From the NCBI GenBank assembly GCA_903813345.2, contig CAIIXF020000002.1, forward strand, positions 1,154,001 to 1,218,000: a DNA stretch of 64,000 bases. Reading direction: 5' to 3'. The DNA is from Owenia fusiformis. Lineage: Eukaryota > Annelida > Polychaeta > Sabellida > Oweniidae. The notes below the pieces were generated by a model, which made no database searches, had not been told where the DNA came from, and was given only the letters and a program-made list of their open reading frames with translations. Shown here one piece after another: positions 1-64,000 of the stretch (position 1 is its first letter; every line of letters begins with the position of its first letter). A program made the translations under genes and the position numbers.

Positions 1-419
1 TGTATAGATAGTGCACCTTTAACACCATTTTTTATGAATGCTGGGGACTCAGTATTAAAAGGATAATTTCAAAATATATAGGTCTGGGAAAGGTTTAAGG
101 CACACTGCGTCGCTATAGAATGAATTGCGCTACTATTTTCACAATTGTATTGATATTTGGTGTCAAATACACATATCTTGGTATATTTGAAGTCCCAAAA
201 CGGCTTAGTTTCAGAAATATCCCAAATTTAAATTCAAAAATAACCGTTAGCTCCGCACCCTCCGCTCATTTGCTCCGCACCCAATATTTCCCACAGGCTC
301 TGTCTGCATAGGGTGATGTAGGTACAGTAAAATCTTGGACATCTGTCTTTCGGTCCATGGACTCATAAAAAGTGTTTGTGAAACATTGACATAATTTTTT
401 TTCTTTTCAATATAGTTTA

Positions 420-1282
420 TTTCAGTTTCTAAAATGAGTACAGATACAGTAGTAGTAGTAAATCAATTACGATCTTATCATATTCCATTTGTTTTTAAAA
501 AATACATTTTTACGTACATACATTTTGAATTTTAGAGTTTTAACAATTCCTTCAAAATTCCGTTTTATTCCATTATTTAATTCTTGAATGTATGCTTTAT
601 ATATCACAAATGTTACAATACTAATAAAATAGTTCAAAAATGCAGTCTGGTTATCATTTCCATTATAGCCTATTATCAACTTTCTATATTTCTATTTGTT
701 ATCTTTAAACCTGATACATTAAAGATATATTCCAAACATTTTGGAAGAGTGTACATGCGAAAAGCAAATGTTTTAATGTACATACTTCTCCGCACAAACT
801 GCAATTATATGTTTCACTTTTTCCATATAGATGTAAATCATTAAGACTGGGAAGGATGTTGTTTATAATTTTATAGCTGAAATTAGCTATCTTCTTTTCT
901 TTACATTTTATCTTTGTAAAGAAAAAGTTTTGCCAATTTATTTCATCGTAGGTTTCATTATTTAAGAAGCAAAATTCACGTTCCCATTTTTTTCATGAAC
1001 CATTTTTCAGATTGCTTATTTTTCAAAATTTCATAAAATAATTTTGATTTTTGATCTCTAATTTGGAATAAAACATTATTTGCTTTCAATCTGTATTTTG
1101 GGATGTTTGTGTATTTTGCTTTATTGACATCAATAAAACCTCTTGCAATATTCATACTCAGAAATCCAATTTTGTTTTTTCTGCAACTTTTGAAAAATGT
1201 GGTTGATATCATTAAATGTATCCTCTATTATTAAATCCTTTACATAGACAATACCACTTGCAATCCAATTTGTAAAATACGC
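420..1282 (-). pseudogene. LINE-A, C-terminal part of ORF2 (fragment)
   Basis: Reading the minus strand from about 1280 down to 420 gives the C-terminal half of a non-LTR retrotransposon ORF2, in several frames. Recognisable pieces are YFTNWIASGIVYVKDL near 1235-1280, then a stretch containing QIRDQKSKLFYEILKNK (about 1000-1060). Last comes a zinc-knuckle-like segment with CSLCGEVC, HLLFAC and a following LFQNVWN (about 730-820). This order (NW.xGI.YVKDL, then KxFY.xL, then C-x2-C...H...C) is typical of the region after the RT domain in L1/Tx1-type LINEs. The frame changes at several points, so it is a dead copy. It belongs with the RT piece at 2396-3559, from which it is separated by about 1.1 kb of unrelated sequence. 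Confidence 0.75.
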
Positions 1283-2395
1283 TCGCTCGTGCAGATATCA
1301 TATCCATTTGTGGATAAAATTCATATCACTCATAAATCATAGGATATCCTCTATATATCTCTATTTCGATAATATTGTAAATGATTTTGATGTATTATTG
1401 AAAATGAATAGTTTTGATTTGCAATACTTTCAGAAAATACCAATTTTTTATCAGCAAGTATTATGTGCTCATGCCAATTGTAAAGAAAAAAAATCTTGAA
1501 AATATGAAAACATGTGATATCCTGCAAGAGACAATATGGGGTAATAGTTTGCAGTTTACTGTAAACAAAAAACTGTATTTTACACGAGCGAGCTTAGCGA
1601 GAGAGTGCAGATATCAATATCCATGAGTGGATTAAAATCATATCACGAGTAAATAATTAAGTGTGCGCCAAAGTTTAAAACTGCGCAGGCGCACCGCTCT
1701 CGCTAAACTATATAAAGAAATTACCGGGTACACGATTCAGAGGTAAGCCAGGAAGGCGAACGATCTTCGTCTCGTGATGATTTCCCATATAATAGTAACC
1801 AGGGAAGTTTCACCATTGAAATTGAATATTACTGTTAGATATACTTTGTAGATGTTATTTATGAAGCTATTTAGTGTTTGCATCAATCAAATGGCTCATT
1901 TTGAACATATAAAAAGTATTTATGTTTTGTTTCCCAGGGAATTGTATTGTATGTAGTACACACATTAATAGTGTACATTATACAGTACTTGAATAGCCTG
2001 GTTTACATAATATTGAAGGGCATGCTGATTACATGCACACGAGTACATGAATGAAGGCCTAATATTGATATACGTAGCTTGCATACCTAAATAAAAAATA
2101 AACTCTTCTAATCCCCTAATGTAAACACGGCGGTATACGTAGCCCGATTTATCGGGGACTTTAAGTGATTTAAAACGAATTTTCCAAACCAGTTCCAAAT
2201 AATCCGGCGATATTGACATTTAGCCTCGTTTTGAGTCTGAAGTAGCAAAAATCCATCATTCATAGCATACGGCGCCTTATGTCATGGCTAAAACACAGTA
2301 TACTATGGTTAAGTGAAATTTTGTCAAAAATATCATATTTTACCACTGATTACAAAAATACCGTTTTTTTTTGACATGTTATCCTATGAATATCA
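1283..2395. other. Unidentified insertion inside LINE-A with a ~55-bp direct repeat
   Basis: This stretch interrupts LINE-A between its RT-distal part and its C-terminal part. It holds two diverged direct copies of a sequence starting GTGCAGATATC and containing a hairpin-like CATATCCA...TGGATA core, at about 1290-1350 and 1606-1660. Both are preceded by CGAGCGAGC-type sequence. A TATATAAAG followed by a short GC-richer segment lies at about 1708-1760 and could be an old promoter, but nothing downstream is recognisable. No gene is supported. The exact boundary with LINE-A on the 2400 side is uncertain. Confidence 0.4.
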
Positions 2396-3559
2396 TGCTA
2401 ACTATGGAATAAGGTATTTTATTCATCATTTGTTTTCTATCATATAACCTTGGAATCCAAGCAGCTTTTAGAGCATGCAATTGAGATTCGAAGTCTATCA
2501 TGTTAAGTCTAACTTTTTCTAATGAATTTATAATAATAGTTCGCCTTATTTATCTTTTCCATCCCAAAGGAATTTATAAATTATTGTATTAACTCTTTTT
2601 ACAATTTCATTATCATATTGAAGTATTGATGCTGCATAAATCAATTTCTCTTTTTCCAAGAATCTAATACTTTCTCTAATTTTGTTATTCTGTTCAGCCA
2701 ATTTAGCTCATAACATTTGTCTTTATCATGTCTAATAAAAATGTCAAGAGTTTTTACCGGCTCATTGCTAAATTTTATATTTGCGAAGTTATTTTCATTC
2801 ACTTTACTTCTCCCCAACCAAATTCCTTTAGTTTTGTCTATATTTAGTTCTAATCCAGAAACATAAGAGAATGATTGAATCGTTTGAATTGCTTGCAGTA
2901 TCGAATCTTTGTCTTTTAAAAATAAATTAGCATCATCCGCATATTGAGAGAGTTTATATTCATTATTGTTTATGTCAATGCCTTTTATGTTAATATTCTG
3001 TTTTATTCTTAATGCAAGGATTGATAGTGCAAGGACCTCTGTGCACATAATAAATGCCAAAGCAGATACTGGGCAACCTTGCCGACAGGATCTTTGCATG
3101 CTTTTATTTTCAGAAAACCATCCATTTTGTTTTATAGTTACCATTGGTTTAATATAGAGTATTTTTATCCACTTAATAAACTGTTCAGGAAAATTGAATT
3201 TTCTGAATGTTTCAAAGATGAAATTCCACTTGATACTATCAAAAGATTTTTTTAAATCAATTAATAAAATAGCGCCCTCTTTTTCAAAATTTTCTGCATA
3301 TTCATAAATATCAAGCGTAAGTCGACAACTATTACCAATAAAACGATTATTTATATAGGCAGTCTGCTGAGACCCAATTATTTTTGCAATTACTTTTTGC
3401 ATTCGCTTTGCCAAAATAAAAGCTAGAATCTTGTAGTCTGCATTAGAGAGTGAGATAGGTCTAACAGTTTTCAAAAGTTCCCTATCTCCTTTTTTTAAAA
3501 AGCAAACTAATTATAATTTTTCTAAAAGATGGTGGCAGTATGCCAGTTTCATAGGATTC
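2396..3559 (-). pseudogene. LINE-A reverse transcriptase domain
   Basis: This is a non-LTR retrotransposon reverse transcriptase on the minus strand. One open frame covers 2641-3559. It begins at the junction with the 11.9-kb element, with ESYETGILPPSFRK, then KKGDREL and RPISLSNADYK. The palm motifs are visible: LLIDLKKSFDS (motif A, catalytic Asp), CRQGCPVSALAFIMCTEV (motif B) and QYADDANLFL (YADD box). Beyond 2641 the frame continues as IYAASILQYDN...FLWDGKDK, then meets a stop or frameshift near 2545 and resumes as SLEKVRLNMIDFESQ. The motif A spacing and the RQG-CP-S motif fit an L1/Tx1-like clade, but clade assignment needs a tree. The copy is inactive because it is broken by two insertions and frameshifts. 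Confidence 0.85.
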
Positions 3560-3565
3560 ATTTAT
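3560..3565. repeat. Left target-site duplication ATTTAT
   Basis: ATTTAT directly precedes the left terminal repeat of the 11.9-kb element. An identical copy follows the right terminal repeat at 15507-15512. Both lie inside the LINE-A coding sequence. Confidence 0.85.
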
Positions 3566-4094
3566 CACACTACCCTACCACGTGACCACGTTTAAAAGGG
3601 AAACAGGGTACAGCTAAGTTGCAAATGGAGGACGTGGGTTTAATTCCATATTTCTGAACGTAAAATACATTTTATATTTATTTCTAGTATTCTACCAGAC
3701 ATAGAATTGATTAATCAAGCAGTTTGTAGAATATTGTTGGCAAAAAACCACTATAGGCAAAGATAGATAATAATGGGCGCAGTGAAGCAAAACTCAATGC
3801 AATACACGATACATTTCAGTAAATCTATCAACGTACAGGGAGCATGTAAGTTTTTCTTCGAAAATGTTACATTGATATGTAACAAAAAAAACAGTTAACT
3901 GTTATTTAAACTGCGTGTCATCGTGTTATATGTGGATACGTTTTCCAGTATGTTATTCAACTGTATTTTTATGAATTAATTGTTTTTCTAAAATCTTAAG
4001 ATGCAAAAAACGTCGTCCCAGAAATGTATCTTTACTTTGCCGTAAGGCATAACATGTTGTGAAACATTTTTCCTCTTGTCACAAAGAGGATAAT

Positions 4095-5110
4095 GTTTGT
4101 TTTATGGTGTAAATTCTGTGTCAAAAGTTTACAGACATAATTTCGCTATTTAGGTGCACGAAAATGTACGATTTCGTGTGCTCTTTATTCCAGACGCTCT
4201 AAAAGCGAACGCTCTCCATTCCTGACGCTAATGTTCTATTCCAGACGCTATTTACCTATTCCCGACGCTATCTATTCTGGACGCTCTGAAACCGAACGCT
4301 ATCTATTCAGGACGCTCCATTCTAGACGCCCACTATTAAACCGGACGCTATCGATTCCAGACGCTCTATTCCGGACGCTCCATTCTGGACGCTCACTATT
4401 AAACCGGACGCTATCGATTCCAGACGCTCTATTCCAGACGCTCCATTCTGGACGCTCTATTCTGGACGCTATTTAACCGGTCGCTTTCTGCAATCAGGAC
4501 GCTCTATTCTGGACGCTATTTAACCCGACGCTTGTATTCAGGAAGCTCCATTCCGGACGCTCGATGACATTAACCTTTAAAGCTCTCCATTCTTATTCTT
4601 ATTGATATACCATGAACGAATTGCATTAACACCGACCTCAACATATCACAAGGGCAATACAATATTAATCACGCGCTTCTATCATATCGTAGTAAAGTTT
4701 CGAACATTTTCAAAACATGGCGTATATAAGCAGTTTTGATATTAAGTTTACAAATTTAATTTATAGATCATGACGTACAGGTATTGCATTAACACCGTCC
4801 TCAACATCTCACATCAAGAGCAATAACGTATTTAACAAGCTCATCTAACATATCATATCGTTTGCTGCGGTAGACCTTCTGATTTGTTCTGTTTAGTAAC
4901 ATCACATAATTGGATTAGCTCAATATATGTAAACTAGGGGTGCTAGCATATATTTGAAAATGGCTATGGTAATCATCTCAGGAAATATATGCCATTTTCC
5001 TGGGGCTAGTTTACCCACAAACGATTTATTTTGAGCAATTTAGATGCATACTCAACTATTCGACAGATATGCTACTTTCAAATTAAGAACATATATAACC
5101 ATACTTTTGC
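4095..5110. repeat. Outer inverted-repeat arm, left copy
   Basis: This pairs in reverse complement with 13475-14552. Shared landmarks are the TTCGTGCACCTAAAT-type block next to the minisatellite, the minisatellite itself, and the AAACTAGGGGTGCTAGCATA region near 4930. The last landmark is diverged in the right copy (CCACCCCTAGCTTACATAT). Similarity is high but with indels in the minisatellite. Confidence 0.8.
4189..4566 (+). repeat. GACGCT minisatellite, left array
   Basis: This is a tandem array of 11-13-bp units built on GACGCTCTATTCCG and variants such as GACGCTATTTAACCG and GACGCTCCATTCTG, roughly 25-30 copies. Higher-order duplication is visible, for example the block from 4336 recurs from 4397. 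The open frame through it encodes a repetitive RTLHSGRSLL-type string with no known domain, so it is not called as a gene. Confidence 0.85.
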
Positions 5111-6129
5111 TAGCTAGAGTTTCGCATCTCAATGGCCGTATAAAATGATTGAGACCGTGAAATAAGTACTAGAAAGTTATATGTTATCTCAACCTTACTC
5201 ACAATCCCTCGTGTTACAGGTTCATCGCAAGACTAAAACCCAACTAACCCAATTGAAATTACATTGAATCTACACGTCGATGGGATTATAAAACAAGTCG
5301 AACTCAGGAGGAGTGAGTAGCCCGCATAATTCTTTCATATTCTATCGTATTCAGGGATTCCCCATTACATCATCTCTTGCATCATCTCCAATCAAATTGC
5401 AGGATTCGATCACGTGAACAATCATGAGCACGTGCTCTCTCAGTGCTGCGCATGCGCAAATTTAAATTTGAAATCGTGGGAATGGCGTTTACATCAGTTC
5501 AACATCATCATTTCAAACCTTCGGTAATACTATTGAAGTTACTCGATCCATACTTGTAGAGAATAGTCATAAAACTACATTAAACATTTAGAGATCCATT
5601 TCAATGTCAAATTGAGGCCTGTTTATAAAATTTGTTTTCGAACGTGCTAATATGATAGGTCATCTTTGGGAAATCTCCCCCCCCCTGAGTCGAACTTAAA
5701 GAGTTTACATAATTTGTTGCGCGCGCATCGCACTTTACGTTCAGGTCAGGGGGGGAGATCTCCCGAAGTTCAGCCTTCGTATTCGATTCGGCTTACATGA
5801 CCATATACTAGGAATCAAACTGACCGTTGTCCGCTATTTTGAATATCAAGTGATAGATCCATATAAGGCTTGTATGGCCATATAGGATGGCTAAGGGGAA
5901 TCCCATTCTGATACTCATAGCATCTTTCTGTTTCACTTGAAATATCTCAGGGCTGAGAAGAAATGAGATGCCATCATGGGAGCTACTCACTTCTTCTGCG
6001 TTCAGGTTTAGCTTTTCGTCGACCAAAATGTGAATCTTATCCTCTCAACTGATGAAAATTAGGACTGCCGAGTCGTATCCATTGATCATGGGCATATTGT
6101 AGAATGAAAGCACTTTTTACCAATCTTAG
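5111..6129. other. Left-arm-specific spacer with a small C/G-tract hairpin
   Basis: This part of the 11.9-kb element has no obvious inverted partner. At about 5667-5780 there is a small hairpin with GGGAAATCTCCCCCCCCTGA on one side and TCAGGGGGGGAGATCTCCC on the other, probably a mini-MITE. No gene was recognised. Confidence 0.45.
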
Positions 6130-6540
6130 TTATTATAACCCGGCCCATTTGTGAATTATAGCCTAGTTTTTGGGAGTGGTGACTTAGACAATGTCCTGAG
6201 ACATCACCTGTAGTAAATACGCATATATGTCATGCTATCTGTATTAATGGTGAGAGGTCTCGTTCGGGGGGGGGGGGGGGGGGGGCTGGGAGACAAAGTC
6301 TGGTAGCTAAGCTTCTCCTAACCACCGTCAGTACTCATGTCACAGGTAGTGTATATTTGGTAGATCCTAGGGTAATGACATTGGTGTGTTATTCCCTGTC
6401 TTCATTGTAGAGAGAGGCCGGACATCCTGATCCATAGCGGATCTTCTCCCTTATATGTTGGTCATTATAAGGGCCCAAGATGTTTCGAATTCATGGGGGT
6501 ATCCCATGAGTGTTCTTCCTCAGCGGCCGAAAGAATGTTA
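6130..6540 (+). repeat. Inverted-repeat module repeated three times in the element
   Basis: Blocks here, such as GGGAGTGGTGACTTAGAC, the GTCACAGGTAGTGTATATTT stretch and GGCCGGACATCCTGATCC, recur in reverse complement at 10080-10350. Part of the module recurs again at 11560-11900. The distal block GGGCCCAAGATGTTTCGAA (about 6472-6491) recurs reversed near 9596-9612. A pure G tract of about 20 bases sits at 6266-6285. Confidence 0.7.
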
Positions 6541-6638
6541 TTTGTGATTTGATTGTGAATAATGGATGCTGTTTTAGATCTATCATTCAGTTGTAATTTC
6601 CCTATTTCCCTATTCGTTTTTGGCGGGGGGGGTGTTTA

Positions 6639-7490
6639 GGCGTATTGGGTTATTGCATAAGGGCGTGGTCAGTTTATTGTTAAAGTTTGGTTTGGTTTTT
6701 GGTTAAGCCATATGGTCATGTGTGTTATGTGTTGATATTGTGTGTATTTAAAGGGTTGTTGGCTTGTTCGTGTACCGTAGTATTTTGTGGCATTTTGCGG
6801 TATTTTCAATTTGTTGAGTTGGTGTGCGTTTGGCGGTGTCTATGGTAGGTCTAAGGTGGGTAAATTGCTTTTTGGTGGTTCAGGTGATTTGTTTAATGTT
6901 TCAGCTTTCCGTTGGTATATATATTATGTTGGTAGTATATCTTGTTGTTGAGATATTAACTTCAATGTACCGTTTAGTGGTCCGTATTTAAAATATTTCG
7001 ATTTTCTTGTATTTGGTTTTTATCGAATGGGTGTAATGCGTATTGGTTAATTGTATTGGGGTATGGTCAGTTCAATGTTGAGATTTAATTTGGTTGTTTT
7101 GTTCATTGTTTTAGCTTCATGGTCAGGTATATTTTATGTTCATATTGTGTGTATGAGAAGAGTTGTTTACTTGTTCGTGTTTTTGGTGTTTTCCGCATTT
7201 TGCGGTATTTTCGATTTGTTTAGCTGGTGTGAGTTTGGTGGTGTCTAGGGTGGGTCTATGGTGGGTGAATTGTTTTTTTGTTGGTTCAAGTGGCTTGTTT
7301 AATACTTTAGCTTTCTGTTGGTGTGTGTATTATGTTGGTGGCATATCTTGTTGTTGAGATATTAACTTGAATGTAGGGTTTAATGGTCCGAATTTCAAAT
7401 ATTTTGATTTTCCCATATTTGTGTTTTATCGGGAGGGTGTATGCGTATTGGTTAATTGTGTCTGGGTGTGGTTGGTTTATTGTTTAAGTT
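6639..7490 (+). repeat. ~400-bp tandem repeat, G/T-rich orientation
   Basis: Slightly more than two units start with GCGTATTGG at about 6639, 7039 and 7443, a period of about 400 bp. Each ends with a GTTGTTGAGATATTAACTT block near 6946 and 7352. The plus strand is strongly G/T-rich. The reverse-complement array is at 12060-13420. Short open frames across units give look-alike hydrophobic peptides, which follow from the composition and are not called. Confidence 0.75.
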
Positions 7491-7499
7491 TTAAGCCTA

Positions 7500-8708
7500 A
7501 CTAATAAGATGTAACAAACTTCATCTGAACTGACTCACCACAACAGAAACTATAAAATATACAAAACAGGCAAGAAACACAAATTTCCGAGCAAACCATT
7601 CACTTTACAGGCATTCCCAAAAACCGGAAGCTTGTTCTCTAACGTCCGCGCAATATAATATAAAGAGGAGCGCCGAACTAAACTGCCACATTCTGAGATT
7701 TTGAGATTCAATGAACAACGAGAAACTATCTCTTCAGAACCAAAGAACAACGCAACGCTAACGCCCATCATACCATGTGTACTTCTTACACGAGATCTCA
7801 CTGTGTATGAATAGGTACAGTACAGTGTACCAAACCTATTGCATATACTAATAATGTACACAAATACATTTATATTATTGACTCTACCAAGAATTAACGA
7901 ATATACCTACACCATAATACCCCTACTTGTATCTAAACTCCACGATACACCAAAATACAATTCGGCATAACCTGCTACTTATTAATACATAACCTATCAC
8001 AACCAACCATTACAACTAAGCACAACCCATAAGATCACCAACAACGCAACACGACCAGTGTCAGAAGAATGAGAACGCAACTTAACTCACAATTACCAAG
8101 AACACAACCCACTGTCAAATTAGCACAACACAATTTGGCAAAACCACACAACAAAACTAAACTATCAAAACACAATCAGGAACAACCAAACTAAAAATCC
8201 CAACACACACAACCAGCTTTCTTGAACTAGAGATTGCAACAATCACACAACACAGCCGAACACAACCTAATACCTCACCCGACTAGGCACAACCGACCAC
8301 CTATCATAACATAATCGGGCACAACTCGCCACCACCCATCATTCAACGATCAGGCACAACCAACCACACAACACAATCCAACTACAATCCAACAACACAA
8401 TACGGCACAACCCAAATACCTTATTTTAAAATCCGAAAACACAACCAATTGTCAAATATACGCAACACAATTTGGTACAACCAAATAATAAAACAACAAA
8501 ACCAAAACACAACCCATTGTTGATGTAGCACAACACAATTTTACACAAAACAATCAAAACACAACCAAGCACAACCAAACTGGAATACCAAAACACCCAA
8601 CCAACACTCTCTGAAAACAACACCAATCACGCAACACAATCGGACACAACCCGATACTTCATCCTACTGGGCACAACCCGCTACCCGACCAGCACAACAC
8701 AATAAAGA
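7500..8708. repeat. A/C-rich degenerate minisatellite, first part
   Basis: From about 7860 the plus strand is dominated by CACAACC-type words at irregular 20-50-bp spacing, for example CGGGCACAACTCGCC and CAGGCACAACCAACC. Guanine and thymine are strongly depleted. 7500-7860 is a transition region without recognised content. No gene is supported on either strand. Confidence 0.6.
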
Positions 8709-9124
8709 CTAGATGCGAGTAGGAAAAATCTTGATTTTTGTCAACGAAAATTCAAAACTCAGTCAATCTGATGTCATATTTGGAATCTACATAAAAAATA
8801 CATCTAGAATTGGGTTTTGAAAAAAGTATATCAACTATAAAATGTAAATTTCTTGTGACTTCTAGGTCGGGAAGATTATCCATAGACCCCATGTTGTAAA
8901 ATCACAAAAAGTGAAATATATTTTCTTGTGTTGGGCAGATAATATTTTCCTTTACTGGAAATATTTTAATTTGTATAAATATAACATACACAAGGGTAAT
9001 ATAGTTTTGTAAACCACTAAAATTGATGTAAATTCAAATTTAAGGGAACTTTGTAATACCCTGCCATGTTATTTCCCCCGAATCAGCCACCTGGTGGCGA
9101 AACTGGTAACTAGCTACTCGCTTC
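8709..9124. mobile_element. Putative MITE interrupting the A/C-rich array
   Basis: A block of ordinary AT-rich composition sits abruptly inside the A/C-rich array. Its ends are weakly inverted: AGATGCGAGTAG on the left and CTACTCGCTTCT on the right. No clear target duplication was found. Confidence 0.4.
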
Positions 9125-9640
9125 TGAGTAATTACAACATAACACAACCATTTTGAAATTGACATAACTTAATGAGACACAACTCGATACCAAACTTACA
9201 CAACACATCCAGGCTCAACCAGACAAACAACCACCAAAACACAATCGACTATCAAACTAACACAATCGAGCAACCAAACAACAAACCAACACAACACAAC
9301 ATAGCCAACGAGACAAAACTCAAATTAACCCATTGTTGAATCATCACAACACAACCTGACACCAACCAAGTTAACGGAGTCAGTCACAACCCAATACTGA
9401 ATCAATTAAAATACAATCAGGCACAATCTGCAAACACAACCCAAACCATGATACCAATTTACTACCCAACTAACTGTCTCCAACTGGAGACAATCCCAAA
9501 ACAAAACCAAATCGGGGACAACCCATCCCCTCTCCCCCTCCCCCTCATTAGGCTGCTGATGAAGAACATATCATGGACCACCAACCATGAGTTCGAAACA
9601 TCTTGGGCCCTTACTGTTACTCACAAGTAAGGGAGATGTC
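9125..9640. repeat. A/C-rich minisatellite, second part, and inverted module
   Basis: The CACAAC-rich array resumes and ends near 9540. The segment 9545-9640 is the reverse complement of about 6472-6540, with landmark TTCGAAACATCTTGGGCCC. Confidence 0.6.
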
Positions 9641-10076
9641 CAGTATGTATGTATATAAAAAAATTAATACATAAATCGAGACTGACTAAAACTAAAATCA
9701 CCTTTATCCAAACAAAGGAAATCATAAAATATAAAATCAAAGATGAACAGAACATTGGATTGCAAATTCAAATGGTATGCAAGAAACCTTCAATACTTGG
9801 AGATCGTTTATTGAACATATTAAGCCAATAACTACGGTATGTATTATATTTAAGGTATGGAGTTATATATTATAAAACTGTGGTAATCTATATGTTTTTG
9901 AAGACCATTGTACATTATGCTGTAAACATTTGTAAACCATATTGTTAGGAAATCCTCATACATGGTGATGAGCTGTTAAAACAGTACCTATTTGTAAAAT
10001 GTAAAAGAATTATGTGAACATGTGTGTATATCATGTGTGATGTATGTGTAAGATCCAATAAAAAAAGAAAAAAAAG
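9641..10076 (+). mobile_element. Retroposon-like insertion ending in an A-rich tail
   Basis: This segment interrupts the inverted module (9545-9640 and 10080-10350 are continuous at 6130-6540). It ends CAATAAAAAAAGAAAAAAAA, an AATAAA signal with an A-rich tail, as expected of a 5'-truncated LINE or SINE. GATGTCC lies on its left flank (about 9632-9639) and TATGTCC on its right (about 10082-10088). These may be remnants of a short target duplication. Its coding content is not recognisable. Confidence 0.45.
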
Positions 10077-10440
10077 ATCGGTATGTCCGGCCTTTCTCTA
10101 CAAAAAATGGCAATAGGAGTGACACTACCAATGTCACCATCCTAGGCTCAACTTAATATACTCTACCTGTCACATAATCATTGACGGTGGTTCGGGGAAG
10201 CTTAGACACTAGACTACAGGTATGTCTCCCAGGTCCCCTAAATGAGACCGCTCACCATTTGACACAGATTGCATGACTTAATGCGTGTTCACAACGGGTG
10301 ATGTCTCAAGACAGGGTCTAAGTCATCACTCCCAAAACTAAACCGGAAATTGTGTCCACGGACAGACGGACAGACAGACGGACGAACGGACAAGCGAATG
10401 ATTGCAATAGCTCACCATGTGAGCTAACAATATAGCGGCT
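10077..10440 (-). repeat. Inverted module copy and GACGGACA microsatellite
   Basis: 10080-10350 is the reverse complement of 6130-6420. It is followed at about 10358-10395 by an imperfect GACGGACAGACA microsatellite. Then come ATTGCAATAGCTCACC and GTGAGCTAA, a motif I associate with bivalve genomes. This is the main taxonomic hint in the window. Confidence 0.6.
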
Positions 10441-11559
10441 CCAGGTGAGTCAACTGGACCAGTCCATTTTTAAGAAATAAGGGAAGTTTTGTAAATTCCA
10501 GTTTGTTGAAATTGTCTTGGAGATAAAGTAGTCCGTTATAATGATTCTGAAAACATTATTGAGAGAGTGGTTGTTCAAAGAATACATGTACAACGGCCAA
10601 CATACATGTAAGTCCTTCTTAGAACTGCTTTGTTTCATTTGGAGAATATTTCATATGCCAAGCTGTATACTAATACGTTATGGGGGTATTTACTGGGAAT
10701 TTGGATGTTAAGTTTTCCTCTCGTACACAAATGGAAGATCTCGAAACTTCACCCATAAATGTGAAATTGATTTGCCAAAATAAAAAAACTTTTATAGATG
10801 TGTGGTGAGCTATAATAAATTAACACACGATGCTGTTTCATAAAAGAGGAAAACAAGCAAATGAGACAAAGTTGCAGATATTTAGCTATTTGGAGAGACA
10901 ATTTCATAATCCCCAATAATTTGCCAAAAGAAAACATTTCTTATTTCCCTGAGTGAAATTCTGATATGATCCCGTCTTATGTTTTAATTATTTACTTTTA
11001 ATGAAATAGTTTGTATCTAGTTTATTATATTTAGGTAAAACGTACATGGACTGATTCATTTACCAAGTTTTTAGCAATCAGATACACTGTTTATTCCCGG
11101 GGTTTATTCTTAATAAGTTATCAAAACACGCCATTTGTTTATTTCCTGTAAGGATAAACCTCTCGTGCATTGAACTCGATTTGTTTATCTTAGTCATTGA
11201 GATTTCCGTTCCAGACCAGACGCTTTCATGAATTGAATAACTTTGAAATTAGATTTATCATGGGCTTTCAAAAGCTTTTGAAAGCCCATGGATTTATCTA
11301 TAATTTTGTGGGGGTAGGTACCCTATTAAAAGTAAAGCCTACGTAGGGGGTTGATGAGGTATGTGCCATATTAAAAAGGAGCCTTAACATGAAGTTGATG
11401 AGTGAGTAGGTACCCTGTTAATACAAATGCATTTTTCATATCAACAAAAAGTCAACTCCAGGGGGGGGGGGGGGTTGCCCCTCTGATCTGATTTGTCAGG
11501 CCTATGTATTCCATTCAGACAGTTCCATCTCATATTCTCATGTTCGAAATCCCGGGTTC
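10441..11559. other. Unannotated spacer within the 11.9-kb element
   Basis: No gene was recognised. A short perfect palindromic word GGGCTTTCAAAAGCTTTTGAAAGCCC occurs at 11261-11288 region (arms GGGCTTTCAAAAG / CTTTTGAAAGCCC). A G tract of about 14 lies near 11461. Confidence 0.5.
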
Positions 11560-11900
11560 AGATTGTCTCTCCTACGTAAATGATCATTAAGATAGAAAAT
11601 ACCACACCAACGTCATTACACTATAGCTAGGATCTACCAAATATAGACTACCCGTCACATGATTACTAACGGTGGTTAGGGGAAGTTTGGCAACCTTACC
11701 CCCAAAACAAAAACAATATTATCTCTAGGGTATACGAACAATACTAGTATCTTACGCCTTATTTACTGACATATACTACTCTTGTCACATATTAGACATG
11801 CGATAGTTTAGGGAAACTAAGGCGACTAGATTATGTCTTCCAGGTCCCCATTCAGAGACCCCTCACCACTTGTTCACAGACTGCATGAACAATGCGTGTA
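11560..11900 (-). repeat. Third copy of the inverted module
   Basis: The landmarks AGGATCTACCAAATATAGAC and AACGGTGGTTAGGGGAAG, and the TCCAGGTCCCC / GAGACC block, match the reverse complement of 6240-6380. They also match 10120-10260 directly, with insertions. Confidence 0.65.
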
Positions 11901-12059
11901 CACTTCGAACTCACCGAAAGCAACCTTACTACCAATCTTAAAAAAATATCGCCCCTTGTAACCAAACGAATTAACAAAGAGCGACATCTTTCTATAAAAC
12001 CGACAACAATTCCGCAACACACGGAAAACAAGAATATCCATAAACGGGAAGACGGCACC

Positions 12060-13420
12060 CAAAATCAAGTTAATATCTTAACAACGAGACATGCCACCAA
12101 CACAACACACACAGCAACACGAAGCCAAAACAAATCGTAAAACAACCAAACCATCGAAAAATAAATTAGCCCACCACATGCGTACTACACACACCACCAA
12201 ACCAACACCACATACACAAACCAAAACACCACAAAACTCAGATCAAACCAAAAAAGGGTTATGCGCAAACAAGTTGATAACTCCCTCAACACACACACTA
12301 TCAACACAAAAATACCTCACAATAGAGGCTTAAGAAAAACAATACAACCAAACCAAACTTAAACAATAAAACAACCACAGCCAGACACAATTAACCAATA
12401 CGCATACACCCTTCCGATAAAACACAAACATGGGAAAATCAAAATATTTGAAATTCTGACTATTAAACCCTACATTCAAGTTAATATCTCAACAACAAGA
12501 TATGCCACCAACATAATACACACACCAATAGAAAGCTAAAGTATTAAACAAGCCACTTGAACCAATAAAAAAACAATTCACCCACCATAGACCCACCCTA
12601 GACACCACCAAACCCACACCAGCTTAACAAATCGAAAATACCGCAAACGCGGAAAACACCAAAAACACGACCAAACACGAACAAGTTAACAACTATTCTC
12701 ATACGCACAATATGAACATAAAATATACCTGACCATGAAGCTAAAACAATGAACAAAACAAACAAATTAAATCTCAACATTGAACTGACCATACCCTGAT
12801 GCAATTAACCAATACGCATTACACCCATTCGATAAAAACTGAATATAGAAAATCGAAATATTTGAAAAGCGGACCATCATACCCCACACTCAAGTTAATA
12901 TCTCAACAACAAGATATGCTAACAACATAATACATATACCAACTGAAAGCTAAAACATCAAGCAGATTTCCTGAACCACCAAAATGTAATTTACACACAA
13001 TAGACCTACCCGAGACACAGTCAAACTCACACCAACTTAACAAATCGAAAATATCGCAAAATGCGGAAAAAGAAAAAATACAACCATACACGAACAAGTT
13101 AATGCCTCTTCGAACACACACGATATCAACACAAAAAACACATGACAATGAAGCGCAATGAACAAAACAACCGAACCAACACCGAACTGTCCATACCCCA
13201 ATACAATTAATCAATACACCCATTTGATAAAAACCAAATACAATAAAATCGAAATATTTGAAATACGGACCACTAAACGGAACATTTAAGTTAATATCTC
13301 AACAACAAGATATACTACCAACATAATACATATACCTACCAGGAAAGCTGAAACATTAAACAAATCACCTGAACCACCAAAAACCCATTTATCCACCTTA
13401 GACCTGACGAATGCGAAACT
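12060..13420 (-). repeat. ~400-bp tandem repeat, inverted array
   Basis: The block AAGTTAATATCTCAACAACA recurs at about 12067, 12478, 12892 and 13288 (periods about 411, 414 and 396). This array is the reverse complement of the one at 6639-7490, so the plus strand is A/C-rich here. It has about 3.3 units against 2.1 on the left. Confidence 0.8.
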
Positions 13421-13474
13421 AGCTTTTCGAGTTGGCAGTAACGTGAGATTTGTTCCATGAATAAATTACTAAAA

Positions 13475-14552
13475 AAGCAAAAGTATGTTTATTTATGTTC
13501 TTAATTTCAAAGTAGCATATCTGTCGAATAGTTGAGTATGCATTTAAATTGCTCAAAATAAATCGTTTGTGGGTAAACTAGCCCCAGGAAAATGGCATAT
13601 ATTTCCTAAGATTTTTTACCAATGATTGCCATAGCCATTTTAAAATATATGCTACCACCCCTAGCTTACATATATTGAGCTAATCCAATTATGTAATGTT
13701 ACTAAACAAAACAAATCCGAAGGTCTACCGCAACAAATGATATGATATGTAAGATGTGCTCGTTAAATACTTCATTGCTCTTGATGTGAGATGTTGTAGA
13801 CAGTGTTAATGCAATTTACGTTCATGATCTATAAATTAAATTCGTAAACTTAATATCAAAAGTGCTAATATACGCCCCATCTTTTGAAAATGTTCGAAAC
13901 TTTACTACGATATGATAGAAGCGCGTGTTTAATATTGTATTGCCCTTGATGTGATATGTTGAGGTCGGGGTTAATGCAATACGTTCATAATATATCAATC
14001 AGAATAAGAGTGGAGAGCTTTTGGTTAATGTCATCGAGCGTCCAGAATGGAGCGTCTTGAATACAAGCGTCGGGTTAAATAGTAGCGTTCAGAATAGAGC
14101 GTCCTGATTGCAGAAACCGATCGGTTAAATAGCGTCCAGAATAGAGCGTCCTGATTGCTGAAAGCGACCGGTTAAATAGCGTCCAGAATAGAGCGTCCAG
14201 AATGGAGCGTCTGGAATAGAGCGTCTGGAATCGATAGCGTCCGGTTTAATAGCGTCCAGAATAGAGCGTCTGGAATAGAGCGTCTGGAATCGATAGCGTC
14301 CGGTTTAATAGTGAGCGTCCAGAATGGAGCGTCCTGAATAGATAGCGTTCGGTTTCAGAGCGTCCAGAATAGATAGCGTCGGGAATAGGTAAATAGCGTC
14401 TGGAATAGAACATTAGCGTCAGGAATGGAGAGCGTTCGCTTTTAGAGCGTCTGGAATAAAGAGCACACGAAATCGTACATTTTCGTGCACCTAAATTGCG
14501 AAATTATGTCTGTAAACTTTTGACACAGAATTTACACCATATTGTTTCGAGG
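13475..14552. repeat. Outer inverted-repeat arm, right copy
   Basis: Reverse complement of 4095-5110. It contains the right minisatellite. Confidence 0.8.
14029..14455 (-). repeat. GACGCT minisatellite, right array
   Basis: The AGCGTC-containing units (AGCGTCCAGAATAG and variants) are the reverse complement of the array at 4189-4566. Copy number and order differ slightly. Confidence 0.85.
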
Positions 14553-15492
14553 TGTCTTGTGATGAGCGTTTAATGATTAAATGCAAAATCACTGGAGCAG
14601 ATACCATCCAAAAACATCTGACATTCAACACGTCATATAAGACTACATCGATCTGGTATTAGTTTTTTTTACAATTATAGAGAAATACGATGTCATATCA
14701 GCGCTACAGCAAATCGTGAAGAACAAAATGCTCTCAAGTCGTGGCATGGTGGTATTTTGAACAAAATATTTCAAATGATCGTTTTTTGAGGACGGTAGTG
14801 AATTAGACCATTCAAGGATTATATAGAACGATTCTTTACATGTAGTTCAGGCAATTTTAATTATTCTGAATAGCGGATAGTCATTAATCCTGATAGCGGA
14901 TAGTCATTTATCATTAACGTGTTCATATTTAATTTCGTTATTTAATTTTAAATTGATACCCTAGTAACACGTATAATCTAGCGTTCTTTAATGACTAAAA
15001 TGCATACTAGTATACGACCTGAAAGCCCGTGTCTAAATCTACAAAATAATGTTTACTTTATTTGGATTAAATAACAATTGATGACACCTCAAAGCATCAA
15101 CAGGCGGCCTTTTTAGCATTATTTTCACTGTTTGCAACGTAAATGTACATGAGATCGGGACATAGTATGTCTGTATAATCAGCTTACTTTCTCGCTCCCT
15201 GTACTATTGAGCAATTTACATTCCTTGAACCCTGTATTGATCAACTTATGCATCTGTGTACCGTGTACTATGACATATCAAATATTTTAAAATTTAAAAC
15301 GATATTATTTACATTCTTTCTTCAACTATCATATAACTTGGAACATGGACTTCACTATTGCACCACTAAAGTTCAGCGAATAGCAATATTGACTCACTCC
15401 GAGCACCAAACGTATTAACCTTTTGACTAAGCAGTCGAAATACTCAAAAGCGACGTGGTTGAAAGCCCAAAAATTCGCGCATGCGCTATCGA
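14553..15492. other. Right terminal segment of the 11.9-kb element
   Basis: No gene was recognised. Only weak inverted similarity to 3580-4094 is visible, for example GTACAGGGAGC near 3833 against GCTCCCTGTAC near 15194. The outermost kilobase is therefore much less conserved between arms than the inner arms. Confidence 0.5.
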
Positions 15493-15506
15493 GGTAGGGT
15501 AGTGTG

Positions 15507-15512
15507 ATTTAT
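15507..15512. repeat. Right target-site duplication ATTTAT
   Basis: Identical to 3560-3565 and directly abuts the right terminal repeat. Confidence 0.85.
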
Positions 15513-15600
15513 AGCATTTATAACATACAAACTAACATCCTGCATTGACATAGTAATCTTTTGTAATATAGGTTGCTGCGGTATCAATGACCCTTCATCA
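15513..15600 (-). pseudogene. LINE-A, RT upstream segment on the far side of the insertion
   Basis: The minus strand immediately outside the element reads LYVINAIN. Across the duplication this continues as ESYETGILPPSFRK at 3559 and below, in the same frame with no stop. This matches the NxSYxxGxLPxS region at the start of LINE RT domains. Farther upstream the similarity to a LINE fades (MSMQDVS precedes it) and the frame meets a stop near 15655. LINE-A is therefore 5'-truncated or decayed there. Confidence 0.7.
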
Positions 15601-15613
15601 AACAGTATAGGTA

Positions 15614-15949
15614 TTGCATTGTATTCACAGCAAATGTATGACCAATAAATCTTTTAAAAACTGTTTCAAAAGGTACATTACCCATCAAAACCCTAGAACA
15701 GACGTACGGACACCGCAAGGCGAGCGTAGTTTTCCTACGCTAGCCGCAGAAATTCACCGATTTTTAATTGACCTGCGGTCGGCGTACGCCCGCCGTGCGA
15801 CAAATGTGTCTGGGGCTTTAGCTAACATCGACCAATCACCTCTTATCCCTGTACAACATACTGTTCCATTTAGGCAACGCACAAAGAAATCATTTATTTG
15901 CAAATGTCGCCAAGCTCAAACGCAGATAAATGTGAATGAATTGTTCTAA
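15614..15949 (+). CDS. Unrecognised 111-residue open frame
   Basis: I do not recognise this open frame. It is noticeably GC-richer (about 15700-15850) than its surroundings. The predicted protein is basic, with segments such as TPQGERSFPTLAAEIHRF and RSAYARRATN. It has no signal peptide or transmembrane segment. It overlaps the antisense of the LINE-A remnant at its start, so the first 30 residues are probably not real. It could be a remnant of another mobile-element ORF or chance. No function is proposed. Confidence 0.2.
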   Translation: MHCIHSKCMTNKSFKNCFKRYITHQNPRTDVRTPQGERSFPTLAAEIHRFLIDLRSAYARRATNVSGALANIDQSPLIPVQHTVPFRQRTKKSFICKCRQAQTQINVNELF

Positions 15950-16147
15950 TTGATCGGAATACGGTTCTTAAACAAAAGAGTTTAGCTAAACCGAGGCCTT
16001 TATAAAAAAATTGCCTCTACCTCTTTAGAACCAATATTTCTTCATCACATATGAAAAGCAGTATATTAAAGAATGCACGTTCTAACAAAATTAAACTTTG
16101 TTTTGATTTCCAGAAGTAATAGTCACAATAGAAGAGGTGGCCTTGGT

Positions 16148-16996
16148 GGTAAGGGAACATGGGGCAAAGCGGCCCCAAAAAATTAATTTTAAGTTGTTCT
16201 GTACGGGGTATTTTCGTATCTGTCAATCATCGCGCACTTTGATGTTCCACTTTATTAATGGTTTGTGGTTTACATTTTTCGAGTGTTTTATACTTTACTA
16301 GGACTATCTTCTGTGATTTTTCAATGGTCAAAATATTGTCGTGAGTGGGGCAAAACGGCCCATGGGTGGGGCAAAACGGCCCACCCTCTGTTACATGGGT
16401 TTTGAAACCAAAATTAATCAATTACAAGACTCGTCCACAAACATCTTATCTCAGACGTTCAAACCTTTGACAGATAAAGTATTCTTAACCCCTACCATAA
16501 TTCTAGTCATTCGATATGTGTCGGAAGGAAATTAGGCACAAGCCAGATGTTAAAATTGTTACATTTGAAAACCAATTGTTCTTGCACAATAAGGTTTTTG
16601 TATGTTATAACATGTGTGGGCCGTTTTGCCCCAAAGACATGTGAATTTTCAAACAGACGTCATTTTAATTTGCCTAATATTTGAAGCTCGAAATTTTTAC
16701 AAATAAAGAATAAATGTGCACACTCTATGTAAAATGTTAAATCAAAACGATATTCTATTGTTGCCGGATTTTTTAGAGATTCTCGTGAGAGGGGTAATTT
16801 CCAAAAAAGAGGGTGAAAGTAGAATTACCTCTTACGTAAAGCGAGACGCTGCTTGGTTAAAAATGGACGCTCGAGAAGGTGGCAGATATTTCAAAATTCG
16901 ATTTTGTGACTTTTGAAGAACCATCTTTTTATAGTTCAAAATATATTTCGATGGGCCACTTTGCCCCAGAGGGCCGTTTTGCCCCATGTTCCCCTA
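16148..16996. mobile_element. MITE with repeated GGGGCAAAACGGCCC motif
   Basis: The left end reads TAAGGGAACATGGGGCAAAG and the right end is close to its reverse complement, CCCCATGTTCCCCTAA. The GGGGCAAAACGGCCC motif and its complement occur about six times: near 16165, 16347, 16368, 16620, 16953 and 16975. It is probably a non-autonomous DNA element of about 850 bp. The open frames inside it are composed of this motif and are not called. Confidence 0.6.
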
Positions 16997-16999
16997 ACG

Positions 17000-18240
17000 G
17001 TAACAGAGGTTCGTCGTCGCCATCTAAAAACGGAGGCATTTGGACAATACTATACAATACTATTGAACTACTAGTGGTTTAATCATAACTTGCATTGGAT
17101 CGTTATATAAATAAAAGTTTATTTACAAGTATTTACCGCTGTGTTTCTTCCTCATTTATGACTCTATCTGTGAGAAGTTTTCCACATCCGGGGTTTTATG
17201 GATTTACACATCTCTATCAGAACGAAAGTCGCTAAATAAGATATCTCATTGTTCAATATTTGTGATTAATATGATTAAGTATTCACCAACCTCTGTTAAA
17301 AAAAACGGAGACCATAACAATTGCTGGAATTACACCACAAAATCCGCTAAAACGTTTTAGTGGAAGGCGCTTTATAAAATCGCCATTCTGATTACACCAA
17401 CATTTCTAAAGCGTCTTAGGGATTATATCTTGGAATTACACCTGTTTTTTCTAAAACGCCTTTCGTGCACTTTTAATAACGATGTAGTTATGGATAATAT
17501 CCAGCATACATGTATGTGTCCATCTCCTGTAAATGTATTCTTTTTGCATCTGAGACAAAACTGATCTTCCATAATTTGATTAAAAATGCATGACATTGCA
17601 TAATTAGGTACGAAAAATTTCGAACGAAATGCGTGACATATACGTAATTCGCGTGAAAAGTCCGAACAAAATGCGTACATTTTTTTCCGGCGTTCGTATT
17701 TTTGCTGTGTAGACGATATTTTTTAGAAATTTTTCTACAGAAATACTTTTGCTTGACAATTACCAAGTAAAATGCGGATTTGCGTGACATTTTCTGTCAC
17801 GCAAAAATAACTGGCGTGACTTCAAATTCTTCAGCAAATGCGTGACTAATACGCAAATTGCGGGACAGTTGACAGGCCTAATATTCTCTGAAGATAACAC
17901 TTGATTTCGATGTGACCTGGCTACCATCATCCATTTTTCAATTTAGATAAAGCCATATAGCAGCGTGACCGGATGTCTCATCATGTATCAAATGTCTTTA
18001 TTATTTTTGAAAATCAAGCATAAGCACATCTTGAAAAGATCTTGGCAAAACTCCATAGACGAGCGGCCAGACAGGCTTACTTCATGAGAGAAGTGCAGGA
18101 ACGCACAAGCAGAATAAAAAATGGTTTGGTTGCTGGGGCTCTTTGGCTTGCTTGGAACGACCGGAAAAGAACGTTCGATATGGGAACGTGAAAGATCGAG
18201 GCACTTTTTTGATTTCATTGTAGAAAGGTAATCACAGACC
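17000..18240. repeat. Non-coding stretch with GCGTGAC-type short repeats
   Basis: 17330-17470 contains repeated GGAATTACACC words with TCTAAAACG/CTAAAACG between them. 17590-17870 contains at least six GCGTGAC/ACGCAAAT words at irregular spacing, including a TGCGTGACATTTTCTGTCACGCA hairpin near 17782-17804. No gene was recognised. Confidence 0.45.
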
Positions 18241-18289
18241 TACACTTGATGAGGAAATTGAACTTTAATTCGAAATATTGAACAAATGA

Positions 18290-18560
18290 GTTAAGTGTAC
18301 AATGAACGTACACGAACTGAATACATACTAAAGAACGTACTCATCATTATGCATACGAATGGACGTAAACGTACGAACGTCCTCATAAATGACCTATCAA
18401 ATAAACCTTTGGACGTAAATCTAACTTCGAAATAATGAACGGACAGATGAATGACCAAATAATTACAATTTTACGAACAAACGAACGTATTAGAACAAAC
18501 GTATAAGAAACCAAGGACGTCAATCTCGAGATTGACGTCCTTGAAGAAACCAAGTCAAGA
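18290..18560. repeat. GAACGTA-rich degenerate repeat ending in a 32-bp perfect palindrome
   Basis: The words GAACGTA, GGACGTAA and ACGTACGAACGT recur about every 20-30 bp. At 18512-18543 there is a perfect palindrome without spacer: CAAGGACGTCAATCTC followed by GAGATTGACGTCCTTG. It is bounded on both sides by GAAACCAAG. Confidence 0.75.
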
Positions 18561-20318
18561 AGGAACGTGTAAATGAAACAAATGCATCTTAATCATCGTT
18601 TAGATACCTCTTTAACGAAATAAATATACCACGTATACAGTGTACTATATCTTACGTTATTTAGCTTGCTATGTGACTTTTCAGGACCTGGGATAATGAT
18701 GATTTCAGAAGAAGGGAGCAGGGAAAGTATCGCAACAGACTTTTGATAATTTTGACAGTTGATAATTTTTTGTGAGTAGTTTCTGGCTGTAAAAAGTAAA
18801 TGCTTGGGAAAGGCGAATCTATAATCTTCAAGAAAAGTTCAAAGAATAGTTTCCAGATCAATTGGATTATCTTATAATCCATGTTTAATCCACCCATCAA
18901 CGAGCTTTTTCAAAATACATTCGTCATTTTCACCATCGTCCCTCATTTTTTTTACAATTTTTCATGCAAAGTTACATTGTACTTGAACACATGTTTCATC
19001 AAGCAAAATATGTAAGGAACTCCATGAAGTTTGTTTTTGAGTTTTTTTTGAAAAAATGAACCTCTTAAAATGCATGTTTACAAAAATAATTTAGAAGTGA
19101 TGTAAAAGATGGCAATGTTTTTCAATAATAACATGCATAGGTTGGTGAATTACTCATGTGTGTTGTGTTTTAATCCTGCATTCACTGACTGAGTTAGCCT
19201 ATTGAAAAATCATAGAGATTAATAATACAAACAGTAATACTATGAATACTTCTACTTCAAGCTCAAATAGCGCTTTCAGGGTCCTGTGTTGAAATACTAG
19301 ATCACCTTATGTGCATGAATTTTCAAGAGAAACCATCAGTGCAAGCAATTAAATGAAAGCATCATCCGAACATCACTTGAAAAGTACTAAAGTGGTGAAA
19401 AATTGCAGGATGTTGACAGAAAATGTGCCTAGGGGAGAGGGTCGTCTCTCAACTCCCCTCCTTCCCCTCCCTGGTCACGGGACTAATACAGTGATATGGC
19501 AAAGTCCAATTCATAGATTAAGTTTCCCTTGCAGTCTTGTTGGCATTTCTATTAGAGTTCATGTTTTGTTTATGTTAATGGGTGAGTGGAAGACCCTTGG
19601 GTGGGAATCAAATATAAAATGTTTTCTAAAATATATATTTGAAATACTTTGTGTATGTACAGTCAAAAACTCTAGGCAACATTAACTAGTAATGGGGCAA
19701 CACCCCAACTAAATTGAGTGAATGTGTAAACCATATAAGGAACAAAAATCATTACATAAAACAAACTCAGCATGCAAACATGTAAAACTGGCATGGCAAA
19801 ACAATAGATAGTGAAACTGAATAATAAAAGCACATACGACTAGAAAACAAGGGATTAAGGACCTGTTAAAATGTCATGAATGGGGATTGGTCAATATGAA
19901 TAGTAGAAATATGAAAAATGTGAAAATTTTACATTTAGTATTGATCATGAACATTAGAGAGGTTAAGTTCACAGGCAGGTAGAGGGAGAGAGATAAAGGG
20001 AGCTGCTGCTCCCCCAAGAGATTCTTTCAAAATGATGCAGTTTCTCACCAATCTGAGCACTTCGCATGATTTTTTAGCCAAAACTTTCAAAAAGTTCATC
20101 CCTAGGCAAAAGCTTTGCCCTTGGTAAAACTACTCCTACCCCTTGGTAAAAGTTGGCTACAGACTGTGTAAAACACTTGTGTGAGAACTTGAACATGAAC
20201 GAGTACTGTTATGACCCCCAGTATGTTGTCCATCTCTCAACTGGTTTAACTAGGGACCATTACATCAATTGGCATTATATCAATCAGGCAAAAAGAGGCC
20301 AGTGATGTGAAAATAGTC
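18561..20318. other. No recognised feature
   Basis: AT-rich sequence. Short open frames (for example 19353-19685, plus strand) show no recognisable domain. Confidence 0.5.
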
Positions 20319-20323
20319 AATAG

Positions 20324-20921
20324 CACGGTGTTATAGCATGACGGTTACGCCACCTCTGAAAACGAGGTTGGACAGCTACGTTCACTGATTTATCCAATAA
20401 AATGGCCGCGATGGAAGAGAAAACTAAGGTTGGCGCATTATTTTCTACTTCTGTGTATCAATGAAAGAATGAACGATTTATGTAAGAATCGCATTCGGTG
20501 ATACTTTCAGTAATGTATATTTTGAACGTAGCCTTTGCAAATTGATGCCTGGGGATAACATGAAATAAGAGAAAAACTGTCGAGTTTGAAATTCAAAACA
20601 AGACAAAAATTTAGTAATTTGTTTATTTTTGTTTTTGTTGTTAGGGCATGGTCTACATTGCCTAAAAACCTTGTGGTATATAGATGTAACCTACATACGA
20701 TCATACAAAGCCAATTGAGCATTGGAAACCACCTAATATGTTATATTCAAGCCATAATAATGTATTTTGAATTTGCAGTAGTTATAAGGAAATCTTATCT
20801 GTGAATATTGCCTAGAGGCGAGAAAGAAGACATGCTGCCTTTCCAATCCGCCATTTTTCGTTATCGTTACCGCAAAATTTTGCAAATCGCCTTGACGTAA
20901 CCGTCATGCTATAACACCGTG
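20324..20921. mobile_element. Transib-like MITE (CACGGTG termini, 5-bp TSD)
   Basis: Both ends are 26-bp perfect inverted repeats beginning CACGGTGTTATAGCATGACG (20324-20349 and 20896-20921). The flanks carry a perfect AATAG duplication (20319-20323 and 20922-20926). CAC-R-TG heptamer-like termini with 5-bp target duplications are characteristic of the Transib/RAG-like transposase superfamily. The 598-bp body has no transposase, so it would be a non-autonomous copy. The family assignment rests only on the termini and duplication length. Confidence 0.65.
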
Positions 20922-21177
20922 AATAGGGGACCATAAGTTTACACATTCCATGTGTGCATTCATCAAAATAGTGCGATCTTAACCTCCCTAATAACTGAAA
21001 CTGTTGACTCAACCAATAGAATCATTCTATGTTTGTTTATATTTGTTCACATTAATATGGAAGAAAATCGGACATTTTGCTAAAAAGATGTTATTGTAAA
21101 TCTTAGAAATAATGATAAAGGTAGTATACACCACACACTCAATGGTATTGATTGTGGTTTTCAGAGACTCTCAATAG

Positions 21178-21444
21178 GGAATTTAAGCTTGCAATGTTTT
21201 TCACAACCTAAATGTGAATGTGAATTACCAATAAACCATCTATGATTACTGTAATTAATACTCTATTTTAAACTACCTAGAATGCCTATGGCGATTGGTA
21301 GTAGATATTTTGAGTATTTTTTTATTATGAAGGAAATAAATAATATGTTAAAAAAAAGTGAATGGAAAATATTTTGCGATACATTTGTATGGGCGATTGG
21401 TCATAGGTTGGCGTTTCGATTTTATATGCAAGCTTAATCTCCCT
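21178..21444. mobile_element. Small inverted-repeat element
   Basis: The left end TAGGGAATTTAAGCTTGCA pairs with the right end TGCAAGCTTAATCTCCCTA (two mismatches). No convincing target duplication was found. Confidence 0.45.
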
Positions 21445-22179
21445 AATGTTAACATTAAGGTAAGAGTGTATGTTACTCATAACATTTTCTTAGGATAACA
21501 TTTCTTGAATTGATGAATATGCAAAAATTATTCTTAGCATATCATCCTTCATTTGAATAATCAATCTGGAGATAAACTCAAATAAGGAAGTGTGTTATAA
21601 CACATCATCATATAGAAACATGTTCAATGTTTTTTCAGAAGCTGGATCAAAATATTTGTCTTACTAAAATTATTGGCAAAGGTATGATGTAGTAAATTCT
21701 TGTACTGTATTTATGATTTTAATAGCACTGTACCTCGTGAATCATTACTGATAAACAAGATACAGAAAACCTGTTCAAAGTAAATGCTATAATAAGGCAT
21801 CATAGAAATTATCATAAAGAGAGGTATTTAGAATTTCTTAGCAACTTACACACACACACAGGTTTAACTGCACTCAAACATTAAACAGTCAACTTGACAG
21901 GTATTCAGAATTTTTTGGGAAATGCTGCGGTTATGCTCCATTGATTAAACAGGGGATCAAACAGCAGGGGATCAAACAAGTCCAACCATTCATTTATGAA
22001 AACATTTTGAACTAACTTTATGGCACACTAATGACATCTTATATGAGTGTGCTGTACTAAAAGCAAAGCCCCATTGGATCCCCTTATATTGGATTATCAT
22101 AATCCTAATCCACGAGGAGTTCCTTATATATTTTAAGTGATGAAACATGTGTTCATATAAGTAATCTATAAATAAAAAT
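21445..22179. other. No recognised feature
   Basis: AT-rich and without a supported gene. A small (CA)n run lies near 21850 and a GGGGATCAAACA tandem pair near 21952-21976. Confidence 0.5.
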
Positions 22180-22620
22180 ATCTTGGCAGAAACGAATCAA
22201 TATTCCTTCCAATCTATTTTGCTACATGTACACTGAATGTCAGCGTAACTGGGTGAAGACAATTGATACCGGTATATCAAATATATTTTAGACAACATGT
22301 TACTCTTCAATGTGCAAACATATGGTTTTATTTGAAATACAGAGTGCGGGATACGCGATGAAACATAGCACACATTGCAGTTTTGTTATATGAGGGTTAT
22401 ATTCAATACAGAGCAGTTTATCACCTGTTGAACATAGAACATAGAAATATACAAAAAGCGAATTTGTTTGAGCGGTCCTGGTCCGAGAAGCGATTCTACA
22501 CACGGTATTCTGATAAGAATTCCTTTAAACCGTCCGTGATATCGTTGATATATGGTACAGTTGAGAATGCATGCCTGATACTTCGACTTCAACATCATTA
22601 CCATCAAAAATTATATTATG
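22180..22620. repeat. Diverged inverted duplicate of 42000-42345
   Basis: The reverse complement of this segment matches 42000-42345 block by block: the CGATATCA...GGACGG block, the TTCAATA/TATTGAA...CCCTCATA block, and the AAAATGGAAG / GATTCGTTT block. Similarity is clearly lower than in the 4.3-kb arms. Confidence 0.6.
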
Positions 22621-22667
22621 AAAATATTCGTTACAATCTCAGATTCACATTTATAATGCACCTTGTA

Positions 22668-23630
22668 GTCCATGGTATGAAATCTCTAGGACGTCTAATA
22701 AAGGAGCTGGTAGCACACTATAGCACCGCGATATTTGACCTAACATTAACATACCTGCATATGTTCCCTAATCATTTTCATTATGACCGTTTAATATACT
22801 TCCAGCTTTTAAGCTGAATTATGCTTGACATAAGCATAGGTAAAAAAATTACCAAAAAATAAAATCCCAATTTTTGACAATTAGGAATACACAATGTAAC
22901 AGAAAATAATACAAAATGATTTTGAATATATGATTTAGGTTTCTAAGCTATAAACTTGGGGTTATTTCTATCAATACCTAAAATTATGTAATCAGATGAA
23001 TCACTTTTATTTTAGAATGGCAAATGCTTAAATTATGGTAGTTTTCCACAAAATGGGTCTCAATACGTTTTGAGATGGACTTTTATTCAGAATGAACATT
23101 ATCAATAAAGGAGGGCCTATTGCTCTTCCAGCTAAAATTCTATTTGTCGTAGTTAGATAAAGGTCAGTTGCTTATAAAACAACCACCAAGACTTGGTCGA
23201 ATTCATGAATAATTGAGAAAAATCGTTACCATCATCTTCCTAAAATATGATTATATCCTGCGGTAAGGTAAAAGAAGGAACAACCATCAAAAAACGTGAT
23301 GGTAGCCAGCTGTAACATCGAGGACGAACTGTAAGGCGTTGGATTGCAAATGACTCTTATTGATTATTAGACATGCCCTTGGATTAATGAACAACCAATA
23401 CCTCTGTAACATTTAATTTAAACGTACCTATTTGTTATTGTATTATGTTTTATAAAACATGAACAATACAAGTAATTTGTTGTTTGACCCCTTGTGATTA
23501 TGCGATTATGTGAAAAAATTCTGGTAATGAAATGGTTTAAATGTTTCTTTGCCCCTTGTGATGAAAGACATTTTTCGCCTCGAAAGCAGGATTTTTTCAG
23601 CAAATGGTATTCGGAAGTCAAGCCATGGAC
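22668..23630. mobile_element. GTCCATGG TIR element, copy 1 (TA duplication)
   Basis: The left end GTCCATGGTATGA and the right end GCCATGGAC are inverted, and each is flanked by TA (22666-22667 and 23631-23632). The element is 963 bp and is not flanked by further homology to copy 2 (59536-61292, opposite orientation). That shows the similarity comes from a transposable family. The open frame at its start (HGMKSLGRLIKELVAHYS) recurs in the other copies but has no known domain, so no gene is called. Confidence 0.75.
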
Positions 23631-25505
23631 TATTACCTCTGCGCATCCTTTGAGACTAACGGTGAGTTTCAAATTCTGTTGAAAATGTATGAAACTTGAC
23701 GTAAACTTAATATTCTTTTAATTTTTAGAAAAAAATCAAAACTGATCTCTTAATTACGCTTATCATGAATTTACACTTGTTATGTTCATAGAAATAGACA
23801 GTCGTTTTCTCTCGAGGGTCGTTCTCGAGAGAAAAGAGCATAAATGCGCATTTAGAGTTTTGGTCCGTTTAAAAATCTTTAAAAAATGGGGGTACTTAAA
23901 AGCATCGGTAGGCATCATATATTTCAAATTAGACACGAGGAAGTCAATATTGAGCAAGTTATGGCTGTTTTAAATTCAAATAAAACCGTTAACCCGTACC
24001 GGTCGAGCTTTTGACCCGTACCTGTCAATTTTCGTTAGCTGCGTATACCAAGGGTGTTTCCGCGTCTAAATTCAACGAATAGGATAAAAGATCGCTGAGT
24101 CTTCATTCCAGAACTCATGTTTTTTGTTGATTCTTCGTCATAGTTAAGTCCATATGTCTAAAGTCCCCATATCTGTTCTCTTACTTAGAGACATTTCCCC
24201 TCCTAAATTGTCCTCAGTCAAATTACACCCTCTCGCCGATTTATATAGCCATTTCCCAGAACCCGGGAATCAGAATCGCTGATGTTTGCCATATTGAACA
24301 TGTTGAAATATGCAACTGTACATATAATATCTGTAATGATCTACATTGCCTGCTGCGCGTAATGGTCACGTGACTAGCGCGATACAGGAAAAATGGGGAA
24401 TTTCGAAACAACAATTTCTGGGCACTTTTATTGCAAAGTTCAGGTATTTATAAGTGTTTGTGGTATAAATTATAGTCCATAGACATAAATGAACATCCAA
24501 ACTACATATTTTATTAAGTTTTGGAGCTTTTTTTTTGCTCTTAAGTTAACATCTTTAACTGGCACCGATATTGTATGTATACATGTACATAGTCTTACAG
24601 GGTAACCTATATCAGTCAATAAATATGAATCAAATACTGATAGATATTTGCCGTTATGTTATTTTCAAGAAGTCTGACTTGATTTCTTGTCGATTTTCAA
24701 TTTGCCAAATATAGGGCAGGGGTAGGGCTCGACTGTAAGCAACAAGTCGGTTCTCTAATCATATTTCTTGTGTGAACATAGATGTCAAGAATAGAAAATA
24801 TAATCCAGATCTCCATTAACATTGTTTTCTAGATCTTTAAAGATATTCCCCATGTTTACGTACATGTTAAAAAATTTTAAGATATTAATATCAGCTAGAT
24901 TACTTCATTCACATCATTTGCTAATCCTCTCTACGTACATGTTAGAATATTTTTTAAAATTAAGTACATCTAGATAATAGATATTCATATCATATGTCAT
25001 CTTGCTTCATCAAGCTTCGGACCTATCCTAGAACGTAGTGATTGAGCGTGGGAACCGACGATGATCACATGTACGTACATACATACATGTAATGAAATTA
25101 GTTTATCCGCAATCCAGCTAGTTTGTCATCCAGTACATTTACGCATTTGCCGAAGGAATTGAAGGCACGCCAGTTTTGTTTTGTCTGCGAAAAATTTGAG
25201 GTGTCCAAAATTTGGTCATATGCAATAAGATTTGAACAAAGGTGTTCAAAATTTGGACCAAAAAAATTGTGTTCACAATTCGAAGTAAGATGTTCAACAT
25301 TTGTAATTTTTCGACAACATACCAAGCCGCCAGAACATTCTTTTATTTACTTTTGAGCCAAATTATTATCCACAACTTGACTTATAAATAGGTTTAAATC
25401 GAGAAATAAAATATCTTAGCGAAAACGAATAAATATGTGAATTGCGTCTTCGACAACATACCAAACCGCCAGAACATTATTTTATTTACTTTTGTGCCAA
25501 ATAAG

Positions 25506-26355
25506 GAGAGATTTCGCACATACGTAAAATACAACTTATAACGTATACTTATACTTATAAGAAGACGTACAAGGTGTTTCATAATGTGGGTATTTCGTCA
25601 GGAAAGATCTTCTCGGACTGTAATAAGTAAAGGTCAAAGGGATGCCATTTGTACATTCTTGAATTGTAGCATGTTTAGTTGATCCAAATGTGTTTGTCTA
25701 GAATATAATAGGCTCATATATAGTTCATACATATAGACCCATCTCTTCTCAAATTGACTTTTTGGAGATGCTCGTTATGAAACACGCTGTATGTCATTTG
25801 TTGAGCTACTGAATGGGTCGTTTCCAGGAATTGCTAGAATCTACTGGTTTGATTGGTGTTTCAAATTGATGGTTAAAGTATTTGATTGGATACTGTTCCT
25901 ACTCAGCCGATTAATTTTAAAAAATGCTTGCGGTCAATTGTTCCACACACATGTAGGTAAAGCGTTATACGTAGATCCAACTGTATACGTTTATCATCTA
26001 CGTGTATATACAATTTTGTAAGTTCATTGAACTTATACTGATCGTGAAAACTTTGAAATAATCAACTTGTTTATGTAATGACTCACTTGAAAAGATCATG
26101 ACTCACTTTGAAGGATCGTGTTTAGAATATACTACAACTACTATGACACGGAAGCAAGCATTTAATTATAATGTGCATAGTTTACACGTGCAGATGACAG
26201 TGCATTCACAGTCTCTGGTTGATGGAGCTTTTCTATAGTTATGTTCCATTAAGTACAATTTAAAATTGATTTTAGTAAATATAATAGTTCGACATGACCC
26301 TTTAAACTATACGTATACGTATAAGTTGTACTTTCACTTGTGTGCGAAATCTCTC
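25506..26355. mobile_element. TA-flanked TIR element in left arm
   Basis: The ends are GAGAGATTTCGCACA and its reverse complement. The flanking sequence CCAAAT / TATTATCCACAAC corresponds to an unoccupied copy at about 25355-25375 (GCCAAATTATTATCCACAAC), consistent with insertion at TA. The other arm has the same element at 47939-48789. A second TIR element is nested inside. Confidence 0.65.
25570..25789. mobile_element. Nested 220-bp mariner-type MITE, left arm
   Basis: The ends CAAGGTGTTTCATAATG and CGTTATGAAACACGCTG are inverted and flanked by TA (25568-25569 and 25790-25791). The CA-GGTGTTTCATAA terminus with a TA duplication is typical of Tc1/mariner-derived MITEs. It is non-coding, and the nested position gives the order of insertion. 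Confidence 0.7.
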
Positions 26356-28017
26356 TATTATCCACAACCTGACTTATAAATAGGTTTAAATCGAGAGGAG
26401 GGAACCATTTTACACCGGGTGCGCCAACTCCTTATTTAAATGTGTGTTTCGCAGACCAGGGTTTAAGGCCATTCCAAACGAAATAACTGTTTAATGAGGC
26501 CATGAAATATAAAAGCTCGTTTTATCAGAACGTTATAGCCTAGGTGTTATTTTGTATCTACCAAGACGTTAAACACATTAGTCATGTATAATGATTGGTC
26601 TTAAATGTGCAAAGCTAGACGATCCCTTATACTCGTTCGTTCTCGATGTTAACTAAGATAATATATTATATCAGAACAACGGCTACTAAGGAAAAATAAC
26701 ACGAACGAGTCTAGTTATGAACCGTTCACATTTTTTCAAAGGCGGATTTGGATGATGACAAGCCCGGGTATTGAGCGCGCGACTTATGGAAACGAGTACT
26801 TCTTCAAACCTTGAGAAAATATGTCCAGTAATGCCTAATTTTCTAAAAATGCATAACATTTTGTTGATTTAGAAGGAACAAAACTGCGTATTCTTCTGCA
26901 ATACCATTACAACAAAGCAAAAAAAATAAAACAAACAAGAATTGTTGGATTGTTATAGGTGAATTAGATACTTTCAATAGCAATATTCCACTTAACCGAG
27001 CATATGGGGTTTATGTATCCCAGCTTATTAGATATAGCAGGGCGTGTTCAAATCAAGACACCATATTTTAGTGATCAAGCTGTCAAGGTTATACTTGTAA
27101 AAAACCTAAGAAAAACTTTCTGGGCTTTGCTGAAAAGTACAAGTCATTAATTTCGAAATTTCAAGTTTTAACACTTGAGATGCTGAATGATGTAGGAATG
27201 GTATAATAAATTGGCAATGAACTCACAATTTTTTCATCTGGCACGTTTTGAGGTGGATCCCGGATATGGCATTAATGGTTGAGAATTGGAACTCTGAAAT
27301 CACTAACCTCGATTTGCTGTTATATTTTTGCAAAGACCCAATTCCCTATAATGTACGCGAGCACCTACGATACATTACATGTACATGACCGCATCAACAT
27401 ATTCCGACTAGCCACAGTGTTCCAAGATTTAAAAGGAAAACAGAATAAAATATATCAACGTTGTACGTTTATTTTGTCAAATATTGTTGGCTTATAATAA
27501 GACGACAATGGCTTATTGGAATCGAAAAATGTCAGTTTTCTCTTCCCGAGTTATCACTGTTGGACTTCATCTGTATCATCTTTTTGCATCCAGTTTGACA
27601 TCTGCAAAACAAAGAAAAGCAGTCTCTAACATTTGCACTAGTTCACCTCGTGCATTTAGTAGTTTTTTTAGTAGTGCATGTTATGGAGTAGTTTAATAAA
27701 GGAAATAAATAATATTTTCCAGTGGCCTGTAACGAAAACCAATGTCCCTGTTAACAGTAGTTTGTGAGATAATTTCGTAAAAAGTCGGCAAAATGTAAAT
27801 CAGTTTCCCATTTTTGTTGGCCATTTATGGATTTTTCACCCGAAAATCTTGGTTATGAAGTGTTGTGTACAGGTTTCAGGACAAAACATCACACGGATTG
27901 TTCTGAATCTTTTATGGATGTTTTAGTGCATGGTATGAAAATCTTTAGACGCATAATTAGGGAGCAGGTAACACAATATTGTTCAGCTACATTTGACCTA
28001 ATATTTACATACCTACG

Positions 28018-28099
28018 AGGATATATCATAAAGTTCTCATAATATTTCTCTATATATAGGATATATCATAAAGTTCTCATAATATTTCTCTATATAATC
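28018..28099 (+). repeat. Two tandem ~40-bp units at the end of the left arm
   Basis: GGATATATCATAAAGTTCTC followed by ATAATATTTCTCTATATA occurs twice in tandem. The right arm has only one unit, at 46243-46285. Confidence 0.8.
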
Positions 28100-28259
28100 T
28101 ATCAAAAAATATTTGGTATAACAGAAATATTATTTAAGAAACTGTTGCCATAGTAGCCGGAATTCGAGGTCCCCGGGGCAAATAAAAAAAATCTGCTGTA
28201 AAGATAAGGGAAATGCTTTTTTAGAACATTTTTTAAGTAAATACCATTACTAAACTCAA

Positions 28260-29733
28260 TGCTGTCATAACAAAATTGATAACTTGAGAACCTCCCAAGA
28301 AGAGGTTATGAAAATAATATTCAAACTTGATGCAAATAAAGCTTGTGACCCTGATGAGATCACAATAAAAATGTTACAATTGACTGTGCATACTATATCT
28401 CTACCACTTTCTAAGCTTATTAACAAACTTATTCTCAATGAAATTTAAACCTTCCCCGACATATGGAAAATGGGCAGTATCTGTCCTATGTTTAAAAATA
28501 AAGGCGATAAAACTGACATAGGGAATTATCGACCCATAACTCTTCTAAATATTTAAATATTTTATCAAAGGTATCTGCACGTGTTGTGGCAACAAGACTA
28601 AATGCCCGCCTTTAACCAAAATCTAATTTTTGAATTCCAATCTGCGTTTCTTGAAGGGCATAACACTGAATTCCAGCGACTGGCAATAAATCACTTTCTT
28701 CATGCAAATATCAAAGATCATAAAGCAGTACGTGCAATATATTTAGACATTAGCTCTGCTTTTGATCGTGCTCCTCATAAGCTGATGCTTGCAAAATTGA
28801 AAGCATACGGCATTGAAAGCCAATTTTATCAAATTCTCAAATCATATTTGTCAGATCGTAAAGTCAACGTAAATGTATGTGGTCAATCATTGGATACTTC
28901 TTCTGCAAACTATATCAACTGCGGCATCCCTCAGGGATCTATCCTAGGTACTATTTTATTTTTGATTTATATAAATGACCCGATGATCTTTTGGGAAAGG
29001 CATTTATCTACGCTGATGACACATCACTATATTATTCCTTTGATCCATCTAATCCTGCCATACATACAATCAATCATGATCTTAATATCATAACTAACTG
29101 GTCTCAAAAATGGAAACTAGATTTCAAGGCCAAAAAAACAGAGGAAGTCATCTTTCAAAGCCAGCGCTGTGTATTTCCTACTCCGCCACCTTTAGCCAAG
29201 CTTGGAAATGGGGAAATTAAAAGGAATACTTTTCATAAGCATCTAGGGTATACTCATTCATTAGGCCTTATTTTGATTATGCAGACATTCTTTATCATTC
29301 ATCAACTCAAGCACTGATCAATATCCCTAGCAAGTTACATTCTCAAGCTGCATTATTTTGGTCTGGGTGTCTCCATGGCCCTGATACAGGTAAATTTATG
29401 GGGGCCTTAAACTGGTGCTAACTATCCCAAAGGAGGAAACAACACATTCTTAACTTTATGTACAAAGTAATCAGAAACCAGGTACCCTCTTATGTATCTT
29501 CAATATTTGAAGACTTTAAAAATCCAGCTACCAGAAGAACAAGCAATACAGAGGTATACCAAATTCCTATAAGGTCAACTGCCCAATTTATTAAATCCCC
29601 TATTCCTAATGCAATATCACTGTGGAACAAATTACCTAAACCTCTTTTAGAATATGCTTTAAAATTCTCCCTACCATCGTTCAAAAAAAAGAATGTAATA
29701 AACACGTTCTGCCCAAGTAGTGGAGTCAGATAA
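28260..29733 (+). pseudogene. LINE-B ORF2 (RT) remnant
   Basis: A decayed non-LTR retrotransposon in several frames. The order is KANKACDPDEITIKML (about 28325), [11 protein letters not shown] (about 28520), then the frame 28602-29093 with AIYLDISSAFDRAPH (motif A) and GIPQGSILGTILFLIYIND (motif B). A frame shift near 29000 leads to IYADDTSLYY (YADD) in 28991-29317. The 3' part, about 29420-29733, gives LSQRRKQHILNFMYKVI and SLWNKLPKPLLE and ends normally at 29733. The IPQGS-LGP/FLIYIND motif points to the CR1/L2/jockey group. Stops and frameshifts make it inactive. Confidence 0.85.
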
Positions 29734-29745
29734 GTGTTCAATTGC

Positions 29746-32700
29746 ACATGCTATATATATAGCATCATTTTTTGACATAAGTATTATTAATACATATATT
29801 TTTGATATCTAACGAAGTGGTGTTGAAAAGTGGCCCCATTTGATTATAACAGGCCTTGAAAATTTTGGACATTTACATTGAGCCCCATGTTAATTTATCA
29901 ATCTTCAAAAGATCCCCTGCAGTACAGTTTTAGAGAAATAAAGCCCATATTCCCAGGAAGTTACAGTAGCATAATTATCTTCAAAATAAGTAGGGTTAAA
30001 TTTTTTCTTTTACCTAGTTCCAAAGATATTTGAGTTTGAATTTTGGAAATTCCCCATTGGCTGCCATTATAAATGGTTATCAATATGGCTTTACTTAAGT
30101 GTCCTTTTCTCAAAAATTCTACGGTAAAATTTTCTAATATTGCAGATTTCTATAGATAATATATTGATTTTAAAGAAATCAAACAGGTACATTTCTGAAA
30201 ATTTCTTATTTTTTATATATTTAGCTGTTAAAAACTATAAAAACCTATATCGAGCCCCATGTTAATTTACCAATCTTCAAAAGACCCCATACAGGACAGT
30301 TTTAGAGTAATTATGCCAATTCTCCTAATACGTTACAATAACATGATTATCTTCAAAATAAGAAGGGTTAAATTTTTTCTTTTACCTAGTTCCAAAGATA
30401 TTTGCGTTTGAATTTTGAAAATTCTCCATTGGCTGCCATTATAAACGGCCATCAATATGGCTTTACTAAATTGTCCTTTTCTCAAAAAGTCCACTGTGAA
30501 ATTTTCTAATATTGCAGATTCGTATAGTTAATATATTGATTTTAAAAAAATCAAACGGGTACATTTCTGAAAAGTTCTTATTTTTGATATATTTAGCCGT
30601 TAAAAACTATAAAAACCTATATTGAGCCCCATGATAATTTATCAATCTTCAAAAGGTCCCTTGCAGAACAGTTCAAAAGTGATAAGGGCCATACTCCTAG
30701 GATATAACAATAACACTATTATTTTCAAAATAAGAAATATATATATATATATATTATATTGATTTAAAAAAATCAAACGGGCACATTTCTGATAAATTCT
30801 TATTTTTAATATATTCAGCTGTTAAAAACTCCCCCTGTAGAGCAGTTCAAAAGTGATGGAGCCATATTCCAAGGATGTTGCAATAACATGACTTTATCCA
30901 AAACAACTAAGTTCCAAAGATATTGGCGTTGAAATATTGGAAATCCCCATTGGATGCCATTATAAACTGCTATCATTATGACTTTACTGAAGTCTCCTTT
31001 TCGCAAAACGTCCACTGTGGAATTTTTAATATTGTACATTTCTATAGTTAATATATTAATTTTAAAAAAATCAGACAGGCACATTTCTGAAAAATTCTTA
31101 TTTTAAATATATCTAGCCGTTAAAAACTATAAAAAACATATTGGGCCCCATGTTAGATTATCAATCTTCAAAAGACCCCCTACAGAGCAGTTCAAAAGCG
31201 ATGAAGCCCTTATTCCTAGGATGTTACAATAACACGATTAACTTCAAAATATGAAGGATTAAATTTTTTCTTTGACCTATTTCCAAAGATATTGACGTTT
31301 GCATTTTGGAAAAAACCCATTAGCTGCCATTATAAACGGTATCAATTTGGCTTAAGTAAAGCGTCTTTTCTCAAAAAGTCCACTATGGAATTTTCTAATA
31401 TTGTACATTTCTATTGTTTTTTTTAAAACGCAGGTAGATTTCTGAATTGTTTTACTTTCATTTATATAATTAGCTGTTATTAACTATAAAAACCTATATT
31501 ATGCGCCATGTTAAATCAATCTTTAACTTAATGACTAAATATTTTAAAAATAAGAATTTTTTAGAAAAGTAGCTGTTTGATTTAAAAAAATATATATTAA
31601 CTATAGATATCTACAATATTAGAAAATTCCACAGTGGATTCTTTGAGAAGACACTCTATTATAGTTAAACCATATTGATAGCGGTTTATAATGGCAACCA
31701 ATAGGGATTTTCAAAAATTCAATCGCAAATATCTTTGGAACTAGAGTCCATTTCACTGTTTAATTGCGTCAGTAAAAGCTAAAAAAAAAATAAGAAATCA
31801 AAATATCATTTTGCAATAATATAAGGAAAAATGTATTCCTATTGTATATGAATGACATGTGTATATCTTGGATTGCTTCTAGTTTGGCTCATGAAGTGTG
31901 TGGCCTCTTATATTTGGATGCTTCTCTGCCATGTTATTTTCAATAAGATTAACATGGCCGAAATTCTTCAAATTACAAGAGGGCACAGGCTTATTGCACA
32001 AAAAACTAAAAAATCTGAAATATACAAATGTCATTCATGTACATTATGAATATACTTTTCCATATATTATTGCACAATGGTCTCCCAATTTCTTATTTTT
32101 GGGGTTCTACTCACTGACGCAATAAAACAGTGAAATGGAGTCTAGGTAAAAGAAAAAAAATTAGCCCTTCCTTTTTTGAAGATAATCATGTTATTGTAAC
32201 ATAGTATGAGAATGGGCATTATTAGTCTAAAACTGTTCTGCACAGGGTCTTTGAAAGATTGATAAATTAACATTGGCTTCAATATAGGTTCTTTATTGTT
32301 TTTAAGGACACTTTAGTAAGGCCATATTGATAGCCTTTTATAATGGCAGCCAATGGGGAATTTCCAAAATTCAAATGTAAATATCTTTGGAAGTAGGTAA
32401 AAGAAAAGAATTTGCCCTTCTTATTTTGAAGATAATCATGTTATTGTAACATAGTAGGAGAATGGGCATTATTAGTCTAAAACTGTTCTGCACAGGGTCT
32501 TTGAAAGATTGATAAATTAACATGGGGCTCAATACAGGTCTTTTATAGTTTTTAACGGCTAAATATATAAAAAAAATAAGATATTTTCAGAAATGTACCT
32601 GTTTGATTTTTTTAAAATCAATATATTAACTATAGGAATCTGTAATATTAGAAAATTTCACCGTGGACTTTTTGAGAAAAGGACACTTTAGTAAAGCCAT

Positions 32701-33042
32701 ATTGATAGCCATTTATAATGGCAGCCAATGGGGAATTTCTAAAACTCAAACGCAAATATCTTTGGAACTAGGTAAAAGAAAAAATTTAACCCTACTTATT
32801 TTGAAGATAATCATGTTATTGTAACATCCTGGGAATATGGGCTTTATTTCTCTAAAACTGTACTGCAGGGGATCTTTTGAAGATTGATAAATGAACATGG
32901 GGCTCAATGTAAATGCCCAAAATTTTCAAGGCCAGTTATTATCAAATGGGGCCACTTTTCAACACCACTTCATTAGATATCAAAAATATATGTAGTAGTG
33001 ATTCTTATGTCAGAAAATAGTGCTATATATATAGCATGTGCA
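29746..33042. repeat. 3.3-kb palindromic satellite block (~372-bp unit)
   Basis: Units begin GAGCCCCATGTTAATTTA at about 29880, 30252 and 30624 (period 372), with more diverged units near 31143 and 31503. From about 31550 to 33042 the same units run in reverse complement (landmarks ATTAACATGGGGCTCAAT near 32516 and TGAACATGGGGCTCAATG near 32891). The outer ends are ATTGCACATGCTATATATAT on the left and its reverse complement on the right. Open frames inside it are not called. Confidence 0.85.
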
Positions 33043-33065
33043 ATTCTAGGGTTTTATTGCCTTAA

Positions 33066-33470
33066 TTGACTCCACTAAAGAGAATAATCAGTTCAACGTC
33101 CCTGATTGATTCAATAAGGTCTCGAGAAATCACTCTCAACAGAGCTCGTGTAGACTTATTTTTGAAAGCAAGACCTTTTGCACACCAATTTACTTTTATA
33201 TACTCGGCTCATTGTTCTTGTGGAAAACCTGAAACACTAACACATTTATTTTTCAAGTGTCCTTTATGCCAAATTAATAGGCATGCCCTGATGGAAGAGG
33301 TCAACAATAACTTTTATAATTAGATCAGCCAACTAACAAACATGGATGATAAACTTAATTTTCTCTTATATGGTGACGAGACATTATCCTTAGCATTACT
33401 AAGTAAACTTCTTATCATTGTCAGCAATTTTCTCCATGGCAATAAGACATAGGAAGGAGGTCTCACCTAA
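33066..33470 (+). pseudogene. LINE C-terminal fragment with zinc-knuckle-like motif
   Basis: The translation LNRARVDLFLKARPF then HCSCGKPETLTHLFFKCPLC (33204-33270) then KLNFLLYGDETLSLALLSK is the C-terminal end of a LINE ORF2, with a C-x-C...H...C knuckle. There is a stop near 33330 and a final stop near 33450. It is followed by an AATAAAG and A-rich sequence at about 33670-33695 that may be its tail. It does not overlap LINE-B in content and may be a separate family. Confidence 0.7.
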
Positions 33471-33778
33471 GCCCTGGAGAACCCATAATATATTTATTTT
33501 GTTTTTAACTCATCTACTTGGCACCAACCCCTCTGGTCCCTGGGATACCCTTCGTTGCACAGTCGTCCTCTAACAGCTAAATATTATTCTTAATTTTTCA
33601 CATGTAAGTGATGGCCAACCTATAATGCCACTATAGCGATTGGTGGCCAATAATGTATTGACTTTACCTCAATAAAGTTTATACGATAAAAAAAGATTAA
33701 TATAAATTACATGATAATTAGATAAATAAATAAAAATGTTCAATCGCAAGTTAGTAACATTTAATATAATGTTTTTAA

Positions 33779-34021
33779 TCATGAAAATTGCACCATAAAA
33801 TAAAATTCTGGTTTCAATTCTGGTTTCCGTTTCTTAATCCTAGCTACTACGTAACGGTTGTATGTTTTATCTATCTTGATCAAAAAGTACCTTTTCACAT
33901 GTCTAACTTCAGTGTTGTCGTCATGTTCTGCAGATTCTGCCAATGGAGCAGATTGCGCCTCATAGATACTGCAAATTAGGAAAACTGCAATTCCAAGACA
34001 AATCACTGACCATGATTGCAT
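33779..34021 (-). CDS. Gene A: secreted peptide precursor, coding exon
   Basis: An 80-residue protein starts at the ATG at 34021, which follows a pyrimidine-rich acceptor (CTAATTTTTCCAG) directly. Residues 1 to about 24 (MQSWSVICLGIAVFLICSIY, then EAQS) form a signal peptide with cleavage likely near AQS/APL. Residues about 25-44 form an acidic propeptide (AEHDDNTEVRH) ending in VKR. After that Lys-Arg come 36 residues, YFLIKIDKTYNRYVVARIKK and a Lys/Pro-rich tail, with nine K/R against three D/E. This is the architecture of a secreted, dibasic-processed cationic peptide. The AAAAGGTACTT at the KR codon could also be a splice donor, in which case the C-terminus would lie in another exon. The function is unknown, and an antimicrobial or signalling peptide is only inferred. 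Confidence 0.7.
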   Translation of the reverse strand: MQSWSVICLGIAVFLICSIYEAQSAPLAESAEHDDNTEVRHVKRYFLIKIDKTYNRYVVARIKKRKPELKPEFYFMVQFS

Positions 34022-34076
34022 CTGGAAAAATTAGCATGCCTTCATGTCATATTAGCCTCGATAACAACCCCAAGGC

Positions 34077-34248
34077 CGGTGTAAAAGGGTAGGTGGTCCT
34101 ATCAAATTTTGGTCCTACTCTCTATTGATTTATATGGTGGCCTAATCACAATTATTTTCCTTATTATTTATACACAGTCAGGGCCGGTAAGGGCCGCAAG
34201 GAAAGGGGACCATAATCCCCAGGGGACCATAATTTCTTTTACACCGGT
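34077..34248. mobile_element. Small hairpin element in intron 1 of gene A
   Basis: CCGGTGTAAAAG at the left and CTTTTACACCGG at the right form inverted ends of a ~170-bp element. Confidence 0.5.
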
Positions 34249-35232
34249 ATTCTACGAACTCATACTTGGGCCAATTTATGATAATTTATATTTAAAAAAA
34301 TACAAAATTCGAAAATTGAAATATTCATATGGCGATGTTTTTTTCTTGAATTACAAAGGGAACACATTATATTTTATAAATTCGTAGGCGGCATCATTGG
34401 AACTAGATTGGCATTCCTCTCCTGAGCAATTTGAAAGAAATGAAAAATTAACATATTAATCGTTTAATAAGTCTGGTTTAATTTCAAATAAGATATTATT
34501 TATCACATTTGTGAGTGTCAAAAAAACAATAAACATGTTTCCTTTGATATAAGTTTTGCATTGTAAAAATGTAAGTAGAGCCAACGTTATTGTTTGTAAT
34601 TATTAGCCTCAAATTATTTTGAACGATCCCTATGTCAAAATTGATAACTTAAGAAATGGGCAAGATTCATTCATACAATTTTACATGAACAGTTCTTCCC
34701 CGATGTCCTTACTATAGGACATTTTTTATGGCTTCATTTAATACGTTTTTTCCAGGAGAGGGCGTCTAATAATCATGAATCCTCCAATACATCTGTTTTG
34801 GAGGATACATTTATATTAAACTCCATCTGTCATTCCAAGAGTACCCATTTTACTATTACATGTCCTACTTTATAACATCATAGATTGTTAATAATGTTGA
34901 AAAGCACAATACTTATACATTTATTTGTTTCAGACAGGTTCTAATCATGTCTTGAATAAAAGTAAAAGATTGACAAATGATACAGTTGGTCATTTAGAGA
35001 TATTAGGTTTGGTAATTACACTAGGCCTATTGTTATTAATTCTTCTGATGAAAGCACTGGGAGTGTATTTAGATCTAATCTAAGCTCATTCTCTCTACAT
35101 AGTATTTCCCATGGTCTCCTTCTAAAATCTACAGAGGGTACTCAATAACACATTTATATCACAGACTCTGAATAAGATAAAATGAAATTCAGGAATTAGA
35201 TGTTATAATGAGATATATATAAATACACTTAC

Positions 35233-35347
35233 TTTGCTATTCGGATGTTGAATCACTGAACAGTATATGAACTTCAATCGAATTTGCTTGTTCTAGAGTG
35301 TTCCTCTCGTCCCGATGGCAATCACTCTTTATAATGCGACTTATATA
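35233..35347 (-). promoter_or_regulatory. Gene A: TATA box and non-coding exon 1
   Basis: On the minus strand TATATAA (35341-35347) is followed by a segment almost identical to that of gene B: CGGGACGAGAGGAACAC, then TTGAAGTTCATATAC, then GTTCAGTGATTC. It ends at a GTAAGT donor (35227-35232). No ATG-initiated frame is conserved in this exon, and the conserved ATG lies at the start of exon 2. About 110 bp upstream of the TATA box is also alike in A and B (to about 35465). LINE-C begins immediately beyond it. Confidence 0.75.
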
Positions 35348-35499
35348 TCTTTACCCCTATATGGATTTTTATTACCTGATCAATGCTTTCGATTATGATT
35401 GGTTGAATTTTCAACTTAAGTGCCATGTTGTTCTTTATGACATTGATCATGTGTGGGTCAGAATTCAAAAAACAAGAAAATGCAGCAAATCAGCTCTTC

Positions 35500-37583
35500 T
35501 TAAACTAGGCACCACTTTAATTTTTCATTTAAAGGAAGCGTTAAGAACATATTAAATACATCAGGGGAGCATGAGGTTTTAATTCTGTTGTAAAAATCAA
35601 TTCTTTCACGTTGGTTGTGACTACTTGTAAAAAAGCTGTGTGTTAAATCATCAATTGGATGAAGGGAACAAAGTTTGCAAAAACCATCATCACATTTTCT
35701 TCTTTTGAGGTCAGTTCCAATACCTAAACACCCAGTTCTGGCTTTGAACTTCAATCTCTGTCCAACAAAATCATTACTTGAAGTAAAGTAATTCTCCAGA
35801 AATGGGGTTTGTTTGATTGATTCATAAAATTCTAGTGAAGATTTCGAGGAACATTCAGATAGAAAATTACTTTTGTGTTGTTGGGAGGATAAGGTCAAAA
35901 AAGAATCATACCATTCATTGTCATCTCTAAACACAACATCATCAAGGCCATGTTCAATTAAAATGTCTTGTATGTTTTCAAAATATGGCCAACATGTTTT
36001 TACTCTTCCCTTGAAATTTTCAAACAGTTTATCAAAAATTGCCTTATGTAGGCCGTTCCTCATGGAGAACTTAAGATATAAAAAATAATCAATTTGTCTT
36101 TTCTGAATAATGTTAATATTGCTTCTCCAGCCAAGGTCACCTAACATTACTGCTTTGGCAGGGTTACATTTAAGTTGAAAAATTGATTTGGCCAATTTAT
36201 ATTGCATTGAAGAAAGGGTCTTTTCAGAGGTCTTGTCAAGAATTAGAACACCACATCCATGCAACAAAGCAGGGAGGTACTGGGAGTAGTATAATGTATT
36301 ACCAAATGATATTCTATTATAGTTAATATGCTTAGTTAGGGTTGATGCAACTAGATTTCTTAACTTCTTATCCTTTTCTTTTAAAACAACATTCACGTGG
36401 TAGTCATCTCTTAATTGCCTATTTAGATGGATGCCAAGATATTTGTAAGTATCAACTTCTTTGATTTCAAGGTCACCTAATACCCAAGTTTTATTTTTTA
36501 TCTATTCGCTTGCCAATAACCATTACTTTAGATTTATTGGGGTCGAATTTGAATCCCCAGCAAGAGCCAAAATGATCTGCAATTTTTAGCATATGATTCA
36601 GTTGGCTCTCACTTTCGGCCATAAGAACAATGTCATCAGCAAAAAGTAATGTTGGGACTTTAATGTTATTAAATGGAATACCAAGGTTTTCTTTATTCAG
36701 TCTATCAACTAAGTCAGTCATGACTAGTGAGAATAGGGATGGGGATAAACAACAGCCCTGCTTTAATCCAGAATTACTAGAATACCATGGAGAGGTAAAA
36801 TTACCAAAAATAACTTTATTATAAACATCCCTGTAAGCCTCATGGAGCAACCGCCATATTTTTCCCTGAATGCCCATTTCCCAAAGTTTCACAAATAACA
36901 TATTGCAGTCAACAACATCAAAGGCCTTAGAAATATCCAAAAATGATAAAAATGTATTTTTCTTAGAGGATTTACGAACTGAGCATAAACCTTTTAGAGC
37001 AAAAAATGTGGTTTTCAAGTCTAAGATTTTCCCTGAAAGCTCCCTGGGAATCACCAAGAAGGTCACATGACTCTGAGTTAAGTTTAATTTTACTATCAAG
37101 TAGACTAGTATAAATTTTATAAACATTGGAATTCATGGTGAGACCTCTGTAATTATTTAAGTCAATGTTTAAACCTCGTTTGAATAAAGGAACAAGTAAT
37201 CCTTCTTTCCATTCTGTAGGCATAACTTCTAGGGATTTTACTTTGTTAAAAAGGTCAAAAAGGGAAGAAAACATTGTATTTCCCCCGTATTTAAGAAATT
37301 CATTAGGTATATTATCCGTACCACACTTCTTGCCATTATTAAGCTTTCTGAGACATTGCACAAGTTCAGCATATGTAAAGCAAAAGCTGTTTAAGGCATT
37401 ATTATCATAGTTAGTTTCCTTTAATAAAGAATCTATCTTATCTGATAGATTATTGGAGATAAACTTTGGATTACGATTATTACGCCCCACCCTTTCCCAA
37501 TACAAATGTAGAGCCTTAGATATGGCTTTAGGGTCAGTTAAGATCGTATCTTTGTTGTTAGGGTCTTGGATTTGACTCTGCAC
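35500..37583 (-). pseudogene. LINE-C ORF2 in three frames
   Basis: A nearly complete RT-bearing LINE ORF2 on the minus strand in three overlapping frames. Frame 36972-37583 holds KKCGTDNIPNEFLKYGG and LNNYRGLTMNSNVYKI, the N-terminal RT. Frame 36491-37126 holds SFLDISKAFDVVD (motif A), SGLKQGCCLSPSLFSLVMTD (motif B) and LLFADDIVLM (FADD box). Frame 35500-36396 holds the ~300-residue C-terminal part with CDDGFCKLC...H, a knuckle-like motif. The last two frames are bridged by a single-base shift (VDTYKYLGIHLN is readable between them at about 36430-36480). It ends next to the gene A promoter. Frameshifts make it inactive but it looks young. Confidence 0.85.
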
Positions 37584-37675
37584 GCAGCGTAATAGTTCCC
37601 CTATTATCCATGTTCATGTTCTCATTTGATTTTTCATCAGTTATGACTTGGTAACATTTGTTCCGATTTTCATTA

Positions 37676-37756
37676 CGGCGCCCGGCCGATTGAGTATTTT
37701 GTTCAGAATTGAATTGAATACAATTTTGAACAAAATACTCATCGGCCGGGCGCCGG
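37676..37756. repeat. GC-rich hairpin beside LINE-C
   Basis: The arms CGGCGCCCGGCCGAT...GAGTATTTTG and CAAAATACTCATCGGCCGGGCGCCG fold around about 25 bases. A related GGCGCC/CGGCCGAT sequence sits just outside the right arm at about 50620-50690. Confidence 0.65.
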
Positions 37757-38949
37757 TGCTGAAAATCTGAGCAAATGTGACCACGGCATTATAAAAGCAT
37801 ACTCTTTAATACACGAACAGATTCAAAATGAGACTTTATTTATCAGAGAAATAAAAATGGAAAATTTGTATTCTGAAAATATTAACTGATGCATTGGTTA
37901 GTATTAAATATTAAGTTTTACAGTCGGAAACCTCAAGTGGCGGGAAATTTGATTAAACAAAACGCCGGATTAATATGTGGACAACTTGCAAATGAAATGT
38001 AAGTAACATGACAGAACGAGTATGTACGCCCAATAAATACTTTTATAGTTTTAATGTGCATTCAAAGGACCCCGTTTGTAAAATTGATAGAAATGAATAG
38101 TTTTATTACCGGAAAAAACTGAGAAATATCTACCCGATTCGCCAGAATAGTCATCATCATATCAGTGCGAAAAATTAGCTATATTTATTTTCTATGCGAT
38201 GTACACCTGATATTGATAGCCTTCCACGATCATGGTCCGTTGACATCATCAACCTTGTGATTTGCCATAAGTGATTAACCAACATTTTAAAACAATTTAA
38301 AGTCGGGGTTGACGTTTCTTGACTTTTCACACTGACATCCAAACAAAACATAATTTGAAAATAAAAGGCATAAAATGGCCATTAAAAGTACATTTTTGAA
38401 CAAAAGTATCAACTTATATTACACTGCACGCAAATACAAAGTGAAAAGAACGTCTTCCCGGAGATTGAAATACGGATCGGTAAGTCAACAAATCTAACTG
38501 TTAAATAAACAAGCTTAGCCTATGTCTGCGATTGTTTGTCTGAGTGGCCAGATGTTATCCGTTTCGGATAATAAATTTCTGAGAATACTACTGATATCTA
38601 GAAAACATCTTCCGTGATATTTTTCATAAAACTACCCTTTGCATTCGTTTGACTTCACTTCTTAAAAGAGAGCTTCGTCTTAGTGTAGTTTAACTAGACT
38701 CTGCACGCAGGGTATCGTAAAACAGGCATCTTAGCTGCAATTTTGAATAATAGCGTAATTCATAGCACAATATAAATTAACCCACCTCTGTTTAATTCAA
38801 ATATGCATTACCCTTAAGAATCATATACTTAGACACCTTTTCATTCTTGATTCGAATTTTTATCTTGTCTTCATCTAAATTTGTGGATTAATAACAGTTT
38901 TTAGTATACAAATTGAACATACAAAATGTAGCGTATTGATTACACGTTA
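37757..38949. other. No recognised gene; bounded by a 14-bp direct repeat
   Basis: GACTCTGCACGCAG occurs at 37574-37587 and again at 38697-38710, bracketing about 1.1 kb that includes the GC-rich hairpin. It could be a target duplication, but the frame does not clearly continue across it. Confidence 0.4.
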
Positions 38950-39212
38950 CAGTGGCGAAGCCAGCTTTCAGTCGGGGGGAGGGGGGGGGGGGTGCGAGTG
39001 CGATCGTGGCATAAAAAATGTTTTTGAAGATTTGTTTTGAATTTTACAAAAATTGGTGCAACTTCGTTCAAAATCGAGCTAGAAGCTTCAAATAAAAAGC
39101 ATTTTAAGACTTTTTTCTTCTATATAATGGTTCTATGGTTCAAATGGTTCATTGGTTATGGAGGGGGGGGGGGTGCGATCACACACATCGCATCCCCCTG
39201 GCTACGCCTATG
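38950..39212. mobile_element. hAT-like MITE with G tract
   Basis: The left end CAGTGGCGAAGCCAG pairs with CTGGCTACGCCTATG on the right, and poly-G runs lie near both ends. CAGTGGCGGA/TAGCCAGGGG termini are common in hAT-type MITEs. No 8-bp duplication is visible. Confidence 0.5.
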
Positions 39213-39539
39213 CGCTATATTAATATAACAAGGTTATCATATCATGCCAATAGTTATATGGTTAACTAATATTAACACAAAATAATAATACACAATAATT
39301 AAAAAAATAAACCTCGGTATTCGGGCCTAAAATCCAAGGATACGTGTACCATTACTTAAGTGTAAGCTGCAATACCATATCGAATACCTGTACCATTACT
39401 CAATAATAACCACTAGTAAGACCATAATAACACGCTTAATAACTAACTTATCGCAAGTTATTCCATACGATTTTGTCTTGTGTTAATTTTGAGTCGCAAC
39501 ATGTCAAGTGCAATAGTCATACAAAAGTGAGGTATTACA

Positions 39540-39970
39540 TCAGTGATTCTGTCGTTTTCTGAACTATATATTCAAAAACGTTGACAAAACTGTTTTATAT
39601 GTCTCTGATATGAAACAGACACACGTTTGTGATAAAAATGTCATAGTGATTCTGCCCTTAACTCCTGAAATAAGAAAAAATCGTAACTTCGAGTTCCCGA
39701 CATTTTGTTACCGAAACGAACCCGTTTTGGTAAATAGTTCGAAGAGTGCAGAATCAGTGCAAATACAACCAAGTGCCATCTTTATTTTCTCAAGCAAAAT
39801 TGGTTTGGAAAAATCGATCACGATTCTATCGTATAGTAAAAAAAATAGTGACTGCCATCGAGGGAAATAGTGTAAACTATTTTCCCCGAGGGAATGTCCT
39901 GTCCACTGACATGTTCCCGGGAAGGGGAAAATTTTTACACTATTTCCCGAAAATGTGGCAGTTGCTATTT
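39540..39970. repeat. Two hairpin-derived segments
   Basis: 39540-39735 resembles one half of the hairpin element at 42706-43211 (landmark CGACATTTTGTTACCGAAAC). 39845-39965 is a separate hairpin with GGGAAATAGTGTAAACTATT / TTTACACTATTTCCC arms. No gene is supported. Confidence 0.55.
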
Positions 39971-40107
39971 GTTTTATTATATACAGTACATCATATGTAC
40001 TCTGTAAACAAAAACAAAATGAGAATTCGAAGTCCTTCCAATTGAACATGTTATGCTTACAGGTTCTTATTGGCATTTAAAGGCATTTTGCCTTTAAACT
40101 CCTATAA

Positions 40108-40207
40108 TCTCAGCTATCAGGGAAAATAAAACGTACTAATGACGACTGGTCACATGACCTAACTGGTGATTTGTACTTTTCATCTTCCTGGATAGCTGAG
40201 ATTTAGG
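40108..40207. repeat. Short hairpin element
   Basis: AATCTCAGCTATCAGG on the left and CCTGGATAGCTGAGATT on the right form an imperfect inverted repeat of about 100 bp. Confidence 0.5.
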
Positions 40208-40314
40208 ATTTTCTATGGAATTAGTTCATCTATTTCATACGATCATGTTACCATGAATAAGCCAATGAGCATCTAGAATACATATGAGGTATACAATAAT
40301 ATCCTGTTATTGCC

Positions 40315-40885
40315 ACGACAATTGTTCCTGGTGGCACAATCATTCAATCACAATCAAGGACCAATAATGGTTTTCAGAGGCACAATCAATCAATGAAAAA
40401 GAAGCGACGTCCGTTATTACTTGAAGCATATAATCAAAAAATCGAATAATCAATACAGGTCATCATTCTTTTTTGAAGCACACATAGTCGTGAACAAGAA
40501 ATACTCTACTGTGTATTGGTATACCAGTAACGCATAAGCAATGACTTCTTTCTTTTTTGTTATTCAATTAGACAAGCCCAATCTTTCTCTCTCAAGGCAT
40601 AATCAATCAAGCACAATCGAAAAGTGTTGTTCTATCCCGAGCCACAATTAGTCTAGCACAATCAAGGTTTCTTTATTTCGTGCTGCGCAATCAATCAAGC
40701 ACAATCAAGGGCGATGTGTGTTACTTGAAGCATGGGGACAAGCGGTTTTCATCGTGGCACAACCAGTCAAGGACAATGGTGAGCTATCATTCTTTGCTGT
40801 TGCACAATCTAGGACTGTCGTTCTTTCCTGTTGCACAAACAGTCTAGCACAATCAAGGACTATCGTTCATTCTCGATGCAAAGTT
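40315..40885 (+). repeat. GGCACAATCAATCAAG minisatellite
   Basis: GCACAATCAATCAAGCACAA and similar words recur about every 60 bp with the intervening ATCGTTCTTTCCTGTT-type text. There are eight or more degenerate units. The base words resemble the CACAATC-rich array at 9.1-9.5 kb, although they are not clearly the same repeat. Confidence 0.6.
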
Positions 40886-41168
40886 AAAGCTTTCAAAGTT
40901 ATTTTCCTGATTCATTCCATTTAATCAACTTATAAGACCCTTGAACATGCAAGCTCATGATCAAAATCATATAACTAATTGACAAACAGAAATTAATACC
41001 AAAAGCCGTGCATTAAAAAGCAAATGTAATTGTTAAGCTTGAGGCATCGTCTCAAATGATTCAGAACAATTCATACCAAATTGCTCATATTTATTCACTT
41101 GGTGGTTAGTAAATTCTGATTTATAACTAAAAGGTATGTAATCCTGTATTTATATTTGAGAATAAGTC

Positions 41169-41469
41169 CAGGGATGGATCTGGGAACCAACAAGGGGGGG
41201 CAAACTTCTGGTCTGAGAAAAAAGGCCGCTTGCGCGAAAAAAACTTTTTGGCCCTAGAACCAAAAAGTGGGCCCAAATTCTGAAATTTTGAGGCCCATTT
41301 CTTCAAAATTTGGCCTTTATTTAAAAATAAGGCCTTGGAAGGCCCATTTATGACCAAAAAGGCCCACTTTTGGGGCCTTAAGGCCTTTTTTGGCTCAACA
41401 TTTTTTGGCCCAATTTGTTTTTCTGGGCCCACCCAAGAGCCCCCCCCCCCCCCCCAAGATCCGCCAGTG
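41169..41469. mobile_element. hAT-like MITE rich in GGCCCA words
   Basis: CAGGGATGGATCTGGG on the left and a C tract then AAGATCCGCCAGTG on the right resemble the CAGTGGCGGATC-type ends of hAT MITEs. The middle is composed of GGCCCA/AAAAAGGCCC words. The 155-residue minus-strand frame through it is low complexity and is not a gene. Confidence 0.55.
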
Positions 41470-41999
41470 AAGTCTGTTTCAAGAAATATGGTAATGGAAT
41501 TGACCATTGTTGGATTTAGTACCCATTTTTGAGATGTCCCCCGAAACATACTCCATTTAGCTGTTTGTAGCATATTTGAACAACTCATTTTCATTCATTA
41601 AGCGGTAGAAGACGATAAACACACGATATAGGAAAAAATAATACATCACGGAGTTACTATGTCATATAATCTTGATGTTGTTCAAAAATCAAAGCTGAAT
41701 GTTAACTACAAAGTGATTTAATTCGATGAAAAACTAAAAAAAATCGAAACCGACACTTTCTCTTCTCCTGATACTGACCAGTTGCGTTGACAGCTTAATG
41801 TAAATGTGACTGAGGCTTTAATCTTGTAGATGCTTTTCCAAAGTTCCCCATGTTCAGTAAACTGGTAATTAGGACGTGGCAATTTAGGGAACTGAAAAAG
41901 TTTTAGACAAATAACTCCCATTAAGATATACATCTGTGTTTTACATGTAAGAGCATGTTAGTCTGAGTTTGAAACGAATAGTTTCTTGATATAATATGT

Positions 42000-42345
42000 G
42001 ATCATGATGTCGTCGAAGTATCGGGCACACACTTTTCAATTGTACATATATCAACGATATCATGGACGGCTTTATTTATGTTTCCAACAGATGATACATT
42101 CCTCCGTATTGAAAATAACCCTCATAATGACATAACTGCAATATGTGCTATATAACATCACGTATCCCACACTCTGTTTTCCAGATGAAACCATATATTT
42201 GCACATAAAAGAGGAACATATTGTCTTAAATATCTTTGATATACCCGCATCGATCACTCGTCCTCACCTAGAAACGCCGACGTTACGTCAGTGTAACAAA
42301 ATGGAAGAAATTCAGGGATTCGTTTTCGCTAAGATATGGATAATA
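42000..42345. repeat. Diverged inverted duplicate of 22180-22620
   Basis: Partner of 22180-22620. 42236-42345 also forms a local inverted repeat with 42440-42545, each containing a CTGACGT / ACGTCAG core. TGACGTCA, a CRE-like palindrome, occurs at about 42499. Confidence 0.55.
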
Positions 42346-42705
42346 ATTTGGCTAGTAAATAAGAGAATGTGCAGGAGGTTTGTAACTGCTTATCCTCTTT
42401 AACCCTTGGTAATTGTACATACAATGCATAATTTATAAGTGTAAGTAGATGTAAATCGAGAAATTAAAATATCCCAGAAGTTCTTCCATTTTGCTACACT
42501 GACGTCACGTCAGCGTAACTAGGTGACGACCAGTGGGTATGGAGTCAAGCAGGTTTACATGATGCGTAGGTTAAAATACATGATTCATTGGACATAGCGC
42601 TGTGCCTTTTCATCCCTTTTTATTCCCTCTATAGGTCTGATTCTGTTTTAACACGGGTGTCCAACTAGAAACCGTTAATTTGAATTTAAGACCTACCACA
42701 TATGT

Positions 42706-43211
42706 CACTGGTGATCCACTCGATTACACTGGTTCGTTTTGGTAACAAAATGTCGGAACGTCGAAGGTACGATTTTTCTTTTTTCCTTATTTCAAGCGTT
42801 GTAGGCAGAATCACAAACGTTTATCAGTATCATATGTTTTAGAAAATGTTAATGTTTGCGAAAAAATAGCTCAGAAGAGAACAGAATCGTCGATTTAATT
42901 CCTCACTTAAGTTACATAAACGATTTTGGTTAAAAGTGCAGATCTTGACTGTTTTTCGAAAGACCGTTTATGTAACTTAAGTGAAGAATCAAATTGACGA
43001 TTCTGTTGTCTTCTGAACTATTTGTCCGCACATATGTACATTTTCTTAAACATATGATACTGATACACGTTTGTGTTACAAAATGTCGTGGGAATTCTGC
43101 CTACCACGTGTGAAATAAGGAAAAGGGAAAAATCGTACCTTCGACGTTCCGACATTTTGTTACCAAAACGAACCGTTTCGGTAACAAGCGTAATCGAGTG
43201 GATCACCAGTG
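42706..43211. mobile_element. 506-bp hairpin element with 5-bp TSD
   Basis: The left end CACTGGTGATCCACTCGATT pairs with its exact reverse complement at the right. The arms stay inverted for about 245 bp each around a centre near 42960. TATGT is duplicated at 42701-42705 and 43212-43216. CAC termini with a 5-bp duplication resemble Transib-like elements, but the heptamer is not canonical. Confidence 0.7.
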
Positions 43212-43569
43212 TATGTGAAAATCAAGGATTGTGAGTCACACTGCACCGTTTCCTTTAAACGTGTTCCATTACATTTAACAAAAATGCCTTATTGTTGGGA
43301 CACTAATCTTGTATATAGAGTCCATCTTATTAGCGGCATTTTGGGTCCCAAGCTGAGAATCGGCGCTATTGCCTGGGTCACATTTGCACCAATTCATCAA
43401 TAAACATAATACTATATACATAGTTTAGCATAGTTGAGCATAGTTGGGATAATAATACTTTGTTTAAACGAACTAGAAAACGTTAACTAGGTCAATATAG
43501 TAGCCTGTACAGAAAATATGTTCGTCGTGAAGAGTTCATTATAAGTGAAATGAAGAAATAACAATTTAC

Positions 43570-43700
43570 TGCATTTTTAGTTGATTTATTCTAACACAAA
43601 CGTGATCAACGACATAAAAACGTGGCACGCAAGTTGAAAAATCAACCAATCATAATCGTATGCATTGATCAAGTAATAAAAATTCAGATAGGACTAACGG
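43570..43700 (+). promoter_or_regulatory. Gene B: conserved upstream promoter block
   Basis: The landmarks GTGGCACGCAAGTTGAAAAA, TCAACCAATCATAATCG and GCATTGATCAAGTAATAAAA are shared with the region upstream of gene A. The first is shared with a fragment at 61330-61400 upstream of gene C. A CCAATCA (CCAAT-like) box lies about 55 bp before the TATA box. Confidence 0.65.
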
Positions 43701-43814
43701 TATATAAGTCGCATTTTAAGAGCGATTGCCATCGGGACGAGAGGAACACAAAAGAACAGACGAATCTGATTGAAGTTCATATACGGTTCAGTGATTCGAC
43801 ATCCAACTAGCATA
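43701..43814 (+). promoter_or_regulatory. Gene B: TATA box and non-coding exon 1
   Basis: TATATAA (43701-43707) is followed by the exon segment shared with A (CGGGACGAGAGGAACAC, TTGAAGTTCATATAC). A CATA/GTAAGT donor lies at 43815-43820. A transcription start near 43731 is inferred from the TATA spacing. Confidence 0.75.
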
Positions 43815-44646
43815 GTAAGTGTATTTCTAGATATCCAATTAACTGGGAAAGTTAGAGCAAAACTGTATGGGTTTCATCGCATGTTAAGTCAACATTAATT
43901 ATTTGTGAGTCAATCAAACAAAAAAGGGACTTCTGAATAGACCACAATGAAATCATATTTGTAAATGTTTATTACGAACTATGGTCACTCAGGAACCCAC
44001 TCCGGTAAAATAGCGCCGAGGCAGAATATTTCAACGCCACAGAAAAAAATGTAATGTCATAAACATATCCTGCATAGATTTTGCTCGTCTGTAGATGGCA
44101 CAGGGCACAATGCTCAATGGGCAGACCAAGTGGTCCGGAATCAGACTAAATGAAGATTTTGTTATGTCAGCACTGCCATTGTTTTTATGTGTTATATATT
44201 CTAATGTTTGAACAAAGAGTCCCTTTCTTCTTCCTTATGCTCTTTATACACTCAGAAATATAAATTACAATAGACCCAGTGTAAGCAACACACATCACAT
44301 GTCTCTCTGACTGAGTGTATAATAGAGAAATATCGAAACTCATGTTTATTATTCGCGTAATTCGTATAACTTGTGTAGAGTTTAATCACCTCATGATTTA
44401 TTGCGCAGCTCTAGCGCCCATTAGTGTGATATTCTTATGAGTAGACGACGGTTCATAAGAATTGATAAGAACTCTATATTTCCTCAAACCCATCAAGATT
44501 CATTAATCTAATTTCATGAACAACGGCTGTACTGTTACTGCATTTTCTCTGAATTCAAAATACGCCGTACGGCTGCCGTAGCAAATGTAACTGCTATGTA
44601 CGGTTATATGGTTGTTATTCGAGTTGTATGTTATACGAAGCCATGC

Positions 44647-45001
44647 ATCGTTTTCAGATGCAGTACCTGTCAGTGATTTATCTTGGATTTGCAGCTGTCC
44701 TCATTTGTAGCATCTATGAGGCACAATCTAATCCACTCGCTAAATATTCGATAAAGGCATACTTTTTTCAGATGCAATCCCTGTCAGTGATTTATCTTGG
44801 AATTGCAGCTGTCCTCATTTGTAGCATCCATGAGGCACACTCTAATCCACTCGCTGAAGATTCAATAAACGCATACTTTTTTCAGATGCAATCCCTGTCA
44901 GTGATTTATCTTGGAATTGCAGCTGTCCTCATTTGTGCCATCTAAGAGACGCAATCTGCTCCACTCGCTGAATATTCGAGAAAGGCATGATTCTTTTTCA
45001 G
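44647..45001 (+). repeat. Gene B: three tandem extra acceptor/signal-peptide exons
   Basis: Units of about 114 bp each contain a TTTTCAG acceptor, an ATG and a signal peptide (SVIYLGIAAVLICSI). Their ATGs are at 44658, 44772 and 44886, and the fourth, functional-looking one is at 45002. Units 1-3 are in one frame, so translation from unit 1 runs through the second signal peptide and stops in unit 3 (after LICAI, 44943-44945). Proteins of about 95, 57 and 19 residues would result from acceptors 1-3. Units 1 and 2 read SNPLA in place of SAPLA and lack the VKR site. Confidence 0.8.
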
Positions 45002-45184
45002 ATGCAATCCCTGTCTGTGATTTATCTTGGAATTGCAGCTGTCCTCATTTGTAGCATCTATGAGGCACAATCTGCTCCACTCGCTGAAGTTGTTGAACAT
45101 GATGACAACATTGCAGCTCAACCTGTGAAAAGGTACTTTTTGATCGAGATAAATACAATATATAAACAAGTACGCGGTAGCTAG
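45002..45184 (+). CDS. Gene B: secreted peptide precursor, coding exon
   Basis: A 60-residue protein starts at the ATG directly after TTCTTTTTCAG. Signal peptide: MQSLSVIYLGIAAVLICSIY then EAQS. Propeptide: APLAEVVEHDDNIAAQPVKR, acidic and ending in Lys-Arg. C-terminal peptide: YFLIEINTIYKQVRGS, much shorter than in gene A because a small insertion shifts the frame near GTAGCTAG (compare A, which reads on through the same bases). It is close to gene A at DNA level through the signal and propeptide region. An alternative is splicing at AAAAG/GTACTT (about 45133) to a good acceptor TTGTTTTTTCCAG at 45234. That would give a different C-terminus containing cysteines. Transcript data would decide. 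Confidence 0.65.
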   Translation: MQSLSVIYLGIAAVLICSIYEAQSAPLAEVVEHDDNIAAQPVKRYFLIEINTIYKQVRGS

Positions 45185-45524
45185 GCATTTATCAAGAAAC
45201 GGACATTGTTTTTTATACATATTGTTTTTTCCAGTTCAACAAGTTTACATAATTATTGTATTAATATGTATGCACTGCACAAGATGCTAAAAACGAATTT
45301 ATGTTGTGTGTAAGAAATTTGTTCACTGTTGAAATCAATGAAAAAACTTGATTTACTGCTCAAAGGGTAATGCTTGTTTTAAGTCTTGCCTTTAATTTTC
45401 TAAAATAGTTCAGTCAAATCTCAAATTAATTTTTCAACAATTACTTATTTAATGCACTGCATGTTCTATGAAAGGTCTCACGATTTAACAAATCTTACTT
45501 CTGTATTATGAAACGTTACATTAA

Positions 45525-45841
45525 CCCTTTCCCGACGTGAATATAAGAGGAAAATGTTGGCCCTGGTGACGGATAAGTAAGAGCAGTTTTTAGGGGAAAA
45601 CTGAAAATTACCTATGCCCAGGGACCTATACCTTGAATTTTATCACTGAAATACATTTTCTAGTAAGGACTATCGTATTAGAACAACTTGTCAAAATTTG
45701 GTGTAAAAATACTGAATAGAACTGGAGATATTATCATTTCATCGATGTATATAAATAAAAATTATGGTGCCAAAAGGAGCCTATCGTCCTGAAAGGTATT
45801 ACATAATAGGGCTCCATATGGAGCCCATCGTCGTGAAAGGG
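45525..45841. mobile_element. piggyBac-like MITE downstream of gene B
   Basis: CCCTTTCCCGACGTG on the left and CGTCGTGAAAGGG on the right are flanked by TTAA on both sides (45521-45524 and 45842-45845). TTAA duplications with CCCTT...AAGGG ends are typical of piggyBac-derived MITEs. The palindrome GGGCTCCATATGGAGCCC lies near its right end. The body is non-coding, 317 bp. Confidence 0.75.
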
Positions 45842-47938
45842 TTAATTGAACAAAGTATTCAGGACTATAAAATATCGTCATTTGCTTTTGAATTACTTAA
45901 CATTCAATCCACTAACGTACAACTTGTCTATGCTAACTCAGAGTCGATATTTGTGTATCATCATACAGGGTTACCCCAACAACAGAGCCCTCTAAAAATG
46001 TTATAATTATTTTAATTTATGTATGATCATTTTTTATTTTCCATGTACAGATACAATCTATGGATGACAATGTAACAACAAATTCGTAACACAATCTTAA
46101 TATACTTCTTGTTATTGTCAATTAAAAATGTGCCCACTTTTGAAAGAAAAGAACAATTCAAGATGTTTGTGTCAAGCAAAGGCTTCCTCATCCTTCGTTT
46201 AAACCAATCACATTCATTTGGCTTGGAGGTTAAGATCATTGATGATATAGAGAAATATTATGAGAACTTTATGATATATCCTCGTAGGTATGTAAATATT
46301 AGGTCAAATGTAGCTGAACAATATTGTGTTACCTGCTCCCTAATTATGCGTCTAAAGAATTTCATACCATGCACTAAAACATCCATAAAAGATTCAGAAC
46401 AATCCGTGTGATGTTTTGTCCTGAAGCCTGTACACAACACTTCATAACCAAGATTTTCGGGTGAAAAATCCATAAATGGCCAACAAAAATGGGAAACTGA
46501 TTTACATTTTGCCGACTTTTTACGAAATTATCTCACAAACTACTGTTAACAGGGACATTGGTTTTCGTTACAGGCCACTGGAAAATATTATTTATTTCCT
46601 TTATTAAACTACTCCATAACATGCACTACTAAAAAAACTACTAAATGCACGAGGTGAACTAGTGCAAATGTTAGAGACTGCTTTTCTTTGTTTTGCAGAT
46701 GTCAAACTGGATGCAAAAAGATGATACAGATTAAGTCCAACAGTGATAACTCGGGAAGAGAAAACTGACATTTTTCGATTCCAATAAGCCATTATCGTCT
46801 TATTATAAGCCAACAATATTTGACAAAATAAACGTACAACGTTGATATATTTTATTCTGTTTTCCTTTTAAATCTTGGAACACTGTGGCTAGTCGGAATA
46901 TGTTGATGCGGTCATGTACATGTAATGTATCGTAGGTGCTCGCGTACATTATAGGGAATTGGGTCTTTGCAAAAATATAACAGCAAATCGAGGTTAGTGA
47001 TTTCAGAGTTCCAATTCTCAACCATTAATGCCATATCCGGGATCCACCTCAAAACGTGCCAGATGAAAAAATTGTGAGTTCATTGCCAATTTATTATACC
47101 ATTCCTACATCATTCAGCATCTCAAGTGTTAAAACTTGAAATTTCGAAATTAATGACTTGTACTTTTCAGCAAAGCCCAGAAAGTTTTTCTTAGTTTTTT
47201 TACAAGTATAACCTTGACAGCTTGATCACTAAAATATGGTGTCTTGATTTGAACACGCCCTGCTATATCTAATAAGCTGGGATACATAAACCCCATATGC
47301 TCGGTTAAGTGGAATATTGCTATTGAAAGTATCTAATTCACCTATAACAATCCAACAATTCTTGTTTGTTTTATTTTTTTGCTTTGTTGTAATGGTATTG
47401 CAGAAGAATACGCAGTTTTGTTCCTTCTAAATCAACAAAATGTTATGCATTTTTAGAAAATTAGGCATTACTATACATATTTTCTCAAGGTTTGAAGAAG
47501 TACTCGTTTCCATAAGTCGCGCGCTCAATACCCGGGCTTGTCATCATCCAAATCCGCCTTTGAAAAAGTGTGAACGGTTCATATCTAGACTCGTTCGTGT
47601 TATTTTTCCTTAGTAGCCGTTGTTCTGATATATTATCTTAGTTAACATCGAGAACGAACGAGTATAAGGGATCGTCTAGCTTTGCACATTTAAGACCAAT
47701 CATTATACATGACTAATGTGTTTAACGTCTTGGTAGATACAAAATAACACCTAGGCTATAACGTTCTAATAAAACGAGCTTTTATATTTCATGGCCTCAT
47801 TAAACAGTTATTTCGTTTGGAATGGCCTAAAACCCTGGTCTGCGAAACACACATTTAAATAAGGAATTGGCGCACCCGGTGTAAAATGGTTCCCTCCTCT
47901 CGATTTAAACCTATTTATAAGTCAGGTTGTGGATAATA

Positions 47939-48789
47939 GAGAGATTTCGCACACAAGTGAAAGTACAACTTATACGTATACGTATAGTTTAAAGGGTCAT
48001 GTCGAACTATTATATTTACTAAAATCAATTTTAAATTGTACTTAATGGAACATAACTATAGAAAAGCTCCATCAACCAGAGACTGTGAATGCACTGTCAT
48101 CTGCACGTGTAAACTATGCACATTATAATTAAATGCTTGCTTCCGTGTCATAGTAGTTGTAGTATATTCTAAACACGATCCTTCAAAGTGAGTCATGATC
48201 CTTTCAAGTGAGTCATTACATAAACAAGTTGATTATTTCAAAGTTTTCACGATCAGTATAAGTTCAATGAACTTACAAAATTGTATATACACGTAGATGA
48301 TAAACGTATACAGTTGGATCTACGTATAACGCTTTACCTACATGTGTGTGGAACAATTGACCGCAAGCATTTTTTAAAATTAATCGGCTGAGTAGGAACA
48401 GTATCCAATCAAATACTTTAACCATCAATTTGAAACACCAATCAAACCAGTAGATTCTAGCAATTCCTGGAAACGACCCATTCAGTAGCTCAACAAATGA
48501 CATACAGGGTGTTTCATAACGAGCATCTCCAAAAAGTCAATTTGAGAAGAGATGGGTCTATATGTATGAACTATATATGAGCCTATTTTATTCTAGACAA
48601 ACACATTTGGATCAACTAAACATGCTACAATTCAAGAACGTACAAATGGCATCCCTTTGACCTTTACTTATTACAGTCCGAGAAGATCTTTCCTGACGAA
48701 ATACCCACATTATGAAACACCTTGTACGTCTTCTTTAAAAGTATAAGTATACGTTATAAGTTGTATTTTACGTATGTGCGAAATCTCTC
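47939..48789. mobile_element. TA-flanked TIR element in right arm
   Basis: Same element as 25506-26355, with GAGAGATTTCGCACA ends. Confidence 0.65.
48505..48724. mobile_element. Nested 220-bp mariner-type MITE, right arm
   Basis: CAGGGTGTTTCATAACG and CATTATGAAACACCTTG ends flanked by TA. Identical in length to the left-arm copy. Confidence 0.7.
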
Positions 48790-51008
48790 CTTATTTGGCA
48801 CAAAAGTAAATAAAATAATGTTCTGGCGGTTTGGTATGTTGTCGAAGACGCAATTCACATATTTATTCGTTTTCGCTAAGATATTTTATTTCTCGATTTA
48901 AACCTATTTATAAGTCAAGTTGTGGATAATAATTTGGCTCAAAAGTAAATAAAAGAATGTTCTGGCGGCTTGGTATGTTGTCGAAAAATTACAAATGTTG
49001 ATCATCTTACTTCGAATTGTGAACACAATTTTTTTGGTCCAAATTTTGAACACCTTTGTTCAAATCTTATTGCATATGACCAAATTTTGGACACCTCAAA
49101 TTTTTCGCAGACAAAACAAAACTGGCGTGCCTTCAATTCCTTCGGCAAATGCGTAAATGTACTGGATGACAAACTAGCTGGATTGCGGATAAACTAATTT
49201 CATTACATGTATGTATGTACGTACATGTGATCATCGTCGGTTCCCACGCTCAATCACTACGTTCTAGGATAGGTCCGAAGCTTGATGAAGCAAGATGACA
49301 TATGATATGAATATCTATTATCTAGATGTACTTAATTTTAAAAAATATTCTAACATGTACGTAGAGAGGATTAGTAAGACTAGAGGTTTAGCAAATGATG
49401 TGAATGAAGTAATCTAGCTGATATTTATATCTTAATTTTTTTTAACATGTACGTAAACATGGGGAATATCTTTAAAGATCTAGAAAACAATGTTAATGGA
49501 GATCTGGATTATATTTTCTATTTTTGACATCTATGTTCACACAAGAAATATGATTAGAGAACCGACTTGTTGCTTACAGTCGAGCCCTACCCCTGCCCTA
49601 TATTTGGCAAATTGAAAATCGACAAGAAATCAAGTCAGACTTCTTGAAAATAACATAACGGCAAATATCTATCAGTATTTGATTCATATTTATTGACTGA
49701 TATAGGTTACCCTGTAAGACTATGTACATGTATACATACAATATCGGTGCCAGTTAAAGATGCTAACTTAAGAGCAAAAAAGGCTCCAAAACTTAATAAA
49801 ATATGTAGTTTGGATGTTCATTTATGTCTATGGACTATAATTTATACCACAAACACTTATAAATACCTGAACTTTGCAATAAAAGTGCCCAAAAATTGTT
49901 GTTTCGAAATTCCCCATTTTTCCTGTATCGCGCTAGTCACGTGACCATTACGCGCAGCAGGCAATGTAGAGCATTACAGATATTATATGTACAGTTGCAT
50001 ATTTCAACATGTTCAATATGGCAAACATCAGCGATTCTGATTCCCGGGTTCTGGGAAATGGCTATATAAATCGGCGAGAGGGTGTAATTTGACTGAGGAC
50101 AATTTAGGAGGGGAAATGTCTCTAAGTAAGAGAACAGATATGGGGACTTTAGACATATGGACTTTACTATGACGGAGAATCAACAAAAAACGTGAGTTCT
50201 GGAATGAAGACTCAGCGATCTTTTATCCTATTTGTTGAATTTAGACGCGGAAACACCCTTGGTATACGCAGCTAACGAAAATTGACAGGTACGGGTCAAA
50301 AGCTGGACCGGTACGGGTTAACGGTTTTATTTGAATTTAAAACAGCCATAACTTGCTCAATATTGACTTCCTCGTGTCTAATTTGAAATATATGATGCCT
50401 CCCGATGCTTTTAAGTACCCCAATTTTTTACAGATTTTTAAACGGACCAAAACTCTAAATGCGCATTTATGCTCTTTTCTCTCGGGAAAGACTGTCTCGA
50501 GAGAAAACGACTGTCTATTTCTATGAACATAACAAGTGTAAATTCATGATAAGCGTAATTAAGAGATCATTTTTGATTTTTTTCTAAAATTACACATAGG
50601 TAATGCCTAGGTCAAATAGCCGCCGTGCGCCAGCCGATGGGTAGTCATCGGCCGATTTCTAAATCGACCGGGCGCCGGTGACTTATCACCGATGTCTTGA
50701 TCAAATCAGTCAAGATGGTACAACGAAAATTGGACTTCTGCGCATGTTAACATTTTTTGTCAAACTCAACTTTTGTTCAAATTGATACGATTGTCATTCG
50801 AACACCTACCTCATTCGAAATTCAATTCATGTATATGTTGCGGTTTAACAGAAATTCTTAAAATGACATCTAGACTACATATAAAAGAAATCACTTATAT
50901 TATGTTACATGTAGGTATATAAAATGGTATTAACAATTACTTGAAGGATGTGAAAAAATCAGGTACCAGTATAAAATCAACAATACCGTTTAATATTGGT
51001 TCTATACA

Positions 51009-53037
51009 TTATCGATAGATGAGTAGTTTTTTATATGAAGATTTGAAAATATTTAGAGTGGAGCATTTTTTAATATCATCTGGTAGAGCATTCCAAAGAT
51101 TAGGACCTAGGTAGCGAAGGGAAAGTTCAGAGCATTTAGGGATATGAAAATAATGCAACTGTCTTGTGTTATGATGATGGACATTAATGTTGATATCAAA
51201 CAAGTCTTGAAATATATTTTTGGAAGACTTGGGTGTTTATTAAAGATTTTGTACATGAACTGACCAGTACAGTATCTATTAACATCAAAAATATTTAATA
51301 TTTTATGATCTTTAAATAGGGGAGCGGGGTGAGAAAGTCTATCCTTATTTAAAGCTAGCCTTAAGAATTGTTTCTGAAGTTTATGTAGACAATCATAAAA
51401 TGATTTAAATGTGTTTCCCCAGATTACGTTGCAATAATCTAATTGAGAGTGTATCAATGAGTAGTAAACTGTTTTGAAACTGTCTATTGGAAGTAAATGT
51501 TTATTGTGATACAGAGAACCAATACCACGAAAAATCTTTGTTTCAACAGATTTTATGTGCTCTTTTTATCAATAATAATTCCAAGGAAGTCAATTTTTCC
51601 CGGAAATTTATGTTCTCATTGTGTATTTTAAGATTTAGATTTGTTTGATTTGTTTTGGGTCCAAATATAATAGCATTGGTTTTGCCAATATTAAGTGAAA
51701 GTTTGTTTGCTTTTATCCAGTCATCTATTGAATTCAAGTTTGCATTAGTTCTAGTCATAAGTTCATTTAAATTATAATCACTATCAAGAAGATGGGTGTC
51801 ATCAGCAAACATAATAAATTTCAGATTAGGGGCAACAATAGGCAGATCATTTATGTAAAGAATAAATAATAGTGGTCCAAGTACAGAGCCCTGTGGAACA
51901 CCACAATTTAGAGATGATTGTCTAGATTCATTATTGTTAATGGTGACATATTGTTTGCGATCTTTTAAATAACTTTCAAACCAGGACTTAGCTATTCCTC
52001 TGATGCCATAATATTCAAGTTTATGTATCAAGATGTCGTGATTAATTGTGTCAAAGGCCTTAGAAAAATCTAATGTTATGCTAATGCTTGTTTTTCCCAA
52101 ATCAGCTGATTTTCAAAATTGTTCAATGAAATATAAAATGGCCATGTAGGTAGAAATGAATTTCTGAAATCCAAATTGATAAGTGAAAATAATTTCAAAA
52201 CGTTCTAAAAAACAGTGAGTGTGGCGTGCATGAGCTTTTCCAACAATTTAGAAAATACTGATAAAACTGAAATTGGTCTATAGTTAGAAGGATTTGTAGT
52301 GACACCTTTTTTAAATATAGGTGTTACTTTGGCCAATTTGAGGGCATCTGGAAAAATACCAGATTTAAAAGATAAGTTAAATTTATACAAGAGTGGATCA
52401 ATTAAAAACTGTCTTGCAAATTTAATAAGTGGTGGTAGAATCCCATCAGGTCCAGGAGAGGAAGATTTTAGAAGACACATTTCTAGGTCTTTTTGAGATG
52501 AATAGATGATTGAACCTTTTTAACTCTTGCTAGGTATTCATTTAAGCATTTTTTGGATTTTGGAATCTCCTTGGCTAGATTTTTACCAATATTGGTAAAA
52601 AATTATTAAATCCATTAGAAATAATTTCATGATCTGTTGTTTCCTTTCCATTTATAGTGAATTTAGATGGCAATGCAGCTCTTTTTTCCAAGTAGTTCAT
52701 TAATGATAGACCAAGATTTTTTAATGTTACCACTTACTTCAGCAAACTTATTTTGATAATGTGTACGTTTTGAGTATTTGATTATGTGCTTAAGTTTATG
52801 GTTGAAGGACTTGTAAGCTTTCCTGTTTTGCAACAGGGATTTTTCAAATATTTGGTATACAGCTTATTTTTAGTTTTGGCAGAAGTTAAGATGCCAGAAG
52901 TCAACCAGGGTCTATTTGGATCATAATTAACCTTGATAAATTTGGATTTGAGTGGAAATGAAGAATCATATTGTTCCATTAACAAGTTAATGAAGATATT
53001 AAATGCTATGTCTACATCTTGACTTTTAACGGTTAAT
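51009..53037 (-). pseudogene. LINE-D ORF2 in several frames
   Basis: A CR1/jockey-like non-LTR retrotransposon on the minus strand. 52782-53037 gives the linker after the endonuclease (NIFINLLMEQYDSSFP, PWLTSGILTSAKTKNKLY). 52205-52480 gives SSSPGPDGILPPLIKF and PSNYRPISVLSVFSKLLEK. 51543-52100 gives TLDFSKAFDTINHDIL (motif A), CGVPQGSVLGPLLFILYIND (motif B) and FADDTHLLDSD (FADD box). 51009-51457 gives the C-terminus (SQLDYCNVIWG, LRYLGPNLWNALPD). The frame shifts near 51570 and between 52100 and 52205, and 52480-52780 is degenerate. It starts where the next LINE begins, so its 5' end is missing. Confidence 0.88.
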
Positions 53038-53499
53038 ATGAAAACTAACATTATCCACCATCGTCCAAAGGATCACATGCGGTCCCAATTCGTGTTTCGA
53101 TGTGGTGTCATTGAATATGCATCACAATACAAATATTTAGGACTTACCTCAAATGAGCACATGGATATGTCTAAATCGGTATCCATCCTTGCCAAATCAG
53201 CCACGCGTGCCCTAGGAGCAATTATGACAAAATTCCGTCTAAAAGGAGGAATGAACTACAATGTTTATACCCAGCTTTACGACTCTATGGTCGACCCAAT
53301 TCTGTTGTACGCTGCCGGCACATGGAGTGCAAACGTCACCTCAGGAGCGCATGCAGTCAAGATACAAAACAAAGCAGAACATTTCTACATGGGAGTTGGT
53401 AAATGTGCACCGAACGATGCAACACGTGGAGACATGTGCTGGACTGACCCGAATGTGCGACAAAAAGTCGAAAAGGCCAGGCAGTGGTGTCGTTTTATA
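53038..53499 (+). pseudogene. LINE-E, RT-distal part (sense segment)
   Basis: The open frame reads the region just after the RT catalytic core of a LINE: NIIHHRPKDHMRSQF, EYASQYKYLGLTSNEH, LAKSATRALGAIMTKF, MVDPILLYAAGTWSA, KIQNKAEHFYMGVGK, then VEKARQWCR. The similarity stops at about 53499 in mid-domain. It has no catalytic motifs, so it is a 5'-truncated fragment. Its natural continuation appears in reverse complement immediately downstream (53500-54268). Confidence 0.75.
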
Positions 53500-54280
53500 A
53501 TTTATTTACGTCTCACGCTAAAAGTAGTAAAAATACATCTATATACTAAAAACAAAACATTAGCCCAGCCGGTATTCGGCTTATGAGAGACTGAAACATT
53601 AAATACTGATATCTAAAGTTGTAAAATCTAAAATTAATCAATAAAATATTTTTTGCGATTTAAAAGCATATTGTTTACAACCTTAGCTAATGTTCGTTTG
53701 TCATGAGAGTACAGTATTTACCCATACTAGATAGCTGATCAAAGTTAAGTATGTGTAATCTGGCTTTCTCAAATAGGTTAATTCTTAAAGTTTGATGAAG
53801 TAAACAGTCCACGAGAAAGTGTATCTCGTCCTCGACGATGCCACGCTCGCATATACATGTTCGTTGGTTAATGGGAACACCAGTGTATCTGCCAGTTTCA
53901 AGTCTCAGAGGCAGTGTACCCGTTCTGAGTTTAGCTAGATTTGAGCGTTCATATCTATTTAGGCTAATGCTAAGATAGTGTTTGGGTTCTGTTTTGTGTA
54001 TCTTGTGGAGTCGATATGTCCTAAGTTTATTTCCTTTTTCTTGGTTCCTAGAATCGTTCCATATGGAGTTGTGCCAAGCTATATGCTGTTTTGAGATTAG
54101 GTCCAATTTATTCTTTTTAATTTCATGTTTTACTGATGGGATGTAGTCATCTGTTATGAAGTGGTTTGCCTTTTCACGTTGCAATTCTAGCTTAATCTTA
54201 GAGTCCCATGATCGTGGTTGTGTTAAAGACCAGTTGTGGATCCGTTTTGTGATTCTGTCGTTATTCATGTTTAAAACCTA
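53500..54280 (-). pseudogene. LINE-E, C-terminal part (inverted segment)
   Basis: A 193-residue minus-strand frame begins NMNNDRITKRIHNW (54268 downwards). It continues with RSNLAKLRTGTLPLRLETGR, then TCICERGIVEDEIHFLVDC, a C-x-C...H...C knuckle region, and ends at 53687. Its 3' untranslated part runs to an A/T-rich tail at about 53500. The residues before NMNNDR in the same frame (VL) would follow ARQWCR of the adjacent plus-strand fragment, as in related LINE proteins. The two pieces are therefore most simply one copy with its 3' part inverted in place. Confidence 0.75.
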
Positions 54281-54659
54281 AAAACTTTTATAGCAAGGGG
54301 TCCAGTCAACATTTGAGAGTTTTGCAAAAGTAGAGAACATACATTTCATTGATGTATGTAAATATAAAATTGTGCCAAAATGAGGACGAAACAGATTCAG
54401 TCAAAAATCTCCATTTTCGGGCACATGTAAATCAAATTCCTCACCCCGGGGACGACAATCTTCGTCAAATCCCTACCCCTGGGAGCAATAAACTTGGTGA
54501 TATGGTCCTGGATTGTGATATTGGCACTTGGATGGTGAGGGAGGGGGGGGGTATGTACTGTTGATGTTATCTTGGTGAAAGTTAATAACTGAAACAATTC
54601 TGCTGTTTTACATTCCAGGAGTTGATTCTCACATAATTCTCAATTCTACAATAATTATA

Positions 54660-55776
54660 TAGTACCCCGGACAGGTTGTATGATGCAGTCGTTTTTTTAC
54701 TCTATATTTGCAATAGAACAACCATTCTTATTAAAATTTTCACATTTTATTCTAGAGACAATTTCCAACATGGAAAAAAAATATTTTAATGAAATTCCTA
54801 ATTTTATGATTTTGATAGGCTTTTTTCAAAAATACTCCACTGTCAATAAAATACAGGTTTCGCTTGAACAATTAAACTTTTAACGTCATTTCAAAGATTG
54901 TCTAGTTATTGAAGAATTTTTTTTAGTATTAAGAATTTTTGGCAGCCTAAAGTCTTTCCAGATGTATTTGATGCCATATTAATTATGGCTGATTATTGTT
55001 ATTCATTTTTGTCATATTCAATGGGGCTAATATTATTACAGTGCATTAGGCCAATGAAAAACTTGTCACTCTGGCTCACGTTTCCTCTGAAAACGCACCT
55101 TTTTCTCCACTGGGTTTTTCCGCCACCGTCACTCAGCATGCAAGCCCGTGGCACATAAATTGTACCATGCTTTTAAAATGTCAGGTCTCCCTGACAATTT
55201 CATGATAAAATTTGACACAGCTATATTAACATCTCTGAAGGATCTAATGCCAAGAATACTTGAAATTGGAGATTCGTAATGTTTTACTTCATTTTGGACA
55301 GTATTGAACAGTTCGATCGGGTTGAACTCATGTCCGTGGACAAGAAGATGGACCTCCTCTATCTAGGGAACGCTTCACAAAATGAGACCCAGAGCAACAA
55401 GTTTTTATTGGCCTAATGCACTGTAATAATATTGAGTATGACTCAAGTGAATAACAATAATCAGCCATAATTATTAATATGGCAACATATATATCTGGAA
55501 AGACTTTAGGTGGCCGAAAATTCAATGGCCAGACAATATTTGAAATGACGTTAAAAGTTCAATTGTTCAAGCAAAAACCTGTATTTTATTGACAGTGTAG
55601 TGTTTTTGAAAAAAGCCCATCAAAATCATAAAATTGGGAATTTCGTTAAAATATATTTTTGCCATGTTGGAAATTGTCTCTAGAATAAAATATGAAAATT
55701 TTAATAAGAATGGTTGTTTTATTGCAAATATAGAGTAAAAAAATGACTGCATCATACAACCTGTCCGGGGTACTAC
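54660..55776. mobile_element. TA-flanked TIR element with ~400-bp inverted arms
   Basis: The ends GTACCCCGGACAGGTTGTAT and ATACAACCTGTCCGGGGTAC are inverted and flanked by TA. Inverted similarity continues for about 400 bp on each side, with landmarks CTGATTATTGTTATTC / GAATAACAATAATCAG and CAGTGCATTAGGCCAATG / CATTGGCC-type. The centre (about 55080-55390) has no recognisable transposase. The short frames on both arms (MMQSFFYSIFAI...) are not called. Confidence 0.75.
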
Positions 55777-55789
55777 AATGTTTTTCATG

Positions 55790-56620
55790 AACTACAATTA
55801 CATTATTAGCAGCTTTGTCCGCTCAGATTAAAACTAAATTGTTTTGAAACCTGTGGCTCATCTAAAACTTTGTCAGTATTTTCAGAATATGCCATTTATT
55901 AACAATATATTTAACTTTCAATACTCACTCATCTAATGAAACTTTATCTTTATGATTCTGTTTTACCAAATTTCTAACATGTTTCAACAGCTTCAAAATT
56001 TGTTTTTACTGTAACGCCATTAAATTGGATTCTGTTCACGAAAGTTTTCACATCAAATTACGAAGTTCTCTATTTTATATAAACTAAGTCTATTGAATAA
56101 GACTTGTGAAGTTCGACATGCCGTCAGTTATATTATTCAAAAACTATATTATATGTAAAATATTCATGTCAGCATAGTCGATCTGTTCTTCACACGGGTG
56201 ACTTTGGTTGTTGTTATTGTATTCATAAAAGTCACTTTGAACAGTTCTTAAATTGGTTTCTCATAATAGGGGTCCCAAAGTAAAACAGACGTTGCACAGT
56301 AATTCCTCTCAAACTCAGTAGCGAGGGTTAACCATTCACTGGAGCAGTCTCTGAAAAAAGCAATTTCGAGCAAAATGTACCCACCACTATCGGTAGTTTT
56401 GTGAGAACTCACTTTTTGTACCGACATTTTAGAGAAACACTATATTGAATCCCTTATATCGATTTGAGATTTAATATAAATCATGTTCAATAACAAAATA
56501 GTAAACTTTCATAATACAGAAGCAAAATCTTTAAATCATGAGACATTAGAACATAATTATGAGCAAAAAATAAATTGAAAATGATTGTGAAGAATTGATA
56601 GCGAAAAGTGTGATTTATTC
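55790..56620. other. No recognised feature
   Basis: AT-rich spacer downstream of gene C, without a supported gene. Confidence 0.5.
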
Positions 56621-56623
56621 GAC

Positions 56624-56992
56624 TTAACTAGCAATGCTTAATAATTTTTCATGAAACGTCCACAGTATAACACAAAATTGGTGTCTTAGCAGAATTTGGC
56701 CATCATCATGGAAAACTTGTAATTGTGTATAATAAAAATTGATGATGAGTTTAACAAAATATTTTCTTTGTTGGAATACTTTCAATTTCATCCTGTGAAA
56801 ACAAGCCCTGTTACGGATCAAACGCATTGGATTTATATGTATATGTGTCTTGGTCATAATGTACCTTTTCACACGCTGAGCTGCAATGTTGTCATGTTCA
56901 GCAACTTCAGCGAATGGGACAGATCGGTTCTCATAGATGATCCAAATCAGGACAACTGAAATTCCAAGATGAAGCACTGACGGGGATTGCAT
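56624..56992 (-). CDS. Gene C: secreted peptide precursor, coding exon
   Basis: The third paralogue starts at the ATG at 56992, which follows GCTTCTTCTTCAG directly. The frame is 122 residues. Signal peptide: MQSPSVLHLGISVVLIWIIY then ENRS. Propeptide: VPFAEVAEHDNIAAQRVKR, ending in Lys-Arg as in A and B. The region after it (YIMTKTHIHINPMRLIRNRA and onward) is longer and unlike A beyond the first residues. Either it has diverged strongly or true coding ends earlier. The signal hydrophobic core is interrupted by charged ENRS close to the cleavage site, so processing may be weaker. Its promoter is interrupted by a TIR element, so expression is uncertain. The open frame extends 74 residues upstream of this ATG, but the acceptor and the paralogues favour 56992. 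Confidence 0.6.
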   Translation of the reverse strand: MQSPSVLHLGISVVLIWIIYENRSVPFAEVAEHDNIAAQRVKRYIMTKTHIHINPMRLIRNRACFHRMKLKVFQQRKYFVKLIINFYYTQLQVFHDDGQILLRHQFCVILWTFHEKLLSIAS

Positions 56993-57214
56993 CTGAAGAA
57001 GAAGCATCCCTCTAACTAATTTACGCCTTGGATTACCACCTTTCAGCCACCATAGATTTTCTAGTTTCATACTACAGCAGTCGCATTTGCTACGACAAGC
57101 GTACTGGATATTTTGCATCATTTGAGAGAGAAAATATGCATTTGAATCCCAATATAAATGCCTATATTCATATCTATATAGTAATGTTAAACAATATTTA
57201 GTTCTCGTCATCAA

Positions 57215-59400
57215 ATATGTTCGAATATCAAAACCAATACCAATAAGATCTCATCTTTGGATTCATCAATCATCTCGAATCTCAATTTGAATCCCAATAT
57301 GAATTTAAATATGGTTATTTACATAATGTTCCCAACCCATATTTTTCTTTGGTACTTTGACTTAACATGCGAATATAATCATATCAATAGAATAGAACCA
57401 CAAGTCAAATCTCAATTCTGATTGCAGATATCGAAGGGGCGGGACACAACACTATCCCTTTGCACCACTTGAAATAACAGAGTACCTCCCTTTATACGTA
57501 GTTAATACCCCTCTGGTTGTTTTATGACACCCAATATTCTCTCTCGAATTTGTCAGTTTGAAAATATAATCTCTCATAACCCGATTTGAGCGTCCTGACA
57601 ATAGTATGAAATTCACCAGATGACGTCCTGTTTGCTGAATTAAGGGAATTCTAACACTATTATAGGAGCTGCTGTTTGTGAGTGACTAGCTTTCTTTCAT
57701 CACATAGATAAAGTATCAAGGTGCAAAGCGACTTCTTTGTTAGTAAAATGATAAAAATAAGATAAATGTTGTATGTGGATATATATCCATTTTGTAATAG
57801 ATACGTTATGTCATAATAACCTGGTGGGGACCAGTGATACTGGGTAGAAAAGAAACGATTAGCTTCTAGCTTTCTTCCGAACTCATGGCGTGCCAAAAAA
57901 ATTCGCAACTTTTATAGAAAGCTAGAAGAGTATCCTAGTTTTCTTAGAAAATGTGATTTTCTCTGATTTTATGTGATCATCAATAGCACATTTATTATTT
58001 CAACTATATACTGCTACAATCTTTGTTAAGTGGTGTATTGTGTGGTCATTCATGAGGACTAATGAATCAAGGGGTATTCTCCTCCAGATATTCCAAGGTG
58101 ACTTTTTTCCTATGGCCGGAAGTCCTATCCTGCTGGAATAAGAAATCACCTGGGGCTGAAATAGCCATAATTCTTGATAGATGTCCCTTTTGAAGAATAC
58201 TAGTCCTGATGATGAATGGCTACTCAATACACCAGGTGCCAACCTCTGTGACCATCACACAAGGTGGCACATGGAGCAGTGTGTTGCAGTTAATGGCTAT
58301 ACCCCACAAACTGTCGATCAACTAAAAGAAGTTCTACGGGATAAGTGGAGAAAACTACCACAAGAATTGCTGGATCGCAACTCGTTTCCATCTGATTTTG
58401 AAGGTGAAGGGCGAATGCATAGAACATTTGTTTAATAAATAATAAATTCAGTATAACATAATACTATTAGTGACTAGATACTGACATAAACCTGTACTTA
58501 ACATTGGTTAAACAGTTATCAAAGAGTGTAGCAGATTTAGTAAACATAATGAATGTGTTATTGTTGATCACGTAAAATCATGGAAAGTCACATTTTCTAG
58601 GAAAAATGGTAAATCTCGGACACATAAACGACAAGGCATTAATATTCAAACATCCGACATAAAAAATTGAAGTCAATTTCAGCTTAAGTATTTGAATGGT
58701 AAAATATGCCTATCTTTAAGTTTCTGTAAAAAAAATTGATGTCAATACCATAATGTTATGATACTTTTCTAGTCTTCTAAAGAAGTTGCAAAATTATTTG
58801 GCACACGCCGTATTGTGGAAAGTGTACACACTGTTCAACTAGAAAAATACTAATTTTAAAACATTGTAAAAGGATAATACGCTGATTACGTAATTTGGGT
58901 ATTTGAGGAAAATAATCTTAACACTTAGGATGAGTAATGTGAATCATGCTTAAATATATTTCCTTTTATACTCTATAGCAGTATGTACTTTAATGTAAAA
59001 AAAAATTGAAATCGTTTCCTTCCTATTATTTAATTCCGCTAATGACAGGCCTTTTAAGTGCACTCATACATAGGCATACACGTACTCACCACGGTCTTTT
59101 TGTGAGTTGTGAACCACTCAGTCAAACACCCTGACGTACTTCTCTGGCCTCGTGGGATTTATGGAGTCTCTGCTATGTTTGTCTTATGGCGATTTTTCAA
59201 AAATAACATGTCAGAGAAAAACTTCAATTTAATAGCCAAAATACAATCATTCTTGAATCAATGTATGATTTTTCATATCTTTCAAGTTTTTCACAAATAA
59301 TTGATTTTGACTATATTTGAAACCTATAATATACAGTTTTCTCTAATCTTAGCAGTCTGACAGTGATGTACATAAATTATTGTGAGATATCTAGAAATAC
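57215..59400. other. Intron 1 of gene C; no recognised gene except one doubtful frame
   Basis: About 2.4 kb separate exon 1 and exon 2. GAAGCTAG / CTAGCTTTC words near 57685 and 57860-57925 are locally inverted. Apart from the doubtful frame at 58181-58435, nothing is recognised. Confidence 0.45.
58181..58435 (+). pseudogene. Possible Tc1-like transposase C-terminal remnant
   Basis: An 84-residue frame contains TPQTVDQLKEVLRDKWRKLP followed by QELLDRN. The pattern T-x2-x2-L-x4-W-x-x-I/L-P-Q resembles the C-terminal helix region of Tc1/mariner DDE transposases (the segment after the last catalytic residue). No DDE residues are present and the upstream part is unrecognisable. It could equally be chance. 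It lies antisense to gene C within its intron. Confidence 0.25.
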
Positions 59401-59406
59401 GCTTAC

Positions 59407-59490
59407 TTTGCTATTCGGATGTCGGGCCACTGAAATCGAATTGCAGCAACGATCCCTTGTTCGTTATTGTTTCTCTCGTCACAATGGCAA
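59407..59490 (-). promoter_or_regulatory. Gene C: non-coding exon 1
   Basis: On the minus strand the segment GTTGCCATTGTGACGAGAGA through CGACATCCGAATAGCAAA matches exon 1 of A and B and ends in a GTAAGC donor (59401-59406). The TATA position is degenerate: no TATATAA, with TTGCATAATA in its place. Confidence 0.65.
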
Positions 59491-59535
59491 CTGCTTTTTA
59501 TTATGCAACACAATACATTTACTCCTTCTATATTA

Positions 59536-61292
59536 GTCCATGGTATGACTTCTGAATATGAAAGATCCGTAGAACACTATAGCACTGCAACATCTGAAGC
59601 AATATTTATCAAGGTGTACATGTCTTGATTCTTTTAAAATACCATTTGCTGAAAAAGCTTTCGGGTCGAAAAATGTCTTTCATCACAAGGGGTCAAAAAA
59701 CGTAAATATTTTGATTCGAACGTTTATACATTTTATAAGACACAGACCGTTATTCTAAGCATGCGAACAAAAAAAGATTATCATAATTTAAAAATATTCT
59801 ATTTAATTTTACCGTAGATGTCGGTGTTTAATTAATGTAATTATGCAAGTGTGTTTTTCAGATCTTGTTTGATTTTTCAAATATGAGCCTAGCCGATTCA
59901 ACAAAATTATGTGGACTATTTAGGTAATTTATGATTGGGAACATATTAGTTTTCTTACCATTTAAAACATTTTATTACCAGAATTTTCCATATAATCGCA
60001 AGAGGTCTAACAACAAATTATTGTTCATGTTTTATATGTAACATGGCCATTTTCATACTTTCATATTTCTCACTTTTCATATTGATCAATCCTATATATT
60101 TCACTTATTCTCATTTTAACAGGTCCCTAGCTTACTATTGTATCAGTGCCAAATGTTTTAATCCTGTTGTTTGCCAATACCTGCTATCTTTTGTTTCAAA
60201 CCTGTTTTTATTGCTGTTCATGCTGTGTTCATTTTGTTTTGTGTTATATTCCTTATATGGAAAACATACTCACTCACTTGAGTTTGGGTGTTGGCCCAGC
60301 CTCAGTAGTTGCTTTGAGATTGTACAGAGAATACTGTGTTTGTTTATTTGAAATAGACTTTTTATACATTTTAACTTTGGCATTTTGTTATCTTTATTAT
60401 CGCCACCCACGGCCTTAGCCCCGGACATTACATATAAAACATAATACAATAACAAATAGGTAATATTTATATCTCATTAAATGTTACAGAGGTATTGGAA
60501 TGTTCATATATTCCAAATTCATGTCTAATAATCAATTAGAGTCATATGCAATCGAACGCCTCGAAATTCTTCTTCGACGTTACTTGTGGCTATCATCAAG
60601 TTTTCCGACGGCTGTTTGTTCTTTGACTTTTCCGCTGGATACAATCAAATTTTAGGAAGATAGTGACAACGATTTTTCTCATTTATTCATGAATTCGATC
60701 AAGTCTTGATGGTTGTTTTATAAGCAACTGTGCTATACCTAACTACGGGAAATGGAATTTTAGCTGTTGTCCCAATTAGTCAAGGTAGAGCAATATGCCC
60801 TCCTTTTCACCGCTGAATAAAAGTCCATATCTCAAAACGTATTGAGACCCCTTTTGTGAAAAACTAGCATAATTTAAACATTTGTCATTCCAATATAAAA
60901 TTCATTCATTTGAAGCATATATCTTATCAATACCTGAGAAACAATACAAAACGTCGATACACTGATTACATATTTTTGGGTATTGATAAGAAAAATAACC
61001 TAAAAAATATAGCTTAGAAACCTAAATCATATATTTAAAATCATTTTGTATTATTTTCTGATGCATTGTGTACTCCAAATTGTGAAAAATTGGGATTTTA
61101 TTTTTTGATGATTTTTTGACCTCTGTTAATGGCAGGCATAATTCAGCCTAAAAGCCGGAAGTATATTGAACGGTTATAATAAAAATTGTTAGGGGACATA
61201 TGTAGGTATGTTAATGTAAGGTCAAATATCGCTGCGCTATAGTGTGCTACCAGCTCCTTTATTAGACGTCCTAGAGATTTCATAACATGGAC
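59536..61292. mobile_element. GTCCATGG TIR element, copy 2, in the gene C promoter
   Basis: The left end GTCCATGGTATGACTTCTGA and the right end CATAACATGGAC are inverted and flanked by TA (59534-59535 and 61293-61294). It is homologous in reverse to 22668-23630 but has about 650 bp extra (about 59765-60425), probably a further insertion. It separates gene C exon 1 from its conserved upstream block. Confidence 0.75.
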
Positions 61293-61294
61293 TA

Positions 61295-61420
61295 TACGTA
61301 TGTTTATCACTTGAACAATGTTTTCCAATATGATGGTCGATTTTTCAACATAAGTGCCACGTTTTTTCGATGTATTACAAATATGGTTACGTGTGTTTCA
61401 GAATCAACAAGAAACTGTAA
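61295..61420 (-). promoter_or_regulatory. Gene C: displaced upstream promoter block
   Basis: On the minus strand ACGTGGCACTTATGTTGAAA, then AATCGACCATCATATTGG, then CATTGTTCAAGTGATAAA match the block upstream of the TATA boxes of A and B. It is now about 1.76 kb from exon 1. Confidence 0.7.
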
Positions 61421-61472
61421 CAACTGTGATCTTTATACAACTCTTTCCCTTATTTTCTTCTGACTAACAAAA

Positions 61473-61638
61473 CAATTGTAGACCTCTCCATTCGGTCAAC
61501 CGTCAAAATCATATACCTCGACTGTAAACCTTGAAACTACTGTTGACCTCGACCTTCGGTCTCTGTCAACAGTAGTTTCTCGGTTTACAGTCTCGGTATA
61601 CAATTTTGCCGGTTAACTTCTGGAGAGGTCAACAATTG
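61473..61638. repeat. Foldback hairpin (~165 bp)
   Basis: ACAATTGTAGACCTCTCC on the left and GGAGAGGTCAACAATTGT on the right enclose inner arms GAAACTACTGTTGAC and GTCAACAGTAGTTTC. Confidence 0.7.
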
Positions 61639-63956
61639 TATATTTTACCGCTTCACACTGAATTAATGCTTACAGTTCATTATGCACTAAGAAACTTACC
61701 GACATTAAGATAATTCATACCAATAAATTGCATTCTTTTTGTGCAGGTACAGCAACAAGCTAAAGTATCGATTTATCTATTAAAGTATCATTTTATTTTG
61801 CATGGTAAGTGGCATCAGTTGGAGCTCTATCATATAGAATACATGCGTATGCCCACGTTGTTTTCCCGAAGTATGATGTTAAATTATTTTGTTCATATTT
61901 TCGGAAATAAAATGGGAAATGTAGTATTCTTCCATTTGGTGGTATGTAAGTGAGAACGTAAAAAAAAAAGTCGGAACCCTGGAGCTTTTTCATTCTTCTC
62001 TCGTCAGGGAGGTATTTGGTGTCTATGGGAAGTACAACGTATTGTGCCGAGTGTGTGGTATACAGTGTTGTATATTTGATTGATTTAAGTGATTGTTCCC
62101 TTGTGTTAGCACAACCAATAATTGCTGTCAATAGGTGTCACTAGTATCAGCCTCGTTTTGAAAGATAGATTGCATACAGAATATGAAAGTTGTGTTCATT
62201 TCTTACTTTGGATATTAATAGACATTTGCATCTATAATTGACATATCCTACATACAGTATCGGAGTTTGAACTCGCTGTGAAACATAATCTCAATTTCTG
62301 TAAGACAAGGTCACAGTTTTTCATAAAATGATATGTTTGATTCCGTATTTATGTGAACAAAACAAATAATACGGAGTGATATAAACAACACCGTGTTTGC
62401 CTTTCATACCGACCCGTTCAATGTTATCAACCCTTAAATGATCAACCGCGCTTTCAAGGCGCGCTTTCCATACCTGTTTACATTTGTAATAAGCAGATAT
62501 ATGAAAAATCGCGGATTCCCCTATCCTAGCCTCGTTCTGAGATGTGACCTTGAACTTTATATTGAGGAAATAAAAATTGAAAATATTTCGAAATATATCG
62601 TTTTTTATCAATTATTTCAACAATTTTGCATAACAAAATGGCGTCTAATCGATGTCGACGAGTGTGTGTTGAAGAAGCTAATTGCATATTATAAGGGATG
62701 TGCCGGGTAAAAGTGATGATTCAGGCTTCAAAAGTAACAAGTAGTGGATGGGTTTCGAATTTATAGACCAATTTATGTAGCTGACATGCAATTTTGTGAC
62801 ACAGCAAAATCAGGTATATTTTTCGCTTTTCAATTCGATTTGATGAGCTACCATACCCATTCCAGCTGTCTAGTGTACGATTTTATGTCAAATTATTTAA
62901 AGAAAATCTGAAACTTTTTATTGGTTTTGGTCATTTAGGGGCGTGCACCCAATTCATAATTTTCAATACAATAAAATCTCAATAAATCGTCAACTATGTC
63001 TTCACACGTATCAAACAGCTGCAGCGACCAATCTATGTAAAACAAACAAAAGCAGTTTTGAGCAAAATACAATTAGTAGTTACACTGGTTCATTAATACT
63101 CGATCTCTAGCTATAGAAATATGTCACTGAGCACATCTAAAATTAATCCCAATTGGTTTGATAAGGGATTCTTAAACAGGATTCTTAAATCCCTTCGGTC
63201 GTTCGGTGTATAGAAAACGTTTGAGTCAAGACTTGTGGGGTGTATTCGAAACTAGTAGCCCTGCTCTGAGGTCTATATTAAGATTTGAACATGAAAACTC
63301 ACCAGAATATTGCAAAATCGTCAATTTCGATGTTCATTTCCACTTTTTTCATTTCTACTTCCGGTTGAGCGTTTGGCTGTTCCAATTTGTTTACTTATTT
63401 CCTGACTCCGACTTTTTTATTGACATTTCGGCCTATTTGATTGGTTTCACGCTTATTTACTACATTGATAATGTAGTAGTATTCTGATAATGGCATGAAA
63501 TTAAAAACATGGGACAAAAACGCTTGTTCTGGATAATTTCAATATGAAGTCAATCCTTGTTAATGTTGAAAAATTGATCAATCGGTCCTCCATCTTCTCT
63601 GAAGATGATGCACACTGACGATTTTTTCAGGAATTAATTGCGTAACAAATGTACTAAAGTACACTTTACGGAGTTTGGAGAAATAGACGCCAGAATCATA
63701 GTCATGATTACATTTGCTATCTACATATTTGCAATTCGCCTTATTAAAAGCTATCATGGAATCAAGCTCACGGTGTTATCAATGCAGCCAACAGAAGCCA
63801 GGACATGCCGGGGATATGAAATTAAGCATATATTCAAGTTATGAGCATTTATTTTGTTTATTATATCAAACTCAGAGGAATGTGACTTGTTTTTCTTATA
63901 TCAAATGAATGTGACGCCATAACGTAAGGTCCCGGATACCACTCAATTTATCTGAT
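61639..63956. other. No recognised gene
   Basis: AT-rich sequence. Open frames up to 112 residues (61793-62131, minus strand) show no recognisable domain. Confidence 0.45.
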
Positions 63957-64000
63957 CATAGGCGTAGCTTGGGGGGGGGGTCATGTTGGTGCTGAAGCAC
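63957..64000. mobile_element. Start of a hAT-like MITE, cut by the window end
   Basis: CATAGGCGTAGCTTGGGGGG matches the right-end type of the element at 38950-39212. Only the first ~44 bases are in view. Confidence 0.4.

What the first reader, a model, noticed from the sequence alone, without database searches (positions are those of the whole stretch)
33779..61420. Three-member family of secreted, dibasic-processed peptide precursors
Genes A, B and C share the same plan. A promoter and a non-coding exon 1 end in GTAAGY. Exon 2 begins exactly at ATG after a pyrimidine-rich CAG, and encodes a signal peptide and an acidic propeptide ending in VKR. A and B have near-identical TATA promoters and are head-to-head. 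The C-terminal peptide after VKR is the fastest-changing part: 36 residues and cationic in A, 16 in B, and long and different in C. Conserved prepro-region with divergent mature region is the known pattern of antimicrobial and similar peptide families. I do not recognise this family. Gene structure is seen in sequence; function is inference.
Basis: partly seen in the sequence, partly recalled or inferred. Interest (0 to 1): 0.8.

Follow-up and report, generated by a model that had tools for sequence, protein, structure and literature searches.

The report
Partly decayed secreted-peptide gene family
Three related animal genes share a promoter and the front half of a secreted peptide precursor, but one copy looks broken, one is cluttered with partial repeats, and the supposed active peptide at the end has not been shown to be real.

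Summary
The gene skeletons are real. Genes 1 and 2 align over promoter+exon 1 (249 of 251 bases) and prepro (132 of 132), but over 72-147 of 843 intron-1 bases. Their prepro is mildly constrained (dN/dS 0.32; P about 0.02).

Three corrections. Gene 3 looks dead: repeat-like DNA splits its promoter, TATA is gone, dN/dS is 0.8-1.1. Gene 2 has three extra partial start exons, one with a stop. The tails after VKR are not shown to be mature peptides: genes 1 and 2 differ there by 1- and 5-base gaps, all three carry AAAAG|GTAC (possible donor) at VKR, and lengths 16 and 36 are near chance.

No relative was found, but no animal genomes or transcriptomes could be searched. Most likely an ordinary lineage-specific secreted-peptide cluster, partly pseudogenised; antimicrobial function is analogy.

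The parts
35319..35490 (-).
   Evidence: 82% identical to gene 2 block 43564-43841; TATA and CCAAT; its upstream edge lies about ten bases from the end of an open frame 35500-36501
35233..35318 (-). Gene 1 exon 1, non-coding (start approximate, about 30 bases after TATA)
   Evidence: no ATG; donor AAA|GTAAGT at 35232
33890..34021 (-). Gene 1 prepro segment, 44 aa ending in VKR
   Evidence: dN/dS 0.32 against gene 2
33779..33889 (-). Gene 1 tail ORF after VKR (36 aa, net +6, then stop), or first part of an intron
   Evidence: candidate donor at 33890; gaps of 1 and 5 bases against gene 2
43564..43729 (+).
43730..43814 (+). Gene 2 exon 1, non-coding (start approximate)
   Evidence: no ATG; donor ATA|GTAAGT at 43815
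44651..44972 (+). Three extra partial copies of the gene 2 start exon (ATGs at 44658, 44772, 44886), each with its own CAG acceptor; third has an in-frame stop
   Evidence: tandem repeat 44651-45088, period 114, 3.8 copies, 90%
45002..45133 (+). Gene 2 prepro segment, 44 aa ending in VKR
45134..45184 (+). Gene 2 tail ORF after VKR (16 aa, net +1, then TAG), or first part of an intron
61292..61366 (-).
   Evidence: 79% identical to gene 2 43616-43691; no TATA
59535..61291 (-). Repeat-like DNA that splits the gene 3 promoter from exon 1
   Evidence: three stretches match 22666-23611 at 77-86% and one matches 19693-19811 at 72.5%
59407..59492 (-). Gene 3 exon 1, non-coding (start approximate)
   Evidence: no ATG; donor AAA|GTAAGC at 59406
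56864..56992 (-). Gene 3 prepro segment, 43 aa ending in VKR, signs of decay
   Evidence: dN/dS 1.08 and 0.83; N at -3 of the expected signal cleavage site
56624..56863 (-). Gene 3 open frame after VKR (79 aa, then stop)

Best explanation
A small cluster of paralogous genes for a secreted peptide precursor, partly in decay. Shown: shared promoter block, exon 1 without ATG, and an ATG-initiated exon coding a hydrophobic leader and a short pro segment ending in VKR. Inferred: a TATA promoter drives a transcript whose 5'UTR intron is removed; signal peptidase cuts after about residue 24 (AQS|AP); a furin-like convertase cuts after KR to release a C-terminal peptide, probably a defence peptide by analogy with bivalve precursors of this plan. 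Gene 1 is the only copy in which I saw no defect. Gene 2 gives a VKR product only if splicing picks the fourth of four start-exon acceptors. Gene 3 is probably a pseudogene. The DNA after VKR is not shown to be the mature peptide.
For: Promoter+exon 1 (249 of 251 bases of gene 2) and prepro (132 of 132) align between genes 1 and 2, whereas of the 843 intron-1 bases of gene 2 only 72 align to gene 1 and 110 to gene 3 at a 35-bit cut; counting the edges of the exon blocks it is 147 and 199. Prepro dN/dS is 0.32 for genes 1/2, Fisher P 0.016 and binomial P 0.020. The only gap in the prepro alignment of three genes is one codon long. Gene 3: dN/dS 1.08 and 0.83, promoter split by repeat-like DNA, no TATA, N at -3. 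Gene 2: extra start-exon copies. Tails: frame-breaking gaps.
Against: No transcript evidence of any kind. The constraint signal rests on 25 differences in one gene pair. The gene 3 frame is open for 79 codons after VKR, probability about 0.003 per trial at this base composition, against simple decay there. At a loose 20-bit cut 178, 171 and 300 intron bases align, so the exon/intron contrast is strong but not absolute. Gene conversion could also keep exons alike without selection.
Confidence: 0.5

Rival explanations
1. Each start exon ends at AAAAG|GTAC inside the VKR arginine codon (phase 2 intron). The tails are intron, and the true mature peptide is coded by exons further downstream, as in bivalve peptide genes whose mature region sits in a later exon.
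For: AAGGTAC is invariant in all three genes. It scores in the top 5-6% of all GT sites in the window and is the best donor around the gene 3 tail, second in gene 1 and fourth in gene 2. Tail DNA of genes 1 and 2 has non-triplet gaps. Scallop big defensin genes have an extra phase 2 intron that splits exon 2, and CRP-I mature peptides lie in a fourth exon (passages of PMC7203481, and PMC10138031).
Against: The site lacks G at +5 and scores 0.9-1.3 against 1.6-3.7 for the three exon 1 donors (recalled matrix). No recognisable downstream exon: no secreted-peptide Pfam family in the sense frames 45130-50600, 28000-33889 and 50500-56863, no solved-structure match at E up to 0.5 in the first of these, and no translated match between the downstream regions of gene 3 and genes 1 or 2 better than E 0.85 outside the 54.6-55.8 kb inverted repeat. 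Short fast-evolving exons would escape these tests.
Confidence: 0.27
2. One reading: three working two-exon genes whose mature peptides are the rapidly diversified tails after VKR, an antimicrobial-type family.
For: ORFs run on past VKR; the gene 1 tail is 36 aa with net charge +6; ATTAAA lies at 33779 and 33765, at and just after the gene 1 stop; known mussel families combine a conserved leader with a variable mature region (passages of PMC5577615, PMC10138031).
Against: Gene 3 defects and gene 2 clutter as above. The 16 and 36 codon tails have chance probabilities of about 0.30 and 0.07. The first 30 tail bases are as similar between genes 1 and 2 (25 of 30) as the prepro (107 of 132), so there is no jump in divergence at the cleavage site; what follows differs by frame-breaking gaps. 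ATTAAA/AATAAA occurs 2.5 times per kb per strand in this window.
Confidence: 0.18
3. The shared segments are only a dispersed repeat that happens to hold an open frame.
For: The region is dense in reverse transcriptase fragments, inverted repeats and tandem repeats; gene 2 has tandem copies of the start exon.
Against: A repeat copy would carry its intron along; intron 1 is poorly alignable while promoter/exon 1 and prepro align fully, and the prepro shows a synonymous excess in genes 1/2.
Confidence: 0.05

Closest known systems
Big defensins of bivalves (PMC7203481, PMC3182236, passages seen)
   Same: In most, coding starts in the second of three exons; signal peptide and pro segment ending in a dibasic site; scallop genes have an extra phase 2 intron that splits exon 2
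   Different: No hydrophobic domain and no six-cysteine beta-defensin-like domain found here; no Pfam match
CRP-I peptides of Mytilus (PMC10138031, passages seen)
   Same: Conserved signal and pro region, dibasic site, variable mature region, clusters with pseudogenes
   Different: CRP-I coding sequence spans exons 2-4, part of exon 2 is 5'UTR, and the C-C-CC-C-C array is in exon 4; here signal and pro lie in one exon that starts at ATG, and no such array was found
Myticalins of Mytilus (PMC5577615, PMC12294457, passages seen)
   Same: Exon 1 is 5'UTR only and the ATG is at the 5' end of exon 2; dibasic site; pseudogenes common
   Different: Order is signal, cationic mature peptide, dibasic site, acidic C-terminal extension; here the acidic part comes before the dibasic site. 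The signal consensus printed in PMC5577615 (MKGXXLLLLTIXXALCMIXECEG) is different

Membership tests
Big defensin | Non-coding exon 1 and exon 2 with signal and dibasic pro segment | tested here: met
   Sequence-level only, no transcript:
Big defensin | N-terminal hydrophobic domain and six-cysteine beta-defensin-like domain | tested here: not met
   Tails of genes 1 and 2 have no cysteine and that of gene 3 has two; no Pfam match of that kind for precursors or nine sense frames downstream. A short split exon could be missed
CRP-I | C-C-CC-C-C cysteine array after the dibasic site | tested here: not met
   Tails lack it. Of the 15 candidate downstream exons printed (of 87), one at 22477 has six cysteines but no CC pair
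CRP-I | Coding sequence split over exons 2, 3 and 4 | tested here: inconclusive
   Signal and pro lie in one exon here; whether further exons exist is unknown
Myticalin | Signal, cationic mature peptide, dibasic site, acidic C-terminal extension, in that order | tested here: not met
   The acidic segment precedes VKR
Secreted dibasic-processed prepropeptide (functional kind) | Cleavable signal peptide and convertase site | tested here: met
   Hydrophobic core 2.85-3.29 (Kyte-Doolittle, 11 residues), A/S at -3/-1 in genes 1 and 2, KR at the end; gene 3 has N at -3. No trained predictor was available
Secreted dibasic-processed prepropeptide (functional kind) | Expression and release of a mature peptide | not testable with these tools

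The most novel reading that the evidence does not exclude
A previously undescribed family of animal secreted peptides in which a constant promoter, 5'UTR exon and prepro exon are kept while the released peptide is remade by frameshifts, and in which one gene carries a tandem array of four start exons, each with its own splice acceptor, ATG and signal peptide.
Probability: 0.15. Interest if true: 0.6.

Novelty: new member of a known kind. Interest (0 to 1): 0.3.

Why it matters
If real and expressed, it would add one lineage-specific secreted-peptide family, possibly of immune function, to a group of gene families where presence/absence variation and pseudogenes are common. It also warns that reading past a dibasic site in genomic DNA can mistake intron for a hypervariable mature peptide.

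Tried and rejected
Pfam on the gene 2 precursor and three + frames of 45130-50600: 0 families at E up to 1. Pfam on gene 1 (79 of its 80 residues were given), gene 3 and a gene 2 partial-copy frame: none for gene 1, four matches below cut-off for the other two. Pfam on three sense frames each downstream of gene 1 (28000-33889) and gene 3 (50500-56863): two matches below cut-off and one reverse transcriptase; the gene 1 arm 23723-28055 itself and the gene 3 side beyond 50500 were not scanned this way. Solved-structure sequences: best E 3.5 for gene 1 and 1.2 for gene 2 (gene 3 not searched), nothing at E up to 0.5 for three frames. Contig scans for the prepro: none confirmed of 17 viral and 46 prokaryote pattern matches; expected for an animal gene, so no evidence of novelty. 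Six prepro fragments in the full-text library: 0 papers. Rfam and tRNA: none.

Candidate downstream exons (acceptor weights of my own, phase 2 rule): 26, 27 and 34 of at least 15 aa downstream of genes 2, 1 and 3; only the 3, 4 and 8 with four or more cysteines or at least 45 aa were printed and looked at. One pair (47457 and 26842) recurs, but lies in the 98.5% identical inverted repeat, so its likeness says nothing about coding.

Translated comparison: one search used linked E-values and printed at most 15 rows per pair; one search repeated it without linking. Outside the two inverted repeats, genes 2/3 and 1/3 gave nothing better than E 0.85, and genes 2/1 gave only matches at the edge of the inverted arm or to 22655-22756 below E 0.1. 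A ten-residue match of genes 2 and 3 that looked strong has E 4.2 on its own.

The intron count (72 of 768) left out intron edges that continue the exon blocks; one search gives the full count, and the report uses it.

Results against my reading: the 79-codon open gene 3 frame; the first 75 or so tail bases stay fairly similar between genes 1 and 2 (25 of 30, then 29 of 39 with 6 gap columns); some intron bases align at a loose cut.

Full report
Naming. The window is AT-rich (GC 31-39%) and carries several reverse transcriptase fragments.

Check of the observation. All three exon 1 donors and all three CAG|ATG starts are at the stated bases. The prepro segments are clearly homologous: E 6e-17, 2e-13 and 5e-10 for pairs 1/2, 2/3 and 1/3 within the window; identities to gene 2 are 75% and 70%. 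The exon 1 stretches have no ATG. Genes 1 and 2 share TATATAAG and CCAAT at matching positions in an 82% identical block.

Is it gene-like or just shared DNA? Between genes 1 and 2, promoter plus exon 1 align over 249 of 251 bases of gene 2 and the prepro segment over 132 of 132. Of the 843 intron-1 bases of gene 2 (up to the first start-exon copy), 72 align to gene 1 and 110 to gene 3 at a 35-bit cut, and none of 1211 between genes 1 and 3; counting intron edges that continue the exon blocks the first two are 147 and 199, and at a loose 20-bit cut the three counts are 178, 171 and 300. This contrast is what functional exons and promoters leave behind, and it argues against a plain repeat. The prepro segment of genes 1 and 2 has dS 0.47 and dN 0.15, ratio 0.32; 14 of 25 changes alter the amino acid where 76% would be expected, P about 0.02. 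The signal is modest and depends on one pair.

Gene 3 looks inactivated. Its ratios are 1.08 against gene 2 and 0.83 against gene 1. Its promoter block lies at 61366-61292 and its exon 1 block at 59534-59291, with about 1.76 kb between them, of which three stretches match a repeat at 22666-23611 and one matches 19693-19811. No TATA is present by either block. Asparagine replaces alanine at -3 of the expected signal cleavage site. Against this, the frame stays open for 79 codons after VKR, which is unlikely by chance alone (about 0.003).

Gene 2 is cluttered. A 114-base unit holding CAG|ATG and the signal-peptide code is repeated 3.8 times at 44651-45088. Only the last copy reaches VKR; the frame from the first copy runs through the second and ends at a stop in the third. 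A product with VKR therefore needs the fourth acceptor. This array was not in the finding.

The tails. In the alignment of the three genes the prepro has a single gap, of one codon; after VKR genes 1 and 2 need gaps of 1 and 5 bases. Identity does not drop at the cleavage site: 107 of 132 in the prepro and 25 of 30 in the first 30 tail bases for genes 1/2, and the 5 differences there fall 2, 2 and 1 on the codon positions. All three genes read AAAAG|GTAC across the arginine codon, a possible phase 2 donor in the top 5-6% of GT sites of the window, though it lacks G at +5 and is weaker than the three exon 1 donors. Open lengths of 16 and 36 codons are near chance (0.30 and 0.07). So the tails may be intron, decaying coding sequence, or real peptides; the data do not single out the last.

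Downstream search. No Pfam family of secreted peptides was found in sense frames of 45130-50600, 28000-33889 and 50500-56863. Translated comparison of the downstream regions, without linked E-values and outside the two inverted repeats, gave nothing better than E 0.85 between gene 3 and the other two, and between genes 1 and 2 only matches at the arm edge or to a repeat near 22.7 kb below E 0.1. A short fast-evolving exon could be missed by all of these.

Mechanism. Most likely: a TATA-driven transcript, removal of a 5'UTR intron, secretion, signal cleavage near AQS|AP, convertase cleavage after KR, release of a C-terminal peptide. Shown: the sequence signals. Inferred: every processing step and any function. 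A defence role is by analogy with mussel and oyster precursors of similar plan (passages of PMC5577615, PMC10138031, PMC7203481, PMC3182236). An ATG at the 5' end of exon 2 after a 5'UTR exon is itself the published plan of myticalins, so the architecture is not new.

Verdict. It fails the tested cysteine, domain or domain-order features of big defensins, CRP-I and myticalins, so it is not filed in any of them. Novelty of the family cannot be judged without animal sequence collections; six prepro fragments occur in no paper of the held library, which is weak evidence.

Noticed in passing
23723-28055 and 46245-50589: A 4.35 kb inverted repeat, 98.5% identical, lies downstream of genes 1 and 2 in the same orientation relative to each gene, although the genes themselves are only about 82% identical; recent gene conversion, a mobile element or an assembly effect are all possible.
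   Followed up: partly
4103-14541: A large inverted arrangement: 4103-5111 matches 14541-13476 (89%) and 6639-7491 matches 13220-12355 (86%), with tandem units of a GGACGCT-type motif near both ends.
   Followed up: no
29740-33045: Inverted and tandem block of about 370-base units (29740-30478 matches 33045-32304 at 92%) between gene 1 and its inverted-repeat arm, next to a reverse transcriptase fragment at 28602-29093.
   Followed up: no
35500-37613: Minus-strand open frames, one with a reverse transcriptase domain (36494-37132), end about ten bases upstream of the conserved gene 1 promoter block, so a LINE insertion probably lies between the head-to-head genes; the frame nearest the promoter has no Pfam match of its own.
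   Followed up: partly
45414-45519 and 56598-56501: A 69% identical block about 300 bases past the start exon of genes 2 and 3; possibly a shared 3'UTR or intron element.
   Followed up: partly
22655-22756 and 46286-46387: The outer edge of the inverted arm near gene 2 resembles the start of the repeat at 22.7 kb (79% DNA over 95 bases; translated E 4e-6), as if arm and repeat belong to related mobile elements.
   Followed up: no
54660-55083 and 55775-55380: An 84% identical inverted repeat pair downstream of gene 3.
   Followed up: no
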